DNA from: Rheinheimera sp. SA_1
GTDB lineage: Bacteria > Pseudomonadota > Gammaproteobacteria > Enterobacterales > Alteromonadaceae
NCBI RefSeq assembly: GCF_001669775.1
Contig: NZ_LXWK01000016.1
Span: forward strand, 558,001-622,000
Length of the DNA stretch: 64,000 nucleotides
Direction: 5' to 3'
In this document: piece by piece, positions 1 to 64,000 of the stretch
How positions within the stretch are numbered: the stretch's first letter is position 1
How the letters are laid out: each line of letters opens with the position of its first letter
Position numbers and translations under genes: made by a program
Notes under the pieces: generated by a model
The model's input: only the letters and a program-made list of their open reading frames with translations
Told to the model about the DNA's origin: nothing
Databases searched by the model: none

Positions 1-234
1 ATTGCCGTTGTTACTTACTTCTGGTTTAACGATCTGATCATCGGCACTGTGATTGGCCTGGCCATTGTGATTAATATTCTGGTGGCGGCAGCTTCCGGGG
101 TGGTTATCCCGGTGCTGCTGGAAAAAGTCAAAATTGACCCGGCATTATCCGGCTCGGTTATTCTCACCACCATCACCGATGTGATTGGTTTTTTTGTGTT
201 TCTCGGTCTAGGCTCCTTGTTACTGTTGCCTTAA
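1..234 (+). CDS. mgtE: Magnesium transporter MgtE, C-terminal part (5' end outside window)
   Basis: Frame 1 is open from the first base to the TAA at 232-234, giving 77 residues of a membrane protein. It carries the end of the MgtE transmembrane domain: a segment with many Ala/Gly and Val residues, then the family signature in which a Pro-Ala-Leu stretch leads into T-T-I-T-D-V-I-G-F-F. In MgtE this last helix helps form the Mg2+ pore, and the Asp of the TD motif is a known ion ligand. The regulatory N and CBS domains lie outside the window, so nothing can be said about gating. No terminator is obvious in the 126 bases before rimK. Confidence 0.85.
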   Translation: MAVVTYFWFNDLIIGTVIGLAIVINILVAAASGVVIPVLLEKVKIDPALSGSVILTTITDVIGFFVFLGLGSLLLLP

Positions 235-360
235 ATATTCCAAAGTTTGACGCTGACAATAGATTTTTAAAACAAAGCCAAATCACCAAGTCGTAACTAT
301 TTAAACTCATTATTATTTTTTGCAGTGTGGACAATCACCACAGCTGTAGCCGGAGTCTGC

Positions 361-1266
361 ATGAAAATAGCTTTGTTATCCCGAAATGCCGAATTGTACT
401 CGACCAAGCGACTGGTCGAAGCCGCCGAAGCCCGCGGCCACCAGATTGAAGTGATTGATCCGATTTTGTGTTACATGAACATCAATCACAATGCGTTATC
501 TATCCACTACAAAGGCGAAGAACTGTCGGCTTTTGATGCGATTATCCCGCGGATCGGCGCTTCAATTACCTTTTACGGTAGCGCCGTTTTACGCCAGTTC
601 GAAATGATGAATGTGTATTGCCTGAATAACGCCGCCGCTATCGGCCGGGCGCGCGATAAACTCAATTCACTGCAACTATTAGCACGCGACGGTATTGGCT
701 TGCCGATCACCGGTTTTGCTGACAAACCCGGTGATATTCCTGATCTGATTGAAATGGTCGGTGGCGCGCCGCTGGTGATCAAATTGCTGGAAGGCACCCA
801 GGGTATCGGCGTGGTGCTGGCCGAAACCCGCACCGCCGCCGAGAGTGTGATTGAAGCCTTCATGGGCCTGAACGCCAATATTCTGGTGCAGGAATATATC
901 CGCGAAGCCAAAGGCGCCGATATCCGCTGTTTTGTGGTTGGCAATAAAGTGGTGGCCGCGATGAAACGCCAAGCTAAAGAAGGTGAATTTCGCTCTAATT
1001 TGCATCGCGGCGGCACCGCCAGTAAAGTCCGTTTAAGTAAAGCCGAACGGCAAACCGCATTAAAAGCGGCGCGCTGCATGGGTTTAAATGTGGCGGGTGT
1101 TGATATCTTGCGCTCCAATCAGGGGCCGGTGGTGATGGAAGTGAATAGCTCACCTGGCCTCGAAGGCATTGAAGCTGCAAGCGAAATTGATGTTGCTGAC
1201 ACAATAGTGCAGTATCTGGAACAACAAGTAAGCCGCCACCAAAGCAAACAACGGAGATCGTCTTGA
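361..1266 (+). CDS. rimK: Ribosomal protein S6--L-glutamate ligase RimK (ATP-grasp)
   Basis: The 301-aa product has the usual RimK length and aligns along its whole length with the E. coli family as I recall it. It starts MKIALLSRN and contains CYMNIN and [11 protein letters not shown] in the N-terminal domain, ARDKL at the ATP-grasp entry, [13 protein letters not shown] in the nucleotide loop, FRSNLHRGG, and the Mg-binding [12 protein letters not shown] near the end. RimK adds glutamates post-translationally to the C-terminus of ribosomal protein S6. I chose the ATG at 361 because GGAG sits 7 bases upstream; an in-frame GTG at 325 would only add residues foreign to the family. The stop overlaps the next start by one base (TGATG), so the two genes are almost certainly co-translated. 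Confidence 0.95.
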
Positions 1267-2369
1267 TGAGTGAAGTGCCGGAACCGGATAATGCCCCAGC
1301 CGTCAGCAACCGCCCGCCGCCCGCTGTCGCCGAAGATTTTGAGTTTGGCAACAGCACCATCACCCCAGGTAGCCGCGTGGTGGTGGATATCCCCTTTGGT
1401 AAACTTTACACTCACACCGAGCTTAATATCGGCGCCCATGTGCTGCATGGCAAAAGACCTGGCCCGGTACTGCTGATTACCGCGGCTTTGCATGGTGATG
1501 AAATTAATGGCGTGGAAATTTGCCGTCGCTTGCTGAAACTTCCAAAAATAAATAGTTTACGCGGCACTTTAATCGTGGTTCCGATCGTCAATACCTATGG
1601 TTTTGTACAACAATCCCGTTATTTACCGGACCGCCGAGATTTAAACCGCAGTTTCCCTGGCAGTGAAAAAGGCTCATTAGGCAGTCGGATGGCCTGGCAG
1701 TTCACCGACCGTATTCTAAAGAAATGCACCCATGTCATCGACTTACATACTGGCGCTATTCACCGTAGTAACCTGCCGCAAGTCCGCGCTACTTCCAGAG
1801 ATAAAGTGTCGCTGAAGATGGCCGAAAGTTTTAATGCGCCGATTATTATCAAAGCTGCTAGTCGCGACGGCACCATGCGCGGCACCGCCAATAATCTGGG
1901 TATTCCGATTATTTTGTATGAAGCCGGTGAAGCGCTGCGTTTTGATGAGCAGTCGATCAAAATTGGTGTGCGCGGTATCGTCAACGTGATGCACAGTCTC
2001 GGCATGCTACGGTCGGTGCGAAAGGTCGAGAAAACCCAGTCGTTATTTTCGAAAAAAAGTAGCTGGGTCCGCGCCGAGCATGATGGTATCGCCCGCTATT
2101 ATTATGGTTTAGGCCAAAAAGTTGAAGTGGGTGATGTGCTGGCGCATATCTACTCGCCCTACTCCGATTTTGAAGTCGCTGTGGTAGCAACTTTCAGCGG
2201 TATTATCATTGGCCGCAATAACTTACCGCTGATCAACGAAGGCGAAGCGCTGTTCCATATTGCTGAAGTCAGTGAACTGGATGAAGCGGAAAAAACCATT
2301 GATGCGATCAGCGACGAAGTCGATAGTGCGATGCCGGCGGTAATGGGCGGAGAATTTGGGTTGGTCTGA
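1266..2369 (+). CDS. Succinylglutamate desuccinylase/aspartoacylase (AstE/AspA) family protein
   Basis: A 367-aa zinc-dependent hydrolase of the AstE/AspA branch of the M14-like fold. Visible zinc motifs are HGDE at about residue 76 and a later IDLHTG His at about 160. RRDLNRSFPG is the substrate-binding Arg-Asn-Arg motif of the family, and YEAGE carries the likely catalytic Glu. A short Pro-rich N-terminus of about 25 residues precedes the fold, and the C-terminal third looks like the beta-rich lid domain. Members remove acyl groups from amino acids (N-acetylaspartate, succinylglutamate), but the substrate of this RimK-linked subgroup cannot be read from sequence. Start is the ATG overlapping the rimK stop. 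The gene ends just before a palindromic repeat. Confidence 0.85.
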   Translation: MSEVPEPDNAPAVSNRPPPAVAEDFEFGNSTITPGSRVVVDIPFGKLYTHTELNIGAHVLHGKRPGPVLLITAALHGDEINGVEICRRLLKLPKINSLRGTLIVVPIVNTYGFVQQSRYLPDRRDLNRSFPGSEKGSLGSRMAWQFTDRILKKCTHVIDLHTGAIHRSNLPQVRATSRDKVSLKMAESFNAPIIIKAASRDGTMRGTANNLGIPIILYEAGEALRFDEQSIKIGVRGIVNVMHSLGMLRSVRKVEKTQSLFSKKSSWVRAEHDGIARYYYGLGQKVEVGDVLAHIYSPYSDFEVAVVATFSGIIIGRNNLPLINEGEALFHIAEVSELDEAEKTIDAISDEVDSAMPAVMGGEFGLV

Positions 2370-2371
2370 GC

Positions 2372-2516
2372 TATACCCGTCATCCTTGAAGATTCGGGGT
2401 TGTTGGCCGCCTGCACTCACCCCAGTCACATAGAACAGCTATGCTCCTGGGTCGGGCTGGCGTTCCAGATTCGTTTAGTTGCCGCCTACCCGAATCTTCA
2501 ATGATTTTGGGTATAT
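2372..2516 (+). repeat. Dispersed palindromic element, copy 1 (145 bp)
   Basis: The element begins TATACCCGTCATCCTTGAAG and ends with the near-complement CTTCAATGATTTTGGGTATA, so it has imperfect terminal inverted repeats of about 28 bp. The centre holds CACATAG...CTATG inside CCCAG...CTGGG, an inner hairpin. Related copies lie at 22458-22646 (reverse orientation), 36133-36256 and 53868-54010. It has no ORF of its own. It sits in the gap between convergent genes (aspartoacylase-like and yggN-like), where a folded transcript could also protect or terminate the mRNA. Confidence 0.9.
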
Positions 2517-2542
2517 ACCCGTCATCCTTGAAGATTCGGGGT
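2513..2542 (+). repeat. Orphan left terminus of the palindromic element, abutting copy 1
   Basis: Immediately after copy 1, and sharing its terminal TATA, the left-end sequence starts again (TATACCCGTCATCCTTGAAG followed by ATTCGGGG) and then stops without a centre or right end. It is a second, truncated copy in tandem. Confidence 0.85.
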
Positions 2543-2560
2543 AAAAATGAGCTCAGCGGC

Positions 2561-3316
2561 CTACTTGGCAATCACCACATCGTACTGCAGCAGTTGCGGC
2601 ACCCGTTGTTGCAGCTGACTTTCGATATGATCAAGTTCCAGCAAGCGGGTACAAAATAACGCCGATTGTGCTTCAAGCTCATCGGCTTTGGCATCGAGCC
2701 CCAAATTTATTTTATCAATCAGCTGCTCGACACTCTGCCAGTCCTGGCTTTCACTACGTTCGAAATTATCGTCGGTCTGCCGCAGTGCGTCACGTAGCGC
2801 GCCCCACACCGCACCCACGGTATTTTTAGCCAGCTGCGTCAGATTTTCTTTCAGCTCGCCATGCAAAAATGCATCCATTTCATTCAGGCTTTGTGGTGCC
2901 AGATAAAAATGCTCGCCACTTCGGACAAACCGCGACATCAACTGATAGGTGGTTTCCTGCACCAGCGCTTTCCATTCTTCCTGTTGGGTCGGATTACCGA
3001 CGCCAATCAACATACTTTCAATTGCTGATAAACCGAGCTCGACGCTGTCAACAGCGATGCCAACCACTTGCGGCACAAATTTGCGCATGCCCTGGCTGTA
3101 TTGGGCAACAACTTCAGTATCTGCTTCGGATAAGGTAATCCACTGTCCCTGAATAAATAACTGGCGGTCATAGTTAATCTGAAATTGGGTGCGATCAGCG
3201 GTCATGACCCGGATTTGATCCGGCGAAATCAGAATGCCGTGCCGGAACGCCATCTGGCATTCATTGGCAAAAAGGTGGAAACTCAGCAGGCCAAACAATA
3301 GCAATAAAACTCGCAA
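2561..3316 (-). CDS. YggN-like DUF2884 family periplasmic protein
   Basis: The 251-aa product resembles the DUF2884 (E. coli YggN) family: after the signal peptide comes a Cys, then a segment with GILISPDQIRVM, LFIQGQWI, and a long helical region containing VPQVVGIAVDSVELG. The family has no established function; the protein is predicted to be periplasmic. A frame open to 3367 exists, but I place the start at the TTG at 3316. It has AGGAG six bases upstream and gives a normal signal peptide (R-V-L-L-L-L-F-G-L-L, cleavage near F-A-N-E-C), whereas the longer form would bury it behind 17 unlikely residues. No operon partner is evident: the gene downstream is convergent. Confidence 0.75.
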   Translation of the reverse strand: MRVLLLLFGLLSFHLFANECQMAFRHGILISPDQIRVMTADRTQFQINYDRQLFIQGQWITLSEADTEVVAQYSQGMRKFVPQVVGIAVDSVELGLSAIESMLIGVGNPTQQEEWKALVQETTYQLMSRFVRSGEHFYLAPQSLNEMDAFLHGELKENLTQLAKNTVGAVWGALRDALRQTDDNFERSESQDWQSVEQLIDKINLGLDAKADELEAQSALFCTRLLELDHIESQLQQRVPQLLQYDVVIAK

Positions 3317-3466
3317 CTTTTTCTCCTGACAACCAGCCCGAAAGTTCGTGATGTGAAATGGCAGCATAACTTATTAAAACGGCCAGGGCAGCTGGCATTA
3401 TCGCAGCCAGCGCACAATTTATCGGATAACAGAGTATCTAAGTTTGGTCAAACCAGTTTTTGGTAG

Positions 3467-3549
3467 GTCGGATAAACGCAAAGCGTGCCGTCAGACAGGG
3501 GCTCGGCCTGCATTTGGTATCGCACGCAGTGGCGCTGAGCTTATCCGTC
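3467..3549. repeat. REP/BIME-like inverted repeat
   Basis: The intergenic gap 3317-3579 contains an imperfect inverted repeat. The left arm starts GTCGGATAA and runs to GCGTGC; the right arm starts GCACGC and ends CTTATCCGTC. The arms pair over much of about 22 bp around a GC-rich centre. The GGATAA ends and GC-rich arms recall enterobacterial REP elements. It lies between two genes on the minus strand (after the FapA-like gene, before the yggN-like gene). The rest of this gap holds nothing else I recognise. Confidence 0.45.
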
Positions 3550-3579
3550 TTTGTCGCAAAACAGGGGGTCGAAATAAAC

Positions 3580-5256
3580 TCAGTGGATTAACGGATCAAT
3601 TTTCAAAGCCGCTTCGATAATTTTCACCTGACTTGGTCCGTACTCACGTTTGACCGGCAGCTTTTCACTCCCCACGTGAACTTCAACCCCACCAAACATT
3701 TGCTGTTTGACGATGACTGCAGTTTCAATCATCAACGCCACACGCTGTGCTTCCAGCCGTTTGATATCTTCAATCATTGCTAAAGCGACGGTTTTTTGCG
3801 CTTCAAATTCTTCCACAAAAGCATTCATATGCTCGGTGGTCGCGTCCGATTTCTCGAGTTTTTTCATCTGCTCAATACTGGACTTAATTTGTTCCATTTC
3901 CACTTTGACCGCGGCCACATTTTGCCGCAGCGCCTGCTGTTTTTCGGCAACCGGGTCAATGCGCCGATTGATATTCAGCTGCAGCGAGCTTTCGGATGGT
4001 GAGCCAAGTACCCCACATTTAATGCCCAAATCGAGATAAAAATGCCCACCTACCACTTTACCGGTCAGCTTATCTTCGGGTCCGGCCACCACCATTCTGG
4101 CGGATACATCACAATGGTTAATTTGCTTCACCGCGTGGAAATCACCTTCGCATTCAATCTTGACGTACTGCGCTAAAGTACAACGGATGTCACCTTTTGC
4201 TTTGACCACCGTACTGTACTGTTCTTCATCAGTTCCGACATTTACCTGATGACCGATAATAGAACCGCCAATCGAAATATCACCACCTGATTCGACCAAA
4301 TCGCCTTCAACCGCACCTTTGATAAAGACATTACCGCCTGCAATCACTTTCATGCCCTGGGTGACATCGCCGTTGACGATCACCGAACCACGGAACTGAA
4401 TATGACCGGTGGCTAAATCGACTTTTTTCACCGCGTACACTTCATCAACAGTAGCGCCGGCATCCAAAATACGGGGCATTCCATCACGCGCCGCTATCAG
4501 TAAATCCGCATCAGTAGGGCTGACTTCAACGCCTTCACCGTTATTCCATTCGATAGGTGTACCAGGCGGTGCCAATGTTACTTCACTGCGGACATTAATG
4601 CCGTCAACGCCTTTGGTTGGCGGAAGGCGACGCACTATACCTTGCCCCAGCTGTACCGCAGGGATCACGCCAAAGTCGCGTAAATCAGCACGACTGTTGC
4701 TAATCATCACGGGTTTATTCACCCGCACCGACATCCCGGCAACTAAGGCTTCAAACCGCGCATTCAGTCCGGGTTGCATCACGCGGCCGACGGCAATCAC
4801 CTGCGTTGTCACGACTCCGGGTTCAGCCCGGCTCGCCGTCGCGACTAAATGGACAATTTGTTCTTTTTGAAAGCCAAAGCTGATGCCGTATTCCTGAGCC
4901 CCTTTGACTAAATCATTGGCCGACACCGGCGCGCCGCCCCAGGCTGCAACAATAGTGGCCGTAGCAGTCATCGCATCGGGTGCGATATCAAATTTAACTT
5001 CAGCATTTTTACGCACGGCGATTTTGCGCTGGGCGCGGTAGCCATCTGGGATTTTTTTCAGTTTAAGTTCGGATTGCAGTGCCTGATAATCGGCAAGTAA
5101 ATTAGTGAGTTGATCGTTCACCACAAAGCAGCGGCCAAAACCAGCTTCGGCCATGCCTTCGCGCACCAGCGCTGGGGTTAAAGGCAACAGTGTCACCATC
5201 ACGTCGATAATGATCGTGTCTTGATTACGACTAAATTGCATTGAAATAGAGTTCAC
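3580..5256 (-). CDS. FapA (DUF342) family protein
   Basis: A 558-aa cytoplasmic protein of the FapA/DUF342 family. The N-terminal domain (roughly residues 1-190) is mixed alpha/beta. A Gly-rich block follows (PTKGVDGINV, then PPGTPIEWNNGEGV). The centre (about 270-400) is a repetitive polymer-like beta-helix with repeats such as GSVIVNGDV, GGNVFIKGAVEGD and GGDISIGGSIIG. The end is a coiled coil (VAAVKVEMEQIKSSIEQMKK) and a short tail. In Vibrio, FapA is linked to flagellar and glucose signalling, but many genomes carry several paralogues, so I do not assign that role. The start is a GTG with GGA seven bases upstream; an ATG at 5241 is possible. It appears monocistronic. Confidence 0.8.
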   Translation of the reverse strand: MNSISMQFSRNQDTIIIDVMVTLLPLTPALVREGMAEAGFGRCFVVNDQLTNLLADYQALQSELKLKKIPDGYRAQRKIAVRKNAEVKFDIAPDAMTATATIVAAWGGAPVSANDLVKGAQEYGISFGFQKEQIVHLVATASRAEPGVVTTQVIAVGRVMQPGLNARFEALVAGMSVRVNKPVMISNSRADLRDFGVIPAVQLGQGIVRRLPPTKGVDGINVRSEVTLAPPGTPIEWNNGEGVEVSPTDADLLIAARDGMPRILDAGATVDEVYAVKKVDLATGHIQFRGSVIVNGDVTQGMKVIAGGNVFIKGAVEGDLVESGGDISIGGSIIGHQVNVGTDEEQYSTVVKAKGDIRCTLAQYVKIECEGDFHAVKQINHCDVSARMVVAGPEDKLTGKVVGGHFYLDLGIKCGVLGSPSESSLQLNINRRIDPVAEKQQALRQNVAAVKVEMEQIKSSIEQMKKLEKSDATTEHMNAFVEEFEAQKTVALAMIEDIKRLEAQRVALMIETAVIVKQQMFGGVEVHVGSEKLPVKREYGPSQVKIIEAALKIDPLIH

Positions 5257-5427
5257 AGCGGGATCACAACTATAACCATAATTACTGGCTACTGAAGCAA
5301 ATTTTCACTGTAAACGCAAGTGATTGCGTAAAATCAGTAACCTTTCTGCAAATTTTTGCGTTAAATTATTTGCGCAGTTTGTCAAATGCTTCAGCGCTGG
5401 TATTTATCTGAAGCGGGTTCACGACCA

Positions 5428-5450
5428 ATAAAAAAACCGCCGTAGCGATT
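5428..5450 (-). terminator. Rho-independent terminator of the 111-aa gene
   Basis: Read on the minus strand, AATCGC-TACG-GCGGTT is a 6-bp stem closed by a C(UACG)G loop, one of the most stable RNA tetraloops, followed by seven T. It lies about 60 bases after the stop of the gene at 5509-5844. The remaining bases of the gap 5257-5508 hold no recognised gene and presumably carry the promoter of the FapA-like gene. Confidence 0.75.
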
Positions 5451-5508
5451 TCTTTATAGAGCAGCCGCAATCTTTGCGCCTGTTAACCATCGGAACAATA
5501 GCCAATCT

Positions 5509-5844
5509 TCAGATATAGTTTTCCTGATGTACCCGGATAAATAAATCCGTTCCGATTTTTGTGTAATCGATTTTATATTCTTTGTTGTTCAATGCTTGCA
5601 CAAATAACAGAGTTTTGGTTTCGCCGAACACATCACTGCTGCCGATATCGACGATATCCATGTAACGTTCTTTTGCTTCCACGCGGTTGACAGGCACTTC
5701 TTCAGTGAAAATTCTAACGCCGGTGCGGGATACGATGACCACTGGATCAGTTTCATTGTTGATAACGATCAGATCGAGCTTTTTTTGCTTGTGAATTACG
5801 GTGTTGCGTCCGCTTACCAGAAAGGGTCTTTCGTAAGTACTCAT
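5509..5844 (-). CDS. Unrecognised 111-aa cytoplasmic protein
   Basis: I do not recognise this family. The product is hydrophilic, without signal peptide or membrane segment, and looks all-beta: alternating strands such as KLDLIVIN, PVVIVSRTGVRIF, KTLLFVQ and LFIRVHQ, separated by charged turns. One segment, VNRVEAKERYMDIVDIG, is likely helical. I start at ATG 5844 (MSTYERPF), which has GGTGA about nine bases upstream; an ATG at 5859 has no Shine-Dalgarno. A strong terminator follows, so it is a defined unit rather than a chance frame. Its role is unknown, and neighbours give no clue. Confidence 0.6.
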   Translation of the reverse strand: MSTYERPFLVSGRNTVIHKQKKLDLIVINNETDPVVIVSRTGVRIFTEEVPVNRVEAKERYMDIVDIGSSDVFGETKTLLFVQALNNKEYKIDYTKIGTDLFIRVHQENYI

Positions 5845-5947
5845 AATTGTTTTCACCATCGTTTGGCTTGTGTATCACTGCATTATGATACAGGCAGAAA
5901 AATGTGTCCAGAGCCTGAAACGGCTGTTTAGCAACGGTTTTCCGGCA

Positions 5948-6640
5948 TTACAACTGTGTCGGAGGTGTCATCAACCCATCTCGGGTACTGATGTAGTTCA
6001 GACGGCTCTGATTTACCATCCGGCAAAATTCAGCAGGTGTTATAGCCAGACTGTCGGCTGGTATAAACAGTTCTGCGCCCAGTAACCCGGATAAATGCCG
6101 CATTCGGTGCGCAAACATGGCCAGCACACCGTGGTAACGAATGTTGTCGATATGAAGGTCGGTACTTTCCAGCAACATCTCACTGGGGCAAGTGCCATCC
6201 GGGCAATTTCGACGCAACGCCACTATCAGTAAATGCCGTTGTTCTGTCAACAATTTTACAGCCAGCCGCAGCGGTAAATGCTGCAGAAAACCCGGGTAAT
6301 TTGTCACTTTAAAACCAACATAACTCAGCTCGCCGCCGCCAGCGAGCTGCGGCACGCTGGCAAACGCAAACGCTTGCCATGGTAATAACCAACTGCCACG
6401 TCGATGGTGGTAACAAACCCCCTGTGTGTTGAGTTCGACCGCATAATAAGGCTCGGTTATTTTGCTATATCCGACAAAAATCGCCAGCAACAACAATAAA
6501 AACAACACCACCCAGCCTTGCATGGACGTTAGATCAGGGCTGATTGCCAGTAACAACACCAACAATATCAGCACGATAGCCGATGACAGCATTAATGCGC
6601 CGCCGCCCTGGCCACTGCGGCTTCGGTATAAATATCGCAT
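5948..6640 (-). CDS. DUF2982-like inner-membrane protein
   Basis: A 230-aa protein with two adjacent hydrophobic helices (about residues 18-35 and 42-58), then a soluble domain of about 170 residues with the look of a PH-like fold: YYAVELNTQGVCYHHRRG, then LLPWQAFAFASVPQ. This layout matches what I recall of DUF2982 proteins from Shewanella and Vibrio; the assignment is by memory, not by search. Function is unknown. I start at ATG 6640, four bases after the stop of the 34-aa ORF, so the two are likely translationally coupled; a TTG at 6661 would overlap that ORF. No terminator was identified downstream. Confidence 0.6.
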   Translation of the reverse strand: MRYLYRSRSGQGGGALMLSSAIVLILLVLLLAISPDLTSMQGWVVLFLLLLLAIFVGYSKITEPYYAVELNTQGVCYHHRRGSWLLPWQAFAFASVPQLAGGGELSYVGFKVTNYPGFLQHLPLRLAVKLLTEQRHLLIVALRRNCPDGTCPSEMLLESTDLHIDNIRYHGVLAMFAHRMRHLSGLLGAELFIPADSLAITPAEFCRMVNQSRLNYISTRDGLMTPPTQL

Positions 6641-6644
6641 CGGC

Positions 6645-6749
6645 TTAACCCGGGCTATCAAGATAATAAAGCGTGAAAACGGTCATTAAAATGGTCCAGA
6701 CCACATAAAACCGAATCATCCGGCAACGTTCGCATGGTTTTTCTGCCAT
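6645..6749 (-). CDS. Small 34-aa single-pass membrane protein, coupled to the DUF2982-like gene
   Basis: A very short ORF, MAEKPCERCRM followed by one hydrophobic helix (IRFYVVWTILMTVFTLYYL) and D-S-P-G. Its ATG has a textbook GGAGG six bases upstream, much stronger than those of its neighbours. The stop lies four bases before the ATG of the DUF2982-like gene. The N-terminus has a C-x-x-C pair in a charged cytosolic tail, which could bind metal or form a disulfide. A longer in-frame extension to 6827 overlaps the leader of the divergent efflux operon and lacks a comparable ribosome site. Function unknown; it may assist the DUF2982-like protein. Confidence 0.65.
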   Translation of the reverse strand: MAEKPCERCRMIRFYVVWTILMTVFTLYYLDSPG

Positions 6750-6867
6750 GATTTCCTCCAACGATTCGACCAACGCCGCCAGTGATGCGATAACTTCAAC
6801 ATCCACCATGGCCGCTTTTCCATACAATACCGTACTTTATTTTTATCTGATATGCACCGGAGCCGAA

Positions 6868-7923
6868 GTGTCTCAGCAACCAACCCGTTTAATTTTCATA
6901 ATTCTAGCTGCATTGCTCGGCTTTATTGCTTACATCTGGTTCACCGCAGACAATAACACAGCCCAAATACGCGGCGGCAACAACCAAACCACGGTCAAAA
7001 CGGCCAAAATTACCAGCGCAGAGTTATCGCGCCAGGTGAAAACCCTGGGTACAGCATTGGCTTATGACTCGGCCAAAATTGTTGCTGCCACCAGTGATTA
7101 CCTGACGTTGCTTGATATTAACGAAGGCAAGCAGGTCAAAAAAGGCCAATTATTGGCACAGCTGAATGATACCGAAGAAAAAGCCAGAGTAAATGAGCTG
7201 AAAGCTTTACTCAATGAGCAAAAACGCCAGCTGGCGCGACTCAATAACCTGACACGTACTCAGGCCAGTGCTATTTCGCTACAAGATGAACAACAGGCTA
7301 AAGTCAACGCTACTCAGGCGCAGCTGGATGCGGTGATGGCTCGCCTCAGTGAAATGCAAATTAAAGCACCATTTGATGGCCTGCTTGGTTTACGTCAGGT
7401 CAGCGAAGGCGCTTATATCTCAACCGGCACTGTGCTGACCACGCTGGACGACATTTCGGTGATCCGGGTTGAATTTAACGTGTCTGAACGTTACATCGCG
7501 GATTTAAAATTGGATATGCCACTGGCCATTACCAATGTTGCTTATGGCGACAGCAAATTCGTCGGCAAAATTAAAGCGATGGACCCACGGCTCGACCCCG
7601 TCACCCGCTCGATTAAAGTACATGGCACCATCGACAACAGCGACCTGAAACTCAGACCCGGCATGTTGTTAAACGTCACGGTCGAACTAGCCAACAACAA
7701 AGTATTGCAGGTGCCGGAAAAAGCCATAGTGCCGCTGCAAAACCGCCATTATGTGTTTGTGGTGGCTGCCGATGACAGTGTGAAACAAGTGGAAATTTCT
7801 CTGGGGCAACGGGTGCCTGGCAGTATTGAAGTGCTGTCCGGCCTGGCCGAAGGCGATGAAGTTGTGGTTGAAGGTACGCAAAAACTACGCAACGGTGTGG
7901 TTATTACCCGAGTGGGGCAATAG
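6868..7923 (+). CDS. RND efflux periplasmic adaptor (HlyD/MFP family)
   Basis: A 351-aa membrane-fusion protein. An N-terminal hydrophobic anchor (RLIFIILAALLGFIAYIWF) precedes the barrel-sandwich domain, with a lipoyl half-motif at VVAATS...LLDINEGKQVKKGQLLAQLND. An alpha-hairpin (about residues 100-150, EEKARVNELKALLNEQKRQL) follows, and then the second lipoyl half (IKAPFDGLLGLRQVSEGAYI). The beta-barrel and membrane-proximal domains end with LAEGDEVVVEGTQKLRNG. It bridges the inner-membrane pump and an outer-membrane channel, which is not encoded here. The start is a GTG with GGAG five bases upstream; the frame is open upstream to 6748 but that part overlaps the divergent 34-aa ORF. Two bases separate it from the pump gene. 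Confidence 0.88.
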   Translation: MSQQPTRLIFIILAALLGFIAYIWFTADNNTAQIRGGNNQTTVKTAKITSAELSRQVKTLGTALAYDSAKIVAATSDYLTLLDINEGKQVKKGQLLAQLNDTEEKARVNELKALLNEQKRQLARLNNLTRTQASAISLQDEQQAKVNATQAQLDAVMARLSEMQIKAPFDGLLGLRQVSEGAYISTGTVLTTLDDISVIRVEFNVSERYIADLKLDMPLAITNVAYGDSKFVGKIKAMDPRLDPVTRSIKVHGTIDNSDLKLRPGMLLNVTVELANNKVLQVPEKAIVPLQNRHYVFVVAADDSVKQVEISLGQRVPGSIEVLSGLAEGDEVVVEGTQKLRNGVVITRVGQ

Positions 7924-7925
7924 CT

Positions 7926-10900
7926 ATGTGGTTGTCTGATGTTTCCGTCAAACGCCCGGTGTTCGCCACCGTCGTCAATCTGGTGCTGATGATTTTCGGC
8001 ATCGTCTGTTTCAGCATGTTACCGCTGCGCGAATTTCCGGATATTGACTCGCCGGTGGTATCGATCAGTACCGACTATCCCGGCGCTTCTGCCGAAATTG
8101 TCGAATCCAAAATTACTCAGCCGATTGAAGATATGATCAGCGGCGTCGAAGGGATTAAAAACGTCAGCTCCAATAGCCGGGTTGGCCGATCCAACGTCAC
8201 CATCGAATTTAATATCAACCGGGATATCGATGCGGCAGCGAATGACGTGCGCGAACGAGTGTCGCGGGTAATGGACAACCTGCCGGATCAGGCGCGGGCA
8301 CCGGAAGTATTTAAAGCCAACAGTGATGATGACACCATCGCCTGGTTTTTACTGTCCAGCGAAAACATGACCAACCTCGAACTGACCGACTACGCCGACC
8401 GCTTTATTACCGAAAGGTTTTCGGTGGTCGATGGTGTTGCCCGCCTGCAAATTGGCGGTGAACGTAAATATGCGATGCGGATGTGGCTGGACAAAGACGC
8501 CATGGCGTCACGTGGCGTGACAGTGCAGGATATTGAAAACGTGCTGCGCAACGAAAACGTCGAATTGCCTGCCGGTAATGTTAAATCGTCTGATCGCGAT
8601 TTTATCGTGCGGGTGGTTCGTACCTACAAAACCCAGGATGATTTCCGTCGGCTAGTGGTTAAAAAAGGCGACAACAATTATCTGGTTCGTCTGGGTGAAG
8701 TCGCCGAAGTGGTGCTTGCATCCGAAGATGAAGAAAGCGAATTTCGCAGTGACGGCAAAAGTGTGTTGGGCATTGGCATCATCAAGCAATCCAAAGCCAA
8801 TACGCTGGATGTGGTGAAAAATGCCCGCGCTGAAGCGGAACGCATCAAAGCAACCTTGCCAGCCGGCACCACCATTGTCAGTGGCTATGACTCCTCGGTA
8901 TTTATTGCCGAATCTATTCACGAAGTTTACAACACCCTTGGCATTGCCCTGCTGTTGGTGGTGGTAGTGATTTTTGCCTTCCTGGGTAATTTACGGGCGA
9001 CCTTTATTCCTGCCGTCACGGTGCCGGTAGCGTTAATCAGCGCCATTACCGTGCTGTATGCACTGGATTTTTCGATTAACTTATTGACGTTACTGGCGAT
9101 GGTGCTGGCGATTGGCCTGGTGGTCGATGACTCCATTGTGGTGTTGGAGAATATTTACCGGCGCATCGAAAACGGCGAGCATCCACTACTGGCGTCTTAC
9201 CATGGCAGCCGTGAGGTTGGTTTTGCGGTGGTCGCCACGACGCTGGTACTGATTTCGGTATTTGTGCCGCTGGTGTTTATGCAAGGTGACCTGGGTAAAC
9301 TCTTTACCGAATTTGCCCTGGCAGTAGCTGCTGCAGTGGCATTTTCTGCGGTTGCAGCTTTAACCCTGACGCCGATGTTGTGTAGCAAAATGTTGACCCG
9401 GCAAAAACGCGAAAGCAAATTCAGTGCCTTTTTGCACCGTCGTTTTGCCGCCATTGAAGCAGGTTATCTGGCGCAGTTAAAACATGTGACCACCCATAAA
9501 TGGCCGACCTTTGCCGTGCTGGCGCTGTGTTTTATCGCCAGCGCGATGCTGGTAAAAATCATCCCGTCTGAGCTCGCGCCCCAAGAAGATCGCGGCACCT
9601 TTTTTGTGATGATGAGCCCGGTTGAAGGCGCCAGCTACAGCAGCAACAGCCGCAATATGAAGCTGATTGAAGATATCCTGCTGCCCTACTACGAAAAAGG
9701 TGAATTAAACCGGTTGCTGATCCGGGTGCCAGGTTTTGGCAATACTGGTGGTATGGCGATTGTTGGTAGTGAAAACTGGACCAACGGCGAGCGTCGCACC
9801 GCAGAATTGATCCCGGAAATCAGCGGCAAGATTAATGAACTGGCGGATGTGCGAGCCTTTATCAACCAACGCAGCGGTTTAAGTGGCGGCAGGGGTGGCG
9901 GTGGCCGACCAGTGCAGTTTGTGATGCAGGGTAATACCTATGAAGAATTAGCCAAATGGCGCGATATTGTGCTCGCCAAAGCCCAGCAAAACCCCAATCT
10001 GTTGATGCTCGACCATGACTACAAAGAAACGGTGCCACAAATTTTGGTCGAAATTAACAGCGAACGGGCTGCTGATCTAGGTATTTCAGTCGGCGTGGTT
10101 GGCCGGGCTTTGGAAGCGATGCTTGGCGGACGGCGGGTCACCACTTTCCTTGATCGCGGTAAAGAATATGACGTGATCCTCGAAGGCGCGAACGAGGATT
10201 TTAGCAAACCGGACAATATTTCGAACGTTTATGTCCGCTCAGCAGCGACCAATCAGCTAATCCCATTGGATAACCTGGTGACGCTGCGCGAAGAAGCCAC
10301 GTCATCCACGCTGAACCGCTATAACCGGATGCGGGCTATTACCATTTCCGCGAACCTGGCACCTGGCTATAGCCTGGGCGAGGCGCTGGAATTTTTAGAA
10401 GAAACCGTTCGTACTGAAATCACCGACAACGTTGGGATAGAGTACAAAGGCGAATCACTGATGTACAAAGACAGTGGCGAATCAACGGTGATTATTTTCG
10501 CGCTGGCGCTAATCATCACCTATCTGGTGCTGGCCGCGCAGTTTGAAAGTTTTGTCCATCCGCTGATCATCATGCTAACGGTGCCGCTTGGCCTTGCCGG
10601 TGCGCTGGGAGGTTTATATCTGGCGGATATGACACTAAACATTTACAGCCAGATAGGTCTGGTGATGATTATCGGGTTGGTGGCCAAAAACGGCATCTTA
10701 ATTGTCGAATTTGCCAACCAGCTACGTGATGCCGGGGTGGAATTCGGCCAAGCGATTCATCAAGCATCGGTTCAACGCTTACGCCCTATCGCCATGACAG
10801 CCTTCACCACAGTGATGAGTAGTATTCCGCTGATTGTCACCTCAGGTCCAGGTTCTGAAAGCCGGATGGTGATCGGGATGGTGATTTGTGCCGGAGTTGG

Positions 10901-11033
10901 ATTTGCCACATTACTGACCCTGTATGTGGTACCGGTGGCTTATATGGCGCTTGCGCGGCATACCCGCTCGCCTGAATCAATCGCTAAAGAACTGGACGCA
11001 TTGCAACAGGCTAAGGATCAAAACATCCAATAG
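7926..11033 (+). CDS. RND multidrug efflux permease (HAE1 type, AcrB-like)
   Basis: The 1035-aa length, internal duplication and twelve predicted membrane helices fit the HAE1 branch of RND pumps. The opening MWLSDVSVKRPVFATVV and LREFPDIDSPVVSI are typical. The proton-relay acids are D401 and D402 in helix 4 (GLVVDDSIVVLEN), and the partner Lys is K921 in helix 10 (GLVAKNGILIVEFA), so the pump looks functional. Two large periplasmic loops lie between helices 1-2 and 7-8; the second contains a Gly-rich stretch (GLSGGRGGGGRP). It works with the adaptor directly upstream; no outer-membrane factor or regulator lies next to it. Substrates cannot be inferred. Confidence 0.93.
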   Translation: MWLSDVSVKRPVFATVVNLVLMIFGIVCFSMLPLREFPDIDSPVVSISTDYPGASAEIVESKITQPIEDMISGVEGIKNVSSNSRVGRSNVTIEFNINRDIDAAANDVRERVSRVMDNLPDQARAPEVFKANSDDDTIAWFLLSSENMTNLELTDYADRFITERFSVVDGVARLQIGGERKYAMRMWLDKDAMASRGVTVQDIENVLRNENVELPAGNVKSSDRDFIVRVVRTYKTQDDFRRLVVKKGDNNYLVRLGEVAEVVLASEDEESEFRSDGKSVLGIGIIKQSKANTLDVVKNARAEAERIKATLPAGTTIVSGYDSSVFIAESIHEVYNTLGIALLLVVVVIFAFLGNLRATFIPAVTVPVALISAITVLYALDFSINLLTLLAMVLAIGLVVDDSIVVLENIYRRIENGEHPLLASYHGSREVGFAVVATTLVLISVFVPLVFMQGDLGKLFTEFALAVAAAVAFSAVAALTLTPMLCSKMLTRQKRESKFSAFLHRRFAAIEAGYLAQLKHVTTHKWPTFAVLALCFIASAMLVKIIPSELAPQEDRGTFFVMMSPVEGASYSSNSRNMKLIEDILLPYYEKGELNRLLIRVPGFGNTGGMAIVGSENWTNGERRTAELIPEISGKINELADVRAFINQRSGLSGGRGGGGRPVQFVMQGNTYEELAKWRDIVLAKAQQNPNLLMLDHDYKETVPQILVEINSERAADLGISVGVVGRALEAMLGGRRVTTFLDRGKEYDVILEGANEDFSKPDNISNVYVRSAATNQLIPLDNLVTLREEATSSTLNRYNRMRAITISANLAPGYSLGEALEFLEETVRTEITDNVGIEYKGESLMYKDSGESTVIIFALALIITYLVLAAQFESFVHPLIIMLTVPLGLAGALGGLYLADMTLNIYSQIGLVMIIGLVAKNGILIVEFANQLRDAGVEFGQAIHQASVQRLRPIAMTAFTTVMSSIPLIVTSGPGSESRMVIGMVICAGVGFATLLTLYVVPVAYMALARHTRSPESIAKELDALQQAKDQNIQ

Positions 11034-11042
11034 CAAACGGCT

Positions 11043-11078
11043 GGCCTGACAGTCAACAAGCTGCCAGGCCTTGTTTCA
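11043..11078 (+). terminator. Probable terminator of the RND operon
   Basis: Ten bases after the pump stop codon, GGCCTGACAG pairs with CTGCCAGGCC across a short loop and is followed by TTGTTTC. The T-tract is interrupted, so it is a moderate terminator at best. Confidence 0.55.
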
Positions 11079-11201
11079 TTCAACCGTGTTAAATAGTCGA
11101 TGGTTAAATGTTCGGTATTAAATTTGTCAGCGCTAAGTTTGGCATAATTTCAGAAACAGCCTAAGCTTTGGATCTGGCTCACGTGACAAGGAATGACACA
11201 G

Positions 11202-12233
11202 ATGATTGATGCACAGCGCAGCAGCCAAAGATGGATTTTCTGGTTACTTTTAATCATCGCATCCATTTATCTGGCACTGACCCTGAACTGGGTTTTAAAC
11301 AACAAACAACAACAGTACAAACTGCAAACCACGCTCAACGCATTGCCGTTGCTGCTGCCAGTCCAGCAACTGACGCAACAACTGCAGACCGAACGCGGCA
11401 TGTTAGCCGGGTTCGCCACCCAGCAATTACCTTCGCGCCCCCCGATCGAATTACAACAATTGCAGACGGATGCGGCATGGCGCGATCTGGAATTAACGCT
11501 TGCAGACCAGCAGGCCATCAGCGAAACCGCTCCGGATTATCTGAAGACTCTGCCGGAGAAAACTCAGTTACTGTTGCTACGTCAGCGAATTTCTGATCAG
11601 CAGCTCAATAGTAGCGACATCAAACGGGCATATTCAGCTTTGTTGCGACCATTATTGGATCTCGCTGACTATTTACAGCAAAAAAATGAACTGACCGGAT
11701 TAACCAAGCCATTAGCGGCGATTGTCGTACTGACGGAAGCGCTGGAGCTCGCCGGGCAAGAGCGCGCCACCTTACATGTCGCTTTCGCCGAACAACAAAT
11801 GTCTGCCAGTCGCTACCAGAGTTATGTCATTCTGGTGAATGAGCAAATGGATTATTTACAACAATTTGCCGCGCTGAGTTCGCCAGAACTGCAACAACAA
11901 TGGCTGATGGTGCAATCTCAGTTTGAAAATGGGGCTTTTATTGAACAACGCGAGCAAGCGCTGGCGCAAGACTTTGATGGCGATGCGACCTTGTGGTTTA
12001 CCCTGGCAAGCACCAGAATGGAAAAAATTTACCAATTGCGCGCTGAATTGTGTCAACAATTGCTGCTACAGGCACATCAAATGGACCTGCAACTTGAACA
12101 AGTTTTTCAGCAACTGGTGAAGCAACTGCAATGGTTGTTATTGATTTATCTGCTGCTGATCTGGCGCATTTATCGCCTGCATTACGGTGTTCGTTCAACA
12201 CTGCAGCAGATCCGGCATTCACCGCAGTTTTAA
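11202..12233 (+). CDS. Orphan NIT-domain membrane sensor without output domain
   Basis: A 343-aa protein with a first membrane helix (about residues 12-30, IFWLLLIIASIYLALTL), a periplasmic helical domain of about 265 residues, and a second helix near the end (LQWLLLIYLLLIWRIYRL) followed by only about 20 cytosolic residues. The periplasmic part has hallmarks of the NIT (nitrate/nitrite-sensing) domain: QLQTERGMLAGF near the start, and later LAGQERATLHVAFAEQQMSASRYQSYV and FAALSSPE. In known proteins NIT domains feed kinases, chemoreceptors or antiterminators; here no HAMP or output module follows. I prefer ATG 11202 (AGGA nine bases upstream) over ATG 11193, where AGGA directly abuts the codon. 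Ligand unknown. Confidence 0.7.
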   Translation: MIDAQRSSQRWIFWLLLIIASIYLALTLNWVLNNKQQQYKLQTTLNALPLLLPVQQLTQQLQTERGMLAGFATQQLPSRPPIELQQLQTDAAWRDLELTLADQQAISETAPDYLKTLPEKTQLLLLRQRISDQQLNSSDIKRAYSALLRPLLDLADYLQQKNELTGLTKPLAAIVVLTEALELAGQERATLHVAFAEQQMSASRYQSYVILVNEQMDYLQQFAALSSPELQQQWLMVQSQFENGAFIEQREQALAQDFDGDATLWFTLASTRMEKIYQLRAELCQQLLLQAHQMDLQLEQVFQQLVKQLQWLLLIYLLLIWRIYRLHYGVRSTLQQIRHSPQF

Positions 12234-12362
12234 CTGCCAGAACTAGTGCCGTCACCGCTTATTATTTGTTAGACTGCCAGCCTTCCAGCGTTGTTGCAGC
12301 GAAGGTATTAAGTCTGCTGCAACGCTTTGAATTTATTTCATTTGTCGGGGCTGAATTTCCAG

Positions 12363-13151
12363 GTGTCAAACCAACCACTCATATCCTGTACCAACCTGAA
12401 CTTTCTCTGGCACCCGCATGCCGGGTTGCAGCAGGTTGATTTGACGCTGTATGTCAGCGACCGGCTGGGAATTATTGGCCCGAATGGCGCAGGCAAATCT
12501 ACTTTACTCAAATTACTGGCAGGTTTATTACGCCCGGCCAGTGGTGAAATTCTGTTGTGCGGTAAGCCATTGCCGCACTTTGCTTTATCGGAAAAAGCCC
12601 GCATCCTGGCCTTATTGGCACAAGACACTGAACAAGCCACCGCCAGCACAGTATTTGAGCTGGTCGAGCTTGGTTTACTGCCACACAAGCAATTATGGCA
12701 ACGCACCGATCAAGACGACAAATTACGAATTTCTCAAGTATTGACGCAGGTTGGGCTGGCAGACAAAGCAACAGCCAGCGTTAGCAGTTTGTCAGGTGGC
12801 GAACTTCAACGTGCCCAGTTTGCCAGGGTATTATTACAAGGCGCCCGCCTTTTGTTACTGGACGAACCTACCAACCATCTCGACGTACAGTACCAGCATC
12901 AATTGCTGCAAAATATCGTTAGTACGGATTTGTCGCTGATAGCCAGCTTTCACGACCTGAATCTTGCCGCCAGTTACTGTAATCAACTGCTGTTGCTGCA
13001 ACATGGCAAAGTGGTGGCTGCGGGCAGTCCGGAGCAGGTGTTACAACCAAAGCTCATCAGCGAAGTATTCGGTCGGCGCTGCCTGGTTGATTTGAACCCG
13101 TTTGATGGCAAACCCAGAGTCACCTTCGCGCCGGGAGCCTGCAATGACTAA
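12363..13151 (+). CDS. btuD: Cobalamin ABC transporter ATP-binding protein BtuD
   Basis: An ABC ATPase with Walker A GPNGAGKST, Q-loop LLAQD, signature LSGGELQRAQFARVL, Walker B LLLLDEPTNHLD and a switch His (FHDLNLA). The FhuC/BtuD type and the neighbours btuC, cobO and btuF point to vitamin B12 import. The start is uncertain: I use the GTG at 12363 (262 aa), which leaves a short leader before the first strand; a TTG at 12327 would add 12 residues, and neither has a good Shine-Dalgarno. The last eight bases overlap btuC. A GC-rich hairpin (GTTGCAGC and GCTGCAAC, 12293-12323) precedes it, without the B12 box seen at btuB. Confidence 0.88.
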   Translation: MSNQPLISCTNLNFLWHPHAGLQQVDLTLYVSDRLGIIGPNGAGKSTLLKLLAGLLRPASGEILLCGKPLPHFALSEKARILALLAQDTEQATASTVFELVELGLLPHKQLWQRTDQDDKLRISQVLTQVGLADKATASVSSLSGGELQRAQFARVLLQGARLLLLDEPTNHLDVQYQHQLLQNIVSTDLSLIASFHDLNLAASYCNQLLLLQHGKVVAAGSPEQVLQPKLISEVFGRRCLVDLNPFDGKPRVTFAPGACND

Positions 13152-14142
13152 GTTGCTACGCCCCTTTCGCTGGGTACTGCTGTTATTCCTCCTGCTGTTC
13201 AGCTGCCTGTGGTGCCTGAATACCGGCGCTGTTGCGTTGGACTGGCAGCTATTATGGCCTTGTTTATTTGATCAATGCCATGCTTCTGCGCAGCACCAAA
13301 TTTTGCTGGAACTGCGTTTACCGCGGTTGTTACTTGGTTTGGTGGCGGGCGCAGGTTTGGCTCTGTCTGGTGCTTTACTGCAGAATCTAAGTCGAAATAT
13401 GCTGGCCGATCCCTATTTGTTTGGCATTATTTCCGGCGCCGGACTTGGCGCGACATTAGCGACTTTGTTGCTGCCACAATACGCCATCGCGTTGCCGCTA
13501 GCGGCTTTTGCCGGTGCGTTGCTGGCGATGGTGCTGGTGCTTGGCTTCGCAGCTTTAGGTGGCTGGCAGCGGCTGGATACGGTGATCCTTGCAGGCGTTG
13601 CAGTCAGCTTTTTATTGAGTGCCGTCACGTCCTTGTTGTTGTATCAAAGTGAAGCCTTTGCCGCCAACCGGGTGATGTTCTGGCTGATGGGCAGCCTGGC
13701 ACGCGCAGATTACCAGGCGCTTGCAGTCATCACCCCTTGTTTGTTGTTGTGTTTTGCGCTTGGTTGTTTATACCGGCGCCAGCTGGATGCACTGCAATGG
13801 TCGGATCAAACAGCCTACAGTCTGGGTGTGGCAGTACTTCCGGTGCGCTTGTTGTTCCTGTTGCTGACGGCGGCCCTGACCGCCTGCATCGTAGCTTATT
13901 GCGGCGGCATTGGTTTTGTCGGGTTGATGATCCCGCATTTGGTACGCTTACTGTTTGGCGGCCAAACTCTGGTGCTGCTGTGCGGCAGTATGCTGTGTGG
14001 CAGTATGTTTTTGATCTGGGTAGATGCCGGTGCCCGTACTCTGTTACCCGAACAGGAATTGCCACTCGGCGTGATTACCGCCGGCATCGGCAGTTTGTTT
14101 TTTTTATTATTGTTAAGCAGAAAAGGCCAGCGCCAGCTGTAA
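13144..14142 (+). CDS. btuC: Cobalamin ABC transporter permease BtuC (FecCD family)
   Basis: A 332-aa, very hydrophobic permease with about ten membrane helices. Family landmarks are LRLPRLLLGLVAGAGLALSG followed by ALLQNLSRNMLADPYLFGI, the coupling region GGIGFVGLMIPHLVRLLFG, and the terminal ELPLGVITAGIGSLFF. FecCD permeases import Fe-siderophores, haem or B12; the genes on both sides make B12 the likely substrate. ATG 13144 has GGGAG seven bases upstream and overlaps the btuD stop by eight bases, a usual coupling arrangement. Next comes cobO after 23 bases. Confidence 0.9.
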   Translation: MTKLLRPFRWVLLLFLLLFSCLWCLNTGAVALDWQLLWPCLFDQCHASAQHQILLELRLPRLLLGLVAGAGLALSGALLQNLSRNMLADPYLFGIISGAGLGATLATLLLPQYAIALPLAAFAGALLAMVLVLGFAALGGWQRLDTVILAGVAVSFLLSAVTSLLLYQSEAFAANRVMFWLMGSLARADYQALAVITPCLLLCFALGCLYRRQLDALQWSDQTAYSLGVAVLPVRLLFLLLTAALTACIVAYCGGIGFVGLMIPHLVRLLFGGQTLVLLCGSMLCGSMFLIWVDAGARTLLPEQELPLGVITAGIGSLFFLLLLSRKGQRQL

Positions 14143-14165
14143 TTTAACGCTTCAGAAGGTTTTAT

Positions 14166-14798
14166 ATGACCGAGAACCACCAAGACACTGTTTCAGTAAC
14201 CGGCACACCAACCGCCAGCCGCCATCAACAGCGCCAGCAGAAACTAAAAGAACAAGTCGACCAACGAATTGCTGCTGCCACGCAGGATAAAGGCTTGTTA
14301 CTGGTAATCACCGGTAATGGCAAAGGCAAGTCCACCGCCGGTTTTGGTATGGTGGCGCGCAGCGTCGGTCATGGTAAAACCGCCGCTGTGGCGCAATTTA
14401 TCAAAGGCAGCTGGGAATGTGGCGAGCGTAATTTGTTGCAAAGCCATGGCGTGCCTTTTGCGGTAATGGCAACCGGCTTTACCTGGGAAACCCAAAATCG
14501 AGAGGTGGATCAAACCGCGGCAGAAGCAGTCTGGCAACAAGCCGAGCTTTATCTGCAAGATCCGGCCATTACTTTGGTGCTGCTGGATGAACTCACTTAT
14601 ATGATTACTTACGACTATATTGCACTGGATCGGGTGTTAGCGGCGCTGTTAAACCGCCCCGCCATGCAACATGTTGTGATTACCGGACGTGCTTGTCATC
14701 GCGCTTTGATTGAACTTGCCGACACCGTCAGCGAAGTACAATCCATCAAACACGCTTTTGATGCGGGCGTACGGGTACAACAAGGAGTCGACTGGTGA
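14166..14798 (+). CDS. cobO: Corrinoid adenosyltransferase CobO/BtuR
   Basis: A 210-aa CobA/CobO-type ATP:cob(I)alamin adenosyltransferase, which makes adenosylcobalamin from imported or salvaged corrinoid. The P-loop is ITGNGKGKSTAGFGM. Further family motifs are VAQFIKGSWECGERN, FTWETQNRE, the Walker-B-like LVLLDELTYMI and VITGRACHRALIELADTVSE. The N-terminal 35 residues are a charged extension typical of the family. ATG at 14166 has AAGG upstream. Being placed between permease and binding-protein genes links import directly to activation. Its stop overlaps the btuF GTG (GTGA). Confidence 0.93.
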   Translation: MTENHQDTVSVTGTPTASRHQQRQQKLKEQVDQRIAAATQDKGLLLVITGNGKGKSTAGFGMVARSVGHGKTAAVAQFIKGSWECGERNLLQSHGVPFAVMATGFTWETQNREVDQTAAEAVWQQAELYLQDPAITLVLLDELTYMITYDYIALDRVLAALLNRPAMQHVVITGRACHRALIELADTVSEVQSIKHAFDAGVRVQQGVDW

Positions 14799-15724
14799 GA
14801 GGTTGTTCCGGAGTTCATTGTGTCTATACAGCATGCAAATCATTAAAAATTGCGATAACAGGCATGCTGTTTGCTGGCTTGATAACTGCACCACCGCTTT
14901 TTGCCGAACCCGCAGTGCCCGAAAAAGCCGCCGCAAAACGGCTGGTCGTATTGGCGCCCAATCTGGTAGAACTCATTTTCAGCCTTGGCGGTGGCGCGCA
15001 AATCATTGCCACAACCGATCATGCCGATTATCCGGAGGCGGCTCGCAGCATTCCACGCGTCGGCAATTACGCCGCCATTCAGCTGGAAAAAGTAGTCGCG
15101 CTGCAACCTGATCTGGTGTTGGTGTGGGATACCGGCACACCAGCGGCGGACATCAAAAAAATGCAGCAATTGGGGCTGAAAGTACTGCATTTCCAAACCA
15201 CCAAACTGGAAGACATCGCCAGCCAGTTACTACAACTTGGCGCATTGGTTGGTCAGCAAACAACTGCACAGGAACTGTCCACAGCGTATTTGCAGCAACT
15301 TAACGCATTAAAGAGTCAGTATCAGACACAACCACCTGTCAGCGTATTTTACGAATTATGGGACAACCCACTGTCGACGATTAGCCGTGATGCCTGGCCG
15401 CAGCAGCATTTGAACGTCTGTGGCGTGAAGAATATTTTTGAAAATGCCAGCGCTGCTTATCCACAAGTAGGCCTGGAACAGGTGATTGCTGCCAATCCGG
15501 CGTTAATTATTCAACCAATTTCTGAAAATGAGCCAAGAACTTTAGTGTCGTGGCAGCGCTGGCCAGAATTGCGGGCCACTAAATATAAGCAAATAATTCA
15601 ACCAGATAGCGACTTATTGCACCGCGCAACCTTACGCACACTCGATGGGGTGGCAACTCTTTGCCGCGAAATTGCAAAAAGTCGGCAATTTTATGCTCAA
15701 GTTCCGGCAGCAAGCGGCCGATAA
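14795..15724 (+). CDS. btuF: Cobalamin-binding periplasmic protein BtuF
   Basis: A 309-aa class III substrate-binding protein. A hydrophobic signal segment (about residues 18-36, IAITGMLFAGLITAPPLF) precedes the mature domain, which opens with RLVVLAPNLVELIFSLGGG and contains IPRVGNYAAIQLEKVVALQPDLVL, two hallmarks of BtuF. A long helix then links to the second lobe (VSVFYELWDNPLSTI). The GTG start overlaps the cobO stop by four bases. The N-terminal region before the hydrophobic core is rather long (17 residues, two Cys), so a downstream start is possible. It delivers B12 to BtuCD in the periplasm. Confidence 0.9.
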   Translation: MRGCSGVHCVYTACKSLKIAITGMLFAGLITAPPLFAEPAVPEKAAAKRLVVLAPNLVELIFSLGGGAQIIATTDHADYPEAARSIPRVGNYAAIQLEKVVALQPDLVLVWDTGTPAADIKKMQQLGLKVLHFQTTKLEDIASQLLQLGALVGQQTTAQELSTAYLQQLNALKSQYQTQPPVSVFYELWDNPLSTISRDAWPQQHLNVCGVKNIFENASAAYPQVGLEQVIAANPALIIQPISENEPRTLVSWQRWPELRATKYKQIIQPDSDLLHRATLRTLDGVATLCREIAKSRQFYAQVPAASGR

Positions 15725-15766
15725 GCAGGCTATTGTGTGCATAATCCAGCGACAGGCGGCGACAAC

Positions 15767-16384
15767 ATGAACATTCAACCAGCAAGCAACAGCACCACCA
15801 AAACATCTAATACCGATAAAACTAACACCGATAAAACCAGCACTGAAGCAGCCAAAGACAAACCATCCGCCGCGGAATTATCCCAGGCCAACCGGCAGGA
15901 ACTGAATCAGACTATCTTGCAAAATCAACTTGAAATCAGCTTAAAATCTGACAACAAATCGATGAGTTTGTTGTATAAAACCATCACCGCTTCCATCGAA
16001 AAACGCTTAGCCGACGATGACAGTGTCGCAGCGCCGGAAAAAACCACCGCCAGCAATCCTTATAGCCAGGATCAGGACACCTCACCACAAGCCACTGCCG
16101 ATCGCATCGTGGCATTTGCCACCAACTTTTACGCCAATTATCGCGAACGCAATCAGGATTTGACTGAAGAAGCAGCGATGGACGATTTTATGGCGAAAAT
16201 TGGCGGTGGTATTGATCAGGGTTTTGCTGATGCCAAAGATATTCTTAAAGGATTACAGCAGCTTGAAGGTAAAGTAGCTTCAGACATCGACGAAACTTAT
16301 GAGCTCATTCAGCAAGGTTTGCAAAGTTTCCGCGAAAAGACGTTAGCTGATAAAGCTGCTGCTCAACCGGCAGTTGCGAGCTAA
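15767..16384 (+). CDS. DUF5610 domain protein
   Basis: A 205-aa soluble protein. Residues 1-50 are low-complexity (Thr, Lys, Asp, Ser; repeated T-D-K-T) and probably disordered. The rest is helical and matches my recollection of DUF5610: TADRIVAFATNFYANY, then MDDFMAKIGGGIDQGFADAKDIL and a final IDETYELIQQGLQSFREK. Function is unknown; related proteins occur in motile marine gammaproteobacteria. I take ATG 15767; an upstream GTG at 15737 is less likely. The gap from btuF is 42 bases, so read-through from the btu operon is possible. A perfect inverted repeat follows the stop. Confidence 0.65.
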   Translation: MNIQPASNSTTKTSNTDKTNTDKTSTEAAKDKPSAAELSQANRQELNQTILQNQLEISLKSDNKSMSLLYKTITASIEKRLADDDSVAAPEKTTASNPYSQDQDTSPQATADRIVAFATNFYANYRERNQDLTEEAAMDDFMAKIGGGIDQGFADAKDILKGLQQLEGKVASDIDETYELIQQGLQSFREKTLADKAAAQPAVAS

Positions 16385-16391
16385 ACCAACT

Positions 16392-16434
16392 GATACATGA
16401 CCCGCTACGCTGATGCTGCAGCGGGTCATGTATC
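16392..16434. repeat. Perfect 15-bp inverted repeat between convergent genes
   Basis: GATACATGACCCGCT at 16392-16406 is exactly complementary to AGCGGGTCATGTATC at 16420-16434, with a 13-base loop. There is no T-run on either side, so it is not a classical intrinsic terminator, though it could block read-through from both sides by structure or mark mRNA ends. Confidence 0.9.
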
Positions 16435-16448
16435 TGCACTAGCGACAA

Positions 16449-16826
16449 CTAGCGGCAAACATAAGTCGCCAGTGCTTTTTGCACTGACATAATATTACCG
16501 TCTTTACTAAAGGTTTTGCTGATTGCCTGCTCTGAGCCGCTCAACCAGATTTTTAAATCGGATTCCAAATCAAAATGACCTTTGGTCTCAGCCGCAAAAC
16601 GCACAATCGACCGATAAGGAATGGACATATATTCCTTTTTTGATCCAGTCAGGCCTTGTTTATCAATCAAAATCAATCGCCGATTGGTAAACACAATCAT
16701 ATCGCGAATAAGCTTAAACACCTGTTCCGGTTTTTCGCCATCCGCCATGATACTTGCTAATTCTTGCTCAACTTCGGCCACATCAACTTCACCGGCATTG
16801 CCTAATAAACCACTGAATAATCCCAT
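16449..16826 (-). CDS. PH domain-like protein (bacterial PH, YvbH/DUF1696 type)
   Basis: A 125-aa cytoplasmic protein that is one bacterial PH domain: MGLFSGLLGNAGEVD, then GEKPEQVFKLIRDMIVFTNRRLILIDKQG, then KEYMSIPYRSIVRFAAET and LKIWLSG. The LTNRRLI-like strand and the S-I-P-Y-R-S-I turn are typical. Such proteins form pentameric rings in one solved case; no cellular role is established. ATG has AGGGA about nine bases upstream. It is alone on its strand between the convergent DUF5610 gene and the SDR gene. The 113 bases upstream hold only its presumed promoter. Confidence 0.75.
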   Translation of the reverse strand: MGLFSGLLGNAGEVDVAEVEQELASIMADGEKPEQVFKLIRDMIVFTNRRLILIDKQGLTGSKKEYMSIPYRSIVRFAAETKGHFDLESDLKIWLSGSEQAISKTFSKDGNIMSVQKALATYVCR

Positions 16827-16939
16827 TTTTTAATTCCCTGTCTGACGAAAACCTTAGCTTAGCCTGCGAGTGACCTCTGATTCAATAGCGAAACGCTAAT
16901 CGCGACGCAGGTGTCAACGCATCGAAATTCGCACAGACT

Positions 16940-17659
16940 TTAATAAGGCAACTGCTTGCCATCCCAATTTAGCAAGGCACCGTGGTCGGCCGCTTGCAGA
17001 TGTTCAGCAACCTGCCACAACCGCAGCGCCGTCTCTGCCGTTGTTTGTAATTGCCCTACCGGCAGATTTTTAGTAAATGGCGCAGCCAACAAAGTATCGG
17101 TGGTGCCTGGATGTACTGTGGCTATCCACGTTTGTCGCTGCTGCCGCTGTAACTCAATGGCCGCCGTTTTCACAGCCATATTCAGTGCTGCTTTTGCCGC
17201 CCGATAGCTGTACCAGCCGCCCAGCTGATTGTCAGTATTACTGCCGACTTTTGCGCTTAAAACCAGAACTTTGCAAGGTTGCTGCAGTAAATAAGACCAG
17301 ATGGTTTTGAGATGGAGCATTGGCACCAGATAATTGACCCACCAGCTTCGCCCCGCGCCAGCCACGTCCAATTGTCGGATAGTCTTTTCAGCTTTTACCT
17401 CCGCGAGTTGCAGTAAACCATGGCAAATAAACAGCACTTGCGGTTGATATTGCAGGCAAATTTCTGGAAGCGTTTGTTCCAGCGCTTGCAGGTCTTGTTG
17501 ATGATAATCAAGCTGTTGCCAGACGATTGACGATACAAGTGTCGCTGGTCGCGCCTGACGGCTGACACCAATTGCTTGCCAACCTTTTTCAACGGCCAAT
17601 TGCAGCAACGCCTGACCAATACCACTGCTAGCCCCTAACACCAGTAAACAGCCGCTCAA
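16940..17659 (-). CDS. Short-chain dehydrogenase/reductase (SDR)
   Basis: A 239-aa Rossmann-fold oxidoreductase. The N-terminal nucleotide motif is LVLGASSGIGQAL, the catalytic Ser is in VLVLSAKVGS, and the active-site pair is Y-R-A-A-K in GWYSYRAAKAALNM. It resembles the C-factor/YciK-like branch without a clear substrate. The start is a TTG whose bases overlap the stop of the upstream FAD oxidoreductase gene (TTGA), so the two are co-translated and may act in one pathway. No terminator was identified after it. Confidence 0.8.
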   Translation of the reverse strand: MSGCLLVLGASSGIGQALLQLAVEKGWQAIGVSRQARPATLVSSIVWQQLDYHQQDLQALEQTLPEICLQYQPQVLFICHGLLQLAEVKAEKTIRQLDVAGAGRSWWVNYLVPMLHLKTIWSYLLQQPCKVLVLSAKVGSNTDNQLGGWYSYRAAKAALNMAVKTAAIELQRQQRQTWIATVHPGTTDTLLAAPFTKNLPVGQLQTTAETALRLWQVAEHLQAADHGALLNWDGKQLPY

Positions 17660-18699
17660 CGTTGCGGCCCGCTTTTATGCTGCGCACTGAGTAGCTGTTC
17701 AGCTGCTGTGACTCCGGAAATCCAGGCGTTTTCCACCCGACCGCCTAAGGTCCAGTCGCCTGCTATAGCTAACTGCATTTTCGCATCATAAAGCACACCA
17801 CAAGGCGCGATGGCCGGATTGTAGCTGGCATATAACCAACGATGGCACAAAGCAGCAGCCACATCGACCGTGCGCCCTAACACCCGAACCAGCTCGGCTG
17901 CGGCAAGTTCGGTGATCAGTTCGGCACTGGCTTCCAGTTCTTGGGCACTGAAATCGGCGCTAAAATGCAGCAACCATTGCTCTGGCGCTTCTGGCACATC
18001 GCGCAGGCGTGCACTTTGCCGACCGGGTTTGGTGGATTGACGCGTTATCCAACTGGCAGCGCCATCTTTCACAAAAATGGCATCCATACTGACGTGGGTG
18101 GGAGTCGCCAGTTCCAGCAACACGGCCCAGCACGGCATCAAACTCTGCCGTGGAATTTGTGTACAAATAGGCGCGCCGATAAGGAGCTGAAAGCTCTGCT
18201 CCGGCGGACAGGTCAGCAGCACCGCATCAAAACCGCCATAGCATTCACCTTGCTCAGAACACAGTTGCCACTGCCCGTGCGAATGACTGCTGACATTACT
18301 AGTGATAAAACTTAATTCATTGATTTTGCATTGATAATGAATATCAACACCGCCAAAAGCCGGCACCAGCATCTGATGCATGGTGCTCGTGCCGATATAA
18401 CGGGTTTGTTGATCATCAGAGCGCGACAACACGCCATGTTCAGACACCCATGGCTGCATCGACCAAATCTGCGCCAGCCCTTGACTGCACCACAGTTCAA
18501 CCTGCGCCATAAAACCAACATCACGGGCGGTAAAATACTGCGCGCCTAAATCCAGACTGCCGGCCAACGCTCTTTTACTACTCATCCGCCCACCAGGCCC
18601 GCGCGATTTCTCAAACACACTGACCTGACAGCCTCGTTGTTTCAGCACACTTACTGCAGCCGCCGCACTGACGCCTGCTCCAATAATGGCAATATTCAC
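17656..18699 (-). CDS. NAD(P)/FAD-dependent oxidoreductase (renalase-like)
   Basis: A 347-aa flavoprotein. The N-terminal FAD dinucleotide motif is IAIIGAGVSAAAAVSVL, followed by the second flavin motif VFEKSRGPGGRMSSKR and DLGAQYFTARD, which characterise the bacterial renalase-like amine-oxidase branch. The C-terminal AIAGDWTLGGRVENAWISG completes the FAD site. The reaction is unknown; bacterial renalase relatives oxidise abnormal dihydro-NAD(P) isomers. GTG start with AGGAG five bases upstream. Co-translated with the SDR. The 184-base gap to msrA holds the two divergent promoters and nothing else recognised. Confidence 0.78.
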   Translation of the reverse strand: MNIAIIGAGVSAAAAVSVLKQRGCQVSVFEKSRGPGGRMSSKRALAGSLDLGAQYFTARDVGFMAQVELWCSQGLAQIWSMQPWVSEHGVLSRSDDQQTRYIGTSTMHQMLVPAFGGVDIHYQCKINELSFITSNVSSHSHGQWQLCSEQGECYGGFDAVLLTCPPEQSFQLLIGAPICTQIPRQSLMPCWAVLLELATPTHVSMDAIFVKDGAASWITRQSTKPGRQSARLRDVPEAPEQWLLHFSADFSAQELEASAELITELAAAELVRVLGRTVDVAAALCHRWLYASYNPAIAPCGVLYDAKMQLAIAGDWTLGGRVENAWISGVTAAEQLLSAQHKSGPQR

Positions 18700-18883
18700 T
18701 TGAACTCCTGTGATCTAAAACAGCGATTGTCCAAAAAATCAGCAGTGCACGTTTTCAATACAAAAACAACCAAACCAGCACTCCCTACTCACGATAGCCA
18801 GCACTAAAATTTACCTTACTATTGGTTTAGACTACGATGCCCCCATGTTGACAGATCAACTGGATAAATAACCGGAGTATCTA

Positions 18884-19423
18884 ATGAACACACAAGTTGC
18901 CACTTTCGCCGGCGGTTGTTTCTGGTGTATCGAAGCGGCCTTTAATCAACTGCAAGGCGTGATCAGCGCCACCAGTGGCTATATGGGCGGTCAGACCGCA
19001 AACCCGAACTATCGTGATATTTGTACCGGCCAGACCGGGCATGCTGAAGTGGTACAACTGCAGTTTGACCCTGCAGTGGTGAGTTACCGGCAATTACTGG
19101 AAATTTTGTTTTTCCTGCACGACCCGACCACGTTAAATCGTCAGGGCAATGACGTGGGTACACAATACCGTTCAGCAGTGTTTGTGCATAACGAACAACA
19201 GCAGGCTGAATTGCAACAGTTCATCGCAGAACTGACGCAGCATCAAGTTTACCCGGCAGCGATTGTCACCAGCATAGAGCCAGTTGCGACTTTTTATCCG
19301 GCGGAACAATATCATCAGGGTTACGCTGCGCAAAACCCCAATCAGCCTTATTGCCAGTTTTTAGTGCTGCCCAAACTTGCTAAGTTTCGGCAGCAGTTTG
19401 CGACATTACAAAAACCGAGCTAG
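18884..19423 (+). CDS. msrA: Peptide-methionine (S)-S-oxide reductase MsrA
   Basis: A 179-aa enzyme that reduces methionine-S-sulfoxide in proteins. The active-site motif AGGCFWCIEAAF carries the catalytic Cys at about residue 13 (GCFWC). Further landmarks are GYMGGQTANPNYRDICTGQTGHAEVV, LFFLHDPTTLNRQGNDVGTQYRS and YHQGYAAQNP. Only the GCFWC cysteines and one near the C-terminus (YCQF) are available for recycling. There is no signal peptide, so it is cytosolic. ATG has CCGGAG seven bases upstream. It stands alone, convergent to btuB. Confidence 0.95.
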   Translation: MNTQVATFAGGCFWCIEAAFNQLQGVISATSGYMGGQTANPNYRDICTGQTGHAEVVQLQFDPAVVSYRQLLEILFFLHDPTTLNRQGNDVGTQYRSAVFVHNEQQQAELQQFIAELTQHQVYPAAIVTSIEPVATFYPAEQYHQGYAAQNPNQPYCQFLVLPKLAKFRQQFATLQKPS

Positions 19424-19464
19424 CTGGCGCTTCATCGCCAGCAAACGCATCAAAAAACAGCTGT

Positions 19465-19489
19465 AAAAAAGCCGCGACGAGCGCGGCTT
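19465..19489 (-). terminator. Rho-independent terminator of btuB
   Basis: On the minus strand AAGCCGCG and CGCGGCTT pair around a short loop and are followed by six T, about 40 bases after the btuB stop. On the plus strand the T-run is weaker, so msrA may or may not share it. Confidence 0.85.
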
Positions 19490-19527
19490 GGTGTTGATAC
19501 TTTTAGTAATCTCTTTCTACAACCAGA

Positions 19528-21381
19528 CTAGTAGGACAGTACTTGAACCGATAACCCAAACTCAACACCAGCGGTGCGATAACCCAGGTTGGTTTGATAT
19601 TCTTTATCGAACAGGTTATCCACTTTTGCCCGCAGGGTAATATTCGGCTGCCATTGGTAGGCCAGGCCTAAGTTCCAAATAAGGTAGCTGCCTAATTCCG
19701 GTTGTAATTTACCATCCCAGGTTTTGCCAGAGAACGAGCGGCTCTGATACAAAGCATGGCTGCTGAACGTCCAGTCTTGCCATTGTTTGCTGCTGTTCCA
19801 GCTTACTTTATGCGCCGGACGTTTCACCAGTTTTAAGCCAGTTTTTTCATCTTTGCCGTTGAGATAACCGTAGCTAAAGTTTTGACTGGTACCCAATAAA
19901 TCAAAACCAGCAGTGACTTCCCCACCTTCAACGCTCGCCAACAGCACATTGCTAGCCGTTTTGCCGCCGATAATCAGATTGGTTAAATCACGGTCAAACA
20001 ACACCACATCTAACTGTAGCTTCGAACCGTTATAAGCAAGGCCTACTTCACGTGAAGTTGATTCTTCCGGCTTTAATAATGAGTTACCAAAGTCTGGCCA
20101 ATATAAATCGTTAAAGGTCGGCACTTTAAAGGCGGTACCCTGGCTTAAACGACCGGTCAACTGTTCGGTAAAGCGATAACCGCCACTCAGCTGATAAGTA
20201 TTTTTGCTGCCGTAACCTGTTACGTTATCGTGGCGACCGGTCGCGTCAAATAACCATTGTTCGCCCTGAAAACCGATCCCGCTGAACACACTTTGGTTGG
20301 TTCTTTTATCCTGCGAATATTTCGGCGCGTTTTTATTAACAAGCTCCTGATACCAGTTAGTGCCGCCAATCAAATTCCATTGCTGGTTCAAGGTCACTGT
20401 TGCCTGATAACTGGCTTCTTCGCGTTTGGTTTCAAATAACGAATCTGCCACTTTCAAACCATAGCTGGTATCACGGTCAATACTGTGTGAAAGCTTCAGC
20501 TGATGGTTGACCACGTCTTGCTGCAGGCTCCAGTCCAGCTGATGTGAATCTTGCTGGGTATTGGCTTTATCACCACCAAAGCTGGTATCAAACTCGTAAT
20601 AGCCGTCATTGAGCTGCGACTGCCACTTGAATAAGCCAATGGCAGACTGATAATCGGCACCTGCTTTGAGATAACTTTGCTGATAACCATCATCATCCGG
20701 ATCGGCATTTAATTTGGCAGAAAAGCCTTCTGCGCGGGAAGTACCGACAGTGCCAAACAGGTTTAGATTATCCTGCACCTTGGTGCTGCCGGATAAACTG
20801 GCTTCGGCCTGACCAAAGCTGCCGATATTGGCATTAAATTCAACCTTTTGGCCCTGACGGGTGGTAATGGCAATCACACCACCTAAAGCATCTGAACCAT
20901 ACCAGGCCGCTTTCGGGCCACGGATCACTTCGATTTTTTCAACCAGTTCCAGCGGTACCATCGCCAATGCCTGATAGCCCAGCGTTGCCGAACCAATCCG
21001 CACGCCATCGAGTAGCACTAAGGTATGGCCGCTGCTACCACCACGAATAAACACGCTGCTGTTCTGACCACGACCACCGTCACGAGCGACACTGACACCA
21101 GCCACTTGCTGTAACAACGCCGGTAAATCCCGCACCTGGCGGCGGTCAATGTCGACACGATCAAGCACGGTGACGCTGGTCAGCGATGCTGATACCGGCC
21201 GTGCCTGACGGTTGGCGTAGACGCTGATATGCTCAATTGCTGCCTGGTCAGTTGTTGCTGATGTATTTTTTGCTGATGAATGATCGGCTGGTAAATTATT
21301 GGCTGGTAAAGAAACCGCAGCTGTTGCGGCAAAAGCAAAGGTACTGAACACAGCAGTGCTCAGTATTGAGAACTTCAACAT
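19528..21381 (-). CDS. btuB: TonB-dependent vitamin B12 receptor BtuB
   Basis: A 617-aa outer-membrane receptor. After the signal peptide (MLKFSILSTAVFSTFAFA) and a polar spacer comes a TonB box (EHISVYA). The plug domain contains LLQQVAGVSV, SVFIRGGSSGHTLVLLDGVRI, and VIRGPKAAWYGSDALGGVI. The rest is a 22-strand barrel rich in aromatic-terminated strands, ending in the barrel-assembly signal LSVQVLSY. Size and plug sequence fit BtuB, and the cobalamin riboswitch upstream confirms it. ATG 21381 has GGAG six bases upstream; a longer start at 21405 is unlikely. The transporter genes it serves lie 4 kb away on the other strand. Confidence 0.95.
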   Translation of the reverse strand: MLKFSILSTAVFSTFAFAATAAVSLPANNLPADHSSAKNTSATTDQAAIEHISVYANRQARPVSASLTSVTVLDRVDIDRRQVRDLPALLQQVAGVSVARDGGRGQNSSVFIRGGSSGHTLVLLDGVRIGSATLGYQALAMVPLELVEKIEVIRGPKAAWYGSDALGGVIAITTRQGQKVEFNANIGSFGQAEASLSGSTKVQDNLNLFGTVGTSRAEGFSAKLNADPDDDGYQQSYLKAGADYQSAIGLFKWQSQLNDGYYEFDTSFGGDKANTQQDSHQLDWSLQQDVVNHQLKLSHSIDRDTSYGLKVADSLFETKREEASYQATVTLNQQWNLIGGTNWYQELVNKNAPKYSQDKRTNQSVFSGIGFQGEQWLFDATGRHDNVTGYGSKNTYQLSGGYRFTEQLTGRLSQGTAFKVPTFNDLYWPDFGNSLLKPEESTSREVGLAYNGSKLQLDVVLFDRDLTNLIIGGKTASNVLLASVEGGEVTAGFDLLGTSQNFSYGYLNGKDEKTGLKLVKRPAHKVSWNSSKQWQDWTFSSHALYQSRSFSGKTWDGKLQPELGSYLIWNLGLAYQWQPNITLRAKVDNLFDKEYQTNLGYRTAGVEFGLSVQVLSY

Positions 21382-21424
21382 AATAACTCCATGGTACACG
21401 CCCACCGCGTGCAGTTGAGTGAAT

Positions 21425-21640
21425 GAACTTCTCAGGCCGGTCTCCGGGCTGCACTGTCAAACTTTTCAGTTTGACCAAGATCGCACCTTCCCATCGACTG
21501 ACAGTGGTTGAGCGATCTCCATCATGAAGTTCATGATGAGTGTTACCGTTGCGGGGGCAGCTCTGGCTTCGAACCAGATTCCCGTTTCACTGTTGTTTGC
21601 GATTGGCAGGATGACCAATGGCTAAAACAGCACCTGAAAA
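21425..21640 (-). promoter_or_regulatory. Cobalamin riboswitch controlling btuB
   Basis: The minus-strand leader contains the B12 box core (GCTGCCCCCGCAACGGTAA, near 21545-21565), preceded by ACGGGAATCTGGTTCGAAG, and the conserved 3' element CCCGGAGACCGGCCTGAGAA near 21430-21450. The upstream part carries CAGGTGCTG near its 5' end. This is the AdoCbl-responsive aptamer: bound cobalamin represses BtuB, here probably by hiding the ribosome site, because no T-run hairpin follows. Exact ends are estimates. Confidence 0.93.
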
Positions 21641-21651
21641 AATGCGGCCTC

Positions 21652-21679
21652 AGTGTAACGGCCGCGGCTACATTGTCAA
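21652..21679 (-). promoter_or_regulatory. Sigma-70 promoter of the btuB riboswitch transcript
   Basis: On the minus strand a perfect -35 TTGACA (21674-21679) is separated by 16 bases from TACACT (21652-21657), a fair -10. Transcription would begin near 21645, at the 5' end of the riboswitch. Confidence 0.7.
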
Positions 21680-21856
21680 TAGAAATCCAGATGGCTAATA
21701 AGATGTAGCGCTAGAGTTTGATTTATTCGCGGAAATTTTGATACTGATGTTAGAAAAAGCTGTTGAAATAGAACTGTCCAGAACTGAATGGTACCGTTTA
21801 CCGCTTATTTGCCCTCTAAAGCACTTAGGTTGTCAAATTATTGGATGCAGAAGAGG

Positions 21857-21885
21857 TTCGCTCGTTGCAGAGTTTCGCTTATAAT
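21857..21885 (+). promoter_or_regulatory. Probable promoter of the YajQ-family gene
   Basis: A consensus -10 TATAAT lies at 21880-21885, 17 bases after a weak -35-like TTCGCT (21857-21862), 34 bases before the start codon. Between the btuB promoter and this site (about 21680-21856) I see no gene or other element. Confidence 0.5.
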
Positions 21886-21919
21886 AGGCAGCTAAGTTTT
21901 AATCGAAAAAGAGAAAGCC

Positions 21920-22402
21920 ATGCCTTCATTTGATATTGTTTCAGAAATTGATATGAATCAAGCAAATAACGCGGTTGAGAACGCGAAACGCGAGCTTGAA
22001 ACCCGTTACGATTTTCGTGGCGTTGATGCCAAAATTGAGTTTAAAAAAGACCACATTGAATTGACCGCAGAAGCCGATCAGCAAGTGATGCAGCTGTTTG
22101 ATATTTTTGCAACCAAAGCGAGTAAGCTTCAGTTAGATGTCAGTAGTTTCAAACTTGAAAAAGAAGATCGTCATGGCAAATACATTACGCGCCATATCGT
22201 GATCAAGCAGGGCATTGACAAAGAACTCGCGAAAAAAATCGTTAAAATCGTCAAAGAAAGTAGTATTAAGGTGCAAGTAGCGATTCAAGGAGAAGAGTTA
22301 CGGGTCACTGGAAAAAATCGTGACGACCTGCAAGCCGCAATACAGTTGGTTCGGGGAAGTGACCTCGGCCAGCCTTTCCAATTTAAAAACTTTAGAGACT
22401 AG
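21920..22402 (+). CDS. YajQ family cyclic-di-GMP/nucleotide-binding protein
   Basis: A 160-aa protein matching the YajQ family from end to end: MPSFDIVSEIDMNQANNAVE, then the conserved ELETRYDFRGVDAKIE, KIVKESSIKVQVAIQGEELRVTGKNRDDLQAAI, and the terminal PFQFKNFRD. It consists of two ferredoxin-like RNP-type domains. Some members bind cyclic-di-GMP and influence transcription or virulence in Xanthomonas, but binding is not universal, so the ligand is left open here. It is monocistronic. Downstream lies an inverted repeat split by a palindromic element. Confidence 0.93.
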   Translation: MPSFDIVSEIDMNQANNAVENAKRELETRYDFRGVDAKIEFKKDHIELTAEADQQVMQLFDIFATKASKLQLDVSSFKLEKEDRHGKYITRHIVIKQGIDKELAKKIVKIVKESSIKVQVAIQGEELRVTGKNRDDLQAAIQLVRGSDLGQPFQFKNFRD

Positions 22403-22424
22403 TTAGTTCTTTATCAACCTGTAA

Positions 22425-22690
22425 TTCAGAGCTACCACAGACAATAGGTTTGCGATATATACCCAAAATCATTGAAGATTCGGAAAGGCCACGGTGGAAC
22501 CGCGGCAACTGAACGAATCTGGAACGCCAGTCCGACCCGGAGCATAGTAGTCCTATGTGACTGGCCGCGCTGGCGTCCCAGTCGGGCTGACGCCTCAGTG
22601 AGTGAAGGCGGCCAACAACCCCGAATCTTCAAGGATGACGGTTATACAAGCAAACTTATGAAATCGCTGTTGTGGGTGAGTAGCTCTGAA
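22425..22690. repeat. 11-bp inverted repeat flanking palindromic element copy 2
   Basis: TTCAGAGCTAC at 22425-22435 is exactly complementary to GTAGCTCTGAA at 22680-22690. Copy 2 of the dispersed element lies between the arms. Without the insert the arms would form a hairpin about 25-55 bases after the yajQ-type stop codon, in the place of a transcription terminator. Confidence 0.7.
22458..22646 (-). repeat. Dispersed palindromic element, copy 2 (189 bp, reverse orientation)
   Basis: Reading the minus strand it starts TATAACCGTCATCCTTGAAG and ends with CTTCAATGATTTTGGGTATA. It is longer than the others because both arms of an inner stem are present: CTGGGACGCCAG pairs with CTGGCGTTCCAG around the conserved CACATAG...CTATG hairpin. 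It may be the most complete form of the family. Confidence 0.9.
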
Positions 22691-22735
22691 CTAGGGTAAA
22701 GACCGGCACTCGAATACAAGTGGCAACACATATAA

Positions 22736-23104
22736 ATGAACATACCTATGACACTGAGCCCACATGTTTTCCGTATTCTACTGGTCCTGGCGCTGATGAT
22801 ATGCAGCTATGGTTTTTTAAAAGATGTCAGTGGCGTACCCTCAAGCTGGATGCCAAATGACAAGCTGATGCATTTAGGGGTCTTTATGGTGCTGATGCTG
22901 TTATGGCAATTGAGTTTTCACGGCCGCACCTTGGCAGGGTTGGTGCTGATGAGTATGTATGGCGGCCTGATTGAACTGGCACAACATTATCTGACAGTCC
23001 GTCAGGGTGACTGGTGGGACTGGCTGGCCGATATCTGCGGTATTTTACTGGCGCTGCTGCTTTGGAGATGGCGGCCTGCCCGCTTTAAAACCGTCAGCAC
23101 TTAA
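22736..23104 (+). CDS. VanZ-like family membrane protein
   Basis: A 122-aa protein with three to four hydrophobic helices. The VanZ-like pattern is visible: NDKLMHLGVFMVLMLLW, then a turn with a conserved Glu in YGGLIELAQHYL, then GDWWDWLADICGILLALLLW. VanZ was described in teicoplanin resistance, but chromosomal relatives in Gram-negatives have no known role. ATG 22736 or 22745 may be used. It is 15 bases upstream of panE and thus likely co-transcribed, without functional link evident. Confidence 0.75.
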   Translation: MNIPMTLSPHVFRILLVLALMICSYGFLKDVSGVPSSWMPNDKLMHLGVFMVLMLLWQLSFHGRTLAGLVLMSMYGGLIELAQHYLTVRQGDWWDWLADICGILLALLLWRWRPARFKTVST

Positions 23105-23119
23105 ACCCAAGGTCATCGC

Positions 23120-24052
23120 ATGGAACAACTTCAATCAGAGGTTTCAACCGGAATTTCACAAACACCTTGGCTGGTAGTTGGGCGTGGTGCTATTGGCCTG
23201 CTCGCTGCCAGCCGCTTGGCATTAGCAAATCAGCAGGTACATTTGTGGCTACGTCAGCCGCAACATCTGAATTTCCGGTTTAGTGTTGGCAGTCGCGATT
23301 ATCCAATGCAACTTGCTGCCGCAAGCCACGGTCCTTTTACCAAAGTGCTGATCCCGGTCAAAGCCTTTGATACCGTCGCCGCAGTGCAACAGTTATTGCC
23401 GCATCTTACCGAAAACGCGCAAATCGTGTTATGTCACAACGGCATGGGCACCCTCGAGCAAGTCCAGCCGTTACTGTTGCCAACACAGAGCCTCTGGTTC
23501 GCTAGCACCACCCAAGGTGCTTACAAACCATCTCCATTGCAAGTGCGGCATACGGGTTTTGGCGAAACCATGCTCGGCGCTTGTAACGCTGCCGCCAGAA
23601 GTTCTGTCACAACCATAGCCAGCGAGCTGAATACAGCTTTAGGTCCATTGCAGCAAGTGCCGGATATCACACCTTACTTGTGGAAAAAATTGGCAATCAA
23701 TTGTGTGATTAATCCGCTGACGGCGTTATTGCAGGTTCGCAATGGCGAATTATTAAAAGCAGAATATCAGGTGCAAATCAGTCAACTGCTGAGTGAGTTT
23801 GTATTGGTGGCGAAGGCCTGTGGCCAACAATTTAGCCTGGAACAGTTACAGCAACTGATTGAAAAAGTGCAACAAACCACGGCACAAAATTTCTCGTCAA
23901 TGCAACAGGATGTCGCCAACCAACGTCGAACTGAGCTCAATGCCATCACCGGCTTTTTATTGCAGCAGGCGGCGGCTAATCAAATCCAACTTCCGGCACA
24001 TCAGACGCTTTATCAGCAGCTAACTGCCAGGTTACAGCCCTGGCAGTATTAA
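23120..24052 (+). CDS. panE: 2-dehydropantoate 2-reductase PanE
   Basis: A 310-aa NADPH-dependent ketopantoate reductase in pantothenate (CoA) synthesis. The N-terminal nucleotide motif is VVGRGAIGLLAA, followed by VKAFDT and LCHNGMGTLEQV. The catalytic Lys lies in LWKKLAINCVINPLTALLQVRNGEL, and the C-terminal helical domain contains a long Gln-rich stretch (EQLQQLIEKVQQTTAQN) and NAITGFLL. The first 14 residues before the Rossmann fold are an extension; no better start is visible. It is convergent with thiI, 26 bases apart. Confidence 0.9.
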   Translation: MEQLQSEVSTGISQTPWLVVGRGAIGLLAASRLALANQQVHLWLRQPQHLNFRFSVGSRDYPMQLAAASHGPFTKVLIPVKAFDTVAAVQQLLPHLTENAQIVLCHNGMGTLEQVQPLLLPTQSLWFASTTQGAYKPSPLQVRHTGFGETMLGACNAAARSSVTTIASELNTALGPLQQVPDITPYLWKKLAINCVINPLTALLQVRNGELLKAEYQVQISQLLSEFVLVAKACGQQFSLEQLQQLIEKVQQTTAQNFSSMQQDVANQRRTELNAITGFLLQQAAANQIQLPAHQTLYQQLTARLQPWQY

Positions 24053-24078
24053 TTTCTGCAACAATTACCAGTCGTCGC

Positions 24079-25542
24079 TTACTCTGGCTTTTTATAAACC
24101 GCCACATTCTGATAACCCTGCTCTTTGAGCAGCAAAGCCTGCAGCTTACTCATCACGCCGCGATCACAATATAAATAATACTGCTGTGCCTGATCCAAAG
24201 CAGCGAAGCCATTGGCGATTTTGTAAAACGGTAGTTCAATTACCGCGTGATCGGTTAATTGCAATGGAAAACGCTCGGTTTCATCCGGCGCCCGTACATC
24301 CAGCACTATGGCACCTGCCGGCAATACAGTTTCCAGCGAGACGGTCGCAACCTGCTGCTCAGCCTGATATTCAATGGTTCGAATATCCATCACTTTGGCG
24401 TTAGTGCTGACATGCTCCAAAATCGTGAAGTCAAAACGTTGTTCCGCAGCATTCACTTCCGACAGCACTGCATTAACCGTTGGGCTTTTTGAAATGACCC
24501 CACAATACTCGGGCATCGTTTTGGCTAAATCTTCCACGCCAATTGCCCGCGCAATATCAATAATCTCTTGTTTATCCTGATAAATAAGTGGTCTTAAAAT
24601 CAGCATTTCAGTAACGCGGTCAATCACATTCAAGTTAACGATGGTTTGGCTGGCCACCTGGCCGACACTTTCACCGGTAATCACAGCTTTGATATTCAGG
24701 CTTTCGGCGACTGTTGCGGCGGCGCGCATCATCATTCGTTTGAGCACCACGCCCATCAGGCCACTGTCGATTTTTTCCAGAATTTCAGTGACAACTGGTG
24801 CAAAATCGACCGACACAAATTTGACCTTGTGCGATAGGCTATATTTTTGCCACAAGTAAAAAGACATTTGTCGCACGCCAGTTTCATGTGCCGCGCCACC
24901 GAGATTAAAAAACAGGAAATGGGTGCGCAGGCCTTTGCGGATCATCAGATAACTAGCTACCGCCGAATCAAAACCACCGGAAATTAACGACAATACATCG
25001 CCTTGCGATGGCAGTGGAAAACCGCCCATGCCGTGATACATCTGGCGCACAATCATCAGTTTATCGCGTTTAATTTCAACATGAACTGTCAGATCCGGAT
25101 TTTTTAACCGCACTTGCGCTGAGGCAATATGTTGATTTAATCCGCCGCCAATATAACGTTCGGCTTCAATCGAAGAAAAAGGATGATCGCCGGTGCGTTT
25201 GACCCGCACGCAGAAGCTTTTGTGCTCCAGCTGCGCGCGATACAGCTCCAGTACTTGCTCAAAAATATGATGCAACGACTCAAAACTACCGGACTGCATT
25301 TCAGCAAATTGCACGATGCCGGGAATACACTGCAGATGCTCAAGCAATTGTCGCCGCAGTTTGTCGCAGTCCTGTTGGGCAGTGACGGTCAAATGATCAT
25401 AAAAATTGCGAACTTCGATGGCGGGGTCAAGCTGCAGCAAAATCGTTTTGATATTTTGCTCCAGTAACATAGTCTGGCGTTTGCGGACCGACTTACTTTT
25501 GATGGAAATTTCCGGATGTAACTTGATAATAAATTCGATCAT
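24079..25542 (-). CDS. thiI: tRNA 4-thiouridine synthase ThiI
   Basis: A 487-aa enzyme for 4-thiouridine at position 8 of tRNA and sulfur transfer into thiamine. It opens MIEFIIKLHPEISIKSKSVRKRQ as in the E. coli family, with a ferredoxin-like and THUMP region to about residue 165. The PP-loop is LISGGFDSAVASYLM. A Cys in MPEYCGVIS (E. coli Cys344 equivalent) and a C-terminal rhodanese domain with persulfide Cys in YLYCDRGVMS (Cys456 equivalent) are both present, so this is the long, complete form. I use ATG 25542; the frame extends to 25560. Confidence 0.95.
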   Translation of the reverse strand: MIEFIIKLHPEISIKSKSVRKRQTMLLEQNIKTILLQLDPAIEVRNFYDHLTVTAQQDCDKLRRQLLEHLQCIPGIVQFAEMQSGSFESLHHIFEQVLELYRAQLEHKSFCVRVKRTGDHPFSSIEAERYIGGGLNQHIASAQVRLKNPDLTVHVEIKRDKLMIVRQMYHGMGGFPLPSQGDVLSLISGGFDSAVASYLMIRKGLRTHFLFFNLGGAAHETGVRQMSFYLWQKYSLSHKVKFVSVDFAPVVTEILEKIDSGLMGVVLKRMMMRAAATVAESLNIKAVITGESVGQVASQTIVNLNVIDRVTEMLILRPLIYQDKQEIIDIARAIGVEDLAKTMPEYCGVISKSPTVNAVLSEVNAAEQRFDFTILEHVSTNAKVMDIRTIEYQAEQQVATVSLETVLPAGAIVLDVRAPDETERFPLQLTDHAVIELPFYKIANGFAALDQAQQYYLYCDRGVMSKLQALLLKEQGYQNVAVYKKPE

Positions 25543-25701
25543 AAGCCGCTGCCACCACAAAAAAACTGGCGCGCATTATAACGTCATATTTGATGAATGT
25601 GCGGCAAAACTAACATTCCCAGCTGTTTTACCGCCGATAAAACTGGCGCTGCATCGGGTGATAGGCAAAAACACAGCACCCAAAGCAGCAACTCGCATAC
25701 T

Positions 25702-26643
25702 TTAACCGCCCGGTGGTGGCACCGGATTTAACTGGATTGGGTCAGATTCTTTTGCCTTACCCTGCATGATAGAAATTTCGACCCGCCGATTGCGGCGTTG
25801 ATTCTGCGCCGTATCATTAGGAACAAGCGGTCTGGTATCGGCATGGCCAACCACGACCAACCGTTCTTTCTCCAAACCGGTGCCTTGCAACAGTTCGACT
25901 GCCACCGAAACTGCACGTTTGGCTGACAACTCCCAGTTATTACTGTTCAATTCGTCAGACACCTGATCGCTATCCGTGTGACCAGAAATGGTAATTTCTC
26001 CGGGAATGTCTTTTAAAATCACGCCAATTTGTTGAATGATTGGTTTAAATCTTGGCTGCAGAAAAGTTGACCCAGATGGAAAGGAGCCATTTTCCCGAAT
26101 GCGGATAATAATTTGCTGACCGAGTGACTCCAGTTCAATGGCGCCGTCTTGAATTTGCTGCTCCATCTGCTCAGCAATCTTCTTCACCATTTCATTAATT
26201 TTTTCCTGCATTTCAGCAGTTTCTGCTTCAGTTGGTGCCTGTGACTGTTCATCGGTACTATCGCTGGCACCACCGGTTTTATCTTCACGCTGCTCCTGTC
26301 GTCCGCCAGCTGAATCGTCTTCGCCCGCCTGGAACTCCATGGTTTGCTGAGTCATATCAACAGTTTGTTGCTGAATGGTATCGATGGGTGTTGGATCAGG
26401 ACGACCAGGGCGGAATTCCAGTGCAATGACGCTGGTACCTTTGGGAATATCTTTGACTTCAATTTTATTCTGCACACCGAAGGCGAATGCCATGGAACCT
26501 GCCAATTGTTTAAACTTTTGCACGTCCATTTCGGAAAACGACAATAACAGTACAAAAAAGCACATCAACAATGACATTAAGTCAGCGAAGGTTCCCATGT
26601 AGGCCGGTAAACCCGGCGGTGGGCACTTTGGACATTCAGCCAT
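25702..26643 (-). CDS. pomB: Sodium-type flagellar stator protein PomB
   Basis: A 313-aa MotB/PomB homologue. The opening MAECPKCPPPGLPAYMGTFA followed by DLMSLLMCFFVLLLSF has the ion-binding Asp (about residue 21) in its single membrane helix; the Cys-Pro-Lys-Cys N-terminus is the PomB signature. A long acidic linker (about 85-165) precedes the OmpA-like peptidoglycan-binding domain with ITISGHTDSDQV, NWELSAKRAVSVAVELL and NRRVEISI. It anchors the stator to the wall. ATG has AGGAGG five bases upstream. It follows pomA by eight bases. No chemotaxis or flagellin gene is adjacent. Confidence 0.95.
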   Translation of the reverse strand: MAECPKCPPPGLPAYMGTFADLMSLLMCFFVLLLSFSEMDVQKFKQLAGSMAFAFGVQNKIEVKDIPKGTSVIALEFRPGRPDPTPIDTIQQQTVDMTQQTMEFQAGEDDSAGGRQEQREDKTGGASDSTDEQSQAPTEAETAEMQEKINEMVKKIAEQMEQQIQDGAIELESLGQQIIIRIRENGSFPSGSTFLQPRFKPIIQQIGVILKDIPGEITISGHTDSDQVSDELNSNNWELSAKRAVSVAVELLQGTGLEKERLVVVGHADTRPLVPNDTAQNQRRNRRVEISIMQGKAKESDPIQLNPVPPPGG

Positions 26644-26651
26644 GGAGCCTC

Positions 26652-27422
26652 CTATTCGCTGTCAACTTTGACTTCACGTTTTTTCGACATCAGGTAATTG
26701 CGCAGGATCCCTTCAATGACTTTCGGGTTTTGCCCGTCCTGGATCCCCATAATTGCGTCCAGAATTAACTGGTTGTTGGTTTTTTCTTCTTCATTGCGAA
26801 CGGACATTTTGTCAGCAAGCGGCATACAGAGGCAGTTGGCCTGAATTGCACCATACAGAGTGGTTAACAGTGCAACGGCCATTGCCGGTCCAATTGCCTT
26901 TGGATCGGACATATTGGCCAGCATCGCTACCAGACCAATCAAAGTACCGATCATCCCCATCGCCGGACCGAGGTCACCTAATTGCTTAAATACGCCGATA
27001 TAAATACCATGGCGGCTGTAGGTCTGATCGATATCTTTTTCTAAGGTGCCACGGACAACATCAGCGTCGTGACCATCAACCAGCATATTGATGCCTTTTT
27101 GCATAAAGGCGTTGGGAATTTCGGCTTCTTCCAATGCTAAAAAACCACCTTTGCGGGCGGAGTCGGCCAACTGCACGGCTTTTTCAATCAATTCTTCCGG
27201 CGATTCCATCTTGAACATAAAAGCTTTACCAGCGGCTTTAAAGCTGCCGGCTAGTTGTGACAGGGTAAATTTCATAAATACGACGGTGATACTGCCGCCA
27301 AACACGATCACGATGGAGATAAAGTCGTAGAACATCATGAGATCGCCGGCGGCACTCAGATACATTGCCCAGACCATCATCCCGATCGTGGCGACCAAAC
27401 CCAAGATGGTTGCTAAATCCAC
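26652..27422 (-). CDS. pomA: Sodium-type flagellar stator protein PomA
   Basis: A 256-aa MotA/PomA protein with four membrane helices: two near the N-terminus (MDLATILGLVATIGMMVWAM and FYDFISIVIVFGGSITVVFM) and two after a charged cytoplasmic loop (LGDLGPAMGMIGTLIGLVAML and AIGPAMAVALLTTLYGAI). The loop carries the conserved Arg/Glu residues that contact the rotor. With PomB it forms the Na+-driven stator unit. GTG start with GGGAG six bases upstream. The divergent 190-base gap to xseB carries both promoters; no other element was recognised there. Confidence 0.95.
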   Translation of the reverse strand: MDLATILGLVATIGMMVWAMYLSAAGDLMMFYDFISIVIVFGGSITVVFMKFTLSQLAGSFKAAGKAFMFKMESPEELIEKAVQLADSARKGGFLALEEAEIPNAFMQKGINMLVDGHDADVVRGTLEKDIDQTYSRHGIYIGVFKQLGDLGPAMGMIGTLIGLVAMLANMSDPKAIGPAMAVALLTTLYGAIQANCLCMPLADKMSVRNEEEKTNNQLILDAIMGIQDGQNPKVIEGILRNYLMSKKREVKVDSE

Positions 27423-27612
27423 AAAACTCTCCCGTTTAAATCGACGCTTAACAACGAATTTATCTTAGCTTATCGTGAGTTATCGACCAATGACATTTAT
27501 TGCTTAAATTAATTTCAACTACTTCACTAATTTAGTTGCCGTAAAAGCCATTCTGATTGACCATAACAGTTGGCTAAGGTAACTTTGCGCACTCTTATCA
27601 AAAGGTCGGGTT

Positions 27613-27858
27613 ATGAGTAAAAAACAAGCAAATCCGCAGCAGTTTGAGCAAATGATCGCCGAACTTGAAAGCATTGTGCAGCAGCTTGAACAAGGTGACT
27701 TATCCCTTGATGATGCGTTGGCACAATTTGAGCGTGGCATCGCGTTAACTCGTGCCAGCCAGCAACAATTGCAGGCTGCCGAGCAAAAAGTACAAATTCT
27801 GTTGCAACCTAACGCACAGGAACAGCTGACCGCCTTTGACAATCCTGCCGGAGAATAA
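27613..27858 (+). CDS. xseB: Exodeoxyribonuclease VII small subunit XseB
   Basis: An 81-aa helical protein, the normal size for XseB. It contains FEQMIAELESIVQQLEQGDLSLDDALAQFERGIALTR, which is the family's signature helical hairpin, then QQQLQAAEQKVQILL. With XseA (not in the window) it forms exonuclease VII, which degrades single-stranded DNA. The gene heads xseB-ispA-dxs, an order common in gammaproteobacteria. ATG has AAGG about seven bases upstream. The stop is five bases before the ispA start. Confidence 0.93.
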   Translation: MSKKQANPQQFEQMIAELESIVQQLEQGDLSLDDALAQFERGIALTRASQQQLQAAEQKVQILLQPNAQEQLTAFDNPAGE

Positions 27859-27862
27859 CACG

Positions 27863-28747
27863 GTGAAGAGCTCATTAGCGCTTTATCAACAACGGGTTGA
27901 ACAAGTGATGACGGCGGCATTGGCCGCGCAACCTATTACCGATCCAGAACTGCTGGCAGCGATGCAATATAGTTTGTTGTCTGGCGGTAAAAGAATACGG
28001 CCGTTTTTAGTTTATGCCGTTGGTCAGATGCTTGGTGCAAGCCTGCATGACCTTGATGCGCCAGCTGCTGCGATCGAATGTTTACACACATATTCACTGA
28101 TCCACGACGATCTACCGGCGATGGACGATGATGACTTACGTCGTGGCCACCCAACCTGCCATAAAGCTTTTAACGAAGCGACCGCGATTCTGGCAGGTGA
28201 CGCACTGCAAGCACTGTCTTTTGAACTGTTAAGCAGCCATCCCTATCAGCAGGTAGCTTACCCAAACCGTCTGCAGATGGTGCAGCAATTGGCGCGGCAA
28301 GCTGGCTACAGCGGCATGTGCGGCGGTCAGGCCATTGATTTGGCTCATACCAATAAACAGATGACAGTCGAAGCTCTGGAAGCGATGCACCAGCTAAAAA
28401 CCGGCGCATTGATTGAATGTGCTGTGCAGATGGCCTGGCTGGCAAGTCCGGCGACAGCGCCAGAAGAACTCGAAGCCCTGGTGCGTTACGCCCGCGCTTT
28501 AGGCCTGGCCTTTCAGGTGCAGGACGATATTCTCGACATTGAAGGTGACACAGCCACACTTGGTAAACCGCAGGGATCTGATTTAGAAGCCAACAAAGCG
28601 ACTTACCCGTCCCTGCTCGGTTTACCGGCAGCCAAAGCCAAGGCGCAGCAACTGTTTGCAGAAGCCAACGACGCTTTATCTGTGTTACCTTATGACACCC
28701 AACCACTCAGCGCATTTGCTCATTACGTAATTGCACGCAGCTTTTGA
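27863..28747 (+). CDS. ispA: Farnesyl diphosphate synthase IspA
   Basis: A 294-aa polyprenyl synthase that makes farnesyl diphosphate from IPP and DMAPP/GPP. Both Asp-rich motifs are intact: [14 protein letters not shown] (first) and DDILDIEGD (second). Other landmarks are [32 protein letters not shown], and [10 protein letters not shown]. Start: GTG 27863 with GGAG (within the end of xseB) nine bases upstream, rather than the TTG at 27836 inside xseB. The stop overlaps the open frame of dxs, though its real ATG is 15 bases further on. Confidence 0.93.
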
Positions 28748-28761
28748 CCAAGGTTCAGTAT

Positions 28762-30627
28762 ATGGCTCCCGATATTTTTGATTACCCACTTTTAGCCAAA
28801 GCCAATGTGCCATCCGACCTGCGTCAGATCCCGCAAGAGCAATTGCCAAAACTCAGCCATGAGCTGCGTGATTATTTACTGAAAACGGTCAGCCAAAGCA
28901 GTGGTCATTTTGCCTCCGGTCTTGGCACTATTGAACTGACGGTTGCACTGCATTACGTCTACAACACGCCGTTTGACCGGCTGATTTGGGATGTCGGTCA
29001 CCAGGCTTATCCACACAAAATTCTGACCGGGCGGCGTGATCGAATGCCGACTATCCGCCAACTCGATGGTTTGCATCCTTTTCCATGTCGCGAAGAAAGT
29101 GAATATGACACTTTAACCGTCGGCCATTCCAGCACCTCAATCAGCGCTGCTCTTGGTATGGCCATCGCCGCCAAAGCCGAGCAAAAGCACCGTAAAGTCG
29201 TTGCAGTGATTGGAGATGGCGCTATTACCGCCGGTATGGCGTTTGAAGCGTTGAACCATGCCGGTGAAGTGAAACCGGATATGCTGGTTATTTTGAACGA
29301 CAATGAAATGTCGATTTCAGAAAACGTCGGCGCGTTAAACCGGTATTTTGCCCGCATTTTATCCGGCAACTTTTACACCAGCCTGCGCGAAGGCGGCAAA
29401 AAGATTTTAAGTGGTGTACCACCATTGCATGAATTAGCCAGCCGCGCCGAAGAACACTTTAAAGGCATGGTCACCCCAGGCACTTTTTTCGAAGAACTGG
29501 GTTTTAACTATATTGGCCCAATTGATGGCCATGACGTGGAAACATTGGTTGATACCATTCGCAATATGCGCATGCTCAAAGGCCCGCAGTTGCTGCACGT
29601 CGTCACCAAAAAAGGCAAAGGTTACGCACCGGCCGAGCAAGACCCAATTGGTTATCATGCGGTCAGTAAATTTGACCCAAGCAGCTCCTGCCAGCCGGTG
29701 AAAAAGGCTGGCAAACCCAGTTTTTCCAATATTTTCGGCCAGTGGATTTGCGATATGGCGGCGCAGGACAACAAACTGCAAGCCATTACCCCGGCCATGC
29801 GCGAAGGTTCTGATTTGGTTCGGTTTTCAAAAACCTACCCGGATCGTTATTTTGACGTCGCAATTGCCGAGCAACACGCTGTTACTTTGGCGGCTGGCAT
29901 GGCGATTGATGGTTTAAAACCAGTGGTGGCGATTTACTCGAGTTTCCTGCAACGTGGTTATGATCAATTTATTCATGATGTTGCGCTGCAAAACCTGAAC
30001 GTACTCTTTGCAGTTGATCGGGCCGGCATCGTTGGCGCTGATGGCGCCACCCACCAGGGTGCTTTTGATTTAAGTTATCTGCGTTGTATCCCGAATATCG
30101 TCATTATGGCGCCATCCGATGAAAACGAATGTCGGCAAATGTTGTACACCGGCTATCAGCATCAAGGGCCGGCCGCTGTACGTTATCCGCGTGGTTCCGC
30201 CACAGGTGTCGCACCTGATGAGAACATGACTCTGCTGCCAATAGGCCAAAGCCGCACTATTCGTCAGGGTGAAGGCATAGCGTTATTGGTATTTGGAACT
30301 TTATTGCACAGTGCTGCCGAAGTGGCAGAGCAGCTTAATGCCACACTGGTTGATATGCGTTTTGTGAAACCGCTTGATTTGCCTTTGTTACAGAAGTTAG
30401 CAGCCAACCACCAAACACTGGTGACGATCGAAGACAATGCCATTGCCGGTGGCGCGGGTTCGGCTGTCAATGAAGCTGTCGCAGCACTTCGGCTGTCATT
30501 TTCGATGTTAAATCTGGGGTTACCGGATCAATTTATCCGGCACGGCTCACAAGAGCAGCTGTACACAGAACTGGGGCTGGATAGCGCTGGAATGTTGCAG
30601 CGGATCAAAGATTTTATCGCACACTAA
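28762..30627 (+). CDS. dxs: 1-deoxy-D-xylulose-5-phosphate synthase Dxs
   Basis: A 621-aa TPP enzyme, first step of the MEP isoprenoid pathway (pyruvate + glyceraldehyde-3-phosphate). Visible are the [17 protein letters not shown]-type block ([17 protein letters not shown]), the TPP/Mg site [18 protein letters not shown] with [12 protein letters not shown], the catalytic-domain [13 protein letters not shown], and [18 protein letters not shown] 28762 has AAGG eight bases upstream; the frame opens earlier at 28744. It follows ispA as in many relatives, so precursor and prenyl-chain synthesis are co-expressed. Confidence 0.97.
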
Positions 30628-30652
30628 CTTAATGAAAAACCCAACTTGATGC

Positions 30653-30684
30653 AAAAGCCAGTCGCGACGAGCGACTGGCTTTTT
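30653..30684. terminator. Bidirectional terminator between dxs and the diguanylate cyclase gene
   Basis: AAAAGCCAGTCGC and GCGACTGGCTTTTT form a stem of about 12 bp with a GACGA loop. T-runs occur on both strands, so it can serve both convergent genes. Confidence 0.9.
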
Positions 30685-30685
30685 G

Positions 30686-33600
30686 TTAGCTTCTGGATAT
30701 TTTACATAACGTTAAATCAAACCAGGCGACACTATCAGCCAGTAACTTTTCAATCTGTGCTTCAATGTGATTGCTATCTTCAAACTCAAACGCATCAACC
30801 TGATTATCAAATAAGATAGTTGCAACACCGTTGCGGCCTGAATGCTTGACATGAAACAACGCCAGCTCGGCCAATTGCAACGACACTTCCCAGCCTATCA
30901 ACTGCCCGCCTAATAATTCCAATGGATACAGTGCATAACCAACTGAACAGTTCATCGGCACCGCACGACCGTCCGGCAACTGAAACGGCTCGAGCGCGAC
31001 CAGCTCGTTTAAGCGCAGTGCAAATTCCTTCACCAGATCTTGCGGCACATCGCGTAGCACTAGCATAAATTCTTCGCCGGCGTACCGCACGACGTAGTCA
31101 GAGCCGCGGGTTTCTTTAATCAATAAACCGCTGATTTGTTGCAGCAAACTGTCGCCTGCGCTGTTACCGTATTTGTCGTTGATCAGTTTAAAACCATCAA
31201 TATCCAGATGAATAAGCGCAATACATTTATTCTGCGCCAGCATCGAATCACGGTTGCGCTGATAATGTTCAATGTCTTTTGGCAATTGTTCAAACATAAA
31301 ACGACGATTTCGAAGTCCGGTCAGCGGATCTTTATGCGTCAGCTGTGACAATTGCTCATTGAGTTCATTTAAGCGGAAATTGCTGTTTTCAAGCTCCTGA
31401 GTACGCTGTTTCACCAGCTTGGTCAGCGAGTTCTCCCGCAATTGATTATTACGCCGCCCAAGCCAGAACAACCCATATAAAATGATTAATGCCAATAACA
31501 GCCATAAGCCGCGGTAAATTGCGGTTTCATCAAACCGGCGCGGGATCACCAGCGTCAATTCAGTTTGTTGCGCTAGTTCCCAGCTTTGGTTGTTTTGCCT
31601 GCTTTGTAATCTGAACTGATAACTGCCTGGTGGCAGGTTGGTATAAATTGCCTCGCGGCGAGCGCCAACATGTTGCCAACCAGCGTCAAATCCGCTGAGT
31701 TGATAACGGAACTCAAGTGCCGCCGTGGTTAAAAAGTCGATGGCGGTATAGCGTAAGGTCAGGTTTCGCTCATCAATCGCCATCACCAGTTTATCTTGTT
31801 GCGGCTGTAACAAATAATTCTGCGCTGACTGCACCTGCAACATCATTGGTTCACTGTGGGTATTTAAACCGGCTTTAAACGAAAGTGGCACCGCCACCAG
31901 TCCTTTTAACGTTGGGTACCATAACTGCTGGTCGCGTCGCGCAACCTTGCTATGACCGACACCATTACAACAACGCCCCGGCGCAGTACCGAGCTGGCGG
32001 TCATAGGGGGTCAGCACTTGTTCAAACACTGCTTTATTTTGATCATGCCGGGCTAAATCGGCCGGGTGAAAGCGAAAAATGCCTTTAAGCGTACTGGCCC
32101 AGACGTAACCGGATTGTTCGTCATCGTACAGACTGATCACCGGCTCAAAAGGTAAACCGTTGGCCGTGTCAAATTGCAGCCATTTACCATCAAATTGCCG
32201 GACAAACAAACCATCATCGATGGTAGCCGCCAACACCGAGCCGTCTTTCAGCCACAACAAACTACTGATATATGCATGATACAGCGGACTGCCAAGCCCG
32301 ATACGCAGTAGTTTTTGCTGCTGGAACTGGTAGCCACCGCGGGTGGTTCCAATCAGCAATTTGTCCTGCTGCTCTTCGATATAGGTAATGACCGTGGATT
32401 CAAGTTCGTTGTTAAAGGCAAAAGGCGTGAGTTTACCTTGCTCGTACGTAAATAAGCCGATAGCGGTGCCGATCCAATAACCACCAGCGGCCCTGGGCTT
32501 CACCACCCGGCTTTTAACACCACGCAAACTGCCATCAATAAGTTCGACAGCGCCGGTTTGGGGCAGCCAGCGATAAACACCGCTGTCAGTGGCCAACAAC
32601 CAATGCTCGTTGTCTGGTTGCAGATCCTGCACTGTATTTAAATTACCGGTAAAATTCAGTTTTGCCGGTCGGTACATATTGTCTTTGCTTAAAAATCCGA
32701 GACCTTGCTGTAAGGCCAGCAATAGTTCACCATCTGGCGCTTCGACCACACTTCTGACGACATCGTCCGGTTGCCCGCTACCAACAACGCGTTTTATTTT
32801 GCCACGTGACGCCCGGTAAATGCCGTCACCAAAACTGCCAAGCCAGACATTTTGCTGCCGATCCTGATAAATATCAGTAAACAAGGTAGAGCTGCCAAGT
32901 TCGTCGCGACTGATCACTTGCCAGTCCTGGCCCTGATGGCGATGAAATAATTCACTGTAGCCAGAGACCCAGTCACCGTTATGTTGGTCACGGAACAATT
33001 TGTATACCGGGCTGGACTCTTGCCGCGGCAGTTTACAGCGGACAATGTCGTTATCTTCACCGACATGGAAATAACCTTGTTCGCTGGCCAGGTGCATTTT
33101 GTTGTTATGCCATAACAAGTCGTACACCGGGTGTTGTGATAAATCAGCCGGCAGACTCAGCTTTTCAAGTTGGCCATTTTTAGCGATTTTATACAAATAC
33201 TTACTGCTACTAACCCACACATGGTGCGGCGTCACTTCCAGTTGGTTGACCGGTTCTTTAACTTCCTCTACCCGGCTAATCTGCCCTTCTTTAATCCGGA
33301 ACAAATTATCCGCCGCCACCCAGATTTCATCCGGCGCCACTTCAACAATCGACGTTACTTCGCCAAGAATGGGATAACGGTCGAATTTTAAGGTGCTGGA
33401 GGTTACGCCAGATAAACCGGAACGGGTGCCGATCCAGATATAGCCGCTGCTGTCCGTAAACAGGCGGGTAATCGCATTACTGATTAAATGACGGTTAGTT
33501 TGAGCGGTGAACACATCAAATTGATGACCATCAAACCGGTTCAGGCCGGTTAAAGTACCAACCCACAGGAAACCTTGTTGATCCTGAGTCAGTGCCCGGA

Positions 33601-33730
33601 CCGAGTTGTTAGACAAGCCATCGGCGGCTGTCCATTGCTTGATATCATAATCATAAATTGATTGTGGCTGTGCTTGGGCATTGAGAGTGAAAAATGCTAA
33701 GCAAAACAAGCAGAAACGAGCAAAATGCAT
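30686..33730 (-). CDS. Diguanylate cyclase with periplasmic two-component-type beta-propeller and Y_Y_Y domain
   Basis: About 1014 aa. A signal peptide (FCLFCLAFFTLNAQAQ) is followed by many propeller repeats of the form GFLWVGTLTGLNRFDG or GYIWIGTRSGL (about residues 30-600). Then comes a Y_Y_Y domain (FRYQLSGFDAGWQHVGARREAIYTNLPPGSYQF), one membrane helix (IYRGLWLLLALIILYGLFWL), a coiled coil and a GGDEF domain. The active motif is RYAGEEF: Ala replaces the first Gly, a substitution seen in some active cyclases. An inhibitory-site RxxD (RGSD) stands five residues before it. It probably makes c-di-GMP in response to a periplasmic, perhaps carbohydrate, signal. ATG 33730 has AGG five bases upstream. 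It follows pgpA by 24 bases. Confidence 0.88.
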   Translation of the reverse strand: MHFARFCLFCLAFFTLNAQAQPQSIYDYDIKQWTAADGLSNNSVRALTQDQQGFLWVGTLTGLNRFDGHQFDVFTAQTNRHLISNAITRLFTDSSGYIWIGTRSGLSGVTSSTLKFDRYPILGEVTSIVEVAPDEIWVAADNLFRIKEGQISRVEEVKEPVNQLEVTPHHVWVSSSKYLYKIAKNGQLEKLSLPADLSQHPVYDLLWHNNKMHLASEQGYFHVGEDNDIVRCKLPRQESSPVYKLFRDQHNGDWVSGYSELFHRHQGQDWQVISRDELGSSTLFTDIYQDRQQNVWLGSFGDGIYRASRGKIKRVVGSGQPDDVVRSVVEAPDGELLLALQQGLGFLSKDNMYRPAKLNFTGNLNTVQDLQPDNEHWLLATDSGVYRWLPQTGAVELIDGSLRGVKSRVVKPRAAGGYWIGTAIGLFTYEQGKLTPFAFNNELESTVITYIEEQQDKLLIGTTRGGYQFQQQKLLRIGLGSPLYHAYISSLLWLKDGSVLAATIDDGLFVRQFDGKWLQFDTANGLPFEPVISLYDDEQSGYVWASTLKGIFRFHPADLARHDQNKAVFEQVLTPYDRQLGTAPGRCCNGVGHSKVARRDQQLWYPTLKGLVAVPLSFKAGLNTHSEPMMLQVQSAQNYLLQPQQDKLVMAIDERNLTLRYTAIDFLTTAALEFRYQLSGFDAGWQHVGARREAIYTNLPPGSYQFRLQSRQNNQSWELAQQTELTLVIPRRFDETAIYRGLWLLLALIILYGLFWLGRRNNQLRENSLTKLVKQRTQELENSNFRLNELNEQLSQLTHKDPLTGLRNRRFMFEQLPKDIEHYQRNRDSMLAQNKCIALIHLDIDGFKLINDKYGNSAGDSLLQQISGLLIKETRGSDYVVRYAGEEFMLVLRDVPQDLVKEFALRLNELVALEPFQLPDGRAVPMNCSVGYALYPLELLGGQLIGWEVSLQLAELALFHVKHSGRNGVATILFDNQVDAFEFEDSNHIEAQIEKLLADSVAWFDLTLCKISRS

Positions 33731-33754
33731 AGAAGCCTGCAACGGGTTCGGCGA

Positions 33755-34231
33755 TTAAATCTGGAGTGGTAACCATACACTATGTAACAGGGCGCAGGCC
33801 AGTATTCCGGCGATAATATCGTCCAGCATCACACCAAAACCACCATGAACATTACGGTCAAACCAGCGGATAGGCCAGGGTTTGGCAATATCCAGCAGCC
33901 TGAATAATAGAAAAGCCACCAACAGATTGGTCAGCGACAGCGGCACTGCGAACATCGTAATGGCAAAACCAATCACTTCATCCCAGACAATACTGCCGTG
34001 ATCGGCAGTGCCAATATCGCGGCTAACCACGTCGCAAATATAAACACCCAACAAAGTACCCAGCACCACAAAAGCCGCAGCCCACCAAATGCCAAACGGC
34101 CACACCAGATACAACAGCGGAATAGCGGCCAAAGTTCCAAAGGTGCCGGGAGCTTTTGGTGCGAGGCCACTGCCAAATCCAAGTGCCAACCAGTGTTGCC
34201 ATTTGTTGAGGTTAAATGGATGTTGTTTCAT
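33755..34231 (-). CDS. pgpA: Phosphatidylglycerophosphatase A
   Basis: A 158-aa membrane phosphatase that dephosphorylates phosphatidylglycerol phosphate. The family core is seen in LALGFGSGLAPKAPGTFGTLAAIP, then YICDVVSRDIGTADHGSIVWDEVIGF with the acidic catalytic residues, and RLLDIAKPWPIRWFDRNVHGGFGVMLDDIIAGI. Three to four membrane helices. Its ATG overlaps the thiL stop by one base (TGATG), so it is translated in coupling with thiL. The thiL-pgpA pair is common in this group. Confidence 0.93.
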   Translation of the reverse strand: MKQHPFNLNKWQHWLALGFGSGLAPKAPGTFGTLAAIPLLYLVWPFGIWWAAAFVVLGTLLGVYICDVVSRDIGTADHGSIVWDEVIGFAITMFAVPLSLTNLLVAFLLFRLLDIAKPWPIRWFDRNVHGGFGVMLDDIIAGILACALLHSVWLPLQI

Positions 34232-35190
34232 CAGAAGTGCTGATAACCACTATGTTGATAAGTAAACGGTTGATCGCCTTGCTTTAATTCAAGCTTACCG
34301 GTAAGGCCAGTGATGCGGCCAATGCAGCTGATCGGTACACCATAAGGTGACAACAGCACTTCCAGCGAACCGCGTTTATTTTCCGGTACCGTGAACACCA
34401 GTTCGTAATCTTCGCCGCCAGACAAAGCGCATTGCAAGGCACTTTGCCAGTCACAGCTGTCTTTTAACGCCTGCGACATTGGAATTTTACTAACATCGAC
34501 AATAGCGCCAACTTTCGAACGATTTAGAATATGCGGCAAATCACCACACAAGCCATCGGAAATATCCATCGCGCTGCTGGCGATGGTGCGAAGCGCCTGC
34601 CCGAGCGCAACACGGGCTGTCGGATAATGAAAACGTTGCAAAATATGTGCGCGATGTTTTTTACTGACTTCGACCTGATTTTGCACCAGTTTTAAACCAA
34701 GCGCTGCATCACCTAAAGTGCCGGTAACGTAAATATAGTCCCCGACTTTGGCTCCGGCACGGGTGATAGCTTTACCACGCGGCACAAAACCTTTGGCGAT
34801 AACCGTGAGTGTTAAAGGCCCACGAGTGGTATCGCCGCCAATCAGCTGGCAGTTGTAATAGTCAGCTGTTTCGCTTAAGCCTTCAGCGAAAGCCTGCAAC
34901 CAGGCATCCTCAACTTTCGGCAGCGTAATCGCCAGCGACAACCAGGCCGGTTCGGCACCCATTGCAGCTAAATCGCTGACATTCACTGCGACCAGTTTAT
35001 GTCCCAGTGCTCTTGGGTCGACATCGGGGAAAAAATGTACCCCTTCCACCATTGTATCGGTGGTGACAACCAAATCAAAGCCGTCACGTACCTGTACCAC
35101 AGCACCGTCGTCGCCAACACCAATAACTACATCAGTCCTGCTGCGGCCAGCCTGACTAAAACATTGTGCAATGAGTTCGAATTCGCCCAT
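34231..35190 (-). CDS. thiL: Thiamine-monophosphate kinase ThiL
   Basis: A 319-aa kinase giving thiamine diphosphate, of the AIR-synthase/PurM fold. It begins MGEFELIAQCF and has the ATP/Mg motifs VIGVGDDGAVV, DTMVEGVHFFPDVDP, LIGGDTTRGPLTLTV, and AMDISDGLCGDLPHIL. ATG 35190 fits the family; the frame is open further upstream but that overlaps nusB. Its leader is odd: GGAGA and the ATG are separated by a hairpin plus six T (see the separate entry). The gene follows nusB by 28 bases and overlaps pgpA. Confidence 0.93.
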   Translation of the reverse strand: MGEFELIAQCFSQAGRSRTDVVIGVGDDGAVVQVRDGFDLVVTTDTMVEGVHFFPDVDPRALGHKLVAVNVSDLAAMGAEPAWLSLAITLPKVEDAWLQAFAEGLSETADYYNCQLIGGDTTRGPLTLTVIAKGFVPRGKAITRAGAKVGDYIYVTGTLGDAALGLKLVQNQVEVSKKHRAHILQRFHYPTARVALGQALRTIASSAMDISDGLCGDLPHILNRSKVGAIVDVSKIPMSQALKDSCDWQSALQCALSGGEDYELVFTVPENKRGSLEVLLSPYGVPISCIGRITGLTGKLELKQGDQPFTYQHSGYQHF

Positions 35191-35217
35191 AAAAAAGCCG
35201 ACTTTCGCCGGCTCTCC
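35191..35217 (-). promoter_or_regulatory. Hairpin between the thiL Shine-Dalgarno and its start codon
   Basis: On the minus strand GGAGA (35213-35217) is followed by GCCGGC-GAAA-GTCGGC, a 6-bp stem with a GNRA tetraloop (35197-35212), then TTTTTT (35191-35196) and ATG. It has the form of an intrinsic terminator placed directly before thiL. If the stem folds in mRNA that escapes termination, it would shorten the apparent distance from GGAGA to ATG from about 22 to about 6-7 bases. Confidence 0.75.
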
Positions 35218-35218
35218 A

Positions 35219-35632
35219 TCAATTTGGTCTGAGTAGTTTGACCGCTTTATCGAGGATGCCGTTGACGAACTTGTGACTGTCGTCGGCGGCGAAGGCCTTG
35301 GCCAATTCAATGGCTTCATTGATGACCACTTTGTAAGGGACATCCAGACGGAATTTCAGCTCATAAGCGGAAACCCGTAAAATGGCTTTCTCGACTAAAT
35401 CGATTTCTTCAAACGGGCGATCAATAAAAGGTTTTACTGCTTCGTCCAGCACGGCGAAATTAACCGCAACACCACGCAGGATATCCTGAAAGTAGCTGAC
35501 ATCCAGATGCTTGGTGTTTTGTTCCAATAACAACTGTTGCTCTATATCACCAATTGGGTTTTTGCTGACTTGCCAGCTATAAACCCCTTGGACTGCCAGC
35601 GAACGAGACTGGCGACGTGCATTTGGTTTCAT
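35219..35632 (-). CDS. nusB: Transcription antitermination factor NusB
   Basis: A 137-aa all-helical protein of normal NusB length. Typical are [17 protein letters not shown] near the start, [20 protein letters not shown], and [34 protein letters not shown]. With NusE (S10) it binds boxA RNA to prevent premature termination in rRNA operons. ATG has AGGA about eight bases upstream. It lies nine bases after ribH and just before the thiL hairpin. Confidence 0.96.
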
Positions 35633-35641
35633 CTAAAAATC

Positions 35642-36106
35642 CTACAGTTGTGCTAACACGTTAACCATTTCAAGAGCAGACATGGCAGCTTCGCCACCTT
35701 TGTTGCCCATTTTGGTGCCAGCACGTTCAACAGCCTGTTCAATGCTTTCAACAGTCAACACGCCAAAAGCGACCGGTACGCTAAATTGCATCGACACTTG
35801 GGCGATACCTTTCACACACTCACCGGCTACGTATTCAAAATGCGGAGTACCACCGCGGATCACTGCACCTAAGGCAATGATGCCATCATATTTGCCGCTG
35901 GCCGCTACTTTTTGCACTGCAAGTGGCAGTTCAAAAGCGCCAGGGATGCGAACGACTGTTATATCGTTTTCGGCCACATCACCAACCCGTTTCAGGGTAT
36001 CGAGTGCGCCATCTAATAAACTTTCCACAATAAAGCTATTAAAACGTGCCACCACAATGGCAAACTTTTTACCCTTGGCGGCTAAACCTGCTTCAATTAC
36101 TTGCAT
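35642..36106 (-). CDS. ribH: 6,7-dimethyl-8-ribityllumazine synthase RibH
   Basis: A 154-aa lumazine synthase, penultimate step of riboflavin synthesis. The family core is clear: [81 protein letters not shown]. The catalytic His is in the PHFEYV motif. GAGGATA stands before ATG. The 238-base gap from ribBX contains palindromic element copy 3, so ribH may be expressed differently from the genes upstream. Confidence 0.97.
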
Positions 36107-36132
36107 GAGTTATCCTCGATATGGTGGGAAGT

Positions 36133-36256
36133 TATACCCTTCATCCTTGAAGCTGAAGCTTTGTTGCCTGCTCTCGTTCGCCCAATCACATAGAACAGCT
36201 ATGTTCATGGGTCTCACTCGCTGGTCGCCGCGCTGCATCTTCAAATATTTTGGGTA
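36133..36256 (+). repeat. Dispersed palindromic element, copy 3 (124 bp), inside the riboflavin gene cluster
   Basis: It starts TATACCCTTCATCCTTGAAG, has the conserved centre CACATAGAACAGCTATG with CCCA...TGGG flanks, and ends CATCTTCAAATATTTTGGGTA. It is the most diverged copy: the GATTCGG part of the termini has changed to CTGAAGC on the left and GCTGCAT on the right. The rest of the gap 36107-36344 contains GGCCGC repeats but no gene. Confidence 0.85.
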
Positions 36257-36344
36257 AAAAAAACTGTAACTAAAAAGGCCGCATATGATAGCACAACAAT
36301 AGCCTCATCCGACTAGTGTTTATTCACAATTGCGGCCGCGCCGG

Positions 36345-37454
36345 TTATTCAGAGACGTAATCAACCACTTCGAGACCGAATCCCGACAATGCATGGTAAC
36401 GCTTTGGCTGACTGAGCAAACGCATCTTACGCACGCCAAGACTTGCCAGAATTTGCGAACCAACACCGACGTTGCGAGACGTGCCTTTCCATGGTGCTGT
36501 GACTGGTTTTTCGCCTTTGTCTTCAGCTTCGAAGTTCTGCACTGTGGTCATCAAATCTTCAGTGCTTTCATGTTTACCGAGCAATACCAGCACGCCGCCT
36601 TCTGCATTAATGCGCTTCATTGCACTGTGCAATGAAAAACTGCGGTTAGCTGCACGGTCTGCCAGTAGTAAATCGCTGAAGGTATTGTGTAAATGTACCC
36701 GCACCAGCGTTGGTTGTTCGGCGCTGATGTCACCTTTAACCAGCGCAAAGTGAATTTGATTATCGATGGTGTCACGGAACGTCACCAAATCGAACTCACC
36801 GACTTCAGTCGGTAATTTACAGGTTGCAACTTTCTCGATAGTGGTTTCGTGCAAGTTACGATATTCGATGAGATCGGCAATGGTGCCGATTTTAACGCCG
36901 TGTTTGGCGGCGAATTTTTCCAGATCTGGCCGGCGAGCCATAGTGCCATCATCATTCAAAATTTCAACGATGACTGATGCCGGCTCTAAGCCAGCAAGCC
37001 GGGCTAAATCACAACCTGCTTCAGTGTGACCCGCGCGCACCAGTACACCGCCATCTTGCGCCATCAGTGGAAAAATATGACCAGGCTGCACGATATCAGA
37101 AGCCTTGGCGTCACGCGCCACTGCGGCCTTCACGGTACGGGCGCGATCGGCGGCTGAAATACCGGTCGTTACGCCTTCAGCTGCTTCAATTGAGGCGGTA
37201 AAAGCGGTGGCAAACTGCGATTTATTTTTGTCGACCATCAACTGTAAATTCAGTTGTTTACAGCGATCGCGGGTCAAAGTTAAACAAATCAAGCCACGGC
37301 CATAAGTCGCCATAAAGTTAATCGCATCAGGCGTCACATAATCGGCCGCCATCACCAGATCACCTTCGTTTTCACGATCTTCGTCATCCATCAGAATGAC
37401 CATTTTACCGTTACGAATATCGTCGATAATTTCTGCCGGGGTATTTAATTGCAT
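36345..37454 (-). CDS. ribB: 3,4-dihydroxy-2-butanone-4-phosphate synthase with degenerate GTP cyclohydrolase II domain (RibBX)
   Basis: A 369-aa two-domain protein. The N-terminal RibB domain (to about 200) is intact: [51 protein letters not shown]. The C-terminal domain has the GTP cyclohydrolase II fold but lacks its zinc cysteines: where active RibA has a C-x10-C-x-C pattern, this has [11 protein letters not shown] followed by [12 protein letters not shown] with no Cys. It therefore should supply only the ribulose-5-phosphate branch, and a separate RibA is expected elsewhere. This is the ribBX variant known from Shewanella and relatives. ATG has AAGGTGAG upstream. Confidence 0.92.
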
Positions 37455-37486
37455 AACTCACCTTGGGTTATAAAGACGTTGCAGGC

Positions 37487-38137
37487 TCAGAGGAAGCCAC
37501 GTTGTTGTAATAATTCCAGACTGACACCTTGTTTTGCCGGTGTCTGATGGCCTGTCAATAATCGTTCTAAATATCGTGCCAGTAGATCCACTTCAAGATG
37601 AACCTGACGGCCAGCTTGTAACATCTGTAAGGTGGTGTGCTGCGCCGTATGCGGCACTATAGTGAGGCGGAATTCATCACCGGTCAGTTCGTTGACTGTC
37701 AAACTAACGCCATCAATGGTAATAGAACCTTTTTCAGCGATATATTTACTAAGATCGGCCGGCATTTTTAGATAAATCTGCCAGGCACGCCCACTTTTTT
37801 CGACACGGCTAACAGTAGCCACGCCATCAACATGGCCGCTGACCAAGTGCCCGCCCAGCCGGGTTGTTGGCAATAAGGCTTTTTCAAGGTTGATCAGCTG
37901 ACCTGTTTTGTAATGTCCAAACAAAGTCCGCGCCAACGTTTCATTGGATAAATCCGCCTGAAACCAATCGTTGCCCAAAGCGGTCACCGTCAAACAAACA
38001 CCGTTGCTGGCGATACTGTCGCCAAGTTTTACGTCGGAAAAGTCCAATGTATCGCTTTGAATTCGTAAAGAAAGATCGGTCGCGTGTGGGGATAATTGCA
38101 CCAGCACGCCGGTCGCTTCAATAATACCGGTAAACAT
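37487..38137 (-). CDS. ribE: Riboflavin synthase alpha subunit RibE
   Basis: A 216-aa enzyme of two related lumazine-binding barrels. The start MFTGIIEATGVLVQL is universal in the family; each half has its own repeats (DSIASNGVCLTVTAL and KGSITIDGVSLTVNEL). GGHLVSGHVDGVA lies between them. It dismutates two 6,7-dimethyl-8-ribityllumazine molecules to riboflavin. AAAGGA is nine bases upstream of ATG. It is three bases from ribD and 32 bases before ribBX. Symbols for this gene vary (ribE or ribC). Confidence 0.96.
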   Translation of the reverse strand: MFTGIIEATGVLVQLSPHATDLSLRIQSDTLDFSDVKLGDSIASNGVCLTVTALGNDWFQADLSNETLARTLFGHYKTGQLINLEKALLPTTRLGGHLVSGHVDGVATVSRVEKSGRAWQIYLKMPADLSKYIAEKGSITIDGVSLTVNELTGDEFRLTIVPHTAQHTTLQMLQAGRQVHLEVDLLARYLERLLTGHQTPAKQGVSLELLQQRGFL

Positions 38138-38140
38138 CAG

Positions 38141-39262
38141 TTAATGTCCTTTAAGACGAGCAATCAAACGTAAGTCATCACCAATTTTACAAACATCCTG
38201 CCATTGCCAGCGAGGTGCTTCGCTCATGTCGCTAAAAACTGGCAACTGCAGCATTGGTTGAGCGTTTTGCCCTAGAAACATCGGTGCCTGATAAAGTACC
38301 AATTCATCAATAAGGCCATCGTTCCAGAACTGACTCGATAACTGACTGCCCGCTTCCACCCACAATAAATTAATGGCCTTGCTGGCAAGCAGTTTAAGTA
38401 TTGCTTCCAAATCAAAACGTTGCTTATTGTTTAATGGCAATGCAACACGCTCGATTTTTAATCCCGAACTATTGATTTCAGGCAATTGTAGCCCAGCCTG
38501 ATGAATTATAAGAATATCACCGCCAGTGGCAAAGATTGGCTCGGAGCCAGTCAGGCGACCGCGACTATCCAGAATAACCCGCAATGGCTGCCGTATCTGG
38601 CCGCTTTCAAGTGGCGTTATCGCCGTTGAGCGAACATTTAATAACGCATCATCGGCCAGTACAGTCTGGGCAGTGGATAAAATAGCGCAGCTTTGCGCGC
38701 GTAGCAGCTGCACATCTTCGCGGGCGGCGGTGCCGGTTAACCATTTACTTTGGCCATTCGAAAGCGCTATTCCACCATCAATGCTGGACGCCAGTTTTAG
38801 CCGGACAAAGGGCCGCTGATACTGCATTTTGTGCAAAAAACCGGGATTTAATGCGATGGCTTCGGTTTGCAATAAGCCGGTTTCAACGTTGATGCCAGCT
38901 TCTTGCAACAATTTAACGCCCAAGCCTGCAACCAGCGGATTGGGATCTAACATCGCAACTACAACACGATGCACACCGGAGGCAATCAGCGCCAGTGCGC
39001 ATGGCGGTGTTCGACCGTAATGACTACAAGGTTCGAGTGTGACGTAGCAGGTTGCACCTTTCGCAAGTTCACCAGCCTGGCGCAGGGCAAACACTTCGGC
39101 ATGTGGCCCACCCGCTTGCCGATGATAACCTTCGCCTATAACTACACCATCTTTAACCAGCACGGCGCCAACATTTGGATTTGGCGAGGTTGTGTAACGA
39201 CCAAGCGCAGCCAACTCTAGTGCTCGGCGCATAAATTGGTGATCTAGTTCAGAAAAACTCAC
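38141..39262 (-). CDS. ribD: Bifunctional riboflavin deaminase/reductase RibD
   Basis: A 373-aa fusion. The N-terminal cytidine-deaminase-type domain has zinc motifs HAEVFAL and PCSHYGRTPPC, plus SPNPNVGAVLV. The C-terminal reductase domain has RPFVRLKLASSIDGGIAL, SKWLTG and LWVEAGSQL. It performs the second and third steps after GTP cyclohydrolase II. A GTG start follows the nrdR stop directly, with GGGGA as ribosome site, so the two are coupled. Confidence 0.96.
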   Translation of the reverse strand: MSFSELDHQFMRRALELAALGRYTTSPNPNVGAVLVKDGVVIGEGYHRQAGGPHAEVFALRQAGELAKGATCYVTLEPCSHYGRTPPCALALIASGVHRVVVAMLDPNPLVAGLGVKLLQEAGINVETGLLQTEAIALNPGFLHKMQYQRPFVRLKLASSIDGGIALSNGQSKWLTGTAAREDVQLLRAQSCAILSTAQTVLADDALLNVRSTAITPLESGQIRQPLRVILDSRGRLTGSEPIFATGGDILIIHQAGLQLPEINSSGLKIERVALPLNNKQRFDLEAILKLLASKAINLLWVEAGSQLSSQFWNDGLIDELVLYQAPMFLGQNAQPMLQLPVFSDMSEAPRWQWQDVCKIGDDLRLIARLKGH

Positions 39263-39715
39263 CTATTCATCCCCTAACCTGGCAATTTCTTCACCAAATT
39301 CGCGGATATCTTTAAAGGAGCGATACACGGACGCAAAGCGAACATAAGCGACTTTGTCCAGCTTCACCAAACCGTCCATAATTAAATGGCCTAATAATTC
39401 ACTTTGCACTTCCCGTTCGCCGGTCGCCCGTAATTGCGATTCAACCTGGCTGATCAGCAGCTCAACCTGCTCCGTCGGCACCGGACGTTTTTCCAGTGAG
39501 CGCTGTAAACCACTTCTGAGCTTGTCTTCATTATAGGGTTCACGTGAACCATCCCGTTTGATAATGCGTGGCATCACCAGTTCGGCAGTTTCAAACGTAG
39601 TGAAGCGTTCATGACAGGCGCCACACTCACGCCGCCGACGCACCTGATGGCCTTCGGCAACTAAACGGGAATCGATAACTTTGGTATCGTCTGCACGACA
39701 AAACGGACAAAACAA
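39263..39715 (-). CDS. nrdR: Transcriptional repressor NrdR
   Basis: A 150-aa repressor of ribonucleotide reductase genes. The zinc ribbon is CPFC...CGAC ([29 protein letters not shown]), followed by the ATP-cone with [16 protein letters not shown]-like [17 protein letters not shown]. The start is a TTG at 39715: it gives the normal family N-terminus (M-F-C-P-F-C) and has AAGGA eight bases upstream, while the frame open to 39757 would translate the glyA terminator. It heads the riboflavin cluster, as in many gammaproteobacteria. Confidence 0.95.
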
Positions 39716-39728
39716 GGCGCTGTTCCTT

Positions 39729-39754
39729 AAAAAAATGGCCGCAATAGCGGCCAT
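39729..39754 (-). terminator. Rho-independent terminator after glyA
   Basis: On the minus strand ATGGCCGC-TATT-GCGGCCAT, a perfect 8-bp stem, is followed by seven T. It lies 20 bases after the glyA stop and just before the nrdR ribosome site, so nrdR needs its own promoter or read-through. Confidence 0.9.
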
Positions 39755-39773
39755 CATATCATCGAACCTTCAA

Positions 39774-41027
39774 TCAACCATAGACCGGGAAACGGCCGCA
39801 AAGCTCAGTGACCTGACCTTTAACCCGTTCAACCACACCTTCATCGCCCATGTTATCCAACACATCACAGATGTAGTTGGCGACAATCCGGCTTTCAATT
39901 TCACCAAAACCACGACGAGTAATGGCCGGTGTACCGATACGCAGACCTGAAGTCACAAATGGTGAACGTGGATCATTTGGTACCGAGTTCTTGTTGACTG
40001 TAATGTGAGCACGGCCCAGCGCAGCATCTGCGTCTTTACCTGTGATGTTTTTATCAATTAAATCTAATAAAAACAGATGGTTTTGCGTGCCACCAGAAAC
40101 CACTTTATAACCGCGAGCCTGGAATTCGTCACACATGGCAACGGCATTTTTCAGAACTTGTTGCTGATAAACTTTAAATTCTGGCTGTAATGCTTCTTTA
40201 AATGCGACGGCTTTTGCCGCAATCACGTGCATTAATGGGCCACCCTGACCGCCTGGGAACACTGCAGAATTGAGTTTTTTCTCAATTTCTTCGTTTTTAC
40301 GCGCCAGAATTAAGCCACCGCGTGGGCCTGCCAGCGTTTTGTGAGTCGTGGTCGTCACAACGTCGGCAATAGAGATTGGGTTTGGATATAAACCAGCTGC
40401 AACTAAACCTGCAACGTGCGCCATATCAACCATCAGATATGCACCAACTTTGTCAGCGATATCGCGGAAACGTTGCCAGTCAACAATACCTGAGTATGCA
40501 GAGAACCCTGCGATCACTAATTTTGGTTTGTGTTCCAGCGCTAAGGCTTCGGCTTGATCATAATCAATCACACCGGTTTCAGGGTGCAGACCGTATTGCA
40601 CTGCTTTGTAAAGTTTGCCAGAAGAGCTGACGTGAGCACCGTGCGTCAAGTGACCACCATGCGCCAGGCTCATGCCTAAAATGGTGTCACCGGCATTTAA
40701 TAACGCCAGAAATACTGCGGCGTTCGCTTGTGAACCTGAATGTGGCTGGACGTTGGCATAATCAGCGCCAAACAGTTCTTTTGCGCGGGAAATTGCTAAA
40801 TCTTCTGCAATATCAACAAATTCACAACCGCCATAATAACGTTTATGCGGGTAACCTTCCGCATACTTGTTGGTCAGTTGTGAGCCTTGTGCTTCCAGCA
40901 CCCGTGGGCTGCAGTAGTTTTCAGAGGCGATTAATTCAATATGTTGTTCCTGACGTACCGTTTCGTTCTGAATAGCCTGGGCTAATTCCGGATCAAAACC
41001 GGCGATGGTCATATCACGCTTTAACAT
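39774..41027 (-). CDS. glyA: Serine hydroxymethyltransferase GlyA
   Basis: A 417-aa PLP enzyme, the same length as in E. coli. It converts serine and tetrahydrofolate to glycine and methylene-THF. Seen are [58 protein letters not shown], the PLP-Lys in [16 protein letters not shown], and [18 protein letters not shown] 41027 has AGGAG five bases upstream; the longer open frame is leader. It is monocistronic, with a terminator just downstream. Confidence 0.97.
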
Positions 41028-41265
41028 GCTTACTCCTGCGGCGGCACAATGGCTGAAAGTTGCGAATAAAGTAGCTAAAAAACTGGGCGCTATGATACAT
41101 CGAAAAATAGCAGGATGCACTGTTAAAATAGCCATCCATACTTCTATTATTGAATTGATATACGAGAGTTTAACTGGCAGGAGCAGTTGCTTATGTAAAG
41201 AATATCATTCAGATCATTTACTTATCATTATGGCCTTGACATATTTGCATGCAACAGCAAATATG

Positions 41266-41281
41266 CTGTATATAAACACAG
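41266..41281 (+). promoter_or_regulatory. LexA (SOS) box upstream of dinB
   Basis: CTGTATATAAACACAG fits the LexA consensus CTG-N10-CAG with an AT-rich centre, 21 bases before the dinB ATG. A TTGACA at 41236-41241 lies upstream as a -35 candidate, so LexA would cover the promoter. The rest of the glyA-dinB gap holds no gene. Confidence 0.88.
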
Positions 41282-41302
41282 CAATCGAGGCATAGCTGAC
41301 CA

Positions 41303-42358
41303 ATGCGCAAAATCATTCACATTGATATGGACTGCTTTTATGCTGCTGTGGAGATGCGCGATAACCCTGCTTATCGTGATGTTCCGATAGCCATCGGTGG
41401 TAGCCGGTCAGAGCGTGGTGTGATCAGTACCTGTAATTATCCGGCAAGAGCTTTTGGTGTGCGCTCAGCGATGCCGACAGGTCAAGCTTTAAAATTATGC
41501 CCACAGCTGGTGTTAATCGCCGGGCAAATGGAAAAATACAAGGCCGCGAGTACTGCTATTCAGGCAATTTTTCATCGATATACGAATCTGGTTGAGCCAT
41601 TGTCATTGGACGAAGCTTATTTAGATGTTTCTGATTGTTCTATGTTTTCTGGTTCTGCAACCTTAATTGCCGAAGATATTAGGCGGACTATATATGCCGA
41701 AACTGGTCTTACAGCTTCAGCAGGTGTTGCACCAAATAAATTTTTGGCGAAAATCTCCAGTGATGAAAATAAACCAGATGGTTTGTTTGTATTACCGCCA
41801 CAAAAAGTCGCAGCATTTGTCGAAAAATTGCAGCTGCGAAAAATTCCGGGTGTAGGTCAAAAAACTTCCGAGAAATTGGCGAAATTAGGCTTACATCTAT
41901 GCCGTGATATTCAGCATGCCGACTTGCAGTTATTGATCCGCGAATTTGGCAGTTATGCTGAAGTTTTACTCGAACGAAGTCAGGGTATTGATAACCGTCC
42001 GGTAGAGACGGAACGCGAGCGAAAATCTATTGCAGTGGAACATACATTCAGTACAGATTTGAAACAACTATCGCAAGGCCAGCAATGGTTGCAACAACTC
42101 TATACCAAGCTACATCAACGAGTGCAACGCTGTGAAGCAGCAGATCAAATTCAAAAAATTGGCATCAAACTGAAATTTCAGGACTTCCACCAGACCACTA
42201 TTGAACGGCAGCATCATGAGCTCAACTTTCCGATGTTGGAACAATTATTGGATCAAGCCTGGCAGCGCGGTGAAGGTAAAGCAGTACGGCTGGTTGGAAT
42301 TCATGTCGGTTTAAAAAATCCGCAACAACAAGCACAATTAGGGTTTAGCTGGGACTAA
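41303..42358 (+). CDS. dinB: DNA polymerase IV (DinB)
   Basis: A 351-aa Y-family translesion polymerase. Catalytic acids are in IIHIDMDCFYAAVEM and PLSLDEAYLD; the family also shows RGVISTCNYPARAFGVRSAMP, ASAGVAPNKFLAKI, and the helix-hairpin-helix KIPGVGQKTSEKL. The C-terminal little-finger domain follows, but it ends in LGFSWD without an obvious beta-clamp motif of the QxxLxLF type. An SOS box lies directly upstream. ATG has GAGG twelve bases upstream, a weak site. Confidence 0.95.
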   Translation: MRKIIHIDMDCFYAAVEMRDNPAYRDVPIAIGGSRSERGVISTCNYPARAFGVRSAMPTGQALKLCPQLVLIAGQMEKYKAASTAIQAIFHRYTNLVEPLSLDEAYLDVSDCSMFSGSATLIAEDIRRTIYAETGLTASAGVAPNKFLAKISSDENKPDGLFVLPPQKVAAFVEKLQLRKIPGVGQKTSEKLAKLGLHLCRDIQHADLQLLIREFGSYAEVLLERSQGIDNRPVETERERKSIAVEHTFSTDLKQLSQGQQWLQQLYTKLHQRVQRCEAADQIQKIGIKLKFQDFHQTTIERQHHELNFPMLEQLLDQAWQRGEGKAVRLVGIHVGLKNPQQQAQLGFSWD

Positions 42359-42597
42359 TAGAACAGATCAAGCAGTCAACCAATAAAAGGAATTCAGAAC
42401 TTTCACAGGAGTTACTAAGGTTTGAATAGAATTCATAAGTTATCAGCGTGCTTGTTCAACCTGAACAAAATATTGATAGTTAAATATAATTCCAATAGCG
42501 ATACCTTGGCTCATGTTGTACTTTTTAGTGGCAGATGGAGAAAATTTAGAATTTTCGGTACTAGAAACTATATCAAAATCACCTGATTTTCAGGCAA

Positions 42598-42623
42598 CAA
42601 AAAGCCGACTCTATGAGTCGGCT
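42598..42623 (-). terminator. Rho-independent terminator of the cold-shock gene
   Basis: On the minus strand AGCCGACTC and GAGTCGGCT form a perfect 9-bp stem with a 3-base loop, followed by TTTTTG. It is about 30 bases after the stop of the cold-shock gene. The AT-rich gap 42359-42597 shows nothing else that I recognise. Confidence 0.9.
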
Positions 42624-42654
42624 CTTTACAGAAACTTTGACTATATGCTGCTAA

Positions 42655-42867
42655 TTAAGCAACTACAGTTACGTTCTCAGCCTGAGGACCTTTTTGGCCT
42701 TCAGTTACTTCGAAAGTCACTTTCTGACCTTCAACCAGAGTACGACGACCAGTGCCGTTGATTGCGCGGAAGTGAACGAAAACGTCTTTGCCGCCTTCAC
42801 GCTCGATGAAACCAAAACCTTTATCTTCGTTGAACCACTTAACGGTACCGGAAATTAATTGTGACAT
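42655..42867 (-). CDS. Cold-shock protein (CspA family)
   Basis: A 70-aa single-stranded nucleic-acid-binding beta-barrel. It has both RNP motifs: KGFGFIERE (RNP1) and VFVHFRAI (RNP2), between [16 protein letters not shown] and [20 protein letters not shown]. The family acts as an RNA chaperone; whether this copy is cold-induced cannot be read from the coding sequence. ATG follows GAGA about six bases upstream. Own terminator present. Confidence 0.95.
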
Positions 42868-42909
42868 AACATTCTCTTACTTTAACTAGATTTGCCATAA
42901 ACTGGCGAC

Positions 42910-43146
42910 TTAAATATTACCGGCCACGTTCGAGCTAGTACATATTACAACCCCATTATCAGTGAACCTAATAATTGGGTCAATAGGTATTGCTATCCCA
43001 ACAGAAAATAAATTCCCTGCATACTGACCGCACCCACTGTTTGAAAGACTATCCTTTACAAACAATATGTTGCCATCACACTCGCTTAGTTTTTGAGCGG
43101 ACAACTTTTCGAGTGTAGCACCATTTAACGAATATAAAACAAGCAA
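42910..43146 (-). pseudogene. Possible remnant of a secreted or periplasmic protein (78-aa frame)
   Basis: A frame in AT-rich DNA between the DEAD-box and cold-shock genes. The translation is protein-like, with a strand-rich end (LFSVGIAIPIDPIIRF, then VVICTSSNVAGNI) and several Cys (SECDGN, GCGQYAG, ICTSS). It begins at a TTG without Shine-Dalgarno right after the DEAD-box stop, and an in-frame stop precedes it. This looks like the C-terminal part of a lost gene or a short unrecognised one. It may also serve as part of the long 5' leader of the cold-shock mRNA. Confidence 0.3.
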
Positions 43147-43147
43147 A

Positions 43148-44485
43148 TTAAATTATTTTTTGCTTTTTTTTAATTGGTGCCGAACCATCATCTCCCCCCA
43201 GAAAAAACTTCGGAGTTTTCTTAATTGTTACAGCTGTTTCTGAATTTGCACCGTCAGCTTTTACAGGTTTTGGTTTAGGTTTAGCTTTTGGCAACTTTTT
43301 AGTGACAGTTGCAGCGACCGCTTTAACGCCGTTGAACTTCGCCTTTAATCCTTCGACTTCTGCCATTTCCAGCGGACGACGTAAAAACTGCTCTATCCGG
43401 ACAAAACTATCCCAGTCTTTTGGTCCTACTAATGAATAAGCCTGGCCTTGTTGACCAGCACGACCGGTTCGGCCAATCCGATGCACATATTCTTCCGGAT
43501 GTTTTGGCAGATCAAAATTTATGACATGCGACACTTGTAGTAAATCAAGACCACGGGACGCCACATCTGTGGTGACTAAAACCTGATGTTTATTGGTTGC
43601 AAAAGCCTGCATTACCGCATTTCGCTGTGCCTGAGTTAACTTGCCGTTTAATCCTACCGCGGCCAAACCTGCTTGCTGTACTACTAACGCCAGTCTGTCA
43701 GTATCTTCCCGGGTCGCAGTGAAGATAATAAGCTGCTTTATACTTTCTGCTTTGAGGAAGTGTTGCAGTAAATTTTCTTTGTGCTTTAAATTATCTGCGA
43801 AATAACAGCGCTGGCTGATGTCTTTATGTGGGTCGTAACCTGCACCAATGGCCACACGGTACGGATCTTTTAATAACGACAACGCCAGTTCATTGACATC
43901 GGCATGGTCAAGGGTTGCAGAAAACATCAGAGTCTGCCGCAAACGATGGTTAGCAGCTTTATGAATTGTATTCAGTTGCGGCATAAAACCTAAGTCCAAC
44001 ATGCGATCCGCTTCGTCGAGGATCAGCATTTCCAGACCTTGCAGGAAAAAGCTCTTATGTTCCAGATGGTCAACCAACCGTCCTGGAGTGGCGACGATAA
44101 TCTGCGGTTTGCGCTTTAACAATTTTTCCTGATCGTTAAAATTTTCGCCGCCAACAATAAAGGCGCAGGTTAGCCGGGTATTGGCTACAAACAGTCGCAA
44201 CTGGGCGTAAATTTGCGAAGCCAATTCGCGGGTCGGCGCCAGAATGACGGCGCGAGGGTCTTGCTGTGACAAAGGCCGGCTTTTTAACATCCGCTGCATC
44301 ATCGGCAGCAAATAAGCCAAAGTTTTACCAGATCCGGTTTTCGACGATACGATTAAATCTTTGCCCACCATCACTGCTGGAACAGCTTCCTGTTGGATCG
44401 GTGTTGGCTGGGTAAAGCCCAGATGCTCTATCGAACGGATCAGTCTGGGATCAAGTCTTAAATCACGAAATGGCAATGTCGGCAC
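43148..44485 (-). CDS. DEAD-box ATP-dependent RNA helicase
   Basis: A 445-aa helicase with all superfamily 2 motifs: FTQPTPIQQEAVP (Q motif), SSKTGSGKT (I), PTRELASQI (Ia), TPGRLVDHLE (Ib), LILDEADRM (II), FSATLDHADV (III), LIIFTATREDTDRLA (IV), TDVASRGLDLLQV (V) and HRIGRTGRAG (VI). A basic, low-complexity tail of about 65 residues (KKLPKAKPKPKPVKA) follows, likely an RNA-binding extension. This resembles the RhlE/SrmB-type group; its exact role in ribosome assembly or RNA decay is open. I choose the GTG at 44485; the frame opens to 44548, and neither start has a good Shine-Dalgarno. Confidence 0.9.
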   Translation of the reverse strand: MPTLPFRDLRLDPRLIRSIEHLGFTQPTPIQQEAVPAVMVGKDLIVSSKTGSGKTLAYLLPMMQRMLKSRPLSQQDPRAVILAPTRELASQIYAQLRLFVANTRLTCAFIVGGENFNDQEKLLKRKPQIIVATPGRLVDHLEHKSFFLQGLEMLILDEADRMLDLGFMPQLNTIHKAANHRLRQTLMFSATLDHADVNELALSLLKDPYRVAIGAGYDPHKDISQRCYFADNLKHKENLLQHFLKAESIKQLIIFTATREDTDRLALVVQQAGLAAVGLNGKLTQAQRNAVMQAFATNKHQVLVTTDVASRGLDLLQVSHVINFDLPKHPEEYVHRIGRTGRAGQQGQAYSLVGPKDWDSFVRIEQFLRRPLEMAEVEGLKAKFNGVKAVAATVTKKLPKAKPKPKPVKADGANSETAVTIKKTPKFFLGGDDGSAPIKKKQKII

Positions 44486-44621
44486 TCTTGTTGATTGAAA
44501 AACCCTGATAGCATAACCGAAAATCGCTCTGCTCGTCAGCTTTTCCAAGTGCTGGCGCTACTTTGCAAGCCGGGCAGAACATGAAACAATACCAATATTG
44601 GTATCATCTAAAGAGCAGATA

Positions 44622-45155
44622 ATGAGTAAATCACTGCAGGAACAACTGTTAAAAGCCGGTCTTGGCAATGCTAAAAAATTAACGGCGATTAAAAAAGAAA
44701 AACACAAAGAGCGTGTGCAAGCAGGCAAAAAAGGCGTTGTGGTGAATGAAGCCAGCATTCTGGCTGAACAAAGCCGGCAAGCGCAAATTTTACGGGATCA
44801 GGAGCTGAACCGCCAAAAAACTGAAGCCCTTGCCAAAAAAGCATTGGCGGCGCAGGTAAAACAAATTGTCGAACTAAACTCGCAGCAATATAAAGGTGAC
44901 ATCGCTTTTAACTTTACTGACGGCAATCTGGTAAAAAGGATCCACGTCACCTCGAAAATTCAACAGCAATTAGTGAAAGGGTTGATTGCGATTGCGAAAT
45001 TAGGCGAACAATATCATCTGATCCCTATTCAAATCGCTGAAAAAGTGCAACAACGTTTACCTGAAGCCATTATTGTTTTAAATCAGCAAGATGAATCGAT
45101 GCCAGAAGATGATCCATATGCAGATTTCAAAATTCCAGACGATTTGATGTGGTAA
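44622..45155 (+). CDS. DUF2058 family protein (YaiL-like)
   Basis: A 177-aa cytosolic protein. Residues 1-90 are a highly charged helix (LQEQLLKAGLGNAKKLTAI, then KKEKHKERVQAGKK, then ILRDQELNRQKTEALAKKAL). A compact domain follows (IAFNFTDGNLVKRIHV, then LIPIQIAEKVQQRLPEAIIVL), ending in an acidic PEDDPYADFKIPDDLMW. This matches DUF2058/YaiL, annotated in databases as a nucleoprotein or polynucleotide-associated factor, without demonstrated activity. It is divergent from the DEAD-box gene, sharing a 136-base leader region; a link to RNA metabolism is only suggested by that. Confidence 0.82.
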   Translation: MSKSLQEQLLKAGLGNAKKLTAIKKEKHKERVQAGKKGVVVNEASILAEQSRQAQILRDQELNRQKTEALAKKALAAQVKQIVELNSQQYKGDIAFNFTDGNLVKRIHVTSKIQQQLVKGLIAIAKLGEQYHLIPIQIAEKVQQRLPEAIIVLNQQDESMPEDDPYADFKIPDDLMW

Positions 45156-45200
45156 TCCTCGCATCGATACAACATCTGAACCAAAAAAAAGGAACGCTGA

Positions 45201-45482
45201 GTGCAGTTGAGCCGCAGTAAAACCACAGTAGTGTCATATCTGGTGCTGGCACTATTTGGCACCGTGGCCAGCTGGCTCAGTTGGTTTAACCAGGATTTTC
45301 GGCTGGAATATGCAGTACCGGCAATATTCGCGACACTGATGCTGTTCTGGATCCGGAACAATCCCAGTTATTATGCCCAACCGTTTTATCGCAACGCCTG
45401 GCGTTTTAATACGGTGTTATTATGGCTGACTGCGGTTCCCGGACTACTGTTGATGCTGCCAAAGCTGGTTGGAGGTTTCTGA
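45201..45482 (+). CDS. Small three-helix membrane protein of unknown function (93 aa)
   Basis: I do not recognise this family. It has three hydrophobic segments (TTVVSYLVLALFGTVASWL, AVPAIFATLMLFWI and TVLLWLTAVPGLLLMLP) with a polar linker around PSYYAQPFYRNAW. The start is a GTG with AAGGA eight bases upstream. Its 3' end supplies the GGAGG used by the next gene (GNAT), so it is translated first in a small operon of three genes: this one, GNAT and YaiI. Confidence 0.6.
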   Translation: MQLSRSKTTVVSYLVLALFGTVASWLSWFNQDFRLEYAVPAIFATLMLFWIRNNPSYYAQPFYRNAWRFNTVLLWLTAVPGLLLMLPKLVGGF

Positions 45483-45486
45483 TCCT

Positions 45487-46062
45487 GTGACGACATCCGC
45501 AGCCTGCCAGCTGTTCGAAGCAAACATTGATGATTGTCTCGAAATCAGCCGCTGTTTTAAAGACCTGTCAGCTATCACCGAATGGGGCGGTGAAGGATTT
45601 GTATTTCCAGTGCAACAACAGCAATTTTTACTGCAGCTGCATCGCCCTGACACCAGCAGCTACCTGTTGAAACAACAGGCAGCCACTATCGGCTTTGGTC
45701 AGATATGTCAGCGTTTTGGCAAACACCATCTCGCCCGTTTGCTGGTGTTACCGGAAGCTCGTGGCAATAACCTCAGTTATGCTTTGCTATTGTCGCTGAT
45801 CTGCCGGGCATTGCAGCAAAACAGCAAACTGGATTTTTCGCTGTTTGTCTTTCGTCACAACACTGTCGCCTTGCATTGTTACCAGCAGCTTGGCTTTAAA
45901 ATAACCGCACAGCCAGGTCCTGAACATCCTGGTTTATATTTTATGCAATTAAGTTGCGACGATGCGCGACAACTGCTCACTAGCAGAGGTTGGCATTTTC
46001 AGCTCACTGCCGCGTTTGTCAGCTGCCAACCTCAGGAAACTCACAATGCCGATCTGGATTGA
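45487..46062 (+). CDS. GNAT family N-acetyltransferase
   Basis: A 191-aa GNAT protein. The core is visible: LLKQQAATIGFGQI (beta 4), then LARLLVLPEARGNNLSYALLLSLI with the acetyl-CoA pyrophosphate loop (R-G-N-N-L), and LFVFRHNTVALHCYQQLGFKI, a standard motif B. The substrate is unknown. I take GTG 45487, which has GGAGG eleven bases upstream; a TTG at 45469 is within the preceding gene. It overlaps the next gene by 17 bases. Confidence 0.72.
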   Translation: MTTSAACQLFEANIDDCLEISRCFKDLSAITEWGGEGFVFPVQQQQFLLQLHRPDTSSYLLKQQAATIGFGQICQRFGKHHLARLLVLPEARGNNLSYALLLSLICRALQQNSKLDFSLFVFRHNTVALHCYQQLGFKITAQPGPEHPGLYFMQLSCDDARQLLTSRGWHFQLTAAFVSCQPQETHNADLD

Positions 46063-46498
46063 CGCCGACGCCTGCCCTAAAGTTGTTCGTGACATGTTGT
46101 GCCGCGCCGCTGAGCGCACTGGCGTGATGCTTACATTTGTCTCGAATCACCCTATCCCACTGCCAGCCAGTCGCAATATTAAAGTGATCCGGGTACAGGC
46201 TGGTTTTGATCGCGCAGATCAACGCATTGCAGAAGAAATTGTCACTGGAGATTTGCTGATCACTCAGGATATCCCGCTTGCCGCAGAAGTTGTCAGCCTT
46301 GGCGCCACCGTTATTACCCCCCGGGGTGACGAGCTGAACCGCGACAATATCACCGAACGTCTGACCTTGCGCAACATGCAGGAAGAACTCAGAGGAAGTG
46401 GCGTGTCTTTGGGTGGTCCGTCGCCACTCGATAACAAAGACAAACAGAAGTTTGGCAACGCCCTTGATCGCTGGCTGCAGCAACAGCCAAAGTCGTAA
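46046..46498 (+). CDS. YaiI/YqxD family protein (DUF188)
   Basis: A 150-aa PIN-like protein. The family signature is MPIWIDADACPKVVRDMLCR, then RVQAGFDRADQRIAEEIVTGDLLITQDIPLA, and GATVITPRGDELNRDNITERL. Acidic residues (D-A-D, D-R-A-D, T-Q-D) could form a nuclease-like metal site, but no activity is established to my knowledge. ATG 46046 with AGGA nine bases upstream. It is third in the operon after the GNAT gene, and overlaps it. Confidence 0.9.
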   Translation: MPIWIDADACPKVVRDMLCRAAERTGVMLTFVSNHPIPLPASRNIKVIRVQAGFDRADQRIAEEIVTGDLLITQDIPLAAEVVSLGATVITPRGDELNRDNITERLTLRNMQEELRGSGVSLGGPSPLDNKDKQKFGNALDRWLQQQPKS

Positions 46499-46548
46499 TC
46501 TACTGTTTTAAATTATATAACTGATCGCATAAAACGACCAAAACGCAA

Positions 46549-47283
46549 TCAACCCTGATGCCTGGCACTGATCCCTTTCACTGCCGGATTAAAATTGTTG
46601 GTTAATTGCCATTTTGGTTTGATTGGCGTTAAGGGCAAGGTCCGTTTTCGGGCGACCATCACGTAAGCGGCGCCAAAATAATGTAAATGTTGATCCGCCC
46701 ATTGCCGCAGCCCGGACCGACTATGTTTATCCGCCAACATACTGGTACAAAATAAACGCTGCTCATACAGGATTTCAAACCCGAGCAAATGCAGCCAGTC
46801 AGTCACCCGCGCCATACTAAAAAAACGGCCACTCCACGGCAAACGGCTTTGAAGTCCCGGCCAGAGTTTGAGTAACCCGCAGGCGCTGATTGGGTTAAAC
46901 CCGCTGATTAGCAGATAACCATCGGGCATCAGCACCCGGTGTGCTTCACGAATCACGTGATGCGGATCCTGCGCATATTCCAGGCAATGCGCCAGCAACA
47001 CGGCATCGACCGCATGTTCAATCAAGGGTAAATCGTCCGGATCAGCAATCAACGTCGCCAGTTCCGGCGCGGTTGCCAGCCGGATTTGATGCTTAATACT
47101 GCAGGCACTGGTGTCCAGCGCGCTACTGAGGTTGCCCACTTTTAATAAGTGATAACCAAATATTCGTGGCCACCACAGATTAAACTGGGCTTCCAGCTGT
47201 TGCGCTAAAGCCTTGCCTTGCGCAAACTGTTGCCAACTTGCCGGAATGGTCGCTGGGGTATGCCGGCTTAATGCAGGTTTCAT
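46549..47283 (-). CDS. SAM-dependent methyltransferase (YafS-like)
   Basis: A 244-aa class I methyltransferase. The glycine-rich motif I is poorly formed (LLKVGNLSSALDT), but DAVLLAHCLEYAQDPHHVIREAHRVLMPDGYLLISGFNP is a clear motif II-III region. Divergent from gloB, as yafS lies next to gloB in E. coli, so I take it as the YafS counterpart; substrate unknown. Start: ATG 47283 with AGGCGG upstream, or TTG/ATG at 47334. The missing canonical E-x-G-x-G-x-G makes SAM binding worth checking. Confidence 0.75.
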   Translation of the reverse strand: MKPALSRHTPATIPASWQQFAQGKALAQQLEAQFNLWWPRIFGYHLLKVGNLSSALDTSACSIKHQIRLATAPELATLIADPDDLPLIEHAVDAVLLAHCLEYAQDPHHVIREAHRVLMPDGYLLISGFNPISACGLLKLWPGLQSRLPWSGRFFSMARVTDWLHLLGFEILYEQRLFCTSMLADKHSRSGLRQWADQHLHYFGAAYVMVARKRTLPLTPIKPKWQLTNNFNPAVKGISARHQG

Positions 47284-47405
47284 CCGAAGCCGCCTTTGAC
47301 TGTTGCAACCCACTGGCTGCAAATAGAATTTCATGAATTAAAATCAGTATATACATCAGTTCAATGAAATACCGATTTACCAAATATAACTACAGAGAGT
47401 TCAAC

Positions 47406-48182
47406 ATGCACCAAGTTACCGCTTTACCGGCTTTTAAATACAACTATATCTGGTGCATCCACTCAGCTGGTAAAGCGATAGTCGTCGACCCTGGCGATGC
47501 GGACGTTGTCCAACACTACTTACAGGCAAACAACTTACAGCTGGTGGCTATCCTAATCACCCATCATCATTGGGATCATGTGGATGGATTACCACAATTA
47601 CAACAGCAATGGCAGAATGCAACACTGTACCTGCCGGCTGCTGAGCAGCATAAAATCAAACATGCAGCACAGAATTACCAATACCTTAGCGCGGATGACC
47701 TGATAACCATCCCGGATCTGGCCATCAACTTTCGGATCATCAGTACACCTGGTCATACCCTGGGTCACATCTGTTACGTTGCCGAGGATGCAGAAAAAAA
47801 CTGGTTATTCTGCGGCGATACGCTATTTAGCGCTGGTTGTGGCAGGTTGTTCGAAGGCAGCGCAGCCCAAATGCACCAGTCATTAACACTGCTGAATCAG
47901 TTACCTGCTGACACTTTAGTGTTTTGCACCCACGAATATACTATTTCCAACCTGAAATTTGCGCTTGAAGTTGAACCTGACAATCAGGCAGTAGTCGAAC
48001 ACCTCGACTTTTGTCAGAATTTGCGGCAACAGGGTCAGATAACCCTGCCGACAACTTTGAAAATTGAACGGTTAATCAACCCTTTTTTGCGCTGCGAGCA
48101 GCCTCAATTACAACAACAATGGCAACAGACTAATGCTCAAAACTTGTTCACATTTCTGCGTGACTGGAAAAACCGCTTTTGA
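47406..48182 (+). CDS. gloB: Hydroxyacylglutathione hydrolase (glyoxalase II) GloB
   Basis: A 258-aa metallo-beta-lactamase-fold enzyme that hydrolyses S-D-lactoylglutathione in methylglyoxal detoxification. The di-metal motif is THHHWDHVDG (about residues 52-61); later ligands are in STPGHTLGHI, FCGDTLFSAGCGRLFEG and CTHEYT. The C-terminal helical domain (LRQQGQITLPTTLKIERLINPFLR) binds glutathione. ATG 47406 has GAGAG about seven bases upstream; the frame opens at 47364. Next in order is mltD, as in E. coli but here on the same strand. Confidence 0.96.
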   Translation: MHQVTALPAFKYNYIWCIHSAGKAIVVDPGDADVVQHYLQANNLQLVAILITHHHWDHVDGLPQLQQQWQNATLYLPAAEQHKIKHAAQNYQYLSADDLITIPDLAINFRIISTPGHTLGHICYVAEDAEKNWLFCGDTLFSAGCGRLFEGSAAQMHQSLTLLNQLPADTLVFCTHEYTISNLKFALEVEPDNQAVVEHLDFCQNLRQQGQITLPTTLKIERLINPFLRCEQPQLQQQWQQTNAQNLFTFLRDWKNRF

Positions 48183-48274
48183 TCCAAACTTGCAATCAGT
48201 GTCGCAAAAGGTAACATACGCATTTTTTGCTACCGGCTTGGTGTCGGGTTGTCTCCAAAAAGGTACGTTTTAAC

Positions 48275-49789
48275 ATGAAAAAACTGCTGCTATTATCGCT
48301 GCTGATCTGGCTGAATGGCTGTGTAAATCAGCCCAAAACCGACTCAGTGTCAGCTTTGCCTAGTGAGCCTCAGCAGCAGGCTGGTACAAAAGCTGAACTC
48401 TCTAATGACCATCAGCCAGTTCCTTTATCTAATCATACTTCCGGGCAATCTCTGTCAGAGCTGCCGGATGTCTGGTTGCGGATCCAACAACAAATTCAGA
48501 TTGAAGTTCCTAATACGCTTGATGTATCGCAACAACGCGACTTTTATCGCCGCCATCAAAGCTTGCTAAAACAAGTCTCAGTGCGGGCAGAACCCTTTTT
48601 GTATCACATTGTGGCAGAGCTTGAGCGTCGTAAGATGCCGGTCGAGCTGGCCTTGTTACCGATTGTTGAAAGTTCTTTTAATCCGATTGCCCAGGCTGGT
48701 GCGCCAGCGGGCCTGTGGCAAATGGTGCCACAAACAGCGCGTAATTTTGGCTTGAAACGCAATGAATGGTACGACGGGCGTAAAGATCCGATCGCTTCAA
48801 CCAATGCCGCCCTCGATTATCTGCAGTACCTTTACAACAATCTTGGGCAAGACTGGCTCAATGCCGTTGCCGGTTTTAATTCGGGTGAAGGCCGGGTACA
48901 AAAAGCTATTGCCGCGAACCAGGCCAAAGGAAAAGCTATTGATTTTTGGTCACTGAACCTGCCAAAACAATCGACAATTTACCTGCCAAAATGGCTGGCG
49001 TTAATTGACCTGTTGCAGCACGCAGAAAAATACCAGGTGCAATGGCCGGCAATTGCCAACGAGCCCTACATTGGTTTTACCAGCATCACAGGCCCGGTTG
49101 ATTTAAATCAGGTCGCGCAGCTGACACAATTGTCACTGTCCGACGTCAAAACCCTGAATCCCGGATTTAGACGTAGTTACACTGCGCATGGCGAGCACTC
49201 ATTAGTATTGCCTCTGTCAAAAATGGCGTTATTTGCCAAAAACCGCCCACAACTGCGCGCCGTCCGGCTGACTGAAACAAGACAATACCGGGTAAAATCC
49301 GGCGACAGTCTCGGGTTAATCGCTAGCAAAAATGGCACCACAGTCGCGAAACTCAAGCAACTAAATCAACTCAAGTCCGATCAATTAAAAGTGGGTCAGC
49401 AACTGTTTCTGAGTGTAGCGTCCACGGCAGGATCAAATGGACGAGAACCATCGGCCAGCCGTCAATCTGCCAGCTATCAGGTGAAATCGGGTGATAATTT
49501 GTGGTTGATCGCCAAACAGTTCAAAGTCGATGGTGCAGCATTGGCGAAATTCAACAAATTGTCTGCCAACAGTCGGTTAAAACCTGGTCAAACCCTGAAA
49601 ATACCTGCTTCCAGAAATAAAGCGACAGTAGGGACAACGGACAAAAACCGGGTCTACCTGGTGAAATCCGGCGATTCGCTGGATAAAATTGCGAAAAAGC
49701 AAAAAGTGAAATTAGCCGATTTACTCCGATGGAACGCCTTAACAACAGAAAGTCTGCTGCAACCCGGACAGAAATTGCAGCTAAAATAA
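48275..49789 (+). CDS. mltD: Membrane-bound lytic murein transglycosylase D (MltD), LysM lipoprotein
   Basis: A 504-aa lipoprotein. The signal peptide ends in a lipobox (WLNGC, Cys at about 16). A polar stretch follows, then an SLT domain (about 95-235) with the catalytic Glu in LPIVESSFNPIAQAGAPAGL and the usual WQMVPQTARNFGL and VAGFNSGEGRV. Three LysM repeats end the protein, each starting with a V-K-S-G-D-x-L core (about 346, 413 and 468). It cleaves the glycan strand to 1,6-anhydro-muropeptides. ATG 48275 is preceded by a weak site. The gap to gloB is 92 bases. Confidence 0.95.
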   Translation: MKKLLLLSLLIWLNGCVNQPKTDSVSALPSEPQQQAGTKAELSNDHQPVPLSNHTSGQSLSELPDVWLRIQQQIQIEVPNTLDVSQQRDFYRRHQSLLKQVSVRAEPFLYHIVAELERRKMPVELALLPIVESSFNPIAQAGAPAGLWQMVPQTARNFGLKRNEWYDGRKDPIASTNAALDYLQYLYNNLGQDWLNAVAGFNSGEGRVQKAIAANQAKGKAIDFWSLNLPKQSTIYLPKWLALIDLLQHAEKYQVQWPAIANEPYIGFTSITGPVDLNQVAQLTQLSLSDVKTLNPGFRRSYTAHGEHSLVLPLSKMALFAKNRPQLRAVRLTETRQYRVKSGDSLGLIASKNGTTVAKLKQLNQLKSDQLKVGQQLFLSVASTAGSNGREPSASRQSASYQVKSGDNLWLIAKQFKVDGAALAKFNKLSANSRLKPGQTLKIPASRNKATVGTTDKNRVYLVKSGDSLDKIAKKQKVKLADLLRWNALTTESLLQPGQKLQLK

Positions 49790-49858
49790 ATAAACTGCTG
49801 TGGTCTATTTAATCAAGGGTCAGGCAGATATTTTAACCAACTCTCGGGCGAGGTCAGT

Positions 49859-50362
49859 ATGTTGCAAATAATGCGTCGGTTGCTTCAAGTTAGTGCTCTG
49901 CTTGTCGGCATGTTGCTGAGCACGTTTGCAGTTGCAGATTTTGAGTATTCAGGTCAGGGCCAGCTGTTTGAAGCCTCCGGACAAGCGCAAAATTTTCAAT
50001 TTGGCTTCTCGTTTTTACAGCATGAGGGAGAGTATAGGTTTAATGCAGGCAAGCTCAGTATGGCCGTCGATGAAGTACCAAAACGTTATACATTGGAATT
50101 GGTGCTGAACGACCAGCAACAAATCTGGATCAGCGATTTCAGCAAACAGCCGCTGTCGGGCTTTGAGTGGGTCATTGGCAACCATCAGCTGCAACTCCGA
50201 CAAGAGCCAGCTACATCAACAATTGCTGGGCAGTACAAGCTGACCATTGATAAAACCGATTATTTTTTTACCAGTAAAAAACGCGGCCAGATCCACTTTA
50301 TGTTCAGTGATAAAGGGATCACCGAAATTGAAGTGGACAGTATGATGACGCCAAAACGTTAA
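49859..50362 (+). CDS. Secreted protein of unknown function (167 aa)
   Basis: Not recognised. A signal peptide (LLQVSALLVGMLLSTFAVADFE) precedes a mostly beta protein of about 140 residues: FEYSGQGQLFEASGQ, FQFGFSFLQHEGEYRF, RYTLELVLND, QIWISDFSKQ, GQYKLTIDKTDYFF. It has no Cys after the signal and no anchor, so it is likely periplasmic. ATG has GAGG six bases upstream. Its stop codon overlaps the stop of the convergent 80-aa gene by four bases. Confidence 0.6.
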   Translation: MLQIMRRLLQVSALLVGMLLSTFAVADFEYSGQGQLFEASGQAQNFQFGFSFLQHEGEYRFNAGKLSMAVDEVPKRYTLELVLNDQQQIWISDFSKQPLSGFEWVIGNHQLQLRQEPATSTIAGQYKLTIDKTDYFFTSKKRGQIHFMFSDKGITEIEVDSMMTPKR

Positions 50363-50601
50363 ACTTCAAAAGTTGATTGAGGTTTCTGCGGTTGTGGCTC
50401 CACTTGCAACTGCAGTGACGGCACTAAACCCCACAAAATACATATTACTGGCGCTGGCCATGTCCACCAAAATTCAGTGAATAACCCCAAACCAATCCAC
50501 CAGCTATACAACTGCGCGGTGAGCTGAAATACCGCGCCAAAACAGCCGATATAAAACAATGAGGCATTGAGCCACCGCTTCGGCGCTGTGAATTTATTCA
50601 T
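50359..50601 (-). CDS. Small two-helix membrane protein, coupled to the HDOD gene (80 aa)
   Basis: An unrecognised 80-aa protein with two hydrophobic segments (LNASLFYIGCFGAVFQLTAQ and FWWTWPAPVICILWGLVP) and a Pro/Gln-rich tail. The ATG (50601) overlaps the last eight bases of the HDOD gene (ATGAATAA), so it would be translated by the same ribosomes. The coupling and the membrane pattern support a real gene, though function is unknown. Confidence 0.5.
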   Translation of the reverse strand: MNKFTAPKRWLNASLFYIGCFGAVFQLTAQLYSWWIGLGLFTEFWWTWPAPVICILWGLVPSLQLQVEPQPQKPQSTFEV

Positions 50602-51772
50602 TGAGAACACCCGGTTCAGATTGCTGTAAGTGGCTAAAAGTATCCGTCAGCTGAAACTGTTGTAACGCCGTCCAGCAGGGCACCGGCAAATCTTCATCCT
50701 GACGCCGGCGGCGGAAAACTATCACATAACTGCTCAGGTGCATAATGGTCTCTAATAAGGTCGGCTGCGTAACTTCATTCAGACTCAGCCGATACATCAC
50801 GGCATCACAGACCTCAGTTTCAAAACCCCACAGCAACATTAAATAGGCGCTGATCAGACAGTGGTCCGGGATCCCTTCCTGAAACATATCTTCTTCAGTC
50901 AGTTGTTGACTGTGATGCGGCATGGCCGACAATAACACCAACGGCCCCAGCACCTGCATCAAACCGGCCATAAAAGCCTGCTCCGCCAGATGAGCCCCAC
51001 TTTGTTGGGTTTTCGCCAGTTGACTGGCCATCGTCGCCAGCTCAAACGAATCATCTAATAACCGCTGATGCAAATCAGGGCGAATTTTTCCATCATATTG
51101 GCTGTGTAACTGCACCGCAAAGGCGACTGCCTTGATCATCGAACGACCAAGCCTGGTGACAACCTCGGCTAAATCCAGCGTTTGCCGGCTAAAACCAAGA
51201 TAAGCTGAATTGGCGATCTGCAATAATTTAGCTGCAAGCGGCGCCTCGCGTGCCAAAGACGACGCCAGTGCGACCGTAGAACTGTCTTCATCGGACAGCA
51301 ATTTCATCAGCGTCTGATAATTACTGCGCTGGATCGGCAGCGTATTTATTTGTCCGAGCTGGTAACGACTATGTGCAGTAAAAGGTCCGTTGCAGAGTAA
51401 TTCAACCCGCTGAAAAACTTCGGTAACCTGCTGCTCGGTAAAGGGTTTCCCAAGCACCAGATGCGCGCAATGGGTTGTTGCCAGCAACATGGCATCGGAA
51501 TTATCTGCACTCATCAGCACCCGAATGGTCATCGGGCTGTGCTGACAGGAAAATTCAAGCAACGTTTCACCGCTGTCCGAAGGATCCAGGCGCTCAGTCA
51601 GCAACAAATCGATCGGCTCGTTATGTAGTAATTCCCTCGCAGCTGCAGCATCAGACAGATAATGACACTGCCAATGGGGCACAACCCTTAGTAATAACCG
51701 ACGGATAGCGGCCTGATACGCTGGGTCTTGCTCAACGATAATTGCCCGCAACGGTTTCTGTTGTTCAGTCAT
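50594..51772 (-). CDS. HDOD-domain regulator with altered receiver domain
   Basis: A 392-aa protein. Residues 1-130 have the receiver fold (AIIVEQDPAYQAAIRRLLL, LVLGKPF with conserved Lys 109), but the phosphoacceptor Asp at the end of strand 3 is Glu 60 (DLLLTERLDPSDSG), and the acidic pocket is E14-Q15-D16. The HDOD domain (about 150-345) shows SNYQTLMKLLSDEDSSTVALA, AAKLLQIANSAYLGFSRQ and VVTRLGRSMIKAVAF. HDOD proteins are metal-free relatives of HD-GYP domains and mediate signalling. ATG 51772 overlaps the stop of the REC-GGDEF-EAL gene by eight bases, so the two are made together. Confidence 0.8.
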   Translation of the reverse strand: MTEQQKPLRAIIVEQDPAYQAAIRRLLLRVVPHWQCHYLSDAAAARELLHNEPIDLLLTERLDPSDSGETLLEFSCQHSPMTIRVLMSADNSDAMLLATTHCAHLVLGKPFTEQQVTEVFQRVELLCNGPFTAHSRYQLGQINTLPIQRSNYQTLMKLLSDEDSSTVALASSLAREAPLAAKLLQIANSAYLGFSRQTLDLAEVVTRLGRSMIKAVAFAVQLHSQYDGKIRPDLHQRLLDDSFELATMASQLAKTQQSGAHLAEQAFMAGLMQVLGPLVLLSAMPHHSQQLTEEDMFQEGIPDHCLISAYLMLLWGFETEVCDAVMYRLSLNEVTQPTLLETIMHLSSYVIVFRRRRQDEDLPVPCWTALQQFQLTDTFSHLQQSEPGVLNE

Positions 51773-53765
51773 TCGCGAACTGCTCCCATTGGGTTTGACC
51801 CGTGTTGGATGATACGTAAACAGCAAAGTCTGTGTCAGTTAAGGCACAGCTAAACACATACCCCTGAATTAAATCACATTGCATATCGCGCAAAATTGCA
51901 ACTTGCCCTTTTGATTCAATCCCTTCAGCAACAACCACCATGCCAAGTTCATGCGCCATTCGAATCATATGCCGCACCATGCTGGCGCTTTGTGGTGAGT
52001 CTTCCAGATCAATTAACAAACTCCGATCCAGTTTTAACACATCTACCGGTAATTTTGCCAGATAGGCCAATGAAGAATAACCAGTTCCAAAATCGTCCAT
52101 CGCTAAGTGCAACCCCAGTTGTTTCAGTTGCAGTAACAGCAGCCGGCTTTGTTCGATGTCGGCCATTAAAAATGTTTCGGTGATTTCCAGCTCTATCACG
52201 TCCGGATTTAACTGATACTTCTGCAACAGTTGTTGCACTTGAGCTGGCAAGTTAGGGTCCTGTAACTGTCGGCCGGACAAATTAATCGCCAGTCGCTGTA
52301 ACCCCAGATTTTGCTGCTGCCATTGTTTGAGCTGGGCAAAACATTGTTCCAGCACCCACTGCCCAAGCAGTTGAATTTGGCCGTCGCGCTCAGCGATTGG
52401 AATAAACAACGCCGGTGAGATCCAACCCATTTTTGGATGATGCCAGCGCAACAAGGCTTCAGCGCTTTGACAATGGCCATGTAGCAGTGAAATTTTGGGT
52501 TGATAATGCAGCTGCAATTGTTGCTCTTCCACCGCCGCATACAACGAATTGCTGATTTCAAATTGCTGCCGCTTCAGCTCAACGATAGCCCGGTCATAGC
52601 GTAGGTAAAATGCTTTTGGATTCATTTCATTGTGGTGACAGGCCGTAACAGCGTTGTGCAATAATTGCTTGGCGCTGTCACCATCTTGCGGCGACAAGGA
52701 ATAACCAACAGTAAAAGCCAGCTGCACTTTTTCAGTGGCAATCGACAGTTGCTGGGCAAATGGTTGCAACAACTGACCTATCAGTTGCTGCACTGCGCTT
52801 TCGTGTTTAATCGCTGGAAACACCACCACAAAGCGGTCACTGGCGACATACGCCAACAATGCTTTAGCGCTCAATTGCCGGTTCAACATCTGGCCAATGT
52901 TCAGCAACAACGCTTCAACTATCGATTCAGCCAGGGTGTCGACGAAGTTCTGGAAATTAGCAATGGTTAACACCACTACCGCAAATGGTCCGCTTCGCAC
53001 GGAAATCAAATCTTCCATTCGCCCAAGCAAGGTATTTTGATCCAATAAGTCGGTCAATCCGTCAAATACATCGCTACTCAGGGCATCAACTAACGTCAGT
53101 TTTAACAGATAGTGATAAATATCCGAAATGCGGTGGCTGAGACTAATGGCATCGCCATGCTGGCTTTGCAGACAAATATCATGATCTTTTTTATGAAAAA
53201 ACGTGGCCAGTTCGATTGGATTGATCTCGGTGAAAATATCTGACAACGCCTTTGCCCTAAGCTCAGACGGTGGCATCGACAGTACCACTGCCGCCGCATG
53301 ATTAAAGCGGGTCACTACGCCACTGGCGGAAAGTTCAAGTAAGGCTTCATCGCTGGACAATAATAAATTAGTGCGCTGAATTTCCGCCTGTCGTCGTTCT
53401 TTTTCTGCCAATGCAGCTTCCACGTCTTTTAGTAGCTGTGCGTCATCCCAAGGTTTTTCCAGGAATTTCCAGGCAGCACCACTATTGAGGCTGGCCAATA
53501 AAGCTTCACGATCGGCATAAGCGCTTAAAATAACCCCTAACGTCTGGGGGTATAATGCTTTGACTTGCGCCAAAAAGTCACTGCCATTCATCCCTGGCAT
53601 CCGAAAATCGGAAATAACCAGCGACACTGACTGCCCTTCAAGTAAAGCCAGGCCGGCGGCTGCGGACTCGCAAATAAACACCCGGTAACCAGCCCGGGTC
53701 AATACCCGCTGTAACGCGCGCAATATTGCAACTTCGTCATCGACCAGCAGTATTGCTTTTGACAT
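51765..53765 (-). CDS. Response regulator with REC, PAS-like, degenerate GGDEF and EAL domains (c-di-GMP phosphodiesterase)
   Basis: A 666-aa regulator. The receiver (1-120) is complete: D9-D10, phosphoacceptor D53 (ISDFRMPGMNG), S81 and K104 (LEKPW). A PAS-like segment follows (LLELSASGVVTRFNHAA). The GGDEF domain (about 245-385) has ASDRF in place of GGDEF and should not make c-di-GMP. The EAL domain has intact motifs SAEALLRW, DDFGTGYSSL, KLDRSLL and AEGIES, so c-di-GMP hydrolysis is expected. It begins at an ATG with GGAGG six bases upstream. A histidine kinase without sensor lies divergent, 305 bases away. Confidence 0.88.
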   Translation of the reverse strand: MSKAILLVDDEVAILRALQRVLTRAGYRVFICESAAAGLALLEGQSVSLVISDFRMPGMNGSDFLAQVKALYPQTLGVILSAYADREALLASLNSGAAWKFLEKPWDDAQLLKDVEAALAEKERRQAEIQRTNLLLSSDEALLELSASGVVTRFNHAAAVVLSMPPSELRAKALSDIFTEINPIELATFFHKKDHDICLQSQHGDAISLSHRISDIYHYLLKLTLVDALSSDVFDGLTDLLDQNTLLGRMEDLISVRSGPFAVVVLTIANFQNFVDTLAESIVEALLLNIGQMLNRQLSAKALLAYVASDRFVVVFPAIKHESAVQQLIGQLLQPFAQQLSIATEKVQLAFTVGYSLSPQDGDSAKQLLHNAVTACHHNEMNPKAFYLRYDRAIVELKRQQFEISNSLYAAVEEQQLQLHYQPKISLLHGHCQSAEALLRWHHPKMGWISPALFIPIAERDGQIQLLGQWVLEQCFAQLKQWQQQNLGLQRLAINLSGRQLQDPNLPAQVQQLLQKYQLNPDVIELEITETFLMADIEQSRLLLLQLKQLGLHLAMDDFGTGYSSLAYLAKLPVDVLKLDRSLLIDLEDSPQSASMVRHMIRMAHELGMVVVAEGIESKGQVAILRDMQCDLIQGYVFSCALTDTDFAVYVSSNTGQTQWEQFAND

Positions 53766-53867
53766 GGCAAACCTCCGCTTTTATGGACACCACAGGCCGT
53801 TGAGCGACAAGGGTTTAACAAGATTAAAGCACAGTTGTTGGTTGCACGCGTCTTTGACATTCGCCAC

Positions 53868-54010
53868 TATACCCGTCATCCTTGAAGATGCGGGGTTGTT
53901 GCCTTCGCTCGCTCGCCCCAGTCACATAGGACAACTATGCTCCTGGGTCGGGCTGGCGTTCCAGTCTCGTTCCTCGTCGCCTACCCAAATCTTCAATGAT
54001 TTTGGGTATA
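53868..54010 (+). repeat. Dispersed palindromic element, copy 4 (143 bp)
   Basis: It begins TATACCCGTCATCCTTGAAG and ends CTTCAATGATTTTGGGTATA. The middle repeats the CACATAG...CTATG hairpin and CTGGGTCGGGCTGGCGTTCC of copy 1. It fills most of the divergent gap between the REC-EAL and histidine-kinase genes (53766-54070). Promoters for both genes must lie in the remaining stretches or in the element itself. Confidence 0.9.
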
Positions 54011-54070
54011 TACTCACAACACCACACCGCATGATTTGGCACCACACTTTTGGTATTGGCGGAGCTTGGC

Positions 54071-54910
54071 ATGACCACTTCCGAACAGCAAAAGCAGCTT
54101 CTGTTGCAGACTGACCGCATGGCGTCATTAGGCCAATTAGCGGCCGGTATCGCCCATGAGCTCAACAATCCTATTGGCTACATTCTGAGCAACCTTGGCA
54201 GTTTTCAAATCTACCTGGCGGTGTTTAAGCAGTTGATCCGTTTATATCAGACACAGGCACAATGTACACCCGGAACGGCAGAGTTTCTGCAATTGCAGCG
54301 GCAAATCAATGAATTACAACAACAGGAAAATATAGATTTTTTATTGAAGGACTGTGAGGACTTGTTGGCCGATTCAGTGGCTGGCGCCATCCGTATGAAA
54401 GATTTAGTGCTGGATTTGCGCCGTTTTTCTCATCCTGATCATGCAGACATGCAACCAGTGGCATTAATTCCGCTGTTGGAAAGCACCATCCGGCTGGCGC
54501 GCAATGAATTTAAAGCGCATATCCAAATTAAGCGGGATTTTTGTGAGTACGAACCTGTAGTTATCGCACAAGCTGCTGCTTTATCACAAGTTTTTGTCAA
54601 TATGCTGCTTAATGCAGCACAAGCGATTGGACAGGCACAAGGCACCATCCGGATCTCTGTCAGACAAGACAATCATCGGGTGCTAATCGCTGTAGCCGAC
54701 AGTGGACCGGGGATCCGTCAGGAACACCTGCAACAAATTTTTGAGCCGTTTTTCACCACCAAGGATGTTGGTAAAGGCACCGGTCTTGGGCTGTCGATTT
54801 GCCATACCATTGTAAAGCAACATGGCGGCGAGTTAAGCGTGCAACCAACATCGGCGCTGGGTGGCGCCGAATTTTTGTTGAGTTTACCGCAGGCGCCGAC
54901 AGACCGTTGA
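54071..54910 (+). CDS. Sensor-less histidine kinase (HisKA-HATPase)
   Basis: A 279-aa soluble kinase. The phosphorylation box is MASLGQLAAGIAHELNNPIGYI with His 29. The ATPase domain shows the N box (VFVNMLLNAAQAIGQA), G1 (VADSGPGIRQEHL), the F box (IFEPFFTTKDVGKGTGLGLS) and G2 (GGAEFLLSLPQ). A long helix (54-95) separates the H box from a second helix with DSVAGAIRMKDLVLDLRRFS. No membrane helix, PAS or GAF is present, so signal input must come from a partner or by autophosphorylation alone. ATG has GGAG seven bases upstream. It is probably the kinase for the adjacent response regulator. Confidence 0.85.
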   Translation: MTTSEQQKQLLLQTDRMASLGQLAAGIAHELNNPIGYILSNLGSFQIYLAVFKQLIRLYQTQAQCTPGTAEFLQLQRQINELQQQENIDFLLKDCEDLLADSVAGAIRMKDLVLDLRRFSHPDHADMQPVALIPLLESTIRLARNEFKAHIQIKRDFCEYEPVVIAQAAALSQVFVNMLLNAAQAIGQAQGTIRISVRQDNHRVLIAVADSGPGIRQEHLQQIFEPFFTTKDVGKGTGLGLSICHTIVKQHGGELSVQPTSALGGAEFLLSLPQAPTDR

Positions 54911-54916
54911 CGGACT

Positions 54917-55555
54917 TTATTGCGCGTCCGGTTGTTGCTCTGGCGCTGCAGTAATAAACGCCGGTAATGACTGACAATATTGATAAACCCGCCACAAGGT
55001 CGGATATGGCGACATATCGAGGCCAAAACGCAGCGCATTGTAAATTTGCGGGATCAGACATAAATCCGCCCAGGTCACCGTATCACCAAAACAGCAGTTC
55101 CCTGCCTGATGCGCTAAACGAAGCTCAAGTGCCTGGAAACCTTGTTGTAACCAGTGCTGGATCCAATGTAATTTTTGTTGCTCTGACAATTGCAGCGGTC
55201 CGGTTAAATACTGCAATACTCGTAAATTGTTCAGCGGATGAATATCACAGGCAATATCCAAAGTGACTGCCCGAACCTTCATCGCCAACTGCAAATCAGC
55301 CGGTAATAAGGCTGGCTGTGGCTGTTTGATTTCAAGGTATTCCAGAATGGCCAACGACTGATTTAATGTCAGATCGCCATCGACTAAAGTGGGCACTAAC
55401 TGTGACGGATTCAGCGATTTATATTCTGGAAGCCTTTGTTGCCCACCATCTTTTAACAGATGAACATAGTGCATATCGGCAGGCATACCTTTGAATGCCA
55501 AAGCAATCCGGACCCGGTAGGCTGCGGAAGATCGCCAGTAACTATAAAACTCCAT
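54917..55555 (-). CDS. maiA: Maleylacetoacetate isomerase (zeta-class GST) MaiA
   Basis: A 212-aa glutathione S-transferase of the zeta class that isomerises maleylacetoacetate to fumarylacetoacetate. The active-site Ser motif is YWRSSAAYRVRIALAFKG, followed by LNPSQLVPTLVDGDLTLNQSLAILEYL (thioredoxin-like domain end), and the C-terminal domain has VTLDIACDIHPLNNLRVLQYL and VTWADLCLIPQIYNALRF. The ATG has AAGGAG upstream. A terminator stands between it and fahA, so it has its own promoter. Confidence 0.95.
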   Translation of the reverse strand: MEFYSYWRSSAAYRVRIALAFKGMPADMHYVHLLKDGGQQRLPEYKSLNPSQLVPTLVDGDLTLNQSLAILEYLEIKQPQPALLPADLQLAMKVRAVTLDIACDIHPLNNLRVLQYLTGPLQLSEQQKLHWIQHWLQQGFQALELRLAHQAGNCCFGDTVTWADLCLIPQIYNALRFGLDMSPYPTLWRVYQYCQSLPAFITAAPEQQPDAQ

Positions 55556-55637
55556 GAAAAAGCTCCTTAAACACTAGTGAGAACATACGGCTTTTTGAAT
55601 AGTGTGGCACAAGGAAACGAATGCTTGCGCCTGATAG

Positions 55638-55668
55638 CAAAAGGCCGCCAAATTCTGGCAGCCTTTTG
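55638..55668 (-). terminator. Rho-independent terminator after the hppD-hmgA-fahA operon
   Basis: On the minus strand AAAAGGCTGCCA and TGGCGGCCTTTT pair with one mismatch or wobble (stem of about 11 bp) around GAATT. The final T-run supports termination of fahA transcripts. Confidence 0.85.
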
Positions 55669-55699
55669 TTATATAACTTACTAACCTAAACGCGGCGAA

Positions 55700-56719
55700 T
55701 TATGGTGCTTGATAAGCAACCACTTGCTGATCAATAGCGCCAAAAATACTTTTGCCTTCAGCGTCCAGCATTTCCAGCCGGATCCGGTCACCAAACTTCA
55801 TAAAACCTGTCGCCGGTTTGCCATCACGAATGGTTTCAATCATCCGGACTTCAGCAATACAGCTATAACCTAAACCGCCTTCGTCGATTGACGTGCCGTA
55901 TTCAGTGCCTTGTTTATTTGACACTGTACCCGAGCCAATCACCGCACCAGCGCCTAAATTACGGGTCTTCGCCGCATGCGCCACCAACTGACCAAAGTCG
56001 AAGGTCATGTCAACGCCGGCATTAGGTTTTCCAAACAACTTGCCATTTAAATGCGAAATCAGCGGTAAATGCAGTTTAGCATCCTGCCAATGGCTGCCAA
56101 GCTCTTCCGGCGTCACTGCAACCGGGCTAAAAGCCGAGGCAGGTTTAGACTGGAAAAAACCAAAACCTTTGGCCAGTTCGTTTGGAATAAGGCCGCGCAG
56201 CGACACATCATTCACCAGCATCACCAGCCGGATTTGTTTGCGTGCTTGTTCCGGGGTTGAAGCCATTGCCACATCACCGGTAATTACCGCCACTTCACCT
56301 TCAAAATCAATGCCGTATTCTTCGCTGACCACTTCGACGTTATCACGTGGTCCGATAAAATCGTCCGAGCCGCCCTGGTACATCAATGGATCAGTCCAGA
56401 AACTTGGTGGCATTTCAGAGTTACGGGCGCGGCGGACCAGTTCAACATGATTGACATATGCACTGCCATCCGCCCATTGGTAAGCGCGCGGCAACGGTGA
56501 TTCGCAATCTTGTTCGTTAAATACAAACTCATCCTGCACAGTACCGTGGTTTAATCCCTGATACACTTCGGCTAATGCCGGTGCCAGACTTGACCAATGA
56601 TCCAGCACATATTGCATGGTTGCCGCGATTTGTGGCACTGCCACTGATTTTTTCAGGTCACGGCTCACCACGACCAATTTGCCATCACGGCTGCCATTTT
56701 TCAGACTGGCTAATTTCAT
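55700..56719 (-). CDS. fahA: Fumarylacetoacetate hydrolase
   Basis: A 339-aa FAH-fold enzyme that splits fumarylacetoacetate to fumarate and acetoacetate. Metal-binding acids appear in YGIDFEGEVAVI and IRLVMLVNDVSLR; the fold is also seen in PRAYQWADGSAYVNHVELV and GAVIGSGTVSNKQGTEYG. The ligand Asp (D-F-E-G-E) and K (N-K-Q-G-T) regions are intact. The ATG has GGATCAGTAGTA upstream. It follows hmgA by 59 bases. Confidence 0.94.
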   Translation of the reverse strand: MKLASLKNGSRDGKLVVVSRDLKKSVAVPQIAATMQYVLDHWSSLAPALAEVYQGLNHGTVQDEFVFNEQDCESPLPRAYQWADGSAYVNHVELVRRARNSEMPPSFWTDPLMYQGGSDDFIGPRDNVEVVSEEYGIDFEGEVAVITGDVAMASTPEQARKQIRLVMLVNDVSLRGLIPNELAKGFGFFQSKPASAFSPVAVTPEELGSHWQDAKLHLPLISHLNGKLFGKPNAGVDMTFDFGQLVAHAAKTRNLGAGAVIGSGTVSNKQGTEYGTSIDEGGLGYSCIAEVRMIETIRDGKPATGFMKFGDRIRLEMLDAEGKSIFGAIDQQVVAYQAP

Positions 56720-56778
56720 TACTACTGATCCTTAAACAAGGGCCGCAGCTGTCGTTGTGTTGTCAGCTGCACCGCCAA

Positions 56779-57924
56779 TTAAACTGATGTTGCCGGTTTG
56801 ATTTTCCAGCTGTTGACATAATCCGGATTTTCGGTGGTTTCGGCTGCAGATCCTACTTCCAGCGAGTCACGGGTATCGAGCATCACCGCTACTTCGTCGG
56901 TAAATTTTTTCCGATATTCCCGCCCGGCCTGGAAAGCTTTCGGGTGCGGACCATGGGTGAAACCAGCCGGATGGAACGTCACCATGCCACGCTCGATATT
57001 GTCGCGACTGAAAAAGTCGCCGGCATGGTAAAACAGCACTTCATCATAATCGTCATTGTTATGATAAAACGGCACTTTTAACGCACCAGGGTCGCTTTCA
57101 ATGGGTCGTGGCACAAAGGTACAAACCACAAAACGCTGCGCAACAAAAGTGGTATGCGCTGAAGGTGGTAAATGATACCGATGGCTCATCAAAGGCCGGA
57201 TATCGCGCCAGTTGATGCGGATCACGCTTAAATCGCCATGCCAACCAATCGCATCCAGCGGATTAAACGGGAACGTCACTGTCGACACTTTATTGTGACG
57301 TTTTATCTGCACCGAAGTCGGGTTTTCACTGTATTGCGCCTGAAAAGCCGCATCGATTTTTGGTGTATCGAGCATCGCTGCATCAAAAATCGCATGATTG
57401 CCGACCAAGCCTTTTTCTGGCAACTGATACGAATCGTTGGTCGCTTCAATCATCAGCACAAATAATGGCTCGTTTGGCACTAACCGCCACATGGTCGAAC
57501 GTGGGATCACCACGTAATCACCATCGCGCAGGGTTAAATGGCCATAATCGCAATAAAGCTCAGCACTGCCTTCATGAATAAACAGCAGATCGTCACCATC
57601 AGCGTTACGCACCAGATAGTCCATCGGCGCAGTCAAACGCCAGGTGCGCATTTTACAATGGGCATTGTGCAGTAAATCCGGCACCGCCCAAGGAGAATTG
57701 GCCTGATCTTCACCGATGTTATTGAAGTTAAATAACCGCGGCCGCAGTGGCCCCTGCCAGTCACTCCAGCCGGTTGGCGCATGGGTATGATGTAAGTGAG
57801 TCGCCGGACCAAAAAAGCCACTGCGCCCTACTTCACGTTCATAAATGGCCTGCTCCGGAAAATCTGCGTGCGCCTGACGTGATACATCACCTTCTTTTAA
57901 CGGAAATGACACCCATTTACGCAT
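56779..57924 (-). CDS. hmgA: Homogentisate 1,2-dioxygenase HmgA
   Basis: A 381-aa non-haem iron dioxygenase that opens the homogentisate ring to maleylacetoacetate. The cupin fold is seen in YLVRNADGDDLLFIHEGSAELYCDYGHL and the Fe ligands are in the C-terminal NNDDYDEVLFYHAGDFFSRDN and TFHPAGFTHGPHPKAF (His-Glu-His type). ATG lies within the last eight bases of hppD, so translation is coupled. HmgA and HppD together determine whether homogentisate, a pyomelanin precursor, can accumulate. Confidence 0.95.
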   Translation of the reverse strand: MRKWVSFPLKEGDVSRQAHADFPEQAIYEREVGRSGFFGPATHLHHTHAPTGWSDWQGPLRPRLFNFNNIGEDQANSPWAVPDLLHNAHCKMRTWRLTAPMDYLVRNADGDDLLFIHEGSAELYCDYGHLTLRDGDYVVIPRSTMWRLVPNEPLFVLMIEATNDSYQLPEKGLVGNHAIFDAAMLDTPKIDAAFQAQYSENPTSVQIKRHNKVSTVTFPFNPLDAIGWHGDLSVIRINWRDIRPLMSHRYHLPPSAHTTFVAQRFVVCTFVPRPIESDPGALKVPFYHNNDDYDEVLFYHAGDFFSRDNIERGMVTFHPAGFTHGPHPKAFQAGREYRKKFTDEVAVMLDTRDSLEVGSAAETTENPDYVNSWKIKPATSV

Positions 57925-58990
57925 CGGCTAATACTCCACGACGGATTTGATCTTCTTCAATCGATTCAAACAACGCTTTAAAATTACCTTCGCCAAAGCC
58001 TTCATTGCCTTTGCGCTGAATAATTTCAAAGAATACCGGACCGATCACTGTTTTGGTGAAAATCTGTAGCAAAATGCCATCTTTTTCCGGTGCGCCGTCA
58101 ATCAGAATGCGTAGTTCACGCAGCATGTCGGTATCTTCGGTATGACCGACGACCCGGCTGTTAACCTTGTTGTAATAAGTATCCGGTGTTGGCATAAATT
58201 CCATACCGCGGGCACGTAATGTACGAACCGTTTCGTAAATGTTTTCCGTGGTTAAAGCGATATGCTGAATGCCTTCGCCTTTGTATTCACGGATGAACTC
58301 TTCAATTTGTGATTTATCATCAGAAGATTCGTTAATCGGAATACGGATTTTGCCACAAGGTGCGGTCATGGCACGCGACACCAGACCCGTCAGTTTGCCT
58401 TCGATATCAAAATAACGGATTTCGCGGAAGTTACCGATTTTCTCGTAAAAACCTGACCAGACATTCATATTGCCGCGACGGACGTTGTGCGTTAAATGGT
58501 CCAATACTTCCAGGCCTACGCCATGCGCAGCCATTTGGGTTTGCCAGTTTTCGTAAAATTTAAAATCTACATCGTACACAGAGCTTTGACCATAACGGTC
58601 TACGAAGTACAGCAGACTGCTGCCAATGCCGTATACCGCAGGGATATTCAGCTCCATTGGGCCAATTTGATTTTTGTATTCTTTAGCGCCGTTTTCGGTA
58701 GCATGTTTTAACGCGGCGGCCGCATCTTTAACCCGGAACGCCATCGCGCAGACGCTTGGGCCGTGAGTGCGTGCAAATTCTTCGGCCTGAGAGTTGGGTT
58801 CGCCATTGACGATAAAATTAACGTCGCCTTGTTTGTATAACCAGGCTTGCTTGGAGCGGTGTTGGGCAACTTCGGTAAAACCAAGAGAGACAAACAACTG
58901 TTTTAACTTGTTGATGCCCTCTGCGTCAGCAGCAGTGTATTCAACAAACTCAAAACCATCGGTTCCTAACGGATTAATAGGATCAAACAT
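57917..58990 (-). CDS. hppD: 4-hydroxyphenylpyruvate dioxygenase HppD
   Basis: A 357-aa VOC-fold enzyme that makes homogentisate. Iron ligands: His in LDHLTHNVRRGNM, His in GIQHIALTTENIY, and Glu in VFFEIIQRKGN. Other family marks are FEFVEYTAAD and VGHTEDTDMLRELRILIDG. ATG with GGAG seven bases upstream. Upstream, within 218 bases of the tyrR gene, there is a TyrR-box-like site and a palindrome. Confidence 0.96.
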   Translation of the reverse strand: MFDPINPLGTDGFEFVEYTAADAEGINKLKQLFVSLGFTEVAQHRSKQAWLYKQGDVNFIVNGEPNSQAEEFARTHGPSVCAMAFRVKDAAAALKHATENGAKEYKNQIGPMELNIPAVYGIGSSLLYFVDRYGQSSVYDVDFKFYENWQTQMAAHGVGLEVLDHLTHNVRRGNMNVWSGFYEKIGNFREIRYFDIEGKLTGLVSRAMTAPCGKIRIPINESSDDKSQIEEFIREYKGEGIQHIALTTENIYETVRTLRARGMEFMPTPDTYYNKVNSRVVGHTEDTDMLRELRILIDGAPEKDGILLQIFTKTVIGPVFFEIIQRKGNEGFGEGNFKALFESIEEDQIRRGVLADA

Positions 58991-59083
58991 CAGCAGACTC
59001 CAAACATAAATAGTTGTTTTGTGACTGATATCTTGAGCTGTTTGGCTAAAAAAGGAAGGGTCGTGGCTAACATGATGCTAACA

Positions 59084-59105
59084 GTTCAAAACTGCCGTTT
59101 TGTAC
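59084..59105. promoter_or_regulatory. Palindromic operator candidate upstream of hppD
   Basis: GTTCAAAAC and GTTTTGTAC flank TGCC: eight of nine positions pair (only T/T is off). It lies about 95-115 bases before the hppD ATG and overlaps the TyrR-like box next to it. The protein that would bind it is unknown. Confidence 0.5.
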
Positions 59106-59118
59106 AATTAACTATACG
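59101..59118. promoter_or_regulatory. TyrR-box-like site upstream of hppD
   Basis: TGTACA-ATTAAC-TATACG agrees with the E. coli TyrR consensus TGTAAA-N6-TTTACA at nine of twelve fixed positions. It lies about 110-128 bases upstream of the hppD ATG. Agreement is moderate. Confidence 0.4.
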
Positions 59119-59144
59119 AAAGATGCTATTTACCTAAAACCTGC

Positions 59145-59178
59145 TAAAAAAGCCCCGGATCGGTAGATCTTAGGGGCT
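59145..59178 (-). terminator. Rho-independent terminator of tyrR
   Basis: On the minus strand AGCCCC pairs with GGGGCT, with GATC and GATC inside the loop able to extend the stem, followed by six T. It lies about 30 bases after the tyrR stop and separates tyrR from hppD. Confidence 0.8.
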
Positions 59179-59208
59179 ATTTAGTACAACTAACCGCACA
59201 AAGCGTAG

Positions 59209-60771
59209 TTAAATTTTTACACTCTTACGATTAATGCCGTATTCACGCAATTTATTGGCGACGGCGGTATGACTAAGCCCAAGTTTTTTCGCCAATTGCC
59301 GCGAGCTTGGATAAGCCGGAAACAGTTTACGCAGCAAATTTGCTTCAAATCTTTTGACCGCTTCATCTAAGGTGCCATCAAAGTCTTTTTCCAGATAACC
59401 AAAATCATTGGTGTAGCTTGGCAGCTGTAGCTGTTCTTTATCGAGTTCATATCCTTCAAGCAAGGTCACAGCTCGGTATAACGCATTTTCCAGCTGCCGG
59501 ACATTGCCAGGCCACGGATATTGCTGCACAAACTGGGCACAGGTTTCGGTCATTCTCGGCGCTTTTCGCCCCAACCTTGCTGAAAACCGGCTGATAAAAT
59601 ATTCGCTAAGCGGCACGATATCCTGCTTACGATCACGCAGCGGCGGCAACGCCAGCGTCAGGACATTAAGCCGGTAGTACAAATCTTCGCGAAACTTACC
59701 TTCCTGCACCAAGCCAGGTAAATCTTTTTGAGTGGTACAAATCACCCGTACATCAACTCGCACTTCATTTTCATCGGCAATACGCCGAAAACTGCCGTCC
59801 TGCAAAAACCTTAGTAATTTTGTTTGCAACTCGCGGGACATCTCTCCCACTTCATCCAAAAACACCGTGCCTTTGTTGGCTTGCTCAAAAATGCCTTTTT
59901 TCCCTTCAACAGTTCCTGGAAAGGCATTTGGGCCGTAGCCAAATAATTCAGATTCAGCGACATTGTCGGGCATCGCGGCAATGTTCACCGCTAAAAATGG
60001 TTTGCCAGCCCGACTACTTCCGCCATGACAAGCCCGCGCCAACAGTTCTTTGCCGGTACCGGTTTCACCCATAATTAAAATAGGCGCGTCCAGCTGCGCC
60101 ATTTTTTTAGCTTCGCGCACCACTTTTCGCATCACATTGCTATTGGCGTGCAGACTGTTGAAACTTTCTTGATCGCCTTTTTTAAACACTACCATCTGCT
60201 CGCCAAGCCGGCTTTCAGATTTTAAGTTGATCACAGCACCTGCCAGAGTTTCATGGCCAGAATCGTCCGGCACCATGACTGGCAACACGTCAGCGATAAA
60301 TCTTTTGCCATGAATTTCAAAACGACGGGTTTGCGCCAGCACGTCATCACTTTCCAGCCAGCGCAGAAAATTAAAACCTTTGACCATATTCGCCAGCGAC
60401 TGGCCAAGAATGTCTTCTGATGCTACCGATAAAGCTTGTAATGCAGCGTCGTTAATAATAGTGACATTGGCTTTGGTATCGATGGCGATCACACCATCCG
60501 GCAGCGTTTTCAGCAGCGTTGACAGCTCGTTGTGTTCACGTTCTGAAGGTAAAAAAGAGGTGGTTCTGACATCGTCAACCCCAGGAATACGGCGGATTTT
60601 CGCCATAAGTTCCTGAAATTTTTCAAAATCAATTCCCGGAAATGCCACATACATCCGACCAAGCAATGGGTCGACTTCAATGCCACGTAAATCAATCTGG
60701 TAGTGCACCAGAATATTCAGAACTTCCTGAGCTATACCAACCCTGTCCTGACAATGGATCTCTAAACGCAT
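59209..60771 (-). CDS. tyrR: Transcriptional regulator TyrR
   Basis: A 520-aa regulator of aromatic amino-acid genes. Order: ACT domain (MRLEIHCQDRVGIAQEVLNIL), PAS domain (about 78-190), AAA+ domain with Walker A GETGTGKELLARACHGGS and Walker B GTVFLDEVGEMS, and C-terminal Fis-type helix-turn-helix (SSRQLAKKLGLSHTAVANKLREYGI). The sigma-54 contact loop GAFTGA is replaced by PNAFPGT, as expected for TyrR, which works with sigma-70. Start: ATG 60771 fits the family best; an ATG at 60807 without a ribosome site is the alternative. Beside it are phhB and hppD, its likely targets. Confidence 0.95.
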   Translation of the reverse strand: MRLEIHCQDRVGIAQEVLNILVHYQIDLRGIEVDPLLGRMYVAFPGIDFEKFQELMAKIRRIPGVDDVRTTSFLPSEREHNELSTLLKTLPDGVIAIDTKANVTIINDAALQALSVASEDILGQSLANMVKGFNFLRWLESDDVLAQTRRFEIHGKRFIADVLPVMVPDDSGHETLAGAVINLKSESRLGEQMVVFKKGDQESFNSLHANSNVMRKVVREAKKMAQLDAPILIMGETGTGKELLARACHGGSSRAGKPFLAVNIAAMPDNVAESELFGYGPNAFPGTVEGKKGIFEQANKGTVFLDEVGEMSRELQTKLLRFLQDGSFRRIADENEVRVDVRVICTTQKDLPGLVQEGKFREDLYYRLNVLTLALPPLRDRKQDIVPLSEYFISRFSARLGRKAPRMTETCAQFVQQYPWPGNVRQLENALYRAVTLLEGYELDKEQLQLPSYTNDFGYLEKDFDGTLDEAVKRFEANLLRKLFPAYPSSRQLAKKLGLSHTAVANKLREYGINRKSVKI

Positions 60772-60954
60772 CGCCTCACGCACCTTTTCCTGATGGGTTT
60801 GAGGCATGATACGGCACTTTTAGCCGTCGATACCAGTGCTTTTTGTAAACTTTTGTGAACAAGTTACCGTTTTGCAATTGAAGCGCTTACAAAATCAGCC
60901 AACGCTACCAGGCAGATTGCCAGCGAACTTGGTGTCGCTTTGAACCTGCAAAAA

Positions 60955-60985
60955 GTAAAAAGGCCGCCGCAGCAGCCTTTTCTAT
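60955..60985 (-). terminator. Rho-independent terminator after phhB
   Basis: On the minus strand AAAAGGCTGC and GCGGCCTTTT form a 10-bp stem with a G-T pair and a TGCG loop, followed by a T-rich tract. It is 25 bases after the phhB stop. The remaining gap to tyrR (60772-60954) holds only its presumed promoter. Confidence 0.85.
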
Positions 60986-61009
60986 TTTAAAGACATTTTT
61001 GCAACCGGC

Positions 61010-61351
61010 TTATTCTGCCAGCAAGGTGTCGGTTTTAGCCGCACAAATAAAATCGTTTTTATGCAGACCTTTAATTGAATGTGACCACCAGGTCACGGTC
61101 AGTTTGCCCCATTCCAGCAGCAATGCCGGATGATGACCTTCTGCTTCAGCCAACTCGGCAACTTTATTATGAAAAGCCCAGGCCAGTTTAAAATTCTTAA
61201 ATTTATAACTGCGTTCCAATTGCAAAATGCCGTCTCGAACCACCGGCGTCCAATCCGGGATCTGACGCATCAGTGTGGGTAATTCTTCATCAGAAACTCT
61301 TGGTGCATCGGCACGGCAGGCTTCACATTTCATTACAGCTAATTCAGTCAT
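61010..61351 (-). CDS. phhB: Pterin-4a-carbinolamine dehydratase PhhB
   Basis: A 113-aa enzyme that recycles the pterin cofactor of phenylalanine hydroxylase. The family core is [55 protein letters not shown], with the catalytic His pair in EGHHP and a third in WWSHS. Two N-terminal Cys (K-C-E-A-C) are an extra. ATG with GAGA before it. It follows phhA by 95 bases and ends in a terminator. Confidence 0.94.
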
Positions 61352-61446
61352 GTTTATTCTCAGTTTCTTAAAATCAGGATTTAACAAGGTTAGGCGGCAA
61401 ACAATTCGGGCATATCCGATTAAACTTCGGCAACTACCCCCATCGG

Positions 61447-62238
61447 CTAACTGGCTTTTTTCTGTTTGGGTGGAAACTTTGGCGCGTGTAAGCCAAGACT
61501 TTTCGCAGTCTGCACTAATGCCATTAAATCCATCTGTGCTATTTCAAACAGATCATGAATTTTTTCAATTTTAAAATAAGCTGGCTGCATAATATCGATG
61601 CGATATGGCGTTCGTAGTACCTCAACAACATCCAGCATATGACGCTCGGGAATGTCTGAATGCATCGCATACTGCGTTTCACCCGGTGAGGATAAAATGC
61701 CACCGCCATAGATCCGTAGACCTTCTGGTGTTTGCATCAGGCCAAATTCAATAGTGAACCAGTACAACCTGGCCAGATATACGCGGTCTTCTTTGCTTGC
61801 GGCTAAACCTAACTTACCGTAAATGTGGGTAAATTCAGCAAAATCAGGGTTGGTGAGCATAGCGCAATGGCCGAAAATTTCGTGGAAAATGTCCGGTTCC
61901 TGCAAATAATCAAATTCTTCTTTGCTGCGGATAAAGGTCGCGACCGGAAATTTTTTATTGGCCAGCAACTCAAAAAAGCGATCGAAGCTGATGAGTGCGG
62001 GAACTTCGGCACATTCCCAACCTGTAGTGGCGCGCAGCACTTTGCTGACTTCTTCCAGTTGCGGAATGCGATCTAAAGGTAATTTTAACTTGTCTAAACC
62101 GGCCATATATTCATCACAGGCTTTGCCGGAAATACAGGACAACTGACGGGCGATTAACTCACTCCAAATGGCATTTTCTTCATCGCTCCATGCGATAAAA
62201 CCATGCTCGTCGGACTGCTTCGAGACATAATTACTCAT
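61447..62238 (-). CDS. phhA: Phenylalanine 4-monooxygenase PhhA
   Basis: A 263-aa bacterial-type (catalytic core only) tetrahydropterin hydroxylase that makes tyrosine from phenylalanine. The iron-binding [10 protein letters not shown] holds His 119 and His 124; the third ligand Glu is in FTIEFGLM. Other marks are [21 protein letters not shown], and a C-terminal [14 protein letters not shown]-type segment ([19 protein letters not shown]). ATG with AGG eight bases upstream. It is preceded by a structured leader and a TyrR-box-like site. Confidence 0.96.
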
Positions 62239-62294
62239 AACGACAACCTGTTGAAAATTGGGTAGCCTGCAGCTCTGACGGCCGGGCTTTGATG

Positions 62295-62322
62295 GCCGGA
62301 TCCTAGATGATTGAGATCCGGC
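62295..62322 (-). promoter_or_regulatory. Hairpin in the phhA leader
   Basis: GCCGGATC at 62295-62302 pairs exactly with GATCCGGC at 62315-62322, leaving a 12-base loop; no T-run follows on the minus strand. A second, shorter GGCC...GGCC pairing lies between this stem and the phhA start. Confidence 0.55.
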
Positions 62323-62358
62323 TGTTAATCACCTACGCCAAATTGGCCTTGGTATAAA

Positions 62359-62376
62359 TGTAATTATTTTTGTACA
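62359..62376. promoter_or_regulatory. TyrR-box-like site upstream of phhA
   Basis: TGTAAT-TATTTT-TGTACA matches TGTAAA-N6-TTTACA at ten of twelve fixed positions. It lies about 120 bases before the phhA start codon and just after the megL stop. It is the best TyrR-like site in the window. Confidence 0.6.
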
Positions 62377-62385
62377 GGCAATCAC

Positions 62386-63639
62386 TTATAGGTTGCAAGC
62401 TAATGTTTCATTTGGTTTTTTTTGCTGTCCTTGCATCTTTACCAATGCCTGAGACAGGTCTGCAATGATGTCGACAACATGTTCAAGACCCACCGAAATT
62501 CGGATCAGCCCATCGCTGATGCCAGCCATCTGCCGCTCTTCTGCCGTGTATGGGCTGTGGGTCATCGACGCCGGATGTTGGATCAGCGATTCAGCATCAC
62601 CTAAGCTCACAGCCAGACTCAGCAGCTGGCATTGATTTATAAAATAACGACCATCTTCCAGGCTACCATTAAGCTCAAATGCTAAGACACCGCCTGCCGC
62701 AGACATTTGTTTACCGATAAATTTGTGTCCAGGATGATCAGGCAAACCGGGGTAAAACACCTTGGCAATGGCCGGATGCTCTGCCAGATATTCCGCGACT
62801 TTTTGCGCATTACTGCAATGACGTTCCATCCGTACCGATAAGGTTTTCAGGCCGCGAATAATCAGCCAGGCATCGTGCGGACTGATGGTTGCGCCCATGT
62901 CTTTGAGTGTGGTGAGTTTGATGGTCTGAATTTTGTCTGCGTCCGACACAATAATGCCTGCGACCACATCGCCATGCCCATTCAAATATTTGGTGGCGCT
63001 GTGAATAACAATATCGATCCCAAAACGAGCGGGTTGCTGCAATAAAGGCGTCAAAAAGGTATTGTCGATCACTGACAATATCTGGTGCTTTTTACAGAAA
63101 TTACCCAGAAATTCTAAATCTAACACCACCAAATTCGGATTAATCGGTGTTTCAGCAAACAACATTTTAGTATTCGGTTTGAGTGCCGCAGCGACCGCCT
63201 GGTGATCGGTCATATCGACAAAGCTGACTTCAATGCCGTAACGGGCAAACTGATGATTAAATAGCGCAAAACTACAGCCATAAATCGCTTTACTGGCAAT
63301 CAGATGGTCACCTTGCTGTAAAAATGCCATGGTTGAAGCAGCGACAGCCCCCATCCCGGTAGCGGTTGCAGCAGCATCGGCCATGCCCTCTAAAGCGGCG
63401 ACTTTCAGCTCCAGTTCGCGGGTGGTTGGGTTGCCTAACCGAGTATAAATATAACCTGGCTGTTCACCGGCAAATCGTGCGGCGCCTTGCTCGGCGCTAT
63501 CAAACACAAAAGTCGAGGTTTGGTATAACGGTGTTGCCAGTGCGCCATACTGGGCATCTTTGACTTTTCCGGCATGAATACACTGGGTTTCGGGGTGTTG
63601 CGGGGCTTGAAACGGCTGTTGATTACTGCGACTGCTCAT
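62386..63639 (-). CDS. megL: Methionine gamma-lyase-like PLP enzyme
   Basis: A 417-aa Cys/Met-metabolism PLP protein. The PLP-Lys motif is IVIHSATKYLNGHGDVVAG. SKAIYGCSFALF carries a Cys at the position that is Cys116 in methionine gamma-lyases, and QHPASMTHSPYTAEERQMAGI fits that branch as I recall it. The reaction would be methionine to methanethiol, 2-oxobutyrate and ammonia. A cystathionine gamma-lyase function cannot be excluded. ATG 63639 has AAGG eleven bases upstream; a GTG at 63672 is the alternative. It stands directly upstream of the phhA regulatory region on the same strand. Confidence 0.82.
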   Translation of the reverse strand: MSSRSNQQPFQAPQHPETQCIHAGKVKDAQYGALATPLYQTSTFVFDSAEQGAARFAGEQPGYIYTRLGNPTTRELELKVAALEGMADAAATATGMGAVAASTMAFLQQGDHLIASKAIYGCSFALFNHQFARYGIEVSFVDMTDHQAVAAALKPNTKMLFAETPINPNLVVLDLEFLGNFCKKHQILSVIDNTFLTPLLQQPARFGIDIVIHSATKYLNGHGDVVAGIIVSDADKIQTIKLTTLKDMGATISPHDAWLIIRGLKTLSVRMERHCSNAQKVAEYLAEHPAIAKVFYPGLPDHPGHKFIGKQMSAAGGVLAFELNGSLEDGRYFINQCQLLSLAVSLGDAESLIQHPASMTHSPYTAEERQMAGISDGLIRISVGLEHVVDIIADLSQALVKMQGQQKKPNETLACNL

Positions 63640-63769
63640 ACTACAAATTGCCTTAGATGATTTTTCAATCACTAAAACAAATTAGTTATATTAAGCACAA
63701 GGCATGCAGACATCTGTCAGTCTATGAGCAAATGACAGATGCAACTTTGACCAGTCGAAAATGTAACAT

Positions 63770-64000
63770 TTAGTTTGCAGTTGCTCCCGGAGCCAGCCGT
63801 TTTACCAGATCAGTCAGCACCTGTTTTACTAAGGATTTATCGCTGATAGCCCCGGGCAGTGGCCGTAATTGCTGCTGTGCAAAACGACCGAGTCTTGCCA
63901 CCATCACGCCCGCCAATACCCCTTGCCCTAACCGCGCCGATAATCGTCCGGACAACTCAGCACCCACTAAATCGGCCCCAACATCGACAGCTATTTCTGC
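63770..64000 (-). CDS. YcjF family membrane protein, C-terminal part (5' end outside window)
   Basis: The minus-strand frame is open from the window edge to the stop at 63770, giving 76 residues: ADLVGAELSGRLSARLGQG, then VLAGVMVARLGRFAQQQLRPLP and a polar tail. The Gly/Ala-rich helix followed by ARLG and R-P-x-P resembles the C-terminus of YcjF (TIGR01620/DUF697), an inner-membrane protein of unknown function often paired with the GTPase YcjX. The partner would be outside this window. Confidence 0.65.
   Translation of the reverse strand, partial: AEIAVDVGADLVGAELSGRLSARLGQGVLAGVMVARLGRFAQQQLRPLPGAISDKSLVKQVLTDLVKRLAPGATAN

What the first reader, a model, noticed from the sequence alone, without database searches (positions are those of the whole stretch)
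1..64000. A family of intergenic palindromic elements (four copies plus a fragment)
Copies at 2372-2516, 22458-22646, 36133-36256 and 53868-54010 share imperfect inverted ends (TATACCC...TTGAAGAT, ending GGGTATA) and a central CACATAG...CTATG hairpin. None encodes a protein, and no transposase is present here. All lie between genes. The TATA at both ends would fit insertion at TA, as in MITEs, but a REP-like role in mRNA ends is equally possible. Size varies by the presence of an inner stem (copy 2).
Basis: seen in the sequence. Interest (0 to 1): 0.75.

Follow-up and report, generated by a model that had tools for sequence, protein, structure and literature searches.

The report
ERIC mobile repeats outside enteric bacteria
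The repeated palindromes are ERIC elements, small mobile DNA repeats known from gut bacteria, here in more than a hundred copies in what is most likely a Rheinheimera genome, and in most copies examined one strand folds better than the other.

Summary
The four copies and the fragment belong to a family with at least 126 full copies in this 5.16 Mb genome, most likely a Rheinheimera. The family is not new: a profile of these copies aligns nearly end to end with the 127-bp repeats of Klebsiella, Salmonella, E. coli, Photorhabdus and Serratia, so they are ERIC/IRU elements. All 22 genomes of the genus match (6-144 matches), as do 30 of 118 in the family. About five sites are empty in this genome or in R. 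riviphila, with TA as target. No autonomous partner was found. New here: the arms covary, and double changes grow with the square of divergence, as two-step compensation predicts. Changes that keep a wobble pair are commoner for the bottom strand than the top (107 to 57), whichever way neighbouring genes run. The bottom strand folds better in 260 of 283 copies and 43 of 44 Photorhabdus copies. Selection therefore seems to act on one folded strand. An antisense bias (62:14 here; 19:3 in Photorhabdus) is not found in other Rheinheimera.

The parts
2372..2515 (+). ERIC copy 1, 144 bp; right inner arm only (CGGGCTGGCGTTCCAG at 2453-2468); 2 bp after the stop of an AstE/AspA-like gene, convergent gene pair
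2514..2542 (+). left-end fragment of a second ERIC in tandem, sharing TA with copy 1
22458..22646 (-). ERIC copy 2, 189 bp, one of the longest forms, with extra inner arms and a right-hand hairpin; the matching site in Rheinheimera riviphila (L156) is empty
36133..36258 (+). ERIC copy 3, 126 bp, no inner arms, most diverged of the four; between a DMRL (lumazine) synthase gene and a DHBP synthase/GTP cyclohydrolase II gene, antisense to both
53868..54010 (+). ERIC copy 4, 143 bp; right inner arm 53949-53964; the orthologous copy in R. riviphila (L074) is 127 bp; between divergent genes
53925..53939 (+). central hairpin CATAG-N5-CTATG of copy 4; the same hairpin is in the other three copies

Best explanation
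These are ERIC (IRU/RU-1) elements: non-autonomous mobile repeats of about 127 bp that sit at TA in intergenic DNA and are moved in trans by an enzyme that is still unknown (inferred). In this genome many copies also carry 16-bp inner arms. The two halves of each element pair into one long hairpin, and changes on one side are compensated on the other in two steps. The pairing that is best kept is that of the bottom strand (the one that reads TATACCCAAAATCATTG...). Selection therefore acts on a folded single strand of fixed polarity. The likeliest such strand is RNA transcribed from it, either as part of an mRNA untranslated region, where in Yersinia ERIC affects mRNA decay, or as an RNA of its own. 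Shown here: family membership, copy number, TA target, compensation, strand polarity. Inferred: that the folded strand is RNA, and what it does.
For: Membership: the profile of 126 own copies hits all 14 enterobacterial or Vibrio loci given (16 hits, E 1.2e-30 to 1.7e-10, database size set to 10 Mb); of the 8 alignments printed 7 span at least positions 5-126 of 128. blastn with copy 4 finds partial matches in 4176 of 5426 E. coli genomes, none over 80% of the query. Mobility: about 5 empty sites among 61 flank-matched cases; three tandem pairs of full copies share TA, one shares TATA; 6 to 144 matches within one genus. Pairing: 22-sequence alignment, 53 both-side changed cells against 14.1 shuffled and 5-13 when slid; nearest-copy contrasts, both-side changes 8, 111, 219 against 2.1, 24.2, 55.5 expected, 71-75% of them Watson-Crick to Watson-Crick, against 0-10 such in slid controls. 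Two-step kinetics: both-side Watson-Crick changes per cell divided by d squared stay 2.1-3.7 over d 0.02-0.22, while divided by d they rise from 0.065 to 0.469; the two lowest bins hold only 1 and 10 such changes. Strand: private one-side changes that wobble in the bottom strand 107, in the top strand 57, p 1.2e-4; 16 positions against 5 of 23, Wilcoxon p 0.007. The bottom strand is more stable in 260 of 283 copies, group means -5.3 to -14.2 kcal/mol, against -0.5 to -3.1 in dinucleotide shuffles, 4 per copy. Photorhabdus: 43 of 44 copies, mean -15.0 against -4.3 in mononucleotide shuffles; wobble cells 115 bottom, 5 top, mostly shared ancestry. Rfam V_AS5 matches a Vibrio and a Klebsiella ERIC far better on that strand (66.4 against 17.0 bits, 54.5 against 21.5), all below its gathering score.
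Against: The wobble asymmetry does not depend on the direction of neighbouring genes (private bottom:top 40:22 opposite, 17:9 same), so readthrough from the host gene alone does not explain it. The antisense bias is not general: own genome 62:14 and Photorhabdus 19:3, but R. riviphila 17:11, R. tangshanensis 9:9, other Rheinheimera 6:15. Copies are not independent, so p-values are optimistic. In the own genome alone the cells off Watson-Crick are 75 bottom-wobble, 43 top-wobble and 165 other mismatches, which is no strong wobble enrichment. Copy 3 has the better z-score on the top strand. No transcript data were available. That the enterobacterial loci used are ERICs is my recall of the ERIC sequence; no feature is annotated under those matches; their 127-bp length and abundance in Photorhabdus fit what papers say.
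Confidence: 0.7

Rival explanations
1. The elements move as a folded single strand (single-stranded DNA or an RNA intermediate) of fixed polarity, and that is why the bottom strand keeps its pairing; they are not plain double-strand DNA MITEs.
For: Strand polarity has the same sign in every group and does not depend on neighbouring genes; DNA folding parameters give the same sign; no IS630-type partner with ERIC ends was found.
Against: The TA target looks like that of IS630-type elements; HUH, RAYT and reverse-transcriptase partners were not looked for; an RNA role explains the polarity too.
Confidence: 0.18
2. Covariation of the arms is only palindrome correction (template switching or gene conversion between the arms), without selection.
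For: Compensated pairs are nearly all Watson-Crick and wobble pairs are rare in the 22-sequence alignment.
Against: A one-step process would scale with d, but double changes scale with d squared; correction would not prefer wobbles of one strand. Orthologue pairs have 51 one-sided and 7 two-sided changes.
Confidence: 0.07
3. A MITE family driven by a resident IS630/Tc1-type transposon with the same ends.
For: TA target and terminal inverted repeats; precedent of RUP and IS630-Spn1 (PMC2229807, passages). Of the high-copy genomes G002, G003 and G006 do hold an IS630-type match.
Against: The own genome shows one IS630-type gene, interrupted; five high-copy genomes (G001, G004, G008, G014, G020) have none, while low-copy G007 and G009 have an open one. 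The IS630 loci, about 1.5 kb on each side, hold no ERIC-like end (best 5 mismatches of 20).
Confidence: 0.1
4. REP/BIME-like extragenic palindromes moved by a RAYT transposase.
For: Intergenic, palindromic, many copies; one-strand polarity would suit a single-strand mover.
Against: Length, ends and sequence are those of ERIC; TA target and tandem TA sharing. RAYT genes were not searched for.
Confidence: 0.04

Closest known systems
ERIC / IRU / RU-1 (enterobacterial repetitive intergenic consensus)
   Same: 127-bp unit, ends TATACCC...GGGTATA, central CCCCAGTCAC...CTCCTGGGG hairpin, TA at the termini, intergenic, collinear alignment over nearly the full length. TA termini and TA duplication are already in print for ERIC (PMC2759123, passages). 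Longer E. coli variants are recalled, not seen.
   Different: Host outside the Enterobacteriaceae and Vibrionaceae named in the review; 16-bp inner-arm ladder of about 127/143/159/175/189 bp; up to 144 matches per Rheinheimera genome
Rfam V_AS5 (RF02818) and, weakly, Ysr49 (RF02766)
   Same: V_AS5 aligns over its whole length with a Vibrio ERIC (E 1.2e-14) and a Klebsiella ERIC (1.6e-11) on the bottom strand; Ysr49 spans the Klebsiella ERIC at E 0.0058; V_AS5 hits copy 4 at 24.3 bits
   Different: All hits lie below the gathering scores; the families are annotated as antisense or small RNAs, not as mobile repeats. A CssrA hit (E 0.24) is at chance level.
RUP of Streptococcus pneumoniae (107 bp, IS630-Spn1)
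   Same: TA-ended intergenic MITE (PMC2229807, passages)
   Different: No sequence relation was tested; no transposase has been identified for ERIC
REP/BIME
   Same: Intergenic palindromes in many copies
   Different: 20-40 bp units (start of the abstract of PMC3733652 in a search listing); no ERIC core

Membership tests
ERIC/IRU | Full-length sequence similarity to enterobacterial ERIC | tested here: met
   Klebsiella aerogenes, Salmonella and Xenorhabdus 1-128 of 128, Serratia 2-128, Photorhabdus 2-127, E. coli 5-126 and 2-127, Vibrio 2-114 only. That these loci are ERICs is recalled; they are unannotated.
ERIC/IRU | Unit length near 127 bp | tested here: met
   56 of 126 full copies are 127 or 128 bp; by a rough motif test 60 of 126 carry an arm or extra hairpin
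ERIC/IRU | Intergenic location | tested here: met
   1 of 126 wholly inside a called ORF, 18 overlap a called gene by 15 bp or more; gene calls are my own
ERIC/IRU | TA termini and TA target duplication | tested here: met
   tandem copies share TA (one pair TATA); about 5 empty sites are compatible with TA. A TA carried by the element cannot be told from a duplicated one.
ERIC/IRU | Effect on mRNA decay, orientation dependent (Yersinia) | not testable with these tools
   known here from PMC2229807 section 10 and passages of PMC10969869; no RNA data
MITE of an IS630-type transposon | Autonomous transposon with the same ends in the same or a related genome | tested here: not met
   IS630 loci of 8 of 22 genomes lack ERIC ends; none in the fetched regions, which are about an eighth of the genome. 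Not a whole-genome search for long elements.
REP/BIME with RAYT | RAYT gene and REP tags | not tested
   no RAYT search was made

The most novel reading that the evidence does not exclude
ERIC elements in all host groups examined are maintained as a folded single strand of one polarity, and this constraint belongs to the element's own life cycle (spread as single-stranded DNA or RNA, or an element-borne RNA product) rather than to the host mRNA into which it happens to be inserted. This would explain why no double-strand transposase with ERIC ends has been found.
Probability: 0.2. Interest if true: 0.8.

Novelty: new member of a known kind. Interest (0 to 1): 0.43.

Why it matters
How ERIC moves and what it does remain open: PMC2229807 (passages) says movement by transposases is hypothesised without experimental support. 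A high-copy ERIC population in a genus whose species hold 6 to 144 matches, with sites that differ between close species, is a system in which mobility could be caught. The strand-specific pairing constraint is a direct, testable clue to which strand and which molecule matter. At least one Rfam RNA family, V_AS5, appears to overlap ERICs, which matters for RNA annotation.

Tried and rejected
A 4.28-kb stretch between an ERIC left end and a right end (L167) looked like a candidate autonomous element; its ORFs read like ordinary chromosomal genes (judged by eye from the translations, no family search), and the right end belongs to its own 65-bp mini-copy. Lone ends: 42 in the fetched regions. 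Five pairings at 0.5-4.5 kb (two of them one place), each using the end of another copy; genes between two of these pairs gave no transposase by Pfam (one of the four had no family), and one large gene in a third (L204) was not searched. IS630 partner: not supported. RNAalifold on the gapped 119-copy alignment gave no pairs, so a nearly ungapped 22-row alignment was used. That readthrough transcription selects the orientation was weakened, as the bias is absent in other Rheinheimera. Replication direction was only looked at by eye from strand runs along contigs. The pair counts printed are out of register by one base and are not used; one search repeats them in register for Photorhabdus.

So the groups overlap. 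The 8:1 of R. riviphila was a small sample; with all its 52 distinct copies it is 17:11, p 0.35.

Rows dropped: 19 of 61 cases have a gap under 40. I count 5 as empty sites by eye (L156/window, L075/L186, L130/L181, L231/L149, window 22458/L156; flanks diverged in at least two), 3 as deletion or rearrangement (L199, L267, L273), 11 as tandem arrays or unclear; 1 of 21 orthologue pairs skipped for misalignment; some pairs share a copy; 3 of the 7 double changes come from one pair (L112/L253), which may be a replaced copy; 29 of 155 places are not full copies. totals include copies at locus edges.
Full report
WHAT IS THERE. The window is G000:C16:558001-622000 of a 5,163,701-base genome in 22 contigs. 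The four copies are real and far above chance. A sequence model from the four copies gives 146 matches in the genome, some of them reverse-strand echoes, with only 150 of 1122 candidates scored. I took 122 stretches around copies and lone ends (with the window 123 sequences and 708,822 bases) and found 155 places, 126 of them full copies with both ends.

WHAT IT IS. The resemblance to ERIC was first recognised from memory and then tested. A profile of the 126 own copies hits all 14 enterobacterial or Vibrio loci given, and of the 8 alignments printed 7 span at least positions 5-126 of 128; Vibrio reaches 2-114. Four of these loci came from blastn, ten from the pattern. A 22-sequence alignment needs almost no gaps. 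No feature is annotated under the matches, so calling them ERIC rests on recall of the sequence. It fits what papers say: 127 bp, enterobacteria (PMC2229807 section 10), and rich in Photorhabdus (PMC3091717 passages), where all 150 scored candidates match. A review says ERIC is found in Enterobacteriaceae and Vibrionaceae (PMC10969869, passages). It cites a paper by Zo (2011) on Gammaproteobacteria that I saw only as a reference. A library search for Rheinheimera with the full name of ERIC gave 0 papers, and in a wider one for Alteromonadales or Shewanella only that review, of the 12 of 342 papers listed, held ERIC terms. Whether ERIC in this group is in print elsewhere I cannot say.

DISTRIBUTION. 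22 of 22 genomes of the genus match model R2, with 6 to 144 matches, 150 candidates scored per genome. In the family 30 of 118 genomes and 19 of 52 genera match; four of the 30 are labelled as the own genus. Filters were stricter and only 29 candidates were scored per genome, so counts are floors.

ANATOMY. Main class 127-128 bp (56 of 126); others about 143, 157-160, 171-176 and 187-189 bp. The steps are 16-bp inner arms on the left, on the right or both, and a right-hand hairpin. By a rough motif test 66 copies have none of these, 29 both arms, 12 the right arm only, 3 the left only, and 16 the extra hairpin in some combination. Copy 4 has the right arm; its orthologue in R. riviphila is 127 bp, so an arm was gained or lost in place. 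From recall, palindrome-induced deletion was described in enterobacterial repeats (Sharp and Leach 1996, not seen).

MOBILITY. Three tandem pairs of full copies share TA, one shares TATA. Of 61 flank-matched cases between loci 39 are filled, 3 intermediate and 19 short; I accept 5 of the 19 as empty sites, all compatible with TA at the target. Copy 2 of the window is absent at its site in R. riviphila; conversely R. riviphila has a copy (L156:5994-6121) where the window has none. Flanks show no strong target preference beyond A+T next to the ends (69 copies with well-kept ends). No long element with ERIC ends was found in the fetched regions. IS630-type genes match in 8 of 22 genomes of the genus, without clear relation to copy number and without ERIC ends.

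PAIRING. In 126 own copies two-sided Watson-Crick changes exceed the maximum of 500 shuffles at paired positions 2, 4, 5, 6, 19, 23, 24, 25 and 27, among others. In the 22-sequence alignment 90.8% of cells pair; 53 cells have both sides changed against 14.1 shuffled and 5-13 in slid controls. Between orthologues, 20 of 21 pairs used, there are 51 one-sided and 7 two-sided changes in 460 cells; all 7 go from Watson-Crick to Watson-Crick, with 2.3 two-sided changes of any kind expected. Among 283 distinct copies two-sided Watson-Crick changes grow with the square of divergence. That speaks for two-step compensation and against one-step palindrome correction. Pairs were drawn disjointly within a bin, but copies recur between bins.

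STRAND POLARITY. One-sided changes can wobble in RNA of the top strand (G-T on the top strand) or of the bottom strand (A-C on the top strand). Private ones number 57 and 107 (p 1.2e-4; positions 5 against 16, Wilcoxon p 0.007). Single steps away from a paired neighbour are 54 and 122, with 234 other mismatches, where loop substitution rates, a rough yardstick, would give 444, 220 and 933. The asymmetry is the same whichever way the neighbouring genes run (bottom:top 40:22 and 17:9, Fisher p 1.0). It has the same sign in each group: own 47:30, R. riviphila 12:4, R. tangshanensis 16:7, other Rheinheimera 20:11, unnamed MAGs 7:2, non-Rheinheimera 5:3. Folding energies agree: the bottom strand is more stable in 104 of 126 own copies, 52 of 52 of R. 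riviphila, 34 of 34 of R. tangshanensis, 53 of 54 of other Rheinheimera, 8 of 8 from unnamed MAGs and 9 of 9 from other named genera, 43 of 44 in a Photorhabdus genome, and 4 of 4 blastn-found E. coli, Klebsiella and Salmonella copies, folded with one extra base. Dinucleotide shuffles explain only part of it. Rfam V_AS5 matches ERICs far better on that strand; Ysr49 does so weakly, and a CssrA hit is at chance level.

ORIENTATION. Between genes that run the same way, own copies lie antisense 62 of 76 times (p 2.3e-8; my own hexamer-based gene calls; 63 of 76 on a recall of genes). Photorhabdus agrees, 19:3 (p 8.6e-4). Other Rheinheimera do not: R. riviphila 17:11, R. tangshanensis 9:9, others 6:15. 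Smaller or overlapping samples gave 8:1 (R. riviphila), 11:6 and 9:10 (G004 and G020) and 21:19 (L061-L166 pooled). So the bias is strong in this genome but not a property of the genus, and it is unexplained.

MECHANISM. Shown: an ERIC family, TA target, insertions that differ between close species, compensation, one-strand polarity. From papers: in Yersinia ERIC is co-transcribed and upstream transcripts are less stable, with an RNase E site proposed and an orientation-dependent effect (PMC2229807 section 10; De Gregorio 2005 itself is not held). Inferred: the selected molecule is a bottom-strand RNA. Not excluded: a single-stranded DNA or RNA stage of the mobile cycle, which would fit the independence from neighbouring genes better.

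VERDICT. The finding is a known family in a less usual host, with one general property, strand-specific pairing, that I did not find stated in the listings of my searches or in the passages and section read.

Noticed in passing
window 21418-21646 (-): Cobalamin riboswitch (RF00174, 84.8 bits) just upstream of a 625-aa ORF on the - strand at 19528-21405.
   Followed up: no
L137:2384-2508, L290:1505-1628: Rfam V_AS5 (Vibrio antisense RNA) aligns over its whole length with ERIC elements, below its gathering score; Ysr49 does so weakly on L290. These families may be ERIC-derived.
   Followed up: partly
G008:C90:92386-93017: Head-to-tail array of five ERIC copies at a period of about 126 bp in another genome of the genus.
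   Followed up: no
G067, G069 (other genera of the family): 28 and 29 matches of 29 scored candidates, so large ERIC populations are likely there too.
   Followed up: no
window 36133-36258: Copy 3 separates two riboflavin-pathway genes (DMRL synthase and DHBP synthase/GTP cyclohydrolase II) that run the same way.
   Followed up: no
L167:6473-6537: Mini-ERIC of 65 bp, internally deleted but with both ends; another of about 70 bp lies at G000:C22:73131-73202.
   Followed up: partly
L162: A contig titled Chryseobacterium sp. 18061 holds the ERIC core pattern, unexpected for that phylum; a mislabelled or contaminating contig is the likeliest cause.
   Followed up: no
own genome against R. riviphila: The antisense orientation bias is strong in the own genome (62:14) and not significant in R. 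riviphila (17:11) although many sites are shared.
   Followed up: partly
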